Part shown: positions 1 through 64,000 of the stretch, piece after piece
Numbering within the stretch: the first letter of the stretch is position 1
Layout of the letters: each line of letters starts with the position of its first letter
Source of the DNA: Odiellus spinosus
Lineage: Eukaryota; Arthropoda; Arachnida; Opiliones; Phalangiidae
DNA length: 64,000 nt
Assembly (NCBI GenBank): GCA_963920705.1
Contig: CAWUCO010000094.1
Coordinates: forward strand, 310,001-374,000
Direction of reading: 5' to 3'
Notes under the pieces: model-generated
Databases searched by the model: none
Told to the model about the DNA's origin: nothing
The model's input: only the letters and a program-made list of their open reading frames with translations
Position numbers and translations under genes: made by a program

Positions 1-692
1 TTGAAAAACATGGAAAATATGGACAATTCAAAAAACATCTAATATCAAAAAGCGAATTTTGAAAATCTGAAATTTGACTATTTTGATATTGTATGATTTC
101 TTGAATTGGCCATATTTTTCTTGTTTTTCAACGGATTTTTGAAAACTCTTATTATTTAGACTGTCCATTAATTGCTCTTTCGAATGACTTAGGTTTTGTC
201 TAAATTGCAAAATTGTGACAAATATAAAATTGGTTAAAATTAAGCAAAAACGCTAAAAAATCCAAGATTATTGGATTCAAATGGACACAAAACTTTTGAA
301 TTTTAAGCGATTTAGACAAAATTAAGACCACTCGAAAGACCAAATTTTGGTCTATCTAAAAAACAATAGTTTTGGAAAATCCGTTGAAAAACAAGAAAAA
401 TATGGCCAATTCAAGAAATCATACAATATCAAAATAGTCAAATTTCAGATTTTAAAAATTCGCTTTTTGATATTAGATGTTTTTTGAATTGTCCATATTT
501 TCCATGTTTTTCAACGGATTTTCCAAAACTCTTGTTTTTTAGATAGACCAATATTTTCTCTTTCGAGTGGTCTTAATTTTGTCTAAATCGCTTAAAAATC
601 AAAAGTTTTGTGTCCATTTGAATCCAATAATCTTGGATTTTTAAGCGTTTTTGCTTAATTTTAACCAATTTTATATTTGTCACAATTTTGCA

Positions 693-971
693 ATTTAGAC
701 AAAACCAAAGTCATTCGAAAGAGCAATTAATGGACAGTCTAAATAATAAGAGTTTTCAAAAATCCGTTGAAAAACAAGAAAAATATGGCCAATTCAAGAA
801 ATCATACAATATCAAAATAGTCAAATTTCAGATTTTCAAAATTCGCTTTTTGATATTAGATGTTTTTTGAATTGTCCATATTTTCTATGTTTTTCAACGG
901 ATTTTCCAAAACTCTTGTTTTTTAGATAGACCAATATTTGCTCTTTCGAGTGGTCTTAATTTTGTCTAAAT
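693..971. repeat. Core dyad: large imperfect inverted repeat (A-arm/B-arm)
   Basis: The ends are a perfect 12-bp inverted repeat (atttagacaaaa at 693-704, its complement at 960-971). Inside them the A-arm (about 693-790) and the reverse complement of the B-arm (about 873-971) align along most of their length, sharing the words ctcgaaagagcaa/ttcgaaagagcaa, aagagtttt, ccgttgaaaaac and aaaatatgg. The symmetry continues inward to atcaaaa/tttttgat around a short asymmetric centre near 832. Where linkers are in opposite orientations the two arms are both A or both B and the match becomes nearly perfect. The structure resembles a foldback or terminal-inverted-repeat element, but no target-site duplication or transposase is visible. 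Confidence 0.9.
757..784. other. Phased A-tracts in the A-arm
   Basis: Three five-base A-tracts start at 758, 770 and 779, a mean spacing of 10.5 bp, which matches the helical repeat. Such phasing is known to bend DNA. The inverted arm carries T-tracts in the related positions, so each core would have a bend on both sides of its dyad. The motif is repeated in almost every monomer. Confidence 0.5.
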
Positions 972-1075
972 CGCTTAAAAATCAAAAGTTTTGTGTCCAT
1001 TTGAATCCAATAATCTTGGATTTTTAAGCGTTTTGGCTTAATTTTAACCAATTTTATATTTGTCACAATTTTGCA
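972..1075. repeat. Linker with its own inverted repeats
   Basis: The 104-bp linker separates successive core dyads. It contains a perfect 12-bp inverted repeat (cgcttaaaaatc at 972-983 and its complement at 1019-1030) and a short hairpin, aatccaa-taatc-ttggatt (1004-1022). The right third, from the gcttaatt word to ttttgca, has no partner and gives the linker its polarity; it is the landmark used to score F or R. The midpoint of the linker (about 1023.5) is exactly the point about which reversed copies are reflected. Confidence 0.88.
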
Positions 1076-1086
1076 ATTTAGACAAA

Positions 1087-1103
1087 ACCAAAGTCATTCG
1101 AAA
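1087..1103 (-). other. CENP-B-box-like 17-mer in the A-arm
   Basis: Read on the minus strand this is tttcgaatgactttggt. Compared with the mammalian CENP-B box consensus NTTCGNNNNANNCGGGN it keeps TTCG, the central A and the final GG, 7 of the 9 fixed positions, with TT in place of CG. The same 17-mer recurs in nearly every A-arm (for example 704-720 minus strand, 1327-1343 plus strand). The B-arm counterpart lacks the central A and the GG. A 7/9 match can arise by chance and no binding is shown, so this is only a candidate protein site. Confidence 0.35.
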
Positions 1104-2215
1104 GAGCAATTAATGGACAGTCTAAAAAACAATAGTTTTCAAAAATCCGTTGAAAAACAAGAAAAATATGGCCAATTCAAGAAATCATACAATATCAAAA
1201 TAGTCAAATTTCAGATTTTCAAAATTCGCTTTTTGATATTAGATGTTTTTTGAATTGTCCATATTTTCCATGTTTTTCAACGGATTTTTGAAAACTCTTA
1301 TTATTTAAACTGTCCATTAATTGCTCTTTCGAATGACTTTGGTTTTGTCTAAATTGCAAAATTGTGACAAATATAAAATTGGTTAAAATTAAGCAAAAAC
1401 GCTTAAAAATCCAAGATTATTGGATTCAAATGGACACAAAACTTTTGAATTTTAAGCGATTTAGACAAAATTAAGACCACTCGAAAGACCAAATTTTGGT
1501 CTATCTAAAAAACAATAGTTTTGTAAAATCCGTTGAAAAACAAGAAAAATATGGCCAATTCAAGAAATCATACAATATCAAAATAGTCAAATTTCAGATT
1601 TTAAAATTTCGCTTTTTGATATTAGATGTTTTTTGAATTGTCCATATTTTCCATGTTTTTCAACGGATTTTCCAAAACTCTTGTTTTTTAGATAGACCAA
1701 TATTTGCTCTTTCGAGTTATCTTAATTTTGTCTAAATCGCTTAAAATTCAAAAGTTTTGTGTCCATTTGAATCCAATAATCTTGAATTTTTAAGCGTTTT
1801 TGCTTAATTTTTACCAATTTTATATTTGTCACAATTTTGCAATTTAGACAAAACCAAAGTCATTCGAAAGAGCAATTAATGGACAGTCTAAATAATAAGA
1901 GTTTTCAAAAATCCGTTGAAAAACAAGAAAAATATGGCCAATTCAAGAAATCATACAATATCAAAATAGTCAAATTTCAGATTTTCAAAATTCGCTTTTT
2001 GATATTAGATGTTTTTTGAATTGTCCATATTTTCCATGTTTTTCAACGGATTTTCCAAAACTCTTGTTTTTTAGATAGACCAATATTTGCTCTTTCGAGT
2101 GGTCTTAATTTTGTCTAAATCGCTTAAAAATCAAAAGTTTTGTGTCCATTTGAATCCAATAATCTTGGATTTTTAAGCGTTTTTGCTTAATTTTAACCAA
2201 TTTTATATTTGTCAC

Positions 2216-3430
2216 AATTTTGCAATTTAGACAAAACCAAAGTCATTCGAAAGAGCAATTAATGGACAGTCTAAATAATAAGAGTTTTCAAAAATCCGTT
2301 GAAAAACAAGAAAAATATGGCCAATTCAAAAAACATCTAATATCAAAAAGCGAATTTTTAAAATCTGAAATTAGACTATTTTGATATTGTATGATTTCTT
2401 GAATTGGCCATATTTTTCTTGTTTTTCAACGGATTTTTGAAAACTCTTATTATTAGACTGTCCATTAATTGCTCTTTCGAATGACTTTGGTTTTGTCTAA
2501 ATTGCAAAATTGTGACAAATATAAAATTGGTTAAAATTAAGCAAAAACGCTTAAAAATTAAAGATTATTGGATTCAAATGGACACAAAACTTTTGAATTT
2601 TAAGCGATTCAGACAAAATTAAGACCACTCGAAAGACCAAATTTTGGTCTATCTAAAAAATAATAGTTTTCAAAAATCCGTTGAAAAACAAGAAAAATAT
2701 GGTCAATTCAAGAAATCATACAATATCAAAATAGTCAAATTTCAGATTTTCAAAATTCGCTTTTTGATATTAGATGTTTTTTGAATTGTCCATATTTTCC
2801 ATGTTTTTCAACGGATTTTCCAAAACTCTTGTTTTTTAGATAGACCAATATTTGCTCTTTCGAGTGGTCTTAATTTTGTCTAAATCGCTTAAAAATCAAA
2901 AGTTTTGTGTCCATTTGAATCCAATATTCTTGGATTTTTAAGCGTTTTTGCTTAATTTTAACCAATTTTATATTTGTCACAATTTTGCAATTTAGACAAA
3001 ACCAAAGTCATTCGAAAGAGCAATTAATGGACAGTCTAAATAATAAGAGTTTTCAAAAATCCGTTGAAAAACAAGAAAAATATGGCCAATTCAAAAAACA
3101 TCTAATATCAAAAAGCGAATTTTTAAAATCTGAAATTTGACTATTTTGATATTGTATGATTTCTTGAATTGGCCATATTTTTCTTGTTTTTCAACGGATT
3201 TTTGAAAACTCTTATTATTAGACTGTCCATTAATTGCTCTTTCGAATGACTTTGGTTTTGTCTAAATTGCAAAATTGTGACAAATATAAAATTGGTTAAA
3301 ATTAAGCAAAAACGCTTAAAAATTAAAGATTATTGGATTCAAATGGACACAAAACTTTTGAATTTTAAGCGATTCAGACAAAATTAAGACCACTCGAAAG
3401 ACCAAATTTTGGTCTATCTAAAAAGAATAG
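2216..3430. repeat. Two-monomer (F R) tandem duplication, ~765 bp
   Basis: Private variants recur with a 765-bp shift: a lost T in cttattattagac (2446 and 3211), cttaaaaattaaag (about 2550 and 3315) and gcgattcagac (about 2604 and 3369). The second copy ends near 3421, where the B'-arm sequence changes. This marks a recent unequal exchange of two units. Confidence 0.82.
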
Positions 3431-5654
3431 TTTTGGAAAATCCGTTGAAAAACAAGAAAAATATGGACAATTCAAAAAACATCTAATATCAAAAAGCGAA
3501 TTTTGAAAATCTGAAATTTGACTATTTTGATATTGTATGATTTCTTGAATTGGCCATATTTTTCTTGTTTTTCAACGGATTTTCCAAACCTATTGTTTTT
3601 TAGATAGACCAATATTTGCTCTTTCGAGTGGTCTTAATTTTGTCTAAATCGCTTAAAAATCAAAAGTTTTGTGTCCATTTGAATCCAATAATCTTGGATT
3701 TTTAAGCGTTTTTGCTTAATTTTAACCAATTTTATATTTGTCACAATTTTGCAATTGAGACAAAACCAAAGTCATTCGCAAGAGCAATTAATGGACAGTC
3801 TAAATAATAAGAGTTTTCAAAAATCCGTTGAAAAACAAGAAAAATATGGCCAATTCAAGAAATCATAGAATATCAAAATAGTCAAATTTCAGATTTTCAA
3901 AATTCGCTTTTTGATATTAGATGTTTTTTGAATTGTCCATATTTTCCATGTTTTTCAACGGATTTTTGAAAACTCTTATTATTTAAACTGTCCATTAATT
4001 GCTCTTTCGAATGACTTTGGTTTTGTCTAAATTGCAAAATTGTGACAAATATAAAATTGGTTAAAATTAAGCAAAAACGCTTAAAAATCCAAGATTATTG
4101 GATTCAAATGGACACAAAACTTTTGATTTTTAAGCGATTTAGACAAAATTAAGACCACTCGAAAGAGCAAATATTGGTCTATCTAAAAAACAAGAGTTTT
4201 GGAAAATCCGTTGAAAAACATGGAAAATATGGACTATTCAAAAAGCATCTAATATCAAAAAGCGAATTTTGAAAATCTGAAATTTGACTATTTTGATATT
4301 GTATGATTTCTTGAATTGGCCATATTTTTCTTGTTTTTCAACGGATTTTCCAAAACTATTGTTTTTTAGATAGACCAAAATTTGGTCTTTCGAGTGGTCT
4401 TAATTTTGTCTAAATCGCTTAAAATTCAAAAGTTTTGTGTCCATTTGAATCCAATAATCTTGGATTTTTAAGCGTTTTTGCTTAATTTTAACCAATTTTA
4501 TATTTGTCACAATTTTGCAATTTAGACAAAACCAAAGTCATTCGAAAGAGCAATTAATGGACAGTTTAAATAATAAGAGTTTTCAAAAATCCGTTGAAAA
4601 ACAAGAAAAATATGGCCAATTCAAAAAACATCTAATATCAAAAAGCGAATTTTTAAAATCTGAAATTTGACTATTTTGATATTGTATGATTTCTTGAATT
4701 GGCCATATTTTTCTTGTTTTTCAACGGATTTTTGAAAACTCTTATTATTTAGACTGTCCATTAATTGCTCTTTCGAATGACTTTGGTTTTGTCTAAATTG
4801 CAAAATTGTGACAAATATAAAATTGGTTAAAATTAAGCAAAAACGCTTAAAAATCCAAGATTATTGGATTCAAATGGACACAAAACTTTTGAATTTTAAG
4901 CGATTTAGACAAAATTAAGACCACTCGAAAGACCAAATTTTGGTCTATCTAAAAAACAATAGTTTTGGAAAATCCGTTGAAAAACAAGAAAAATATGGCC
5001 AATTCAAGAAATCATACAATATCAAAATAGTCAAATTTCAGATTTTCAAAATTCGCTTTTTGATATTAGATGTTTTTTGAATTGTCCATATTTTCCATGT
5101 TTTTCAACGGATTTTTGAAAACTCTTATTATTTAAACTGTCCATTAATTGCTCTTTCGAATGACTTTGGTTTTGTCTAAATTGCAAAATTGTGACAAATA
5201 TAAAATTGGTTAAAATTAAGCAAAAACGCTTAAAAATCCAAGATTATTGGATTCAAATGGACACAAAACTTTTGAATTTTAAGCGATTTAGACAAAATTA
5301 AGACCACTCGAAAGACCAAATTTTGGTCTATCTAAAAAACAATAGTTTTGGAAAATCCGTTGAAAAACAAGAAAAATATGGCCAATTCAAGAAATCATAC
5401 AATATCAAAATAGTCAAATTTCAGATTTTCAAAATTCGCTTTTTGATATTAGATGCTTTTTGAATAGTCCATATTTTCCATGTTTTTCAACGGATTTTCC
5501 AAAACTCTTGTTTTTTAGATAGACCAATATTTGCTCTTTCGAGTGGTCTTAATTTTGTCTAAATCGCTTAAAAATCAAAAGTTTTGTGTCCATTTGAATC
5601 CAATAATCTTGGATTTTTAAGCGTTTTTGCTTAATTTTAACCAATTTTATATTT
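3431..5654. repeat. Mixed tract F R F RR
   Basis: Landmarks lie near 3740 (F), 4040 (R), 4506 (F), 4805 (R), 5189 (R) and 5655 (F). Opposed neighbours give palindromic cores near 3890, 4270 and 4655. The core beginning near 4605 has the caagaaaaatatggcc outer motif on both sides, so the palindrome there is close to exact. Nothing else is seen in this stretch. Confidence 0.88.
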
Positions 5655-6900
5655 GTCACAATTTTGCAATTTAGACAAAACCAAAGTCATTCGAAAGAGC
5701 AATTAATGGACAGTTTAAATAATAAGAGTTTTCAAAAATCCGTTGAAAAACATGGAAAATATGGACAATTCAAAAAACATCTAATATCAAAAAGCGAATT
5801 TTGAAAATCTGAAATTTGACTATTTTGATATTGTATGATTTCTTGAATTGGCCATATTTTTCTTGTTTTTAAACGGATTTTCCAAAACTATTGTTTTTTA
5901 GATAGACCAAAATTTGGTCTTTCGAGTGGTCTTAATTTTGTCTAAATCGCTTAAAATTCAAAAGTTTTGTGTCCATTTGAATCCAATAATCTTGGATTTT
6001 TAAGCGTTTTTGCTTAATTTTAACCAATTTTATATTTGTCACAATTTTGCAATTTAGACAAAACCAAAGTCATTCGAAAGAGCAATTAATGGACAGTTTA
6101 AATAATAAGAGTTTTCAAAAATCCGTTGAAAAACATGGAAAATATGGACAATTCAAAAAACATCTAATATCAAAAAGCGAATTTTGAAAATCTGAAATTT
6201 GACTATTTTGATATTGTATGATTTCTTGAATTGGCCATATTTTTCTTGTTTTTCAACGGATTTTCCAAAACTATTGTTTTTTAGATAGACCAAAATTTGG
6301 TCTTTCGAGTGGTCTTAATTTTGTCTAAATCGCTTAAAATTCAATAGTTTTGTGTCCATTTGAATCCAATAATCTTGGATTTTTAAGCGTTTTTGCTTAA
6401 TTTTAACCAATTTTATATTTGTCACAATTTTGCAATTTAGACAAAACCAAAGTCATTCGAAAGAGCAATTAATGGACAGTTTAAATAATAAGAGTTTTCA
6501 AAAATCCGTTGAAAAACATGGAAAATATGGACAATTCAAAAAACATCTAATATCAAAAAGCGAATTTTGAAAATCTGAAATTTGACTATTTTGATATTGT
6601 ATGATTTCTTGAATTGGAAATATTTTTCTTGTTTTTCAACGGATTTTTGAAAACTATTGTTTTTTAGATAGACCAAAATTTGGTCTTTCGAGTGGTCTTA
6701 ATTTTGTCTAAATCGCTTAAAATTCAAAAGTTTTGTGTACATTTGAATCCAATAATCTTGGATTTTTAAGCGTTTTTGCTTAATTTTAACCAATTTTATA
6801 TTTGTCACAATTTTGCAATTTAGACAAAACCAAAGTTATTCGAAAGAGCAATTAATGGACAGTCTAAATAATAAGAGTTTTCAAAAATCCGTTGAAAAAC
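5655..6900 (+). repeat. Four consecutive F monomers
   Basis: Landmarks at 5655, 6038, 6421 and 6804 are each 383 bp apart. The first core carries the variant tttttaaacgg (about 5867), which recurs at 10,461, 15,055 and 18,887. The first two of these intervals are 4,594 bp, the period of the large higher-order repeat downstream, so this tract looks like an older remnant of that repeat. Confidence 0.85.
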
Positions 6901-6918
6901 ATGGAAAATATGGACAAT

Positions 6919-8450
6919 TCAAAAAACATCTAATATCAAAAAGCGAATTTTGAAAATCTGAAATTTGACTATTTTGATATTGTATGATTTCTTGAATTGG
7001 CCATATTTTTCTTGTTTTTCAACGGATTTTTGAAAACTCTTATTATTTAGACTGTCCATTAATTGCTCTTTCGAATGACTTTGGTTTTGTCTAAATTGCA
7101 AAATTGTGACAAATATAAAATTGGTTAAAATTAAGCAAAAACGCTTAAAAATTCAAGATTATTGGATTCAAATGGACACAAAACTTTTGAATTTTAAGCG
7201 ATTTAGACAAAATTAAGATAACTCGAAAGAGCAAATATTGGTCTATCTAAAAAACAAGAGTTTTGGAAAATCCGTTGAAAAACATGGAAAATATGTACAA
7301 TTCAAAAAACATCTAATATCAAAAAGCGAATTTTTAAAATCTGAAATTTGACTATTTTCATATTGTATGATTTCTTGAATTGGCCATATTTTTCTTGTTT
7401 TTCAACGGATTTTTGAAAACTATTGTTTTTTAGATAGACCAAAATTTGGTCTTTCGAGTGGTCTTAATTTTGTCTAAATCGCTTAAAATTCAAAAGTTTT
7501 GTGTCCATTTGAATCCAATAATCTTGGATTTTTAAGCGTTTTTGCTTAATTTTAACCAATTTTATATTTGTCACAATTTTGCAATTTAGACAAAACCAAA
7601 GTCATTCGAAAGAGCAATTAATGGACAGTTTAAATAATAAGAGTTTTCAAAAATCCGTTGAAAAACATGGAAAATATGGACAATTCAAAAAACATCTAAT
7701 ATCAAAAAGCGAATTTTGAAAATCTGAAATTTGACTATTTTGATATTGTATGATTTCTTGAATTGGCCATATTTTTCTTGTTTTTCAACGGATTTTTGAA
7801 AACTCTTATTATTTAGACTGTCCATTAATTGCTCTTTCGAATGACTTTGGTTTTGTCTAAATTGCAAAATTGTGACAAATTTAAAATTGGTTAAAATTAA
7901 GCAAAAACGCTTAAAAATTCAAGATTATTGGATTCAAATGGACACAAAACTTTTGAATTTTAAGCGATTTAGACAAAATTAAGATAACTCGAAAGAGCAA
8001 ATATTGGTCTATCTAAAAAACAAGAGTTTTGGAAAATCCGTTGAAAAACATGGAAAATATGTACAATTCAAAAAACATCTAATATCAAAAAGCGAATTTT
8101 TAAAATCTGAAATTTGACTATTTTGATATTGTATGATTTCTTGAATTGGCCATATTTTTCTTGTTTTTCAACGGATTTTTGAAAACTATTGTTTTTTAGA
8201 TAGACCAAAATTTGGTCTTTCGAGTGGTCTTAATTTTGTCTAAATCGCTTAAAATTCAAAAGTTTTGTGTCCATTTGAATCCAATAATCTTGGATTTTTA
8301 AGCGTTTTTGCTTAATTTTAACCAATTTTATATTTGTCACAATTTTGCAATTTAGACAAAACCAAAGTCATTCGAAAGAGCAATTAATGGACAGTTTAAA
8401 TAATAAGAGTTTTCAAAAATCCGTTGAAAAACATGGAAAATATGGACAAT
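6919..8450. repeat. Two-monomer (R F) tandem repeat, 766 bp x 2
   Basis: Copies 6919-7684 and 7685-8450 match with a 766-bp shift, including the private change tgtacaattc (about 7294 and 8060) and a B'-arm with agataactcg. Single differences, such as acaaatttaaa in the second copy (about 7876) and ttttcatattg in the first, show slight divergence since the duplication. Confidence 0.82.
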
Positions 8451-10346
8451 TCAAAAAACATCTAATATCAAAAAGCGAATTTTGAAAATCTGAAATTTGA
8501 CTATTTTGATATTCTATGATTTCTTGAATTGGCCATATTTTTCTTGTTTTTCAACGGATTTTTGAAAACTCTTATTATTTAGACTGTCCATTAATTGCTC
8601 TTTCGAATGACTTTGGTTTTGTCTAAATTGCAAAATTGTGACAAATATAAAATTGGTTAAAATTAAGCAAAAACGCTTAAAAATCCAAGATTATTGGATT
8701 CAAATGGACACAAAACTTTTGAATTTTAAGCGATTTAGACAAAATTAAGACCACTCGAAAGACCAAATTTTGGTCTATCTAAAAAACAATAGTTTTCAAA
8801 AATCCGTTGAAAAACAAGAAAAGTATGGCCAATTCAAGAAATCATACAATATCAAAATAGTTAAATTTCAGATTTTCAAAATTCGCTTTTTGATATTAGA
8901 TGTTTTTTGAATTGTCCATATTTTCCATGTTTTTCAACGGATTTTCCAAAACTATTGTTTTTAGATAGACCAAAATTTGGTCTTTCGAGTGGTCTTAATT
9001 TTGTCTAAATCGCTTAAAATTCAAAAGTTTTGTGTCCATTTGAATCCAATAATCTTGGATTTTTAAGCGTTTTTGCTTAATTTTAACCAATTTTATATTT
9101 GTCACAATTTTGCAATTTAGACAAAACCAAAGTCATTCGAAAGAGCAATTAATGGACAGTTTAAATAATAAGAGTTTTCAAAAATCCGTTGAAAAACATG
9201 GAAAATATGTACAATTCAAAAAACATCTAATATCAAAAAGCGAATTTTTAAAATCTGAAATTTGACTATTTTGATATTGTATGATTTCTTGAATTGGCCA
9301 TATTTTTCTTGTTTTTCAACGGATTTTTGAAAACTATTGTTTTTTAGATAGACCAAAATTTGGTCTTTCGAGTGGTCTTAATTTTGTCTAAATCGCTTAA
9401 AATTCAAAAGTTTTGTGTCCATTTGAATCCAATAATCTTGGATTTTTAAGCGTTTTTGCTTAATTTTAACCAATTTTATATTTGTCACAATTTTGCAATT
9501 TAGACAAAACCAAAGTCATTCGAAAGAGCAATTAATGGACAGTTTAAATAATAAGAGTTTTCAAAAATCCGTTGAAAAACATGGAAAATATGGACAATTC
9601 AAAAAACATCTAATATCAAAAAGCGAATTTTGAAAATCTGAAATTTGACTATTTTGATATTCTATGATTTCTTGAATTGGCCATATTTTTCTTGTTTTTC
9701 AACGGATTTTTGAAAACTCTTATTATTTAGACTGTCCATTAATTGCTCTTTCGAATGACTTTGGTTTTGTCTAAATTGCAAAATTGTGACAAATATAAAA
9801 TTGGTTAAAATTAAGCAAAAACGCTTAAAAATCCAAGATTATTGGATTCAAATGGACACAAAACTTTTGAATTTTAAGCGATTTAGACAAAATTAAGACC
9901 ACTCGAAAGACCAAATTTTGGTCTATCTAAAAAACAATAGTTTTCAAAAATCCGTTGAAAAACAAGAAAAGTATGGCCAATTCAAGAAATCATACAATAT
10001 CAAAATAGTTAAATTTCAGATTTTCAAAATTCGCTTTTTGATATTAGATGTTTTTTGAATTGTCCATATTTTCCATGTTTTTCAACGGATTTTCCAAAAC
10101 TATTGTTTTTAGATAGACCAAAATTTGGTCTTTCGAGTGGTCTTAATTTTGTCTAAATCGCTTAAAATTCAAAAGTTTTGTGTCCATTTGAATCCAATAA
10201 TCTTGGATTTTTAAGCGTTTTTGCTTAATTTTAACCAATTTTATATTTGTCACAATTTTGCAATTTAGACAAAACCAAAGTCATTCGAAAGAGCAATTAA
10301 TGGACAGTTTAAATAATAAGAGTTTTCAAAAATCCGTTGAAAAACA
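8051..10346. repeat. Three-monomer (F R F) tandem repeat, 1,148 bp x 2
   Basis: Copies about 8051-9198 and 9199-10346. The words tgtacaattc, gatattctatg, aaaagtatggcc and atagttaaat recur with a shift of 1,148 bp (3 x 383, less 1). Landmarks 8336 F, 8635 R, 9101 F repeat as 9484 F, 9784 R, 10249 F. The unit is recycled inside the 4,594-bp repeat further right. Confidence 0.85.
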
Positions 10347-11129
10347 TGGAAAATATGGACAATTCAAAAAACATCTAATATCAAAAAGCGAATTTTGAAA
10401 ATCTGAAATTTGACTATTTTGATATTGTATGATTTCTTGAATTGGCCATATTTTTCTTGTTTTTAAACGGATTTTCCAAAACTATTGTTTTTTAGATAGA
10501 CCAAAATTTGGTCTTTCGAGTGGTCTTAATTTTGTCTAAATCGCTTAAAATTCAAAAGTTTTGTGTCCATTTGAATCCAATAATCTTGGATTTTTAAGCG
10601 TTTTTGCTTAATTTTAACCAATTTTATATTTGTCACAATTTTGCAATTTAGACAAAACCAAAGTCATTCGAAAGAGCAATTAATGGACAGTTTAAATAAT
10701 AAGAGTTTTCAAAAATCCGTTGAAAAACATGGAAAATATGGACAATTCAAAAAACATCTAATATCAAAAAGCGAATTTTGAAAATCTGAAATTTGACTAT
10801 TTTGATATTGTATGATTTCTTGAATTGGCCATATTTTTCTTGTTTTTCAACGGATTTTCCAAAACTATTGTTTTTTAGATAGACCAAAATTTGGTCTTTC
10901 GAGTGGTCTTAATTTTGTCTAAATCGCTTAAAATTCAAAAGTTTTGTGTCCATTTGAATCCAATAATCTTGGATTTTTAAGCGTTTTTGCTTAATTTTAA
11001 CCAATTTTATATTTGTCACAATTTTGCAATTTAGACAAAACCAAAGTCATTCGAAAGAGCAATTAATGGACAGTCTAAATAATAAGAGTTTTCAAAAATC
11101 CGTTGAAAAACAAGAAAAATATGGCCAAT
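10347..11129 (+). repeat. F monomers leading into the large higher-order repeat
   Basis: F landmarks lie at 10632 and 11015. The tract matches about 5750-6590 upstream and 14,941-15,723 downstream, each with a 4,594-bp shift. It is therefore the tail of a truncated copy of the repeat that begins at 11,130. About 8,430-11,130 corresponds to 13,020-15,720. Confidence 0.8.
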
Positions 11130-14100
11130 TCAAAAAACATCTAATATCAAAAAGCGAATTTTTAAAATCTGAAATTTGACTATTTTGATATTGTATGATT
11201 TCTTGAATTGGCCATATTTTTCTTGTTTTTCAACGGATTTTTGAAAACTCTTATTATTTAGACTGTCCATTAATTGCTCTTTCGAATGACTTTGGTTTTG
11301 TCTAAATTGCAAAATTGTGACAAATATAAAATTGGTAAAAATTAAGCAAAAACGCTTAAAAATTCAAGATTATTGGATTCAAATGGACACAAAACTTTTG
11401 AATTTTAAGCGATTTAGACAAAATTAAGATAACTCGAAAGAGCAAATATTGGTCTATCTAAAAAACAAGAGTTTTGGAAAATCCGTTGAAAAACATGGAA
11501 AATATGGACAATTCAAAAAACATCTAATATCAAAAAGCGAAATTTTAAAATCTGAAATTTGACTATTTTGATATTGTATGATTTTTTGAATTGGCCATAT
11601 TTTTCTTGTTTTTCAACGGATTTTGCAAAACTATTGTTTTTTAGATAGACCAAAATTTGCTCTTTCGAGTGGTCTTAATTTTGTCTAAATCGCTTAAAAA
11701 TCAAAAGTTTTGTGTCCATTTGAATCCAATAATCTTGGATTTTTAAGCGTTTTTGCTTTATTTTAACCAATTTTATATTTGTCACAGTTTTTCAATTTAG
11801 ACAAAACCAAAGTCATTCGAAAGAGCAATTAATGGACAGTTTAAATAATAAGAGTTTTCAAAAATCCGTTGAAAAACATGGAAAATATGGACAATTCAAA
11901 AAACATCTAATATCAAAAAGCGAATTTTGAAAATCTGATATTTGACTATTTTGATATTGTATGATTTCTTGAATTGGCCATATTTTTCTTGTTTTTCAAC
12001 GGATTTTTGAAAACTCTTATTATTTAGACTGTCCATTAATTGCTCTTTCGAATGACTTTGGTTTTGTCTAAATTGCAAAATTGTGACAAATATAAAATTG
12101 GTAAAAATTAAGCAAAAACGCTTAAAAATTCAAGATTATTGGATTCAAATGGACACAAAACTTTTGAATTTTAAGCGATTTAGACAAAATTAAGATAACT
12201 CGAAAGAGCAAATATTGGTCTATCTAAAAAACAAGAGTTTTGGAAAATCCGTTGAAAAACATGGAAAATATGGACAATTCAAAAAACATCTAATATCAAA
12301 AAGCGAAATTTTAAAATCTGAAATTTGACTATTTTGATATTGTATGATTTCTTGAATTGGCCATATTTTTCTTGTTTTTCAACGGATTTTGCAAAACTAT
12401 TGTTTTTTAGATAGACCAAAATTTGCTCTTTCGAGTGGTCTTAATTTTGTCTAAATCGCTTAAAAATCAAAAGTTTTGTGTCCATTTGAATCCAATAATC
12501 TTGGATTTTTAAGCGTTTTTGCTTTATTTTAACCAATTTTATATTTGTCACAATTTTTCAATTTAGACAAAACCAAAGTCATTCGAAAGAGCAATTAATG
12601 GACAGTTTAAATAAGAAGAGTTTTCAAAAATCCGTTGAAAAAAATGGAAAATATGGACAATTCAAAAAACATCTAATATCAAAAAGCGAATTTTGAAAAT
12701 CTGAAATTTGACTATTTTGATATTGTATGATTTCTTGAATTGGCCATATTTTTCTTGTTTTTCAACGGATTTTTGAAAACTCTTATTATTTAGACTGTCC
12801 ATTAATTGCTCTTTCGAATGACTTTGGTTTTGTCTAAATTGCAAAATTGTGACAAATATAAAATTGGTTAAAATTAAGCAAAAACGCTTAAAAATTCAAG
12901 ATTATTGGATTCAAATGGACACAAAACTTTTGAATTTTAAGCGATTTAGACAAAATTAAGATAACTCGAAAGAGCAAATATTGGTCTATCTAAAAAACAA
13001 GAGTTTTGGAAAATCCGTTGAAAAACATGGAAAATATGTACAATTCAAAAAACATCTAATATCAAAAAGCGAATTTTTAAAATCTGAAATTTGACTATTT
13101 TGATATTGTATGATTTCTTGAATTGGCCATATTTTTCTTGTTTTTCAACGGATTTTTGAAAACTCTTATTATTTAGACTGTCCATTAATTGCTCTTTCGA
13201 ATGACTTTGGTTTTGTCTAAATTGCAAAATTGTGACAAATATAAAATTGGTTAAAATTAAGCAAAAACGCTTAAAAATCCAAGATTATTGGATTCAAATG
13301 GACACAAAACTTTTGAATTTTAAGCGATTTAGACAAAATTAAGACCACTCGAAAGACCAAATTTTGGTCTATCTAAAAAACAATAGTTTTCAAAAATCCG
13401 TTGAAAAACAAGAAAAGTATGGCCAATTCAAGAAATCATACAATATCAAAATAGTTAAATTTCAGATTTTCAAAATTCGCTTTTTGATATTAGATGTTTT
13501 TTGAATTGTCCATATTTTCCATGTTTTTCAACGGATTTTCCAAAACTATTGTTTTTAGATAGACCAAAATTTGGTCTTTCGAGTGGTCTTAATTTTGTCT
13601 AAATCGCTTAAAATTCAAAAGTTTTGTGTCCATTTGAATCCAATAATCTTGGATTTTTAAGCGTTTTTGCTTAATTTTAACCAATTTTATATTTGTCACA
13701 ATTTTGCAATTTAGACAAAACCAAAGTCATTCGAAAGAGCAATTAATGGACAGTTTAAATAATAAGAGTTTTCAAAAATCCGTTGAAAAACATGGAAAAT
13801 ATGTACAATTCAAAAAACATCTAATATCAAAAAGCGAATTTTTAAAATCTGAAATTTGACTATTTTGATATTGTATGATTTCTTGAATTGGCCATATTTT
13901 TCTTGTTTTTCAACGGATTTTTGAAAACTATTGTTTTTTAGATAGACCAAAATTTGGTCTTTCGAGTGGTCTTAATTTTGTCTAAATCGCTTAAAATTCA
14001 AAAGTTTTGTGTCCATTTGAATCCAATAATCTTGGATTTTTAAGCGTTTTTGCTTAATTTTAACCAATTTTATATTTGTCACAATTTTGCAATTTAGACA

Positions 14101-15723
14101 AAACCAAAGTCATTCGAAAGAGCAATTAATGGACAGTTTAAATAATAAGAGTTTTCAAAAATCCGTTGAAAAACATGGAAAATATGGACAATTCAAAAAA
14201 CATCTAATATCAAAAAGCGAATTTTGAAAATCTGAAATTTGACTATTTTGATATTCTATGATTTCTTGAATTGGCCATATTTTTCTTGTTTTTCAACGGA
14301 TTTTTGAAAACTCTTATTATTTAGACTGTCCATTAATTGCTCTTTCGAATGACTTTGGTTTTGTCTAAATTGCAAAATTGTGACAAATATAAAATTGGTT
14401 AAAATTAAGCAAAAACGCTTAAAAATCCAAGATTATTGGATTCAAATGGACACAAAACTTTTGAATTTTAAGCGATTTAGACAAAATTAAGACCACTCGA
14501 AAGACCAAATTTTGGTCTATCTAAAAAACAATAGTTTTCAAAAATCCGTTGAAAAACAAGAAAAGTATGGCCAATTCAAGAAATCATACAATATCAAAAT
14601 AGTTAAATTTCAGATTTTCAAAATTCGCTTTTTGATATTAGATGTTTTTTGAATTGTCCATATTTTCCATGTTTTTCAACGGATTTTCCAAAACTATTGT
14701 TTTTAGATAGACCAAAATTTGGTCTTTCGAGTGGTCTTAATTTTGTCTAAATCGCTTAAAATTCAAAAGTTTTGTGTCCATTTGAATCCAATAATCTTGG
14801 ATTTTTAAGCGTTTTTGCTTAATTTTAACCAATTTTATATTTGTCACAATTTTGCAATTTAGACAAAACCAAAGTCATTCGAAAGAGCAATTAATGGACA
14901 GTTTAAATAATAAGAGTTTTCAAAAATCCGTTGAAAAACATGGAAAATATGGACAATTCAAAAAACATCTAATATCAAAAAGCGAATTTTGAAAATCTGA
15001 AATTTGACTATTTTGATATTGTATGATTTCTTGAATTGGCCATATTTTTCTTGTTTTTAAACGGATTTTCCAAAACTATTGTTTTTTAGATAGACCAAAA
15101 TTTGGTCTTTCGAGTGGTCTTAATTTTGTCTAAATCGCTTAAAATTCAAAAGTTTTGTGTCCATTTGAATCCAATAATCTTGGATTTTTAAGCGTTTTTG
15201 CTTAATTTTAACCAATTTTATATTTGTCACAATTTTGCAATTTAGACAAAACCAAAGTCATTCGAAAGAGCAATTAATGGACAGTTTAAATAATAAGAGT
15301 TTTCAAAAATCCGTTGAAAAACATGGAAAATATGGACAATTCAAAAAACATCTAATATCAAAAAGCGAATTTTGAAAATCTGAAATTTGACTATTTTGAT
15401 ATTGTATGATTTCTTGAATTGGCCATATTTTTCTTGTTTTTCAACGGATTTTCCAAAACTATTGTTTTTTAGATAGACCAAAATTTGGTCTTTCGAGTGG
15501 TCTTAATTTTGTCTAAATCGCTTAAAATTCAAAAGTTTTGTGTCCATTTGAATCCAATAATCTTGGATTTTTAAGCGTTTTTGCTTAATTTTAACCAATT
15601 TTATATTTGTCACAATTTTGCAATTTAGACAAAACCAAAGTCATTCGAAAGAGCAATTAATGGACAGTCTAAATAATAAGAGTTTTCAAAAATCCGTTGA
15701 AAAACAAGAAAAATATGGCCAAT
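11130..15723. repeat. Higher-order repeat 1, copy 1 (12 monomers, 4,594 bp)
   Basis: Orientation is R F R F RR F F R FFF. Diagnostic words are agcgaaattttaaa, cacagtttttca (about 11,785), tctgatatttgac, a lost T giving ggtaaaaatta, aaaagtatgg and tttttaaacgg. The same words in the same order start again at 15,724, a shift of 4,594 bp. This is the longest complete higher-order unit in the window. Confidence 0.87.
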
Positions 15724-18700
15724 TCAAAAAACATCTAATATCAAAAAGCGAATTTTTAAAATCTGAAATTTGACTATTTTGATATTGTATGATTTCTTGA
15801 ATTGGCCATATTTTTCTTGTTTTTCAACGGATTTTTGAAAACTCTTATTATTTAGACTGTCCATTAATTGCTCTTTCGAATGACTTTGGTTTTGTCTAAA
15901 TTGCAAAATTGTGACAAATATAAAATTGGTAAAAATTAAGCAAAAACGCTTAAAAATTCAAGATTATTGGATTCAAATGGACACAAAACTTTTGAATTTT
16001 AAGCGATTTAGACAAAATTAAGATAACTCGAAAGAGCAAATATTGGTCTATCTAAAAAACAAGAGTTTTGGAAAATCCGTTGAAAAACATGGAAAATATG
16101 GACAATTCAAAAAACATCTAATATCAAAAAGCGAAATTTTAAAATCTGAAATTTGACTATTTTGATATTGTATGATTTTTTGAATTGGCCATATTTTTCT
16201 TGTTTTTCAACGGATTTTGCAAAACTATTGTTTTTTAGATAGACCAAAATTTGCTCTTTCGAGTGGTCTTAATTTTGTCTAAATCGCTTAAAAATCAAAA
16301 GTTTTGTGTCCATTTGAATCCAATAATCTTGGATTTTTAAGCGTTTTTGCTTTATTTTAACCAATTTTATATTTGTCACAGTTTTTCAATTTAGACAAAA
16401 CCAAAGTCATTCGAAAGAGCAATTAATGGACAGTTTAAATAATAAGAGTTTTCAAAAATCCGTTGAAAAACATGGAAAATATGGACAATTCAAAAAACAT
16501 CTAATATCAAAAAGCGAATTTTGAAAATCTGATATTTGACTATTTTGATATTGTATGATTTCTTGAATTGGCCATATTTTTCTTGTTTTTCAACGGATTT
16601 TTGAAAACTCTTATTATTTAGACTGTCCATTAATTGCTCTTTCGAATGACTTTGGTTTTGTCTAAATTGCAAAATTGTGACAAATATAAAATTGGTAAAA
16701 ATTAAGCAAAAACGCTTAAAAATTCAAGATTATTGGATTCAAATGGACACAAAACTTTTGAATTTTAAGCGATTTAGACAAAATTAAGATAACTCGAAAG
16801 AGCAAATATTGGTCTATCTAAAAAACAAGAGTTTTGGAAAATCCGTTGAAAAACATGGAAAATATGGACAATTCAAAAAACATCTAATATCAAAAAGCGA
16901 AATTTTAAAATCTGAAATTTGACTATTTTGATATTGTATGATTTCTTGAATTGGCCATATTTTTCTTGTTTTTCAACGGATTTTGCAAAACTATTGTTTT
17001 TTAGATAGACCAAAATTTGCTCTTTCGAGTGGTCTTAATTTTGTCTAAATCGCTTAAAAATCAAAAGTTTTGTGTCCATTTGAATCCAATAATCTTGGAT
17101 TTTTAAGCGTTTTTGCTTTATTTTAACCAATTTTATATTTGTCACAATTTTTCAATTTAGACAAAACCAAAGTCATTCGAAAGAGCAATTAATGGACAGT
17201 TTAAATAAGAAGAGTTTTCAAAAATCCGTTGAAAAAAATGGAAAATATGGACAATTCAAAAAACATCTAATATCAAAAAGCGAATTTTGAAAATCTGAAA
17301 TTTGACTATTTTGATATTGTATGATTTCTTGAATTGGCCATATTTTTCTTGTTTTTCAACGGATTTTTGAAAACTCTTATTATTTAGACTGTCCATTAAT
17401 TGCTCTTTCGAATGACTTTGGTTTTGTCTAAATTGCAAAATTGTGACAAATATAAAATTGGTTAAAATTAAGCAAAAACGCTTAAAAATTCAAGATTATT
17501 GGATTCAAATGGACACAAAACTTTTGAATTTTAAGCGATTTAGACAAAATTAAGATAACTCGAAAGAGCAAATATTGGTCTATCTAAAAAACAAGAGTTT
17601 TGGAAAATCCGTTGAAAAACATGGAAAATATGTACAATTCAAAAAACATCTAATATCAAAAAGCGAATTTTTAAAATCTGAAATTTGACTATTTTGATAT
17701 TGTATGATTTCTTGAATTGGCCATATTTTTCTTGTTTTTCAACGGATTTTTGAAAACTATTGTTTTTTAGATAGACCAAAATTTGGTCTTTCGAGTGGTC
17801 TTAATTTTGTCTAAATCGCTTAAAATTCAAAAGTTTTGTGTCCATTTGAATCCAATAATCTTGGATTTTTAAGCGTTTTTGCTTAATTTTAACCAATTTT
17901 ATATTTGTCACAATTTTGCAATTTAGACAAAACCAAAGTCATTCGAAAGAGCAATTAATGGACAGTTTAAATAATAAGAGTTTTCAAAAATCCGTTGAAA
18001 AACATGGAAAATATGGACAATTCAAAAAACATCTAATATCAAAAAGCGAATTTTGAAAATCTGAAATTTGACTATTTTGATATTCTATGATTTCTTGAAT
18101 TGTCCATATTTTTCTTGTTTTTCAACGGATTTTTGAAAACTCTTATTATTTAGACTGTCCATTAATTGCTCTTTCGAATGACTTTGGTTTTGTCTAAATT
18201 GCAAAATTGTGACAAATATAAAATTGGTTAAAATTAAGCAAAAACGCTTAAAAATCCAAGATTATTGGATTCAAATGGACACAAAACTTTTGAATTTTAA
18301 GCGATTTAGACAAAATTAAGACCACTCGAAAGACCAAATTTTGGTCTATCTAAAAAACAATAGTTTTCAAAAATCCGTTGAAAAACAAGAAAAGTATGGC
18401 CAATTCAAGAAATCATACAATATCAAAATAGTTAAATTTCAGATTTTCAAAATTCGCTTTTTGATATTAGATGTTTTTTGAATTGTCCATATTTTCCATG
18501 TTTTTCAACGGATTTTCCAAAACTATTGTTTTTAGATAGACCAAAATTTGGTCTTTCGAGTGGTCTTAATTTTGTCTAAATCGCTTAAAATTCAAAAGTT
18601 TTGTGTCCATTTGAATCCAATAATCTTGGATTTTTAAGCGTTTTTGCTTAATTTTAACCAATTTTATATTTGTCACAATTTTGCAATTTAGACAAAACCA

Positions 18701-19552
18701 AAGTCATTCGAAAGAGCAATTAATGGACAGTTTAAATAATAAGAGTTTTCAAAAATCCGTTGAAAAACATGGAAAATATGGACAATTCAAAAAACATCTA
18801 ATATCAAAAAGCGAATTTTGAAAATCTGAAATTTGACTATTTTGATATTGTATGATTTCTTGAATTGGCCATATTTTTCTTGTTTTTAAACGGATTTTCC
18901 AAAACTATTGTTTTTTAGATAGACCAAAATTTGGTCTTTCGAGTGGTCTTAATTTTGTCTAAATCGCTTAAAATTCAAAAGTTTTGTGTCCATTTGAATC
19001 CAATAATCTTGGATTTTTAAGCGTTTTTGCTTAATTTTAACCAATTTTATATTTGTCACAATTTTGCAATTTAGACAAAACCAAAGTCATTCGAAAGAGC
19101 AATTAATGGACAGTTTAAATAATAAGAGTTTTCAAAAATCCGTTGAAAAACATGGAAAATATGGACAATTCAAAAAACATCTAATATCAAAAAGCGAATT
19201 TTGAAAATCTGAAATTTGACTATTTTGATATTGTATGATTTCTTGAATTGGCCATATTTTTCTTGTTTTTCAACGGATTTTCCAAAACTATTGTTTTTTA
19301 GATAGACCAAAATTTGGTCTTTCGAGTGGTCTTAATTTTGTCTAAATCGCTTAAAATTCAAAAGTTTTGTGTCCATTTGAATCCAATAATCTTGGATTTT
19401 TAAGCGTTTTTGCTTAATTTTAACCAATTTTATATTTGTCACAATTTTGCAATTTAGACAAAACCAAAGTCATTCGAAAGAGCAATTAATGGACAGTCTA
19501 AATAATAAGAGTTTTCAAAAATCCGTTGAAAAACAAGAAAAATATGGCCAAT
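15724..19552. repeat. Higher-order repeat 1, copy 2 (10 monomers, 3,829 bp)
   Basis: The first part (to about 17,630) matches 11,130-13,040 at a shift of 4,594 bp. The rest matches 13,800-15,723 at a shift of 3,829 bp. The 765-bp difference is exactly two monomers (one R, one F), lost by unequal exchange in copy 2 or gained in copy 1. Orientation is R F R F R F R FFF. Confidence 0.87.
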
Positions 19553-21250
19553 TCAAAAAACATCTAATATCAAAAAGCGAATTTTTAAAATCTGAAATTT
19601 GACTATTTTGATATTGTATGATTTCTTGAATTGGCCATATTTTTCTTGTTTTTCAACGGATTTTTGAAAACTCTTATTATTTAGACTGTCCATTAATTGC
19701 TCTTTCGAATGACTTTGGTTTTGTCTAAATTGCAAAATTGTGACAAATATAAAATTGGTAAAAATTAAGCAAAAACGCTTAAAAATTCAAGATTATTGGA
19801 TTCAAATGGACACAAAACTTTTGAATTTTAAGCGATTTAGACAAAATTAAGATAACTCGAAAGAGCAAATATTGGTCTATCTAAAAAACAAGAGTTTTGG
19901 AAAATCCGTTGAAAAACATGGAAAATATGGACAATTCAAAAAACATCTAATATCAAAAAGCGAAATTTTAAAATCTGAAATTTGACTATTTTGATATTGT
20001 ATGATTTTTTGAATTGGCCATATTTTTCTTGTTTTTCAACGGATTTTGCAAAACTATTGTTTTTTAGATAGACCAAAATTTGCTCTTTCGAGTGGTCTTA
20101 ATTTTGTCTAAATCGCTTAAAAATCAAAAGTTTTGTGTCCATTTGAATCCAATAATCTTGGATTTTTAAGCGTTTTTGCTTTATTTTAACCAATTTTATA
20201 TTTGTCACAGTTTTTCAATTTAGACAAAACCAAAGTCATTCGAAAGAGCAATTAATGGACAGTTTAAATAATAAGAGTTTTCAAAAATCCGTTGAAAAAC
20301 ATGGAAAATATGGACAATTCAAAAAACATCTAATATCAAAAAGCGAATTTTGAAAATCTGATATTTGACTATTTTGATATTGTATGATTTCTTGAATTGG
20401 CCATATTTTTCTTGTTTTTCAACGGATTTTTGAAAACTCTTATTATTTAGACTGTCCATTAATTGCTCTTTCGAATGACTTTGGTTTTGTCTAAATTGCA
20501 AAATTGTGACAAATATAAAATTGGTTAAAATTAAGCAAAAACGCTTAAAAATTCAAGATTATTGGATTCAAATGGACACAAAACTTTTGAATTTTAAGCG
20601 ATTTAGACAAAATTAAGATAACTCGAAAGAGCAAATATTGGTCTATCTAAAAAACAAGAGTTTTGGAAAATCCGTTGAAAAACATGGAAAATATGTACAA
20701 TTCAAAAAACATCTAATATCAAAAAGCGAATTTTTAAAATCTGAAATTTGACTATTTTGATATTGTATGATTTCTTGAATTGGCCATATTTTTCTTGTTT
20801 TTCAACGGATTTTTGAAAACTATTGTTTTTTAGATAGACCAAAATTTGGTCTTTCGAGTGGTCTTAATTTTGTCTAAATCGCTTAAAATTCAAAAGTTTT
20901 GTGTCCATTTGAATCCAATAATCTTGGATTTTTAAGCGTTTTTGCTTAATTTTAACCAATTTTATATTTGTCACAATTTTGCAATTTAGACAAAACCAAA
21001 GTCATTCGAAAGAGCAATTAATGGACAGTTTAAATAATAAGAGTTTTCAAAAATCCGTTGAAAAACATGGAAAATATGGACAATTCAAAAAACATCTAAT
21101 ATCAAAAAGCGAATTTTGAAAATCTGAAATTTGACTATTTTGATATTCTATGATTTCTTGAATTGGCCATATTTTTCTTGTTTTTCAACGGATTTTTGAA
21201 AACTCTTATTATTTAGACTGTCCATTAATTGCTCTTTCGAATGACTTTGG
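19553..21250. repeat. Higher-order repeat 1, copy 3 (partial)
   Basis: 19,553 to about 20,520 matches copy 2 at a 3,829-bp shift. 20,520-21,250 matches it at 3,064 bp, so a further two monomers are missing. After about 21,250 the sequence changes to the next family, marked by gcagaattgtg. Successive copies shrink in two-monomer steps from left to right. Confidence 0.8.
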
Positions 21251-23647
21251 TTTTGTCTAAATTGCAGAATTGTGACAAATATAAAATTGGTTAAAATTAA
21301 GCAAAAACGCTTAAAAATCCAAGATTATTGGATTCAAATGGACACAAAAACTTTTGATTTTTAAGCGATTTAGACAAAATTAAGACCACTCGAAAGAGCA
21401 AATATTGGTCTATCTAAAAAACAATAGTTTTGGAAAATCCGTTGAAAAACAAGAAAAATATGGCCAATTCAAGAAATCATAGAATATCAAAATAGCCAAA
21501 TTTCAGATTTTCAAAATTCGCTTTTTGATATTAGATGTTTTTTGAATTGTCCATATTTTCCATGTTTTTCAACGGATTTTCCAAAACTCTTGATTTTCAG
21601 ATAGACCAATATTTGCTCTTTCGAGTGGTCTTACTTTTGTCTAAATCGCTTAAAAATCAAAAGTTTTGTGTCCATTTGAATCCAATAATCTTGGATTTTT
21701 AAGCGTTTTTGCTTAATTTTAACCAATTTTATATTTGTCACAATTTTGCAATTTAGACAAAACCAAAGTCATTCGAAAGAGCAATTAATGGACAGTCTAA
21801 ATAATAAGAGTTTTCAAAAATCCGTTGAAAAACAAGAAAAATATGGCCAATCCAAAAAACATCTAATATCAAAAAGCGAATTTTTAAAATCTGAAATTTG
21901 ACTATTTTGATATTGTATGATTTCTTGAATTGGCCATATTTTTCTTGTTTTTCAACGGATTTTTGAAAACTCTTATTATTTAGACTGTCCATTAATTGCT
22001 CTTTCGAATGACTTTGGTTTTGTCTAAATTGCAAAATTGTGACAAATATAAAATTGGTTAAAATTAGCAAAAACGCTCAAAAATCCAAGATTATTGGATT
22101 CAAATGGACACAAAACTTTTGAATTTTAAGCGATTTAGACAAAATTAAGACCACTCGAAAGACCAAATTTTGGTCTATCTAAAAAACAATAGTTTTGGAA
22201 AATCCGTTGAAAAACAAGAAAAATATGGCCAATTCAAGAAATCATACAATATCAAAATAGTCAAATTTCAGATTTTCAAAATTCGCTTTTTGATATTAGA
22301 TGTTTTTTGAATTGTCCATATTTTCCATGTTTTTCAACGGATTTTTGAAAACTCTTATTATTTAAACTGTCCATTAATTGCTCTTTCGAATGACTTTGGT
22401 TTTGTCTAAATTGCAAAATTGTGACAAATATAAAATTGGTTAAAATTAAGCAAAAACGCTTAAAAATCCAAGATTATTGGATTCAAATGGACACAAAACT
22501 TTTGAATTTTAAGCGATTTAGACAAAATTAAGACCACTCGAAAGAGCAAATATTGGTCTATCTAAAAAACAATAGTTTTGGAAAATCCGTTGAAAACAAG
22601 AAAAATATGGCCAATTCAAGAAATCATACAATATCAAAATAGTCAAATTTCAGATTTTCAAAATTCGCTTTTTGATATTAGATGTTTTTGAATTGTCCAT
22701 ATTTTCTATGTTTTTCAACGGATTTTCCAAAACTCTTGTTTTTTAGATAGACCAATATTTGCTCTTTCGAGTGGTCTTAATTTTGTCTAAATCGCTTAAA
22801 AATCAAAAGTTTTGTGTCCATTTGAATCCAATAATCTTGGATTTTTAAGCGTTTTTGCTTTATTTTAACCAATTTTATATTTGTCACAATTTTGCAATTT
22901 AGACAAAACCAAAGTCATTCGAAAGAGCAATTAATGGACAGTCTAAATAATAAGAGTTTTCAAAAATCCGTTGAAAAACATGGAAAATATGGACAATTCC
23001 AGAAATCATACAATATCAAAATAGTCAAATTTCAGATTTTAAAAATTCGCTATTTGATATTAGATGTTTTTTGAATTGTCCATATTTTCCATGTTTTTCA
23101 ACGGATTTTCCAAAACTCTTGATTTTCAGATAGACCAATATTTGCTCTTTCGAGTGGTCTTAATTTTGTCTAAATCGCTTAAAAATCAAAAGTTTTGTGT
23201 CCATTTGAATCCTATAATCTTGGATTTTTAAGTGTTTTTGCTTTATTTTAACCAATTTTATATTTGTCACAATTTTGCAATTTAGACAAAACCAAAGTCA
23301 TTCGAAAGAGCAATTAATGGACAGTCTAAATAACAAGAGTTTTCAAAAATCCGTTGAAAAACAAGAAAAATATGGACAATTCAAGAAATCATACAATATC
23401 AAAATAGTCAAATTTCAGATTTTAAAAATTCGCTTTTTGATATTAGATGTTTTTGAATTGTCCATATTTTCCATGTTTTTCAACGGATTTTCCAAAACTC
23501 TTGATTTTCAGATAGACCAATATTTGCTCTTTCGAGTGGTCTTAATTTTGTCTAAATCGCTTAAAAATCAAAAGTTTTGTGTCCATTTGAATCCAATAAT
23601 CTTGGATTTTTAAGCGTTTTTGCTTTATTTTAACCAATTTTATATTT
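20204..23647. repeat. Higher-order repeat 2, copy 1 (9 monomers)
   Basis: It opens with the cacagtttttca linker and contains gcagaattgtg (21,263), acacaaaaactttt with one extra A, a B-arm reading cttgattttcagatag, and an F core with attccagaaatc (about 22,998). Orientation is F R F R F RR FF. It shares its left kilobase with repeat 1 copy 3, so the two families meet in a chimeric unit. Confidence 0.8.
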
Positions 23648-26600
23648 GTCACAGTTTTTCAATTTAGACAAAACCAAAGTCATTCGAAAGAGCAATTAAT
23701 GGACAGTTTAAATAATAAGAGTTTTCAAAAATCCGTTGAAAAACATGGAAAATATGGACAATTCAAAAAACATCTAATATCAAAAAGCGAATTTTGAAAA
23801 TCTGATATTTGACTATTTTGATATTGTATGATTTCTTGAATTGGCCATATTTTTCTTGTTTTTCAACGGATTTTTGAAAACTCTTATTATTTAGACTGTC
23901 CATTAATTGCTCTTTCGAATGACTTTGGTTTTGTCTAAATTGCAAAATTGTGACAAATATAAAATTGGTTAAAATTAAGCAAAAACGCTTAAAAATTCAA
24001 GATTATTGGATTCAAATGGACACAAAACTTTTGAATTTTAAGCGATTTAGACAAAATTAAGATAACTCGAAAGAGCAAATATTGGTCTATCTAAAAAACA
24101 AGAGTTTTGGAAAATCCGTTGAAAAACATGGAAAATATGTACAATTCAAAAAACATCTAATATCAAAAAGCGAATTTTTAAAATCTGAAATTTGACTATT
24201 TTGATATTGTATGATTTCTTGAATTGGCCATATTTTTCTTGTTTTTCAACGGATTTTTGAAAACTATTGTTTTTTAGATAGACCAAAATTTGGTCTTTCG
24301 AGTGGTCTTAATTTTGTCTAAATCGCTTAAAATTCAAAAGTTTTGTGTCCATTTGAATCCAATAATCTTGGATTTTTAAGCGTTTTTGCTTAATTTTAAC
24401 CAATTTTATATTTGTCACAATTTTGCAATTTAGACAAAACCAAAGTCATTCGAAAGAGCAATTAATGGACAGTTTAAATAATAAGAGTTTTCAAAAATCC
24501 GTTGAAAAACATGGAAAATATGGACAATTCAAAAAACATCTAATATCAAAAAGCGAATTTTGAAAATCTGAAATTTGACTATTTTGATATTCTATGATTT
24601 CTTGAATTGGCCATATTTTTCTTGTTTTTCAACGGATTTTTGAAAACTCTTATTATTTAGACTGTCCATTAATTGCTCTTTCGAATGACTTTGGTTTTGT
24701 CTAAATTGCAGAATTGTGACAAATATAAAATTGGTTAAAATTAAGCAAAAACGCTTAAAAATCCAAGATTATTGGATTCAAATGGACACAAAAACTTTTG
24801 ATTTTTAAGCGATTTAGACAAAATTAAGACCACTCGAAAGAGCAAATATTGGTCTATCTAAAAAACAATAGTTTTGGAAAATCCGTTGAAAAACAAGAAA
24901 AATATGGCCAATTCAAGAAATCATAGAATATCAAAATAGTCAAATTTCAGATTTTCAAAATTCGCTTTTTGATATTAGATGTTTTTTGAATTGTCCATAT
25001 TTTCCATGTTTTTCAACGGATTTTCCAAAACTCTTGATTTTCAGATAGACCAATATTTGCTCTTTCGAGTGGTCTTAATTTTGTCTAAATCGCTTAAAAT
25101 TCAAAAGTTTTGTGTCCATTTGAATCCAATAATCTTGGATTTTTAAGCGTTTTTGCTTAATTTTAACCAATTTTATATTTGTCACAATTTTGCAATTTAG
25201 ACAAAACCAAAGTCATTCGAAAGAGCAATTAATGGACAGTCTAAATAATAAGAGTTTTCAAAAATCCGTTGAAAAACAAGAAAAATATGGCCAATCCAAA
25301 AAACATCTAATATCAAAAAGCGAATTTTTAAAATCTGAAATTTGACTATTTTGATATTGTATGATTTCTTGAATTGGCCATATTTTTCTTGTTTTTCAAC
25401 GGATTTTTGAAAACTCTTATTATTTAGACTGTCCATTAATTGCTCTTTCGAATGACTTTGGTTTTGTCTAAATTGCAAAATTGTGACAAATATAAAATTG
25501 GTTAAAATTAAGCAAAAACGCTCAAAAATCCAAGATTATTGGATTCAAATGGACACAAAACTTTTGAATTTTAAGCGATTTAGACAAAATTAAGATAACT
25601 CGAAAGAGCAAATATTGGTCTATCTAAAAAACAAGAGTTTTGGAAAATCCGTTGAAAAACATGGAAAATATGTACAATTCAAAAAACATCTAATATCAAA
25701 AAGCGAATTTTTAAAATCTGAAATTTGACTATTTTGATATTGTATGATTTCTTGAATTGGCCATATTTTTCTTGTTTTTCAACGGATTTTTGAAAACTAT
25801 TGTTTTTTAGATAGACCAAAATTTGGTCTTTCGAGTGGTCTTAATTTTGTCTAAATCGCTTAAAATTCAAAAGTTTTGTGTCCATTTGAATCCAATAATC
25901 TTGGATTTTTAAGCGTTTTTGCTTAATTTTAACCAATTTTATATTTGTCACAATTTTGCAATTTAGACAAAACCAAAGTCATTCGAAAGAGCAATTAATG
26001 GACAGTTTAAATAATAAGAGTTTTCAAAAATCCGTTGAAAAACATGGAAAATATGGACAATTCAAAAAACATCTAATATCAAAAAGCGAATTTTGAAAAT
26101 CTGAAATTTGACTATTTTGATATTCTATGATTTCTTGAATTGGCCATATTTTTCTTGTTTTTCAACGGATTTTTGAAAACTCTTATTATTTAGACTGTCC
26201 ATTAATTGCTCTTTCGAATGACTTTGGTTTTGTCTAAATTGCAGAATTGTGACAAATATAAAATTGGTTAAAATTAAGCAAAAACGCTTAAAAATCCAAG
26301 ATTATTGGATTCAAATGGACACAAAAACTTTTGATTTTTAAGCGATTTAGAAAAAATTAAGACCACTCGAAAGAGCAAATATTGGTCTATCTAAAAAACA
26401 ATAGTTTTGGAAAATCCGTTGAAAAACAAGAAAAATATGGCCAATTCAAGAAATCATAGAATATCAAAATAGTCAAATTTCAGATTTTCAAAATTCGCTT
26501 TTTGATATTAGATGTTTTTTGAATTGTCCATATTTTCCATGTTTTTCAACGGATTTTCCAAAACTCTTGATTTTCAGATAGACCAATATTTGCTCTTTCG

Positions 26601-27860
26601 AGTGGTCTTACTTTTGTCTAAATCGCTTAAAAATCAAAAGTTTTGTGTCCATTTGAATCCAATAATCTTGGATTTTTAAGCGTTTTTGCTTAATTTTAAC
26701 CAATTTTATATTTGTCACAATTTTGCAATTTAGACAAAACCAAAGTCATTCGAAAGAGCAATTAATGGACAGTCTAAATAATAAGAGTTTTCAAAAATCC
26801 GTTGAAAAACAAGAAAAATATGGCCAATCCAAAAAACATCTAATATCAAAAAGCGAATTTTTAAAATCTGAAATTTGACTATTTTGATATTGTATGATTT
26901 CTTGAATTGGCCATATTTTTCTTGTTTTTCAACGGATTTTTGAAAACTCTTATTATTTAGACTGTCCATTAATTGCTCTTTCGAATGACTTTGGTTTTGT
27001 CTAAATTGCAAAATTGTGACAAATATAAAATTGGTTAAAATTAAGCAAAAACGCTCAAAAATCCAAAATTATTGGATTCAAATGGACACAAAACTTTTGA
27101 ATTTTAAGCGATTTAGACAAAATTAAGACCACTCGAAAGACCAAATTTTGGTCTATCTAAAAAACAATAGTTTTGGAAAATCCGTTGAAAACAAGAAAAA
27201 TATGGCCAATTCAAGAAATCATACAATATCAAAATAGTCAAATTTCAGATTTTCAAAATTCGCTTTTTGATATTAGATGTTTTTGAATTGTCCATATTTT
27301 CTATGTTTTTCAACGGATTTTCCAAAACTCTTGTTTTTTAGATAGACCAATATTTGCTCTTTCGAGTGGTCTTAATTTTGTCTAAATCGCTTAAAAATCA
27401 AAAGTTTTGTGTCCATTTGAATCCTATAATCTTGGATTTTTAAGTGTTTTTGCTTTATTTTAACCAATTTTATATTTGTCACAATTTTGCAATTTAGACA
27501 AAACCAAAGTCATTCGAAAGAGCAATTAATGGACAGTCTAAATAATAAGAGTTTTCAAAAATCCGTTGAAAAACATGGAAAATATGGACAATTCCAGAAA
27601 TCATACAATATCAAAATAGTCAAATTTCAGATTTTAAAAATTCGCTATTTGATATTAGATGTTTTTTGAATTGTCCATATTTTCCATGTTTTTCAACGGA
27701 TTTTCCAAAACTCTTGATTTTCAGATAGACCAATATTTGCTCTTTCGAGTGGTCTTAATTTTGTCTAAATCGCTTAAAAATCAAAAGTTTTGTGTCCATT
27801 TGAATCCAATAATCTTGGATTTTTAAGCGTTTTTGCTTTATTTTAACCAATTTTATATTT
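23648..27860. repeat. Higher-order repeat 2, copy 2 (11 monomers) with inner 4-monomer duplication
   Basis: It matches copy 1 at a shift of about 3,444 bp. Four monomers (about 24,140-25,670) are then repeated at 25,672-27,200 with a shift of about 1,532 bp, seen by tgtacaattc (24,138 and 25,670) and gcagaattgtg (24,708 and 26,240). One F monomer present in copy 1 (near 22,883) is missing before 27,478. From 23,648 to 27,478 the linkers alternate strictly F R. Confidence 0.82.
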
Positions 27861-29393
27861 GTCACAGTTTTTCAATTTAGACAAAACCAAAGTCATTCGA
27901 AAGAGCAATTAATGGACAGTTTAAATAATAAGAGTTTTCAAAAATCCGTTGAAAAACATGGAAAATATGGACAATTCAAAAAACATCTAATATCAAAAAG
28001 CGAATTTTGAAAATCTGATATTTGACTATTTTGATATTGTATGATTTCTTGAATTGGCCATATTTTTCTTGTTTTTCAACGGATTTTTGAAAACTCTTAT
28101 TATTTAGACTGTCCATTAATTGCTCTTTCGAATGACTTTGGTTTTGTCTAAATTGCAAAATTGTGACAAATATAAAATTGGTTAAAATTAAGCAAAAACG
28201 CTTAAAAATTCAAGATTATTGGATTCAAATGGACACAAAACTTTTGAATTTTAAGCGATTTAGACAAAATTAAGATAACTCGAAAGAGCAAATATTGGTC
28301 TATCTAAAAAACAAGAGTTTTGGAAAATCCGTTGAAAAACATGGAAAATATGTACAATTCAAAAAACATCTAATATCAAAAAGCGAATTTTTAAAATCTG
28401 AAATTTGACTATTTTGATATTGTATGATTTCTTGAATTGGCCATATTTTTCTTGTTTTTCAACGGATTTTTGAAAACTATTGTTTTTTAGATAGACCAAA
28501 ATTTGGTCTTTCGAGTGGTCTTAATTTTGTCTAAATCGCTTAAAATTCAAAAGTTTTGTGTCCATTTGAATCCAATAATCTTGGATTTTTAAGCGTTTTT
28601 GCTTAATTTTAACCAATTTTATATTTGTCACAATTTTGCAATTTAGACAAAACCAAAGTCATTCGAAAGAGCAATTAATGGACAGTTTAAATAATAAGAG
28701 TTTTCAAAAATCCGTTGAAAAACATGGAAAATATGGACAATTCAAAAAACATCTAATATCAAAAAGCGAATTTTGAAAATCTGAAATTTGACTATTTTGA
28801 TATTCTATGATTTCTTGAATTGGCCATATTTTTCTTGTTTTTCAACGGATTTTTGAAAACTCTTATTATTTAGACTGTCCATTAATTGCTCTTTCGAATG
28901 ACTTTGGTTTTGTCTAAATTGCAGAATTGTGACAAATATAAAATTGGTTAAAATTAAGCAAAAACGCTTAAAAATCCAAGATTATTGGATTCAAATGGAC
29001 ACAAAAACTTTTGATTTTTAAGCGATTTAGACAAAATTAAGACCACTCGAAAGAGCAAATATTGGTCTATCTAAAAAACAATAGTTTTGGAAAATCCGTT
29101 GAAAAACAAGAAAAATATGGCCAATTCAAGAAATCATAGAATATCAAAATAGTCAAATTTCAGATTTTCAAAATTCGCTTTTTGATATTAGATGTTTTTT
29201 GAATTGTCCATATTTTCCATGTTTTTCAACGGATTTTCCAAAACTCTTGATTTTCAGATAGACCAATATTTGCTCTTTTGAGTGGTCTTAATTTTGTCTA
29301 AATCGCTTAAAATTCAAAAGTTTTGTGTCCATTTGAATCCAATAATCTTGGATTTTTAAGCGTTTTTGCTTAATTTTAACCAATTTTATATTT
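27861..29393. repeat. Higher-order repeat 2, copy 3 (partial)
   Basis: It repeats the start of copy 2 at a shift of about 4,213 bp (11 monomers): the cacagtttttca linker, tctgatatttgac, tgtacaattc and gcagaattgtg (28,920). Orientation is F R F R, ending at an F landmark at 29,394 where a long F run takes over. A B-arm near 29,276 reads ctcttttgag, losing one CpG. Confidence 0.8.
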
Positions 29394-32300
29394 GTCACAA
29401 TTTTGCAATTTAGACAAAACCAAAGTCATTCGAAAGAGCAATTAATGGACAGTCTAAATAATAAGAGTTTTCAAAAATCCGTTGAAAAACAAGAAAAATA
29501 TGGCCAATCCAAAAAACATCTAATATCAAAAAGCGAATTTTTAAAATCTGAAATTTGACTATTTTGATATTGTATGATTTCTTGAATTGGCCATATTTTT
29601 CTTGTTTTTCAACGGATTTTCCAAAACTATTGTTTTTTAGATAGACCAAAATTTGGTCTTTCGAGTGGTCTTAATTTTGTCTAAATCGCTTAAAATTCAA
29701 AAGTTTTGTGTCCATTTGAATCCAATAATCTTGGATTTTTAAGCGTTTTTGCTTAATTTTAACCAATTTTATATTTGTCACAATTTTGCAATTTAGACAA
29801 AACCAAAGTCATTCGAAAGAGCAATTAATGGACAGTTTAAATAATAAGAGTTTTCAAAAATCCGTTGAAAAACATGGAAAATATAGACAATTCAAAAAAC
29901 ATCTAATATCAAAAAGCGAATTTTGAAAATCTGAAATTTGACTATTTTGATATTGTATGATTTCTTGAATTGGCCATATTTTTCTTGTTTTTCAACGGAT
30001 TTTCCAAAACTATTGTTTTTTAGATAGACCAAAATTTGGTCTTTCGAGTGGTCTTAATTTTGTCTAAATCGCTTAAAATTCAAAAGTTTTGTGTCCATTG
30101 GAATCCAATAATCTTGGATTTTTAAGCATTTTTGCTTAATTTTAACCAATTTTATATTTGTCACAATTTTGCAATTTAGACAAAACCAAAGTCATTCGAA
30201 AGAGCAATTAATGGACAGTTTAAATAATAAGAGTTTTCAAAAATCCGTTGAAAAACATGGAAAATATGGACAATTCAAAAAACGTCTAATATCAAAAAGC
30301 GAATTTTGAAAATCTGAAATTTGACTATTTTGATATTGTATGATTTCTTGAATTGGCCATATTTTTCTTGTTTTTCAACGGATTTTCCAAAACTATTGTT
30401 TTTTAGATAGACCAAAATTTGGTTTTTCGAGTGGTCTTAATTTTGTCTAAATCGCTTAAAATTCAAAAGATTTGTGTCCATTTGAATCCAATAATCTAGG
30501 ATTTTTAAGCGTTTTTGCTTAATTTTAACCAATTTTATATTTGTCACAATTTTGCAATTTAGACAAAACCAAAGTCATTCGAAAGAGCAATTAATGGACA
30601 GTTTAAATAATAAGAGTTTTCAAAAATCCGTTGAAAAACATGGAAAATATGGACAATTCAAAAAACATCTAATATCAAAAAGCGAATTTTGAAAATCTGA
30701 AATTTGACTATTTTGATATTGTATGATTTCTTGAATTGGCCATATTTTCTTGTTTTTCAACGGATTTTCCAAAACTACTGTTTTTTAGATAGACCAAAAT
30801 TTGGTCATTCGAGTGGTCTTAATTTTGTCTAAATCGCTTAAAATTCAAAAGTTTTGTGTCCATTTGAATCCAATAATCTTGGATTTTTAAGCGTTTTTGC
30901 TTAATTTTAACCAATTTTATATTTGTCACAATTTTGCAATTTAGACAAAACCAAAGTCATTCGAAAGAGCAATTAATGGACAGTTTAAATAATAAGAGTT
31001 TTCAAAAATCCGTTGAAAAACATGGAAAATATGGACAATTCAAAAAACATCTAATATCAAAAAGCGAATTTTGAAAATCTGAAATTTGACTATTTTGATA
31101 TTACATGATTTCTTGAATTGGCCATATTTTTCTTGTTTTTCAACGGATTTTCCAAAACTATTGTTTTTTAGATAGACCAAAATTTGGTCTTTCGAGTGGT
31201 CTTAATTTTGTCTAAATCGCTTAAAATTCAAAAGTTTTGTGTCCATTTGAATCCAATAATCTTGGATTTTTAAGCGTTTTTGCTTAATTTTAACCAATTT
31301 TATATTTGTCACAATTTTGCAATTTAGACAAAACCAAAGTCATTCGAAAGAGCAATTAATGGACAGTTTAAATAATAAGAGTTTTCAAAAATCCGTTGAA
31401 AAACATGGAAAATATGGACAATTCAAAAAACGTCTAATATCAAAAAGCGAATTTTGAAAATCTGAAATTTGACTATTTTGATATTGTATGATTTCTTGAA
31501 TTGGCCATATTTTTCTTGTTTTTCAACGGATTTTCCAAAACTATTGTTTTTTAGATAGACCAAAATTTGGTTTTTCGAGTGGTCTTAATTTTGTCTAAAT
31601 CGCTTAAAATTCAAAAGATTTGTGTCCATTTGAATCCAATAATCTAGGATTTTTAAGCGTTTTTGCTTAATTTTAACCAATTTTATATTTGTCACAATTT
31701 TGCAATTTAGACAAAACCAAAGTCATTCGAAAGAGCAATTAATGGACAGTTTAAATAATAAGAGTTTTCAAAAATCCGTTGAAAAACATGGAAAATATGG
31801 ACAATTCAAAAAACATCTAATATCAAAAAGCGAATTTTGAAAATCTGAAATTTGACTATTTTGATATTGTATGATTTCTTGAATTGGCCATATTTTTCTT
31901 GTTTTTCAACGGATTTTCCAAAACTACTGTTTTTTAGATAGACCAAAATTTGGTCTTTCGAGTGGTCTTAATTTTGTCTAAATCGCTTAAAATTCAAAAG
32001 TTTTGTGTCCATTTGAATCCAATAATCTTGGATTTTTAAGCGTTTTTGCTTAATTTTAACCAATTTTATATTTGTCACAATTTTGCAATTTAGACAAAAC
32101 CAAAGTCATTCGAAAGAGCAATTAATAGACAGTTTAAATAATAAGAGTTTTCAAAAATCCGTTGAAAAACATGGAAAATATGGACAATTCAAAAAACGTC
32201 TAATATCAAAAAGCGAATTTTGAAAATCTGAAATTTGACCATTTTGATATTGTATGATTTCTTGAATTGGCCATATTTTTCTTGTTTTTCAACGGATTTT

Positions 32301-32457
32301 CCAAAACTATTGTTTTTTAGATAGACCAAAATTTGGTCTTTCGAGTGGTCTTAATTTTGTCTAAATCGCTTAAAATTCAAAAGTTTTGAGTCCATTTGAA
32401 TCCAATAATCTTGGATTTTTAAGCGTTTTTGCTTAATTTTAACCAATTTTATATTTG
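29394..32457 (+). repeat. Nine consecutive F monomers with 3-monomer duplication
   Basis: F landmarks lie at 29394, 29777, 30160, 30543, 30925, 31308, 31691, 32074 and 32457. Private variants aaaacgtctaat (30,282 and 31,429), aatctagg (about 30,494 and 31,642), ttggtttttcg and aaactactg (about 30,775 and 31,923) recur at about 1,148 bp, showing a duplicated three-monomer unit (about 30,200-31,347 and 31,348-32,130). This is the longest single-direction run in the window, with no near-perfect palindromic core. Confidence 0.87.
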
Positions 32458-35400
32458 TCACAATTTTGCAATTTAGACAAAACCAAAGTCATTCGAAAGA
32501 GCAATTAATGGATAGTCTAAATAATAAGAGTTTTCAAAAATCCGTTGAAAAACAAGAAAAATATGGCCAATTCAAGAAATCATACAATATCAAAATAGTC
32601 AAATTTCAGATTTTCAAAATTCGCTTTTTGATATTAGATGTTTTTTGAATTGTCCATATTTTCCATGTTTTTCAACGGATTTTCCAAAACTCTTATTATT
32701 TAAACTGTCCATTAATTGCTCTTTCGAATGACTTTGGTTTTGTCTAAATTGCAAAATTGTGACAAATATAAAATTGGTTAAAATTAAGCAAAAACGCTTA
32801 AAAATCCAAGATTATTGGATTCAAATGGACACAAAACTTTTGAATTTTAAGCGATTTAGACAAAATTAAGACCACTCGAAAGACCAAATTTTGGTCTATC
32901 TAAAAAACAATAGTTTTGGAAAATCCGTTGAAAAACAAGAAAAATATGGCCAATTCAAGAAATCATACAATATCAAAATGGTCAAATTTCAGATTTTCAA
33001 AATTCGCTTTTTGATATTAGATGTTTTTTGAATTGTCCATATTTTCCATGTTTTTCAACGGATTTTCCAAAACTCTTGTTTTTTAGATAGACCAATATTT
33101 GCTCTTTCGAGTTATCTTAATTTTGTCTAAATCGCTTAAAATTCAAAAGTTTTGTGTCCATTTGAATCCAATAATCTTGAATTTTTAAGCGTTTTTGCTT
33201 AATTTTAACCAATTTTATATTTGTCACAATTTTGCAATTTAGACAAAACCAAAGTCATTCGAAAGAGCAATTAATGGACAGTCTAAATAATAAGAGTTTT
33301 CAAAAATCCGTTGAAAAACAAGAAAAATATGGACAATTCAAAAAACATCTAATATCAAAAAGCGAATTTTTAAAATCTGAAATTTGACTATTTTGATATT
33401 GTATGATTTCTTGAATTGGCCATATTTTTCTTGTTTTTCAACGGATTTTTGAAAACTCTTATTATTTAGACTGTCCATTAATTGCTCTTTCGAATGACTT
33501 TGGTTTTGTCTAAATTGCAAAATTGTGACAAATATAAAATTGGTTAAAATTAAGAAAAAACGCTTAAAAATCCAAGATTATTGGATTCAAATGGACACAA
33601 AACTTTTGATTTTTAAGCGATTTAGACAAAATTAAGACCACTCGAAAGAGCAAATATTGGTCTATCTGAAAATCTAGAGTTTTGGAAAATCCGTTGAAAA
33701 ACATGGAAAATATGGACAATTCAAAAAACATCTAATATCAAAAAGCGAATTTTGAAAATCTGAAATTTGACTATTTTGATATTCTATGATTTCTTGAATT
33801 GGCCATATTTTTCTTGTTTTTCAACGGATTTTTGAAAACTCTTATTATTTAGACTGTCCATTAATTGATCTTTCGAATGACTTTGGTTTTGTCTAAATTG
33901 CAAAATTGTGACAAATATAAAATTGGTTAAAATTAAGCAAAAACGCTTAAAAATCCAAGATTATTGGATTCAAATGGACACAAAACTTTTGAATTTTACG
34001 CGATTTAGACAAAATTAAGACCACTCGAAAGACCAAATTTTGGTCTATCTAAAAAACAATTGTTTTGGAAAATCCGTTGAAAAACAAGAAAAATGTGGCC
34101 AATTCAAGAAATCATACAATATCAAAATAGTCAAATTTCAGATTTTCAAAATTCGCTTTTTGATATTAGATGTTTTTTGAATTGGCCATATTTTTCTTGT
34201 TTTTCAACGGATTTTTGAAAATTCTTATTATTTAGACTGTCCATTAATTGCTCTTTCGAATGACTTTGGTTTTGTCTAAATTACAAAATTGTGACAAATA
34301 TAAAATTGGTTAAAATTAAGCAAAAACGCTTAAAAATCCAAGATTATTGGATTCAAATGGACACAAAACTTTTGATTTTTAAGCGATTTAGACAAAATTA
34401 AGACCACTCGAAACAGCAAATATTGGTCTATCTGAAAATCTACAGTTTTGGAAAATCCGTTGAAAAACATGGAAAATATGGACAATTCAAAAAACATCTA
34501 ATATCAAAAAGCGAATTTTGAAAATCTGAAATTTGACTATTTTGATATTCTATGATTTATTGAATTGGCCATTTTTTTCTTGTTTTTCAACGGATTTTTG
34601 AAAACTCTTATTATTTAGACTGTCCATTAATTGATCTTTCGAATGACTTTGGTTTTGTCTAAATTGCAAAATTGTGACAAATATAAAATTGGTTAAAGTT
34701 AAGCAAAAACGCTTAAAAATCCAAGATTATTGGATTCAAATGGACACAAAACTTTTGAATTTTAAGCGATTTAGACAAAATTAAGATAACTCGAAAGACC
34801 AAATTTTGGTCTATCTAAAAAACAATAGTTTTCAAAAATCCGTTGAAAAACAAGAAAAATATGGCCAATTCAAGAAATCATACAATATCAAAATAGTCAA
34901 ATTTCAGATTTTCAAAATTCGCTTTTTGATATTAGATGTTTTTTGAATTGTCCATATTTTCCATGTTTTTCAACGGATTTTCCAAAACTCTTGTTTTTTA
35001 GATAGACCAATATTTGCTCTTTCGAGTGGTCTTAATTTTGTCTAAATCGCTTAAAAATCAAAAGTTTTGTGTCCATTTGAATCCAATAATCTTGGATTTT
35101 TAAGCGTTTTTGCTTAATTTTAACCAATTTTATATTTGTCACAATTTTGCAATTTAGACAAAACCAAAGTCATTCGAAAGAGCAATTAATGGACAGTCTA
35201 AATAATAAGAGTTTTCAAAATCCGTTGAAAAACAAGAAAAATATGGCCAATTCAAGAAATCATAGAATATCAAAATAGTCAAATTTCAGATTTTAAAAAT
35301 TCGCTTTTTGATATTAGATGTTTTTTGAATTGGCCATATTTTTCTTGTTTTTCAACGGATTTTTGAAAACTCTTATTATTTAGACTGTCCATTAATTGCT

Positions 35401-36000
35401 CTTTCGAATGACTTTGGTTTTGTCTAAATTGCAAAATTGTGACAAATATAAAATTGGTTAAAATTAAGAAAAAACGCTTAAAAATCCAAGATTATTGGAT
35501 TCAAATGGACACAAAACTTTTGATTTTTAAGCGATTTAGACAAAATTAAAACCACTCGAAAGAGCAAATATTGGTCTATCTGAAAATCTAGAGTTTTGGA
35601 AAATCCGTTGAAAAACATGGAAAATATGGACAATTCAAAAAACATCTAATATCAAAAAGCGAATTTTGAAAATCTGAAATTTGACTATTTTGATATTCTA
35701 TGATTTCTTGAATTGGCCATATTTTCCTTGTTTTTCAACGGATTTTTGAAAACTCTTATTATTTAGACTGTCCATTAATTGATTTTTCGAATGACTTTGG
35801 TTTTGTCTAAATTGCAAAATTGTGACAAATATAAAATTGGTTAAAATTAAGCAAAAACGCTTAAAAATCCAAGATTATTGGATTCAAATGGACACAAAAC
35901 TTTTGAATTTTAAGCGATTTAGACCAAATTAAGACCACTCGAAAGACCAAATTTTGGTCTATCTAAAAAACAATAGTTTTCAAAAATCCGTTGAAAAACA
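32458..36000. repeat. Mixed tract R F RRRR F RR
   Basis: Landmarks: 32757 R, 33223 F, 33523, 33906, 34288 and 34671 R, 35137 F, 35437 and 35820 R. Three monomers (R R F from 34,288) recur from 35,437 at a shift of about 1,149 bp. The B'-arm variant tctgaaaatctagag (33,667 and 35,583; ctacag at 34,437) is the reverse complement of the gattttcaga form seen in F units at 21-29 kb. A chimeric arm lies at 32,675-32,710, with a B-type start and an A-type end. Confidence 0.83.
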
Positions 36001-36821
36001 AGAAAAATATGGCCAATTCAAGAAATCATACAATATCAAAATAGTCAAATTTCAGATTTTCAAGATTCGCTTTTTGATATTAGATGTTTTTTGAATTGTC
36101 CATATTTTCCATGTTTTTCAACGGATTTTCCAAAACTCTTGTTTTTTAGATAGACCAATATTTGCTCTTTCGAGTGGTCTTAATTTTGTCTAAATCGTTT
36201 AAAAATCAAAAGTTTTGTGTCCATTTGAATCCAATAATCTTGGATTTTTAAGCGTTTTTGCTTAATTTTAACCAATTTTATATTTGTCACAATTTTGCAA
36301 TTTAGACAAAACCAAAGTCATTCTAAAGAGCAATTAATGGACAGTCTAAATAATAAGAGTTTTCAAAAATCCGTTGAAAAACAAGAAAAATATGGCCAAT
36401 TCAAGAAATCATAGAATATCAAAATAGTCAAATTTCAGATTTTCAAAATTCGCTTTTTGATATTAGATGTTTTTTGAATTGTCCATATTTTCCATGTTTT
36501 TCAACGGATTTTCCAAAACTATTGTTTTTTAGATAGACCAAAATTTGGTCTTTCGAGTGGTCTTAATTTTGTCTAAATCGCTTAAAATTCAAAAGTTTTG
36601 TGTCCATTTGAATCCAATAATCTTGGATTTTTAAGCGTTTTTGCTTAATTTTAACCAATTTTATATTTGTCACAATTTTGCAATTTAGACAAAACCAAAG
36701 TCATTCGAAAGAGCAATTAATGGACAGTCTAAATAATAAGAGTTTTCAAAAATCCGTTGAAAAACCAGAAAAATATGGCCAATTCAAGAAATCATAGAAT
36801 ATCAAAATAGTCAAATTTCAG
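36001..36821 (+). repeat. F monomers before the 1,502-bp repeat
   Basis: F landmarks at 36286 and 36669. Cores use the tcatagaat variant, which dominates from here to about 58 kb but is rare to the left. The variant ccagaaaaatatgg first appears at 36,765. No gene or foreign sequence is seen. Confidence 0.82.
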
Positions 36822-38323
36822 ATTTTCAAATTCGCTTTTTGATATTAGATGTTTTTTGAATTGTCCATATTTTCCATGTTTTTCAACGGATTTTCCAAAA
36901 CTCTTGTTTTTTAGATAGACCAATATTTGCTCTTTCGAGTGGTCTTAATTTTGTCTAAATCGCTTAAAAATCAAAAGTTTTGTGTCCATTTGAATCCAAT
37001 AATCTTGGATTTTTAAGCGTTTTTGCTTAATTTTAACCAATTTTATATTTGTCACAATTTTGCAATTTAGACAAAACCACAGTCATTCGAAAGAGCAATT
37101 AATGGACAGTCTAAATAATAAGAGTTTTCAAAAATCCGTTGAAAAACAAGAAAAATATGGCCAATTCAAGAAATCATAGAATATCAAAATAGTCAAATTT
37201 CAGATTTTCAAAATTCGCTTTTTGATATTAGATGTTTTTTGAATTGTCCATATTTTCCATGTTTTTAGATAGACCAAAATTTGGTCTTTCGAGTGGTCTT
37301 AATTTTGTCTAAATCGCTTAAAATTCAAAAGTTTTGTGTCCATTTGAATCCAATAATCTTGGATTTTTAAGCGTTTTTGCTTAATTTTAACCAATTTTAT
37401 ATTTGTCACAATTTTGCAATTTAGACAAAACCAAAGTCATTCGAAAGAGCAATTAATGGACAGTCTAAATAATAAGAGTTTTCAAAAATCCGTTGAAAAA
37501 CCAGAAAAATATGGCCAATTCAAGAAATCATAGAATATCAAAATAGTCAAATTTCAGATTTTCAAAATTCGCTTTTTGATATTAGATGTTTTTTGAATTG
37601 TCCATATTTTCCATGTTTTTCAACGGATTTTCCAAAACTCTTGTTTTTTAGATAGACCAATATTTGCTCTTTCGAGTGGTCTTAATTTTGTCTAAATCGT
37701 TTAAAAATCAAAAGTTTTGTGTCCATTTGAATCCAATAATCTTGGATTTTTAAGCGTTTTTGCTTAATTTTAACCAATTTTATATTTGTCACAATTTTGC
37801 AATTTAGACAAAACCAAAGTCATTCGAAAGAGCAATTAATGGACAGTCTAAATAATAAGAGTTTTCAAAAATCCGTTGAAAAACAAGAAAAATATGGCCA
37901 ATTCAAGAAATCATAGAATATCAAAATAGTCAAATTTCAGATTTTCAAAATTCGCTTTTTGATATTAGATGTTTTTTGAATTGTCCATATTTTCCATGTT
38001 TTTCAACGGATTTTTGAAAACTCTTATTATTTAAACTGTCCATTAATTGCTCTTTCGAATGACTTTGGTTTTGTCTAAATTGCAAAATTGTGACAAATAT
38101 AAAATTGGTTAAAATTAAGCAAAAACGCTTAAAAATCCAAGATTATTGGATTCAAATGGACACAAAACTTTTGAATTTTAAGCGATTTAGACAAAATTAA
38201 GACCACTCGAAAGACCAAATTTTAGTCTATCTAAAAAACAATACTTTTCAAAAATCCGTTGAAAAACATGGAAAATATGGACAATTCAAGAAATCATAGA
38301 ATATCAAAATAGTCAAATTTCAG
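36822..38323. repeat. 1,502-bp higher-order repeat, copy 1 (FFF R)
   Basis: Four monomers minus 29 bp. Landmarks 37051, 37405 and 37788 (F) and 38089 (R) recur exactly 1,502 bp later. Diagnostic words are ttttcaaattcgc with one A missing, ccagaaaaatatgg, caatacttttc and the deletion junction at 37,261. One difference is accacagtc at about 37,077, against accaaagtc in copy 2. Confidence 0.88.
37258..37272 (+). other. 29-bp deletion junction in the B-arm (F)
   Basis: The usual B-arm has two gttttt words 29 bp apart. Here only one remains, so catgttttt joins directly to agatagacc. Landmark spacing falls to 354 bp (37,051 to 37,405). The pattern fits slippage or recombination between the short direct repeats. 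An identical junction lies at 38,758-38,772. Confidence 0.88.
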
Positions 38324-39825
38324 ATTTTCAAATTCGCTTTTTGATATTAGATGTTTTTTGAATTGTCCATATTTTCCATGTTTTTCAACGGATTTTCCAA
38401 AACTCTTGTTTTTTAGATAGACCAATATTTGCTCTTTCGAGTGGTCTTAATTTTGTCTAAATCGCTTAAAAATCAAAAGTTTTGTGTCCATTTGAATCCA
38501 ATAATCTTGGATTTTTAAGCGTTTTTGCTTAATTTTAACCAATTTTATATTTGTCACAATTTTGCAATTTAGACAAAACCAAAGTCATTCGAAAGAGCAA
38601 TTAATGGACAGTCTAAATAATAAGAGTTTTCAAAAATCCGTTGAAAAACAAGAAAAATATGGCCAATTCAAGAAATCATAGAATATCAAAATAGTCAAAT
38701 TTCAGATTTTCAAAATTCGCTTTTTGATATTAGATGTTTTTTGAATTGTCCATATTTTCCATGTTTTTAGATAGACCAAAATTTGGTCTTTCGAGTGGTC
38801 TTAATTTTGTCTAAATCGCTTAAAATTCAAAAGTTTTGTGTCCATTTGAATCCAATAATCTTGGATTTTTAAGCGTTTTTGCTTAATTTTAACCAATTTT
38901 ATATTTGTCACAATTTTGCAATTTAGACAAAACCAAAGTCATTCGAAAGAGCAATTAATGGACAGTCTAAATAATAAGAGTTTTCAAAAATCCGTTGAAA
39001 AACCAGAAAAATATGGCCAATTCAAGAAATCATAGAATATCAAAATAGTCAAATTTCAGATTTTCAAAATTCGCTTTTTGATATTAGATGTTTTTTGAAT
39101 TGTCCATATTTTCCATGTTTTTCAACGGATTTTCCAAAGCTCTTGTTTTTTAGATAGACCAATATTTGCTCTTTCGAGTGGTCTTAATTTTGTCTAAATC
39201 GTTTAAAAATCAAAAGTTTTGTGTCCATTTGAATCCAATAATCTTGGATTTTTAAGCGTTTTTGCTTAATTTTAACCAATTTTATATTTGTCACAATTTT
39301 GCAATTTAGACAAAACCAAAGTCATTCGAAAGAGCAATTAATGGACAGTCTAAATAATAAGAGTTTTCAAAAATCCGTTGAAAAACAAGAAAAATATGGC
39401 CAATTCAAGAAATCATAGAATATCAAAATAGTCAAATTTCAGATTTTCAAAATTCGCTTTTTGATATTAGATGTTTTTTGAATTGTCCATATTTTCCATG
39501 TTTTTCAACGGATTTTTGAAAACTCTTATTATTTAAACTGTCCATTAATTGCTCTTTCGAATGACTTTGGTTTTGTCTAAATTGCAAAATTGTGACAAAT
39601 ATAAAATTGGTTAAAATTAAGCAAAAACGCTTAAAAATCCAAGATTATTGGATTCAAATGGACACAAAACTTTTGAATTTTAAGCGATTTAGACAAAATT
39701 AAGACCACTCGAAAGACCAAATTTTAGTCTATCTAAAAAACAATACTTTTCAAAAATCCGTTGAAAAACATGGAAAATATGGACAATTCAAGAAATCATA
39801 GAATATCAAAATAGTCAAATTTCAG
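38324..39825. repeat. 1,502-bp higher-order repeat, copy 2 (FFF R)
   Basis: It matches the preceding 1,502 bp with very few changes (for example ccaaagctc near 39,137). Landmarks are 38553, 38907 and 39290 (F) and 39591 (R). It carries the same 29-bp deletion at 38,763, so the deletion came before the duplication. Confidence 0.88.
38758..38772 (+). other. 29-bp deletion junction, second copy (F)
   Basis: Same junction as at 37,258, carried by the second 1,502-bp unit. Landmark spacing is again 354 bp (38,553 to 38,907). Confidence 0.87.
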
Positions 39826-41966
39826 AATTTCAAAATTCGCTTTTTGATATTAGATGTTTTTTGAATTGTCCATATTTTCCATGTTTTTCAACGGATTTTC
39901 CAAAACTTTTGTTTTTTAGATAGACCAATATTTGCTCTTTCGAGTGGTCTTAATTTTGTCTAAATCGCTTAAAAATCAAAAGTTTTGTGTCCATTTGAAT
40001 CCAATAATCTTGGATTTTTAAGCGTTTTGCTTAATTTTAACCAATTTTATATTTGTCACAATTTTGCAATTTAGACAAAACCAAAGTCATTCGAAAGAGC
40101 AATTAATGGACAGTCTAAAAAATAAGAGTTTTCAAAAATCCGTTGAAAAACAAGAAAAATATGGCCAATTCAAGAAATCATAGAATATCAAAATAGTCAA
40201 ATTTCAGATTTTCAAAATTCGCTTTTTGATATTAGATGTTTTTTGAATTGTCCAAATTTTCCATGTTTTTCAATGGATTTTCCAAAACTCTTGTTTTTTA
40301 GATAGACCAATATTTGCTCTTTCGAGTGGTCTTATTTTGTCTAAATCGCTTAAAAATCAAAAGTTTTGTGTCCATTTGAATCATATAATCTTGGATTTTT
40401 AAGCGTTTTTGTTTAATTTTAACCAATTTTATATTTGTCACAATTTTGCAATTTAGACAAAACCAAAGTCATTCGAAAGAGCAATTAATGGACAGTCTAA
40501 ATAATAAGAGTTTTCAAAAATCCGTTGAAAAACAAGAAAAATATGGCCAATTCAAAAAACATCTAATATCAAAAAGCGAATTTTTAAAATCTGAAATTTG
40601 ACTATTTTGATATTGTATGATTTCTTGAGTTGGCCATATTTTTCTTGTTTTTCAACGGATTTTTAAAAACTCTTATTATTTAGACTGTACATTAATTGCT
40701 CTTTCGAATGACTTTGGTTTTGTCTAAATTGCAAAATTTTGACAAATATAAAATTGGTTAAAATTAAGCAAAAACGCTTAAAAATCCAAGATTATTGGAT
40801 TCAAATGGACACAAAACTTTCGAATTTTAAGCGATTTAGACAAAATTAAGACCACTCGAAAGACCAAATTTTGGTCTATCTAAAAAACAATAGTTTTGGA
40901 AAATCCGTTGAAAAACAAGAAAAATATGGCCAATTCAAGAAATCATACAATATCAAAATAGTCAAATTTCAGATTTTCAAAATTCGCTTTTTGATATTAG
41001 ATGTTTTTTGAATTGTCCATATTTTCCATGTTTTTCAACGGATTTTCCAAAACTCTTGTTTTTTAGATAGACCATATTTGCTCTTTCGAGTGGTCTTAAT
41101 TTTGTCTAAATCGCTTAAAATTCAAAAGTTTTGTGTCCATTTGAATCCAATAATCTTGGATTTTTAAGCGTTTTTGCTTAATTTTAACCAATTTTATATT
41201 TGTCACAATTTTGCAATTTAGACAAAACCAAAGTCATTCGAAAGAGCAATTAATGGACAGTCTAAATAATAAGAGTTTTCAAAAATCCGTTGAAAAACAA
41301 GAAAAATATGGCCAATTCAAGAAATCATAGAATATCAAAATAGTCAAATTTCAGATTTTCAAAATTCGCTTTTTGATATTAGATGTTTTTGAATTGTCCA
41401 TTTTTTCCATGTTTTTCAACGGATTTTTGAAAACTCTTATTATTTAAACTGTCGATTAATTGCTCTTTCGAATGACTTTGGTTTTGTCTAAATTGCAAAA
41501 TTGTGACAAATATAAAATTGGTTAAAATTAAGCAAAAACGCTTAAAAATCCAAGATTATTGGATTCAAATGGACACAAAACTTTTGAATTTTAAGCGATT
41601 GAGACAAAATTAAGACCACTCGAAAGACCAAATTGCGGTCTATCTAAAAAACAATAGTTTTCAAAAATCCGTTGAAAAACATGGAAAATATGGACAATTC
41701 AAGAAATCATAGAATATCAAAATAGTCAAATTTCAGATTTTCAAAATTCGCTTTTTGATATTAGATGTTTTTTGAATTATCCATATTTTCCATGATTTAC
41801 AACGGATTTTCCAAAACTCTTGTTTTTTAGATAGACCAATATTTGGTCTTTCGAGTGGTCTTAATTTTGTCTAAATCGCTTAAAATTCAAAAGTTTTGTG
41901 TCCATTTGAATCCAATAATCTTGGATTTTTAAGCGTTTTTGCTTAATTTTAACCAATTTTATATTT
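39826..41966. repeat. Mixed tract FF R F R
   Basis: Landmarks lie at 40056 F, 40437 F, 40737 R, 41201 F and 41501 R. One F unit has four linked variants (tccaaattttcc, caatggatt, cttattttgtc, atcatataatc; 40,250-40,390) that recur together near 57,020-57,155. The tract also holds ttgagttggcc (40,626), agaccatatttgc (41,070), ttgcggtc (41,634) and catgatttaca (41,792), all diagnostic of the five-monomer repeat further right. Confidence 0.82.
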
Positions 41967-43497
41967 GTCACAATTTTGCAATTTAGACAAAACCAAAGTC
42001 ATTCGAAAGAGCAATTAATGGACAGTCTAAATAATAAGAGTTTTCAAAAATCCGTTGAAAAACAAGAAAAATATGGCCAATTCAAGAAATCATACAATAT
42101 CAAAATAGTCAAATTTCAGATTTTAAAAATACGCTTTTTGAAATTAGATGTTTTTTGAATTGGCCATATTTTTCTTGTTTTTCAACGGATTTTTGAAAAC
42201 TCTTATTATTTAGACTGTCCATTAATTGCTCTTTCGAATGACTTTGGTTTTGTCTAAATTGCAAAATTGTGACAAATATAAAATTGGTTAAAATTAAGCA
42301 AAAACGCTTAAAAATCCAAGATTATTGGATTCAAATGGACACAAAACTTTTGAATTTTAAGCGATTTAGACAAAATTAAGACCACTCGAAAGACCAAATT
42401 TTGGTCTATCTAAAAAACAATACTTTTCAAAAATCCGTTGAAAAACATGGAAAATATGGACAATTCAAGAAATCATATAATATCAAAATAGTCAAATTTC
42501 AGATTTTCAAAATTCGCTTTTTGATATTAGATGTTTTTTGAATTGTCCATATTTTCCATGTTTTTCAACGGATTTTCCAAAACTTTTGTTTTTTAGATAG
42601 ACCAATATTAGCTCTTTCGAGTGGTCTTAATTTTGTCTAAATCGCTTAAAAATCAAAAGTTTTGTGTCCATTTGAATCCAATAATCTTGGATTTTTAAGC
42701 GTTTTTGCTTAATTTTAACCAATTTTATATTTGTCACAATTTTGCAATTTAGACAAAACCAAAGTCATTCGAAAGAGCAATTAATGGACAGTCTAAATAA
42801 TAAGAGTTTTCAAAAATCCGTTGAAAATCAAGAAAATATGGCCAATTCAAGAAATCATAGAATATCAAAATAGTCAAATTTCAGATTTTCAAAATTCGCT
42901 TTTTGATATTAGATGTTTTTTGAATTGTCCATATTTTCCATGTTTTTCAACGGATTTTTGAAAACTCTTATTATTTAAACTGTCCATTAATTGCTCTTTC
43001 GAATGACTTTGGTTTTGTCGAAATTGCAAAATTGTGACAAATATAAAATTGGTTAAAATTAAGCAAAAACGCTTAAAAATCCAAGATTATTGGATTCAAA
43101 TGGACACAAAACTTTTGAATTTTAAGCGATTTAGACAAAATTAAGACCACTCGAAAGACCAAATTTTGGTCTATCTAAAAAACAATAGTTTTCAAAAATC
43201 CGTTGAAAAACAAGAAAAATATGGCCAATTCAACAAATCATACAATATCAAAATAGTCATTTTTCAGATTTTCAAAATTCGCTTTTTGATATTAGATGTT
43301 TTTTGAATTGTCCATATTTTCCATGTTTTTCAACGGATTTTCCAAAACTCTTGTTTTTTAGATAGACCAATATTTGCTCTTTCGAGTGGTCTTAATTTTG
43401 TCTAAATCGCTTAAAATTCAAAAGTTTTGTGTCCATTTGAATCCAATAATCTTGGATTTTTAAGCGTTTTTGCTTAATTTTAACCAATTTTATATTT
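41967..43497. repeat. 1,531-bp higher-order repeat, isolated early copy (F R F R)
   Basis: It carries the variants later found in three tandem copies at 53-57 kb: aaaatacgctttttgaaatt (about 42,126), caatacttttc, accaatattagctc (about 42,603), gaaaatcaagaaaat (42,824) and aattcaacaaatc. The shift to the first tandem copy is 11,031 bp. It differs slightly, for example tcatataat and tagtcattttt. Confidence 0.83.
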
Positions 43498-45209
43498 GTC
43501 ACAATTTTGCAATTTAGACAAAACCAAAGTCATTCGAAAGAGCAATTAATGGAAGTCTAAATAATAAGAGTTTTCAAAAATCCGTTGAAAAACAAGAAAA
43601 ATATGGCCAATTCAAAAAACATCTAATATCAAAAAGCGAATTTTTAAAATCTGAAATTTGACTATTTTGATATTGTATGATTTCTTGAGTTGGCCATATT
43701 TTTCTTGTTTTTCAACGGATTTTTAAAAACTCTTATTATTTAGACTGTACATTAATTGCTCTTTCGAATGACTTTGGTTTTGTCTAAATTGCAAAATTTT
43801 GACAAATATAAAATTGGTTAAAATTAAGCAAAAACGCTTAAAAATCCAAGATTATTGGATTCAAATGGACACAAAACTTTCGAATTTTAAGCGATTTAGA
43901 CAAAATTAAGACCACTCGAAAGACCAAATTTTGGTCTATCTAAAAAACAATAGTTTTGGAAAATCCGTTGAAAAACAAGAAAAATATGGCCAATTCAAGA
44001 AATCATACAATATCAAAATAGTCAAATTTCAGATTTTCAAAATTCGCTTTTTGATATTAGATGTTTTTTGAATTGTCCATATTTTCCATGTTTTTCAACG
44101 GATTTTCCAAAACTCTTGTTTTTTAGATAGACCATATTTGCTCTTTCGAGTGGTCTTAATTTTGTCTAAATCGCTTAAAATTCAAAAGTTTTGTGTCCAT
44201 TTGAATCCAATAATCTTGGATTTTTAAGCGTTTTTGCTTAATTTTAACCAATTTTATATTTGTCACAATTTTGCAATTTAGACAAAACCAAAGTCATTCG
44301 AAAGAGCAATTAATGGACAGTCTAAATAATAAGAGTTTTCAAAAATCCGTTGAAAAACAAGAAAAATATGGCCAATTCAAGAAATCATAGAATATCAAAA
44401 TAGTCAAATTTCAGATTTTCAAAATTCGCTTTTTGATATTAGATGTTTTTGAATTGTCCATTTTTTCCATGTTTTTCAGCGGATTTTTGAAAACTCTTAT
44501 TATTTAGACTGTCCATTAATTGCTCTTTCGAATGACTGTGGTTTTGTCTAAATTGCAAAATTGTGACAAATATAAAATTGGTTAAAATTAAGCAAAAACG
44601 CTTAAAAATCCAAGATTATTGGATTCAAATGGACACAAAACTTTTGATTTTTAAGCGATTTAGACAAAATTAAGACCACTCGAAAGAGCAAATATTGGTC
44701 TATCTAAAAAACAAGAGTTTTGGAAAATCCGTTGAAAAACATGGAAAATATGGACAATTCAAAAAACATCTAATATCAAAAAGCGAATTTGAAAATCTGA
44801 AATTTGACTATTTTGATATTCTATGATTTCTTGAATTGGCCATATTTTTCTGGTTTTTCAACGGATTTTTGAAAACTCTTATTATTTAGACTGTCCATTA
44901 ATTGCTCTTTCGAATGACTTTGGTTTTGTCTAAATTGCAAAATTGTGACAAATATAAAATTGGTTAAAATTAAGCAAAAACGCTTAAAAATCCAAGATTA
45001 TTGGATTCAAATGGACACAAAACTTTTGAATTTTAAGCGATTTAGACAAAATTAAGACCACTCGAAAGACCAAATTTTGGTCTATCTAAAAAACAATAGT
45101 TTTGGAAAATCCGTTGAAAAACATGGAAAATATGGACAATTCAAAAATCATCTAATATCAAAAAGCGAATTTTGAAAATCTGAAATTTGACTATTTTGAT
45201 ATTCTATGA
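43498..45209. repeat. Mixed tract F R F RRR
   Basis: Landmarks lie at 43498 F, 43797 R, 44261 F, and 44561, 44944 and 45326 R. The first part copies 40,437-41,400 at a shift of 3,060 bp (ttgagttggcc, agaccatatttgc). The R units introduce gactgtggttt (44,535), cgaatttgaaaat (44,787) and ttctggttttt (44,850), which return in the R run at 49-51 kb. Confidence 0.82.
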
Positions 45210-47121
45210 TTTCTTGAATTGGCCATATTTTTCTTGTTTTTCAACGGATTTTTGAAAACTCTTATTATTTAGACTGTCCATTAATTGCTCTTTAGAATGA
45301 CTTTGGTTTTGTCTAAATTGCAAAATTGTGACAAATATAAAATTGGTTAAAATTAAGCAAAAACGCTTAAAAATCCAAGATTATTGGATTCAAATGGACA
45401 CAAAACTTTCGAATTTTAAGCGATTTAGACAAAATTAAGACCACTCGAAAGACCAAATTTTGGTCTATCTAAAAAACAATAGTTTTGGAAAATCCGTTGA
45501 AAAACAAGAAAAATATGGCCAATTCAAGAAATCATACAATATCAAAATAGTCAAATTTCAGATTTTCAAAATTCGCTTTTTGATATTAGATGTTTTTTGA
45601 ATTGTCCATATTTTCCATGTTTTTCAACGGATTTTCCAAAACTCTTGTTTTTTAGATAGACCATATTTGCTCTTTCGAGTGGTCTTAATTTTGTCTAAAT
45701 CGCTTAAAATTCAAAAGTTTTGTGTCCATTTGAATCCAATAATCTTGGATTTTTAAGCGTTTTTGCTTAATTTTAACCAATTTTATATTTGTCACAATTT
45801 TGCAATTTAGACAAAACCAAAGTCATTCGAAAGAGCAATTAATGGACAGTCTAAATAATAAGAGTTTTCAAAAATCCGTTGAAAAACAAGAAAAATATGG
45901 CCAATTCAAGAAATCATAGAATATCAAAATAGTCAAATTTCAGATTTTCAAAATTCGCTTTTTGATATTAGATGTTTTTGAATTGTCCATTTTTTCCATG
46001 TTTTTCAACGGATTTTTGAAAACTCTTATTATTTAAACTGTCGATTAATTGCTCTTTCGAATGACTTTGGTTTTGTCTAAATTGCAAAATTGTGACAAAT
46101 ATAAAATTGGTTAAAATTAAGCAAAAACGCTTAAAAATCCAAGATTATTGGATTCAAATGGACACAAAACTTTTGAATTTTAAGCGATTGAGACAAAATT
46201 AAGACCACTCGAAAGACCAAATTGCGGTCTATCTAAAAAACAATAGTTTTCAAAAATCCGTTGAAAAACATGGAAAATATGGACAATTCAAGAAATCATA
46301 GAATATCAAAATAGTCAAATTTCAGATTTTCAAAATTCGCTTTTTGATATTAGATGTTTTTTGAATTGTCCATATTTTCCATGATTTACAACGGATTTTC
46401 CAAAACTCTTGTTTTTTAGATAGACCAATATTTGCTCTTTCGAGTGGTCTTAATTTTGTCTAAATCGCTTAAAAATCAAAAGTTTTGTGTCCATTTGAAT
46501 CCAATAATCTTGGATTTTTAAGCGTTTTTGCTTAATTTTAACCAATTTTATATTTGTCACAATTTTGCAATTTAGACAAAACCAAAGTCATTCGAAAGAG
46601 CAATTAATGGACAGTCTAAATAATAAGAGTTTTCAAAAATCCGTTGAAAATCAAGAAAATATGGCCAATTCAAGAAATCATAGAATATCAAAATAGTCAA
46701 ATTTCAGATTTTCAAAATTCGCTTTTTGATATTAGATGTTTTTTGAATTGTCCATATTTTCCATGTTTTTCAACGGATTTTTGAAAACTCTTATTATTTA
46801 AACTGTCCATTAATTGCTCTTTCGAATGACTTTGGTTTTGTCTAAATTGCAAAATTGTGACAAATATAAAATTGGTTAAAATTAAGCAAAAACGCTTAAA
46901 AATCCAAGATTATTGGATTCAAATGGACACAAAACTTTTGATTTTTAAACGATTTAGACAAAATTAAGACCACTCGAAAGAGCAAATATTGGTCTATCTA
47001 AAAAACAAGAGTTTTGGAAAATCCGTTGAAAAACATGGAAAATATGGACAATTCAAAAAACATCTAATATCAAAAAGCGAATTTTGAAAATCTGAAATTT
47101 GACTATTTTGATATTCTATGA
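45210..47121. repeat. Five-monomer repeat (R F R F R, ~1.91 kb), copy 1
   Basis: Ordered markers are ctctttagaatg (45,289), aactttcgaatt, agaccatatttgc (45,660), gtccattttttcc, ctgtcgatt, gattgagac, ttgcggtc (46,224), catgatttaca (46,380) and gaaaatcaagaaaat (46,646). All recur about 1,911 bp later. The length is five monomers less about 4 bp of small indels. Confidence 0.87.
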
Positions 47122-49033
47122 TTTCTTGAATTGGCCATATTTTTCTTGTTTTTCAACGGATTTTTGAAAACTCTTATTATTTAGACTGTCCATTAATTGC
47201 TCTTTAGAATGACTTTGGTTTTGTCTAAATTGCAAAATTGTGACAAATATAAAATTGGTTAAAATTAAGCAAAAACGCTTAAAAATCCAAGATTATTGGA
47301 TTCAAATGGACACAAAACTTTCGAATTTTAAGCGATTTAGACAAAATTAAGACCACTCGAAAGACCAAATTTTGGTCTATCTAAAAAACAATAGTTTTGG
47401 AAAATCCGTTGAAAAACAAGAAAAATATGGCCAATTCAAGAAATCATACAATATCAAAATAGTCAAATTTCAGATTTTCAAAATTCGCTTTTTGATATTA
47501 GATGTTTTTTGAATTGTCCATATTTTCCATGTTTTTCAACGGATTTTCCAAAACTCTTGTTTTTTAGATAGACCATATTTGCTCTTTCGAGTGGTCTTAA
47601 TTTTGTCTAAATCGCTTAAAATTCAAAAGTTTTGTGTCCATTTGAATCCAATAATCTTGGATTTTTAAGCGTTTTTGCTTAATTTTAACCAATTTTATAT
47701 TTGTCACAATTTTGCAATTTAGACAAAACCAAAGTCATTCGAAAGAGCAATTAATGGACAGTCTAAATAATAAGAGTTTTCAAAAATCCGTTGAAAAACA
47801 AGAAAAATATGGCCAATTCAAGAAATCATAGAATATCAAAATAGTCAAATTTCAGATTTTCAAAATTCGCTTTTTGATATTAGACGTTTTTGAATTGTCC
47901 ATTTTTTCCATGTTTTTCAACGGATTTTTGAAAACTCTTATTATTTAAACTGTCGATTAATTGCTCTTTCGAATGACTTTGGTTTTGTCTAAATTGCAAA
48001 ATTGTGACAAATATAAAATTGGTTAAAATTAAGCAAAAACGCTTAAAAATCCAAGATTATTGGATTCAAATGGACACAAAACTTTTGAATTTTAAGCGAT
48101 TGAGACAAAATTAAGACCACTCGAAAGACCAAATTGCGGTCTATCTAAAAAACAATAGTTTTCAAAAATCCGTTGAAAAACATGGAAAATATGGACAATT
48201 CAAGAAATCATAGAATATCAAAATAGTCAAATTTCAGATTTTCAAAATTCGCTTTTTGATATTAGATGTTTTTTGAATTGTCCATATTTTCCATTATTTA
48301 CAACGGATTTTCCAAAACTCTTGTTTTTTAGATAGACCAATATTTGCTCTTTCGAGTGGTCTTAATTTTGTCTAAATCGCTTAAAAATCAAAAGTTTTGT
48401 GTCCATTTGAATCCAATAATCTTGGATTTTTAAGCGTTTTTGCTTAATTTTAACCAATTTTATATTTGTCACAATTTTGCAATTTAGACAAAACCAAAGT
48501 CATTCGAAAGAGCAATTAATGGACAGTCTAAATAATAAGAGTTTTCAAAAATCCGTTGAAAATCAAGAAAATATGGCCAATTCAAGAAATCATAGAATAT
48601 CAAAATAGTCAAATTTCAGATTTTCAAAATTCGCTTTTTGATATTAGATGTTTTTTGAATTGTCCATATTTTCCATGTTTTTCAACGGATTTTTGAAAAC
48701 TCTTATTATTTAAACTGTCCATTAATTGCTCTTTCGAATGACTTTGGTTTTGTCTAAATTGCAAAATTGTGACAAATATAAAATTGGTTAAAATTAAGCA
48801 AAAACGCTTAAAAATCCAAGATTATTGGATTCAAATGGACACAAAACTTTTGATTTTTAAACGATTTAGACAAAATTAAGACCACTCGAAAGAGCAAATA
48901 TTGGTCTATCTAAAAAACAAGAGTTTTGGAAAATCCGTTGAAAAACATGGAAAATATGGACAATTCAAAAAACATCTAATATCAAAAAGCGAATTTTGAA
49001 AATCTGAAATTTGACTATTTTGATATTCTATGA
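47122..49033. repeat. Five-monomer repeat, copy 2
   Basis: It matches copy 1 at about 1,911 bp with the full marker series (ctctttagaatg 47,201; agaccatatttgc 47,571; ttgcggtc 48,135; gaaaatcaagaaaat 48,560). Private differences are attagacgttt (about 47,881) and cattatttaca (about 48,292). Confidence 0.87.
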
Positions 49034-49289
49034 TTTCTTGAATTGGCCATATTTTTCTGGTTTTTCAACGGATTTTTGAAAACTCTTATTATTTAGACTG
49101 TCCATTAATTGCTCTTTCGAATGACTTTGGTTTTGTCTAAATTGCAAAATTGTGACAAATATAAAATTGGTTAAAATTAAGCAAAAACGCTTAAAAATCC
49201 AAGATTATTGGATTCAAATGGACACAAAACTTTTGAATTTTAAGCGATTTAGACAAAATTAAGACCACTCGAAAGACCAAATTTTGGTC

Positions 49290-49305
49290 TATCTAAAAAC
49301 ATGGA
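49290..49305 (-). other. 29-bp deletion junction in the B'-arm (R)
   Basis: Here tctaaaaacatgg replaces the normal sequence with two aaaaac words. Reverse-complemented, it equals the junction at 37,258 and 38,758. The same junction recurs at 50,026-50,041. It removes 29 bp and keeps one direct repeat. Confidence 0.87.
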
Positions 49306-50025
49306 AAATATGGACAATTCAAAAAACATCTAATATCAAAAAGCGAATTTTGAAAATCTGAAATTTGACTATTTTGATATTCTATGATTTCTTGAATTGG
49401 CCATATTTTTCTTGTTTTTCAACGGATTTTTGAAAACTCTTATTATTTAGACTGTCCATTAATTGCTCTTTCGAATGACTGTGGTTTTGTCTAAATTGCA
49501 AAATTGTGACAAATATAAAATTGGTTAAAATTAAGCAAAAACGCTTAAAAATCCAAGATTATTGGATTCAAATGGACACAAAACTTTTGATTTTTAAGCG
49601 ATTTAGACAAAATTAAGACCTCTCGAAAGAGCAAATATTGGTCTATCTAAAAAACAAGAGTTTTGGAAAATCCGTTGAAAAACATGGAAAATATGGACAA
49701 TTCAAAAAACATCTAATATCAAAAAGCGAATTTGAAAATCTGAAATTTGACTATTTTGATATTCTATGATTTCTTGAATTGGCCATATTTTTCTGGTTTT
49801 TCAACGGATTTTTGAAAACTCTTATTATTTAGACTGTCCATTAATTGCTCTTTCGAATGACTTTGGTTTTGTCTAAATTGCAAAATTGTGACAAATATAA
49901 AATTGGTTAAAATTAAGCAAAAACGCTTAAAAATCCAAGATTATTGGATTCAAATGGACACAAAACTTTTGAATTTTAAGCGATTTAGACAAAATTAAGA
50001 CCACTCGAAAGACCAAATTTTGGTC

Positions 50026-50041
50026 TATCTAAAAACATGGA
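50026..50041 (-). other. 29-bp deletion junction, second R copy
   Basis: Identical to the junction at 49,290, one ~736-bp period later. A separate 3-bp loss lies at about 50,388 (tctaaaaaaagag). Confidence 0.86.
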
Positions 50042-50889
50042 AAATATGGACAATTCAAAAAACATCTAATATCAAAAAGCGAATTTTGAAAATCTGAAAT
50101 TTGACTATTTTGATATTCTATGATTTCTTGAATTGGCCATATTTTTCTTGTTTTTCAACGGATTTTTGATAACTCTTATTATTTAGACTGTCCATTAATT
50201 GCTCTTTCGAATGACTGTGGTTTTGTCTAAATTGCAAAATTGTGACAAATATAAAATTGGTTAAAATTAAGCAAAAACGCTTAAAAATCCAAGATTATTG
50301 GATTCAAATGGACACAAAACTTTTGATTTTTAAGCGATTTAGACAAAATTAAGACCACTCGAAAGAGCAAATATTGGTCTATCTAAAAAAAGAGTTTTGG
50401 AAAATCCGTTGAAAAACATGGAAAATATGGACAATTCAAAAAACATCTAATATCAAAAAGCGAATTTGAAAATCTGAAATTTGACTATTTTGATATTCTA
50501 TGATTTCTTGAATTGGCCATATTTTTCTGGTTTTTCAACGGATTTTTGAAAACTCTTATTATTTAGACTGTCCATTAATTGCTCTTTCGAATGACTTTGG
50601 TTTTGTCTAAATTGCAAAATTGTGACAAATATAAAATTGGTTAAAATTAAGCAAAAACGCTTAAAAATCCAAGATTATTGGATTCAAATGGACACAAAAC
50701 TTTTGAATTTTAAGCGATTTAGACAAAATTAAGACCACTCGAAAGACCAAATTTTGGTCTATCTAAAAAACAATAGTTTTGGAAAATCCGTTGAAAAACA
50801 TGGAAAATATGGACAATTCAAAAAACATCTAATATCAAAAAGCGAATTTTGAAAATCTGAAATTTGACTATTTTGATATTCTATGATTT

Positions 50890-52550
50890 CTTGAATTGGC
50901 CATATTTTTCTTGTTTTTCAACGGATTTTTGAAAACTCTTATTATTTAGACTGTCCATTAATTGCTCTTTAGAATGACTTTGGTTTTGTCTAAATTGCAA
51001 AATTGTGACAAATATAAAATTGGTTAAAATTAAGCAAAAACGCTTAAAAATCCAAGATTATTGGATTCAAATGGACACAAAACTTTCGAATTTTAAGCGA
51101 TTTAGACAAAATTAAGACCACTCGAAAGACCAAATTTTGGTCTATCTAAAAAACAATAGTTTTGGAAAATCCGTTGAAAAACAAGAAAAATATGGCCAAT
51201 TCAAGAAATCATACAATATCAAAATAGTCAAATTTCAGATTTTCAAAATTCGCTTTTTGATATTAGATGTTTTTTGAATTGTCCATATTTTCCATGTTTT
51301 TCAACGGATTTTCCAAAACTCTTGTTTTTTAGATAGACCATATTTGCTCTTTCGAGTGGTCTTAATTTTGTCTAAATCGCTTAAAATTCAAAAGTTTTGT
51401 GTCCATTTGAATCCAATAATCTTGGATTTTTAAGCGTTTTTGCTTAATTTTAACCAATTTTATATTTGTCACAATTTTGCAATTTAGACAAAACCAAAGT
51501 CATTCGAAAGAGCAATTAATGGACAGTCTAAATAATAAGAGTTTTCAAAAATCCGTTGAAAAACAAGAAAAATATGGCCAATTCAAGAAATCATAGAATA
51601 TCAAAATAGTCAAATTTCAGATTTTCAAAATTCGCTTTTTGATATTAGATGTTTTTGAATTGTCCATTTTTTCCATGTTTTTCAACGGATTTTTGAAAAC
51701 TCTTATTATTTAAACTGTCGATTAATTGCTCTTTCGAATGACTTTGGTTTTGTCTAAATTGCAAAATTGTGACAAATATAAAATTGGTTAAAATTAAGCA
51801 AAAACGCTTAAAAATCCAAGATTATTGGATTCAAATGGACACAAAACTTTTGAATTTTAAGCGATTGAGACAAAATTAAGACCACTCGAAAGACCAAATT
51901 GCGGTCTATCTAAAAAACAATAGTTTTCAAAAATCCGTTGAAAAACATGGAAAATATGGACAATTCAAGAAATCATAGAATATCAAAATAGTCAAATTTC
52001 AGATTTTCAAAATTCGCTTTTTGATATTAGATGTTTTTTGAATTGTCCATATTTTCCATGATTTACAACGGATTTTCCAAAACTCTTGTTTTTTAGATAG
52101 ACCAATATTTGCTCTTTCGAGTGGTCTTAATTTTGTCTAAATCGCTTAAAAATCAAAAGTTTTGTGTCCATTTGAATCCAATAATCTTGGATTTTTAAGC
52201 GTTTTTGCTTAATTTTAACCAATTTTATATTTGTCACAATTTTGCAATTTAGACAAAACCAAAGTCATTCGAAAGAGCAATTAATGGACAGTCTAAATAA
52301 TAAGAGTTTTCAAAAATCCGTTGAAAATCAAGAAAATATGGCCAATTCAAGAAATCATAGAATATCAAAATAGTCAAATTTCAGATTTTCAAAATTCGCT
52401 TTTTGATATTAGATGTTTTTTGAATTGTCCATATTTTCCATGTTTTTCAACGGATTTTTGAAAACTCTTATTATTTAAACTGTCCATTAATTGCTCTTTC
52501 GAATGACTTTGGTTTTGTCTAAATTGCAAAATTGTGACAAATATAAAATT
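50890..52550. repeat. Five-monomer repeat, copy 3 (R F R F R)
   Basis: It matches copy 1 at a constant shift of 5,676 bp: ctctttagaatg (50,969), agaccatatttgc (51,336), ttgcggtc (51,900), catgatttaca (52,059) and gaaaatcaagaaaat (52,325). The R run with the 29-bp deletion separates it from copy 2, so that run was probably inserted between copies or amplified there. Confidence 0.86.
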
Positions 52551-52997
52551 GGTTAAAATTAAGCAAAAACGCTTAAAAATCCAAGATTATTGGATTCAAA
52601 TGGACACAAAACTTTTGAATTTTAAGCGATTTAGACAAAATTAAGACCACTCGAAAGACCAAATTTTGGTCTATCTAAAAAACAATAGTTTTCAAAAATC
52701 CGTTGAAAAACAAGAAAAATATGGCCAATTCAACAAATCATACAATATCAAAATAGTCAAATTTCAGATTTTCAAAATTCGCTTTTTGATATTAGATGTT
52801 TTTTGAATTGTCCATATTTTCCATGTTTTTCAACGGATTTTCCAAAACTATTGTTTTTTAGATAGACCAAAATTTGGTCTTTCGAGTGGTCTTAATTTTG
52901 TCTAAATCGCTTAAAATTCAAAAGTTTTGTGTCCATTTGAATCCAATAATCTTGGATTTTTAAGCGTTTTTGCTTAATTTTAACCAATTTTATATTT

Positions 52998-54528
52998 GTC
53001 ACAATTTTGCAATTTAGACAAAACCAAAGTCATTCGAAAGAGCAATTAATGGACAGTCTAAATAAAAAGAGTTTTCAAAAATCCGTTGAAAAACAAGAAA
53101 AATATGGCCAATTCAAGAAATCATACAATATCAAAATAGTCAAATTTCAGATTTTAAAAATACGCTTTTTGAAATTAGATGTTTTTTGAATTGGCCATAT
53201 TTTTCTTGTTTTTCAACGGATTTTTGAAAACTCTTATTATTTAGACTGTCCATTAATTGCTCTTTCGAATGACTTTGGTTTTGTCTAAATTGCAAAATTG
53301 TGACAAATATAAAATTGGTTAAAATTAAGCAAAAACGCTTAAAAATCCAAGATTATTGGATTCAAATGGACACAAAACTTTTGAATTTTAAGCGATTTAG
53401 ACAAAATTAAGACCACTCGAAAGACCAAATTTTGGTCTATCTAAAAAACAATACTTTTCAAAAATCCGTTGAAAAACATGGAAAATATGGACAATTCAAG
53501 AAATCATAGAATATCAAAATAGTCAAATTTCAGATTTTCAAAATTCGTTTTTTGATATTAGATGTTTTTTGAATTGTCCATATTTTCCATGTTTTTCAAC
53601 GGATTTTCCAAAACTTTTGTTTTTTAGATAGACCAATATTAGCTCTTTCGAGTGGTCTTAATTTTGTCTAAATCGCTTAAAAATCAAAAGTTTTGTGTCC
53701 ATTTGAATCCAATAATCTTGGATTTTTAAGCGTTTTTGCTTAATTTTAACCAATTTTATATTTGTCACAATTTTGCAATTTAGACAAAACCAAAGTCATT
53801 CGAAAGAGCAATTAATGGACAGTCTAAATAATAAGAGTTTTCAAAAATCCGTTGAAAATCAAGAAAATATGGCCAATTCAAGAAATCATAGAATATCAAA
53901 ATAGTCAAATTTCAGATTTTCAAAATTCGCTTTTTGATATTAGATGTTTTTTGAATTGTCCATATTTTCCATGTTTTTCAACGGATTTTTGAAAACTCTT
54001 ATTATTTAAACTGTCCATTAATTGCTCTTTCGAATGACTTTGGTTTTGTCTAAATTGCAAAATTGTGACAAATATAAAATTGGTTAAAATTAAGCAAAAA
54101 CGCTTAAAAATCCAAGATTATTGGATTCAAATGGACACAAAACTTTTGAATTTTAAGCGATTTAGACAAAATTAAGACCACTCGAAAGACCAAATTTTGG
54201 TCTATCTAAAAAACAATAGTTTTCAAAAATCCGTTGAAAAACAAGAAAAATATGGCCAATTCAACAAATCATACAATATCAAAATAGTCAAATTTCAGAT
54301 TTTCAAAATTCGCTTTTTGATACTAGATGTTTTTTGAATTGTCCATATTTTCCATGTTTTTCAACGGATTTTCCAAAACTATTGTTTTTTAGATAGACCA
54401 AAATTTGGTCTTTCGAGTGGTCTTAATTTTGTCTAAATCGCTTAAAATTCAAAAGTTTTGTGTCCATTTGAATCCAATAATCTTGGATTTTTAAGCGTTT
54501 TTGCTTAATTTTAACCAATTTTATATTT
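52998..54528. repeat. 1,531-bp repeat, tandem copy 1 (F R F R)
   Basis: Four strictly alternating monomers. Markers: aaaatacgctttttgaaatt in the F-to-R core, caatacttttc, accaatattagctc, gaaaatcaagaaaat and aattcaacaaatc, all recurring 1,531 bp later. Private difference: ctaaataaaaagag (about 53,058). Confidence 0.88.
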
Positions 54529-56059
54529 GTCACAATTTTGCAATTTAGACAAAACCAAAGTCATTCGAAAGAGCAATTAATGGACAGTCTAAATAATAAG
54601 AGTTTTCAAAAATCCGTTGAAAAACAAGAAAAATATGGCCAATTCAAGAAATCATACAATATCAAAATAGTCAAATTTCAGATTTTAAAAATACGCTTTT
54701 TGAAATTAGATGTTTTTTGAATTGGCCATATTTTTCTTGTTTTTCAACGGATTTTTGAAAACTCTTATTATTTAGACTGTCCATTAATTGCTCTTTCGAA
54801 TGACTTTGGTTTTGTCTAAATTGCAAAATTGTGACAAATATAAAATTGGTTAAAATTAAGCAAAAACGCTTAAAAATCCAAGATTATTGGATTCAAATGG
54901 ACACAAAACTTTTGAATTTTAAGCGATTTAGACAAAATTAAGACCACTCGAAAGACCAAATTTTGGTCTATCTAAAAAACAATACTTTTCAAAAATCCGT
55001 TGAAAAACATGGAAAATATGGACAATTCAAGAAATCATAGAATATCAAAATAGTCAAATTTCAGATTTTCAAAATTCGCTTTTTGATATTAGATGTTTTT
55101 TGAATTGTCCATATTTTCCATGTTTTTCAACGGATTTTCCAAAACTTTTGTTTTTTAGATAGACCAATATTAGCTCTTTCGAGTGGTCTTAATTTTGTCT
55201 AAATCGCTTAAAAATCAAAAGTTTTGTGTCCATTTGAATCCAATAATCTTGGATTTTTAAGCGTTTTTGCTTAATTTTAACCAATTTTATATTTGTCACA
55301 ATTTTGCAATTTAGACAAAACCAAAGTCATTCGAAAGAGCAATTAATGGACAGTCTAAATAATAAGAGTTTTCAAAAATCCGTTGAAAATCAAGAAAATA
55401 TGGCCAATTCAAGAAATCATAGAATATCAAAATAGTCAAATTTCAGATTTTCAAAATTCGCTTTTTGATATTAGATGTTTTTTGAATTGTCCATATTTTC
55501 CATGTTTTTCAACGGATTTTTGAAAACTCTTATTATTTAAACTGTCCATTAATTGCTCTTTCGAATGACTTTGGTTTTGTCTAAATTGCAAAATTGTGAC
55601 AAATATAAAATTGGTTAAAATTAAGCAAAAACGCTTAAAAATCCAAGATTATTGGATTCAAATGGACACAAAACTTTTGAATTTTAAGCGATTTAGACAA
55701 AATTAAGACCACTCGAAAGACCAAATTTTGGTCTATCTAAAAAACAATAGTTTTCAAAAATCCGTTGAAAAACAAGAAAAATATGGCCAATTCAACAAAT
55801 CATACAATATCAAAATAGTCAAATTTCAGATTTTCAAAATTCGCTTTTTGATACTAGATGTTTTTTGAATTGTCCATATTTTCCATGTTTTTCAACGGAT
55901 TTTCCAAAACTATTGTTTTTTAGATAGACCAAAATTTGGTCTTTCGAGTGGTCTTAATTTTGTCTAAATCGCTTAAAATTCAAAAGTTTTGTGTCCATTT
56001 GAATCCAATAATCTTGGATTTTTAAGCGTTTTTGCTTAATTTTAACCAATTTTATATTT
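54529..56059. repeat. 1,531-bp repeat, tandem copy 2 (F R F R)
   Basis: Nearly identical to its neighbours. It shares gatactagatg (54,321 and 55,852) with the following unit. The alternation makes each core axis here the centre of an extended inverted repeat. Confidence 0.88.
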
Positions 56060-56830
56060 GTCACAATTTTGCAATTTAGACAAAACCAAAGTCATTCGAA
56101 AGAGCAATTAATGGACAGTCTAAATAATAAGAGTTTTCAAAAATCCGTTGAAAAACAAGAAAAATATGGCCAATTCAAGAAATCATACAATATCAAAATA
56201 GTCAAATTTCAGATTTTAAAAATACGCTTTTTGAAATTAGATGTTTTTTGAATTGGCCATATTTTTCTTGTTTTTCAACGGATTTTTGAAAACTCTTATT
56301 ATTTAGACTGTCCATTAATTGCTCTTTCGAATGACTTTGGTTTTGTCTAAATTGCAAAATTGTGACAAATATAAAATTGGTTAAAATTAAGCAAAAACGC
56401 TTAAAAATCCAAGATTATTGGATTCAAATGGACACAAAACTTTTGAATTTTAAGCGATTTAGACAAAATTAAGACCACTCGAAAGACCAAATTTTGGTCT
56501 ATCTAAAAAACAATACTTTTCAAAAATCCGTTGAAAAACATGGAAAATATGGACAATTCAAGAAATCATAGAATATCAAAATAGTCAAATTTCAGATTTT
56601 CAAAATTCGCTTTTTGATATTAGATGTTTTTTGAATTGTCCATATTTTCCATGTTTTTCAACGGATTTTCCAAAACTTTTGTTTTTTAGATAGACCAATA
56701 TTAGCTCTTTCGAGTGGTCTTAATTTTGTCTAAATCGCTTAAAAATCAAAAGTTTTGTGTCCATTTGAATCCAATAATCTTGGATTTTTAAGCGTTTTTG
56801 CTTAATTTTAACCAATTTTATATTTGTCAC
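56060..56830. repeat. 1,531-bp repeat, partial copy 3 (F R, to F)
   Basis: It carries aaaatacgctttttgaaatt (about 56,219), caatacttttc and accaatattagctc (about 56,695), then diverges after the F landmark at 56,826 into the unit with tccaaattttcc. Confidence 0.84.
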
Positions 56831-59800
56831 AATTTTGCAATTTAGACAAAACCAAAGTCATTCGAAAGAGCAATTAATGGACAGTCTAAATAATAAGAGT
56901 TTTCAAAAATCCGTTGAAAAACAAGAAAAATATGGCCAATTCAAGAAATCATACAATATCAAAATAGTCAAATTTCAGATTTTCAAAATTCGCTTTTTGA
57001 TATTAGATGTTTTTTGAATTGTCCAAATTTTCCATGTTTTTCAATGGATTTTCCAAAACTCTTGTTTTTTAGATAGACCAATATGTGCTCTTTCGAGTGG
57101 TCTTATTTTGTCTAAATCGCTTAAAAATCAAAAGTTTTGTGTCCATTTGAATCATATAATCTTGGATTTTTAAGCGTTTTTGCTTAATTTTAACCAATTT
57201 TATATTTGTCACAATTTTGCAATTTAGACAAAACCAAAGTCATTCGAAAGAGCAATTAATGGACAGTCTAAATAATAAGAGTTTTCAAAAATCCGTTGAA
57301 AAACAAGAAAAATATGGCCAATTCAAGAAATCATAGAATATCAAAATAGTCAGATTTCAGATTTTCAAAATTCGCTTTTTGATATTAGATGTTTTTTGAA
57401 TTGTCCATATTTTCCATGTTTTTCAACGGATTTTTGAAAACTCTTATTATTTAAACTGTCCATTAATTGCTCTTTCGAATGACTTTGGTTTTGTCTAAAT
57501 TGCAAAATTGTGACAAATATAAAATTGGTTAAAATTAAGCAAAAACGCTTAAAAATCCAAGATTATTGGATTCAAATGGACACAAAACTTTTGATTTTTA
57601 AGCGATTTAGACAAAATTAAGACCACTCGAAAGACCAAATTTTGGTCTATCTAAAAAACAATAGTTTTGGAAAATCCGTTGAAAAACAAGAAAAATATGG
57701 CCAATTCAAGAAATCATAGAATATCAAAATAGTCAAATTTCAGATTTTCAAAATTCGCTTTTTGATATTAGATGTTTTTTGAATTGTCCATATTTTCCAT
57801 GTTTTTCAACGGATTTTTGAAAACTCTTATTATTTAAACTGTCCATTAATTGCTCTTTCGAATGACTTTGGTTTTGTCTAAATTGCAAAATTGTGACAAA
57901 TATAAAATTGGTTAAAATTAAGCAAAAACGCTTAAAAATCCAAGATTATTGGATTCAAATGGACACAAAACTTTTGAATTTTAAGCGATTTAGACAAAAT
58001 TAAGACCACTCGAAAGACCAAATTTTGGTCTATCTAAAAAACAATAGTTTTCAAAAATCCGTTGAAAAACAAGAAAAATATGGCCAATTCAAGAAATCAT
58101 ACAATATCAAAATAGTCAAATTTCAGATTTTCAAAATTCGCTTTTTGATATTAGATGTTTTTTGAATTGTCCATATTTTCCATGTTTTTCAACGGATTTT
58201 CCAAAACTCTTGTTTTTTAGATAGACCAATATTTGCTCTTTCGAGTGGTCTTAATTTTGTCTAAATCGCTTAAAATTCAAAAGTTTTGTGTCCATTTGAA
58301 TCCAATAATCTTGGATTTTTAAGCGTTTTTGCTTAATTTTAACCAATTTTATATTTGTCACAATTTTGCAATTTAGACAAAACCAAAGTCATTCGAAAGA
58401 GCAATTAATGGACAGTCTAAATAATAAGAGTTTTCAAAAATCCGTTGAAAAACAAGAAAAATATGGCCAATTCAAGAAATCATAGAATATCAAAATAGTC
58501 AAATTTCAGATTTTCAAAATTCGCTTTTTGATATTAGATGTTTTTGAATTGTCCATTTTTTCCATGTTTTTCAACGGATTTTTGAAAACTCTTATTATTT
58601 AAACTGTCCATTAATTGCTCTTTCGAATGACTTTGGTTTTGTATAAATTGCAAAATTGTGACAAATATAAAATTGGTTAAAATTAAGCAAAAACGCTTAA
58701 AAATCAAAGATTATTGGATTCAAATGGACATAAAACTTTTGATTTTTAAGCGATTTAGACAAAATTAAGACCACTCGAAAGAGCAAATATTGGTCTATCT
58801 GAAAATCAAGAGTTTTGGAAAATCCGTTGAAAAACATGGAAAATATGGACAATTCAAAAAACATCTAATATCAATAAGCGAATTTTGAAAATCTGAAATT
58901 TGACTATTTTGATATTCTATGATTTCTTGAATTGGCCATATTTTTCTTGTTTTTCAACGGATTTTTGAAAACTCTTATTATTTAGACTGTCCATTAATTG
59001 CTCTTTCGAATGACTTTGGTTTTGTCTAAATTGCAAAATTGTGACAAATATAAAATTGGTTAAAATTAAGCAAAAACGCTTAAAAATCCAAGATTATTGG
59101 ATTCAAATGGACACAAAACTTTTGAATTTTAAGCGATTTAGACAAAATTAAGACCACTCGAAAGACCAAATTTTGGTCTATCTAAAAAACAATAGTTTTC
59201 AAAAATCCGTTGAAAAACAAGAAAAATATGGCCAATTCAAGAAATCATACAATATCAAAATAGTCAAATTTCAGATTTTCAAAATTCGCTTTTTGATATT
59301 AGATGTTTTTTGAATTGTCCATATTTTCCATGTTTTCAACGGATTTTCCAAAACTCTTATTTTTTAGATAGACCAAAATTTGGTCTTTCGAGTGGTCTTA
59401 ATTTTGTCTAAATCGCTTAAAATTCAAAAGTTTTGTGTCCATTTGAATCCAATAATCTTGGATTTTTAAGCGTTTTTGCTTAATTTTAACCAATTTTATA
59501 TTTGTCACAATTTTGCAATTTAGACAAAACCAAAGTCATTCGAAAGAGCAATTAATGGACAGTCTAAATAATAAGAGTTTTCAAAAATCCGTTGAAAAAC
59601 AAGAAAAATATGGCCAATTCAAGAAATCATACAATATCAAAATAGTCAAATTTCATATTTTAAAAATTCGCTTTTTGATATTAGATGTTTTTTGAATTGG
59701 CCATATTTTTCTTGTTTTTCAACGGATTTTTGAAAACTCTTATTATTTAGACTGTCCATTAATTGCTCTTTCGAATGACTTTGGTTTTGTCTAAATTGCA

Positions 59801-62267
59801 AAATTGTGACAAATATAAAATTGGTTAAAATTAAGCAAAAACGCTTAAAAATCCAAGATTATTGGATTCAAATGGACACAAAACTTTTGATTTTTAAGCG
59901 ATTTAGACAAAATTAAGACCACTCGAAAGAGCAAATATTGGTCTATCTGAAAATCAAGAGTTTTGGAAAATCCGTTGAAAAACATGGAAAATATGGACAA
60001 TTCAAAAAACATCTAATATCAAAAAGCGAATTTTGAAAATCTGAAATTTGACTATTTTGATATTCTATGATTTCTTGAATTGGCCATATTTTTCTTGTTT
60101 TTCAACGGATTTTCCAAAACTATTGTTTTTTAGATAGACCAAAATTTGGTCTTTCGAGTGGTCTTAATTTTGTCTAAATCGCTTAAAATTCAAAAGTTTT
60201 GTGTCCATTTGAATCCAATAATATTGGATTTTTAAGCGTTTTTGCTTAATTTTAACCAATTTTATATTTGTCACAATTTTGCAATTTAGACAAAACCAAA
60301 GTCATTCGAAAGAGCAATTAATGGACAGTTTAAATAATAAGAGTTTTCAAAAATCCGTTGAAAAACATGGAAAATATGGACAATTCAAAAAACATCTAAT
60401 ATCAAAAAGCGAATTTTGAAAATCTGAAATTTGACTATTTTGATATTGTATGATTTCTTGAATTGGCCATATTTTTCTTGTTTTTCAACGGATTTTCCAA
60501 AACTATTGTTTTTTAGATAGACCAAAATTTGGTCTTTCGAGTGGTCTTAATTTTGTCTAAATCGCTTAAAATTCAAAAGTTTTGTGTCCATTTGAATCCA
60601 ATAATCTTGGATTTTTAAGCGTTTTTGCTTAATTTTAACCAATTTTATATTTGTCACAATTTTGCAATTTAGACAAAACCAAAGTCATTCGAAAGAGCAA
60701 TTAATGGACAGTTTAAATAATAAGAGTTTTCAAAAATCCGTTGAAAAACATGGAAAATATGGACAATTCAAAAAACATCTAATATCAAAAAGCGAATTTT
60801 GAAAATCTGAAATTTGACTATTTTGATATTCTATGATTTCTTGAATTGGCCATATTTTTCTTGTTTTTCAACGGATTTTTGAAAACTCTTATTATTTAGA
60901 CTGTCCATTAATTGCTCTTTCGAATGACTTTGGTTTTGTCTAAATTGCAAAATTGTGATAAATATAAAATTGGTTAAAATTAAGCAAAAACGCTTAAAAA
61001 TCCAAGATTATTGGATTCAATTGGACACAAAACTTTTGAATTTTAAGCGATTTAGACAAAATTAAGACCACTCGAAAGACCAAATTTTGGTCTATCTAAA
61101 AAACAATAGTTTTGGAAAATCCGTTGAAAAACAAGAAAAATATGGCCAATTCAAGAAATCATACAATATCAAAAAAGTCAAATTTCAGATTTTAAAAATT
61201 CGCTTTTTGATATTAGATGTTTTTTGAATTGTCCATATTTTCCATGTTTTTCAACGGATTTTCCAAAACTCTTGTTTTTTAGATAGACCAAAATTTGGTC
61301 TTTCGAGTGGTCTTAATTTTGTCTAAATCGCTTAAAATTCAAAAGTTTTGTGTCCATTTGAATCCAATAATCTTGGATTTTTAAGCGTTTTTGCTTAATT
61401 TTAACCAATTTTATATTTGTCACAATTTTGCAATTTAGACAAAACCAAAGTCATTCGAAAGAGCAATTAATGGACAGTTTAAATAATAAGAGTTTTCAAA
61501 AATCCGTTGAAAAACATGGAAAATATGGACAATTCAAAAAACATCTAATATCAAAAAGCGAATTTTGAAAATCTGAAATTTGACTATTTTGATATTGTAT
61601 GATTTCTTGAATTGGCCATATTTTTCTTGTTTTTCAACGGATTTTCCAAAACTATTGTTTTTTAGATAGACCAAAATTTGGTCTTTCGAGTTGTCTTAAT
61701 TTTGTCTAAATCGCTTAAAATTCAAAAGTTTTGTGTCCATTTGAATCCAATAATTTGGATTTTTAAGCGTTTTTGCTTAATTTTAACCAATTTTATATTT
61801 GTCACAATTTTGCAATTTAGACAAAACCAAAGTCATTCGAAAGAGCAATTAATGGACAGTCTAAATAATAAGAGTTTTCCAAAATCCGTTGAAAAACAAG
61901 AAAAATATGGCCAATTCAAAAAACATCTAATATCAAAAAGCGAATTTTGAAAATCTGAAATTTGACTATTTTGATATTGTATGATTTCTTGAATTGGCCA
62001 TATTTTTCTTGTTTTTCAACGGATTTTTGAAAACTCTTATTATTTAGACTGTCCATTAATTGCTCTTTCGAATGACTTTGGTTTTGTCTAAATTGCAAAA
62101 TTGTGACAAATATAAAATTGGTTAAAATTAAGCAAAAACGCTTAAAAATCCAAGATTATTGGATTCAAATGGACACAAAACTTTTGAATTTTAAGCGATT
62201 TAGACAAAATTAAGACCACTCGAAAGACCAAATTTTGGTCTATCTAAAAAACAATAGTTTTGGAAAA
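56831..62267. repeat. Mixed right tract F RR F RR F R FF R FF R
   Basis: Landmarks: 57208 F, 57509 R, 57892 R, 58358 F, 58658 R, 59038 R, 59504 F, 59804 R, 60270 F, 60653 F, 60953 R, 61419 F, 61801 F and 62101 R. The unit at 57,020-57,155 matches 40,250-40,390. B'-arms at 58,792 and 59,940 carry tctgaaaatcaagag. From about 60 kb the units resemble those of 4-11 kb (acagttt A-arms, accaaaatttggtc B-arms). No gene is seen. Confidence 0.83.
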
Positions 62268-62667
62268 TCCGTTGAAAAACAAGAAAAATATGGCCAATTC
62301 AAGAAATCATACAATATCAAAATAGTCAAATTTCAGATTTTAAAAATTCGCTTTTTGATATTAGATGTTTTTTGAATTGTCCATATTTTCCATGTTTTTC
62401 AACGGATTTTCCAAAACTCTTGTTTTTTAGATAGACCAATATTTGCTCTTTCGAGTGGTCTTAATTGGTCCGTTGAAAAACAAGAAAAATATGGCCAATT
62501 CAAGAAATCATACAATATCAAAATAGTCAAATTTCAGATTTTAAAAATTCGCTTTTTGATATTAGATGTTTTTTGAATTGTCCATATTTTCCATGTTTTT
62601 CAACGGATTTTCCAAAACTCTTGTTTTTTAGATAGACCAATATTTGCTCTTTCGAGTGGTCTTAATT
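62268..62667 (+). repeat. 201-bp off-register direct duplication of a core
   Basis: 62,268-62,466 is repeated at 62,469-62,667 with no difference that I can see. It is joined by two extra bases (gg, 62,467-62,468) so that ttaatt runs into ggtccgttg. The copied piece runs from the inner left arm through the core centre into the B-arm. R-to-F landmark spacing rises from 466 to 667 bp (62,101 to 62,768), shifting all later units by 201 bp. It is the only large register break in the window. Confidence 0.92.
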
Positions 62668-64000
62668 TTGTCTAAATCGCTTAAAAATCAAAAGTTTTGT
62701 GTCCATTTGAATCCAATAATCTTGGATTTTTAAGCGTTTTTGCTTTATTTTAACCAATTTTATATTTGTCACACTTTTGCAATTTAGACAAAACCAAAGT
62801 CATTCGAAAGAGCAATTAATGTACAGTTTAAATAATAAGAGTTTTCAAAAATCCGTTGAAAAACATGGAAAATATGGACAATTCAAAAAACATCTAATAT
62901 CAAAAAGCGAATTTTTAAAATCTGAAATTTGACTATTTTGATATTGTATGATTTCTTGAATTGGCCATATTTTTCTTGTTTTTCAACGGATTTTTGAAAA
63001 TTATTGTTTTTTAGATAGACCAAAATTTGGTCTTTCGAGTGGTCTTAATTTTGTCTAAATCGCTTAAAATTCAAAAGTTTTGTGTCCATTTGAATCCAAT
63101 AATCTTGGATTTTTAAGCGTTTTTGCTTAATTTTAACCAATTTTATATTTGTCACAATTTTGCAATTTAGACAAATCCAAAGTCATTCGAAAGAGCAATT
63201 AATGGACAGTCTAAATAATAAGAGTTTTCAAAAATCCGTTGAAAAACAAGAAAAATATGGCCAATTCAAGAAATCATACAATATCAAAATAGTCAAATTT
63301 CAGATTTTAAAAATTCGCTTTTTGATATTAGATGTTTTTTGAATTGGCCATATTTTTCTTGTTTTTCAACGGATTTTTGAAAACTCTTATTATTTAGACT
63401 GTCCATTAATTGCTCTTTCGAATGACTTTGGTTTTGTCTAAATTGCAAAATTGTGACAAATATAAAATTGGTTAAAATTAATTAAAAACGCTTAAAAATC
63501 CAAGATTATTGGATTCAAATGGACACAAAACTTTTGATTTTTAAGCGATTTAGACAAAATTAGGACCACTCGAAAGAGCAAATATTGGTCTATCTGAAAA
63601 TCAAGAGTTTTGGAAAATCCGTTGAAAAACATGGAAAATATGGACAATTCAAAAAACATCTAATATCAAAAAGCGAATTTTGAAAATCTGAAATTTGACT
63701 ATTTTGATATTCTATGATTTCTTGAATTGGCCATATTTTTCTTGTTTTTCAACGGATTTTTGAAAACTCTTATTATTTAGACTGTCCATTAATTGCTCTT
63801 TCGAATGACTTTGGTTTTGTCTAAATTGCAAAATTGTGACAAATATAAAATTGGTTAAAATTAAGCAAAACGCTTAAAATCCAAGATTATTGGATTCAAA
63901 TGGACACAAAACTTTTGAATTTTAAGCGATTTAGACAAAATTAAGACCACTCGAAAGACCAAATTTTGGTCTATCTAAAAAACAATAGTTTTGGAAAATC
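62668..64000. repeat. Right end of window: FF RR
   Basis: Landmarks lie at 62768 F, 63151 F, 63451 R and 63834 R. Small private changes include cacacttttgc (62,771), aattaattaaaaacg (about 63,478) and two lost A residues near 63,870-63,880. The array runs off the end inside a B'-arm. Confidence 0.88.

Follow-up and report, generated by a model that had tools for sequence, protein, structure and literature searches.

The stretch of DNA analysed here, which we call the window, is 64,000 bases long (C104:310001-374000, from an assembly of 443 Mb in 286 contigs) and is occupied from end to end by one satellite, with a period of 383 bp, 162.6 copies and a G+C content of 26-27%. It is a long array of similar tandem units, as expected of a tandem satellite, but a scrambled one (positions 1..64000, no strand assigned), with 168 A cores and 167 B cores, A (141 bp) and B (242 bp) being the two fold-back modules that make up the 383-bp repeat. 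The 18-bp motif AAAATCCGTTGAAAAACA, taken from the consensus, stands inverted at both A-B joints, and because these 18 bases are common to both joints, modules can be placed either way round in phase and all four types of junction are in phase. When ATCCGTTGAAAAAC and its complement serve as anchors for the module split, A modules (139-141 bp) and B modules (240-243 bp) alternate along the window; looser end anchors (4 mismatches) were discarded, as they split B modules in two. Both modules are imperfect inverted repeats (consensus against its own reverse complement, about 0.81 for A and 0.64-0.67 for B), and individual modules are about 98% identical to their own consensus. We folded one example of each as single-stranded DNA and compared it with shuffled sequence: the 141-bp A module at 762..902 (+ strand) gave -38.3 kcal/mol against a shuffle mean of -11.2 (z = -12.4), and the 242-bp B module at 520..761 (+ strand), which contains the linker described in an earlier note on this DNA, gave -42.5 against -18.4 kcal/mol (z = -7.5).

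Five irregular intervals in the window have a module end missing, four of 354 bp and one of 60 bp, and intervals of this kind were left out of the counts (5 in the window and, among the further loci described below, 3 in L019, 1 in L025 and 2 in L031). The 354-bp units, 29 bp short with one module end lost, lie at 37134-37488, 38636-38990, 49074-49428 and 49810-50164 and occur as two same-strand pairs. The 60-bp interval, at 62408..62467 (no strand assigned; core markers and end anchors), is a reduced B module that leaves two A modules nearly in contact, and a perfect 201-bp tandem duplication (62268-62667) surrounds it.

The earlier note had reported that the satellite units reverse direction more often than in random order, and a 28-base B-core marker gave us the same counts: 91 forward and 76 reverse, with 112 of 166 neighbours opposed (56 +-, 56 -+) against 82.8 expected switches (runs test z = +4.6). 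Its claim that each flip is a reflection which keeps phase, with no bases lost or gained, is borne out as well, in that B-marker spacings in the window are mirror-symmetric about 383 bp (345/383/421, 317/383/449 and 242/383/524 for three usable markers; a fourth, with two matching places per unit, was unusable), and the 300/383/466 found before is the same geometry. Reflection about the B midpoint is the right reading of these spacings. Dense, in-phase reversal therefore stands, but the whole 383-bp repeat is not the unit that reverses: the 242-bp B module flips, the 141-bp A module flips separately, and phase is kept because the repeat has two reversible modules with matching ends. The A-core in the window counts 84 forward and 84 reverse, with switches at 56 of 167 neighbouring pairs, fewer than in random order (z = -4.3).

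Scrambling of this kind extends well beyond the window. We examined 20 further 10-kb stretches, a sample that is not random, since 19 were chosen at listed matches to a probe from the window and the remaining one, L036 on C6, lies clear of all such matches. Seventeen of them, on nine contigs (C6, C27, C59, C100, C104, C112, C130, C157 and C256), are scrambled, with B switches at 265 of 426 and A switches at 288 of 427 neighbours. The other three (L023 on C66, L033 on C228 and L035 on C261) are head-to-tail, each with 0/25 B and 0/25 A switches. The consensus modules of the two kinds of array are nearly alike, with a few sites that differ. Sampling along C6 met the satellite at seven points between base 1 and 3.4 Mb, and no satellite at 3.6, 4 or 12 Mb. 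On C261 (6.2 Mb) it was present at 15 of 15 sparsely sampled points from 10 kb to 6.23 Mb (L035, L041-L043 and L045-L055); 13 of these are uniform over the short stretch seen, with directions that differ between points, and a reversal point lies in each of the other two, L043 and L050. From the 39576 exact B-right-end junction matches alone, the satellite amounts to at least 15 Mb, or 3.4% of the assembly. Six contigs have sizes in exact thousands (C66, 356000; C100, 678000; C112, 2288000; C130, 452000; C228, 141000; C261, 6235000), suggesting cuts made in curation.

Mitochondrial-like sequence was also seen in the assembly. COX1 reads in the invertebrate mitochondrial code, and COX2 begins directly after its stop codon, which marks the source as an invertebrate animal. 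It may well be an arthropod, and the lack of a tRNA-Leu gene between COX1 and COX2 appears to set it apart from Tribolium beetles. Contig C17 (L010-L016) holds several COX1-like pieces, some with identical scores as if repeated, and these are probably nuclear copies of mitochondrial DNA.

With the ends of A named AL and AR and those of B named BL and BR, the canonical junctions are AR-BL (as in the sequence at 506..545, + strand) and AL-BR, and the inverted ones AL-BL and AR-BR. The window has 80 AR-BL, 75 AL-BR, 82 AL-BL and 82 AR-BR junctions, and the 17 scrambled loci have 232, 234, 188 and 183 respectively; the equal numbers of the two inverted types are not evidence, because geometry forces them. 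The alleles beside the junctions are informative. We compared 582 B left ends, taken from the window and from the 17 loci together: column 11 of B is A at 251 of 270 AL-BL junctions against 21 of 312 canonical ones, and this founder allele is present at 82/82 AL-BL junctions in the window, for example at 351..400 (+ strand), where it reads CAATAGTTTTGG. A founder allele at B column 219 is seen at the AR-BR junction at 1272..1320 (+ strand), where it reads TTTAAACTGTCC. Genome-wide, counting perfect matches only and scoring as canonical any AR-BR junction with the exchange inside the A arm, the column-11 founder base is found at 7041 of 7853 AL-BL junctions (812 without) against 393 of 28368 canonical ones (27975 without; exact 43-base matches), and the column-219 base at 5673 of 6011 AR-BR junctions (338 without) against 731 of 33565 canonical ones (32834 without; exact 47-base matches). 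The odds ratios between founder base and inverted junction are 617 and 754, and backward-read control patterns had 0 matches in all eight counts. It is the totals of these matches that enter the analysis, since strand order is listed for the first places only. Density of reversal, then, is not to be read as so many separate flips of one unit, as had been proposed: most inverted junctions carry founder alleles across the genome (90% of exact AL-BL and 94% of exact AR-BR matches), and because they share founder haplotypes the orientation counts are not independent events. The roughly 10% of AL-BL and 6% of AR-BR matches that have no founder base could be new flips.

On the main AL-BL haplotype, the allele difference between AL-BL and canonical ends shrinks with distance from the junction on both sides, from 0.86 at B column 11 through 0.75, 0.74 and 0.53 at columns 32, 38 and 78, and from 0.56 to 0.22 at columns 45 and 75 of A. 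The decay is not smooth: B columns 3 and 4 (0.19), 15 (0.32) and 20 (0.28) are all nearer the junction than column 32. The variants at columns 15 and 20 occur at 92 and 91 of 312 canonical ends against 1 and 2 of 270 AL-BL ends, and those at columns 3 and 4, present in about a fifth of AL-BL ends, mark a subgroup within AL-BL. Linkage that falls away from the junctions suggests exchange after founding. Judged from sequence, the founder alleles look derived, because all 13 full B modules of the dispersed elements discussed below lack them (three elements, on C1, C3 and C4, whose copies are 97-99% alike and so not independent), and because the three head-to-tail loci have C at column 219 in 75/75 B ends and C at column 11 in 74/75. 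There is more than one founder, since the reversal point at L050, in the mostly uniform contig C261, is an AL-BL junction without the founder allele, and since a second AR-BR class, with the exchange inside the A arm, makes up 80 of 265. Near the inverted junction, the founder AL-BL haplotype replaces AGACCAATATTTGCTCT by AGACCAAAATTTGGTCT, which is a perfect inverted repeat of 8 bp around one spacer base.

The best reading of these data, and in our judgement a probable one, is that a few founder inversions were spread and reshuffled by recombination between inverted modules. Arrays would have been head-to-tail at the start, and a few old exchanges at the shared module ends, or slightly inside the A arms, would have created AL-BL and AR-BR junctions. 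With both orientations present, homologous recombination between opposed copies could then have shuffled and spread the modules across many arrays, a crossover inverting the stretch between the two copies, with conversion and unequal exchange copying it. Presumably no site-specific enzyme took part in these steps. The A arms, which we told apart by six marker sites, carry a trace that fits exchange between oppositely directed modules: a single arm carries the opposite arm's type in 81 of 434 modules from the 17 loci (2 unclassified) and 35 of 163 from the window, 116 of 597 together, and the three head-to-tail loci show this in 0 of 78. Read by eye, the reversal point at L043 on C261 likewise has a swapped A arm, with the exchange inside the arm.

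Alternatively, each module might flip in place repeatedly through its own hairpin or cruciform, by template switching or through exchange between the arms of that one module. Chloroplast DNA offers a parallel to such flipping in its small inversions associated with hairpins; both modules fold strongly, phase is kept, and B flips between same-way neighbours are in excess in the window (54 against 42 expected). Yet these in-place flips are too few in the other 17 loci (46 for B and 55 for A, against 82 expected for each under independence), and in the window those of A are in deficit (26 against 43). Exchange between a module's own arms would leave modules with both arms swapped, and there are 0 of these among 597 A modules, which weighs weakly against the idea, as 3.6 were expected (1.9 for the 17 loci and 1.7 for the window). 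It is on the founder alleles, present at 90% and 94% of exact inverted matches, that we set pure in-place flipping aside as an improbable account of the arrays.

A few scrambled higher-order blocks might instead have been amplified with little further inversion. The earlier note had remarked that some copies are duplicates, and near-identical B-A-B stretches are indeed found in the window. We collapsed its 156 B-A-B stretches, 111 of them opposed, by single linkage, and the opposed clusters numbered 58 of 92 at 99.5% identity, 41 of 60 at 99%, 17 of 30 at 98.5% and 4 of 11 at 98%; at the last two levels most copies lump together, the largest clusters holding more than 40 stretches each. Close duplication thus does not remove the excess of switches, and looser collapsing does. 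The founder alleles common to many junctions, the local duplicates and the reduction to 11 clusters at 98% would all suit amplified blocks. So would the spacing of inverted junctions, which in the 17 loci is more regular than a geometric law, collapsed or not: runs of 0 to 4 canonical junctions between inverted ones number 101/135/82/22/6 against a geometric 155/86/48/27/15, and, after collapsing copies and with the window included, 66/98/63/23/9 distinct runs against 112/65/37/21/12 expected. The window on its own has about as many runs of 0 and 1 as chance would give (80 against 82, 35 against 40) and more runs of 2 (35 against 19). Most blocks between inverted junctions are 1-3 modules long (318 of 350 for the 17 loci, 150 of 159 for the window). 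Against amplified blocks, 60 distinct stretches are left among the 156 at 99% identity, the fall of linkage away from junctions suggests exchange after founding, and no dominant period appears in the window at lags 1-25, where B pairs that share both their direction and at least 99.5% identity never make up more than 12%. Higher-order satellites have a multimer period, with identity between multimers above that within them; what the window holds is local duplicates. Amplification with little later inversion is therefore unlikely to be the main source of the scrambled order.

The canonical AL-BR junction also occurs, among the matches listed, in small isolated clusters on C1, C2 (two), C3 and C4, and the same units thereby raise a possible link between a transposon and the satellite. 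We read the sequence on C1 (L060, L062 and L063), C3 (L059) and C4 (L061, L064 and L065) and placed the C2 pair by marker pattern. Foldback transposons are a family with long inverted ends that hold tandem repeats, and the copy of about 4.86 kb at C1:33019596-33024457 is, by sequence comparison, built in this way, with inverted ends of 1756 aligned bp, 99.3% alike, that contain 149-bp and 383-bp tandem units; this applies to the dispersed copies only. The 9-bp repeat GACCTTCTC, a candidate target-site duplication, stands on both flanks of the C1 copy, and by eye no clear flank repeat is seen at the C4 copy. In the dispersed elements the 383-bp units lie beside 149-bp repeats with G-runs, and their modules on C1, C3 and C4 match the consensus used at 92-96% (full B) and 96-98% (A). 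Such an element, with units head-to-tail within each arm and inverted between arms (on C1, C3 and C4, and for the two on C2 by marker pattern), might be taken for the direct source of the reversals. However, the central joins of the three elements read are irregular, unlike the in-phase junctions of the arrays, their full B modules carry the canonical alleles, and two markers of the elements occur neither in the window nor in the 20 loci, so that we regard a direct Foldback source as very unlikely. Least likely of all, to the point of being hardly credible, is an assembly artefact, for although the exact-thousand sizes of several satellite contigs hint at manual cuts, in-phase reversals recur at intervals of a few hundred bases across 17 loci, spread over 9 contigs, uniform arrays coexist in the same assembly and the junction alleles are consistent genome-wide.

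The reading that we prefer, founder inversions reshuffled by recombination, was also put into a toy simulation, which shows that an array can become filled with inverted junctions from one founder by homologous exchange. This was seldom the outcome under neutrality: of 300 runs, 2 finished with more than 30% inverted junctions and 214 with none. The founder allele was fully linked in those two runs, as the design of the model dictates, with every exchange set at a module centre. The simulated spacings of inverted junctions are near-geometric and do not reproduce the regularity of the 17 loci, whose real runs are too regular; the shape of the founder block, biased exchange or selection could be its source. 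It is conceivable, and we say this tentatively, that orientation drifts freely between hairpin-forming blocks with interchangeable ends, yet reversals are held about two modules apart by selection or biased recombination, so that the order of orientations is partly maintained. Such maintenance could come from selection acting on chromatin or on the secondary structure of the DNA, or from bias in a step of recombination.

Satellites are commonly taken to run head-to-tail, and the value of this genome is that uniform and scrambled arrays of nearly one and the same unit occur in it together. A limited search of the open-licence literature found no description of sub-monomer modules that reverse independently. 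With Foldback transposons the C1 copy shares its 1.75-kb inverted ends with tandem repeats, and the 9-bp repeat on its flanks may be a further likeness; the array in the window is not such an element. The closest published case that we found is that of the macro-dyad satellites TmSat1 and TmSat2 of Tribolium madens (PMC13081366), where kilobase subarrays alternate in direction and the inversion sites are about 98-99% conserved; its authors state that macro-dyad arrays are documented exclusively in Tribolium. Common to both systems are an abundant satellite, internal dyad symmetry (in TmSat2 there), arrays in opposite orientations, and a conserved, site-specific sequence at the inversion sites (INV_1a, INV_1b and INV_2 there; here the founder alleles at AL-BL and AR-BR, which are distinct from ordinary units). 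Contig C261, so far as its sparse samples go, resembles the long alternating blocks of the Tribolium type. The differences lie in scale and in freedom of arrangement. Kilobase subarrays flip in T. madens, whereas here two sub-monomer modules do so independently every few hundred bases, and in the window and the 17 loci the blocks are mostly of 1-3 modules rather than opposed multi-kilobase subarrays, predominantly two per array. A further difference is that here each of the four types of A-B junction is common, with uniform arrays of almost identical sequence alongside. Long inverted repeats within the monomer are cited there for the satellites of T. brevicornis (1061 bp) and Trichogramma brassicae (385 bp), the latter similar in length to the 383-bp unit here. 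The same source argues that the dyad organisation of arrays matters in Tribolium pericentromeres (PMC13081366). In the arrays described here the junction alleles trace the origin and the spread of inversions. They form a natural record of how inverted repeats recombine within a satellite, and the system offers a test of whether the dyad organisation of arrays is selected or drifting.
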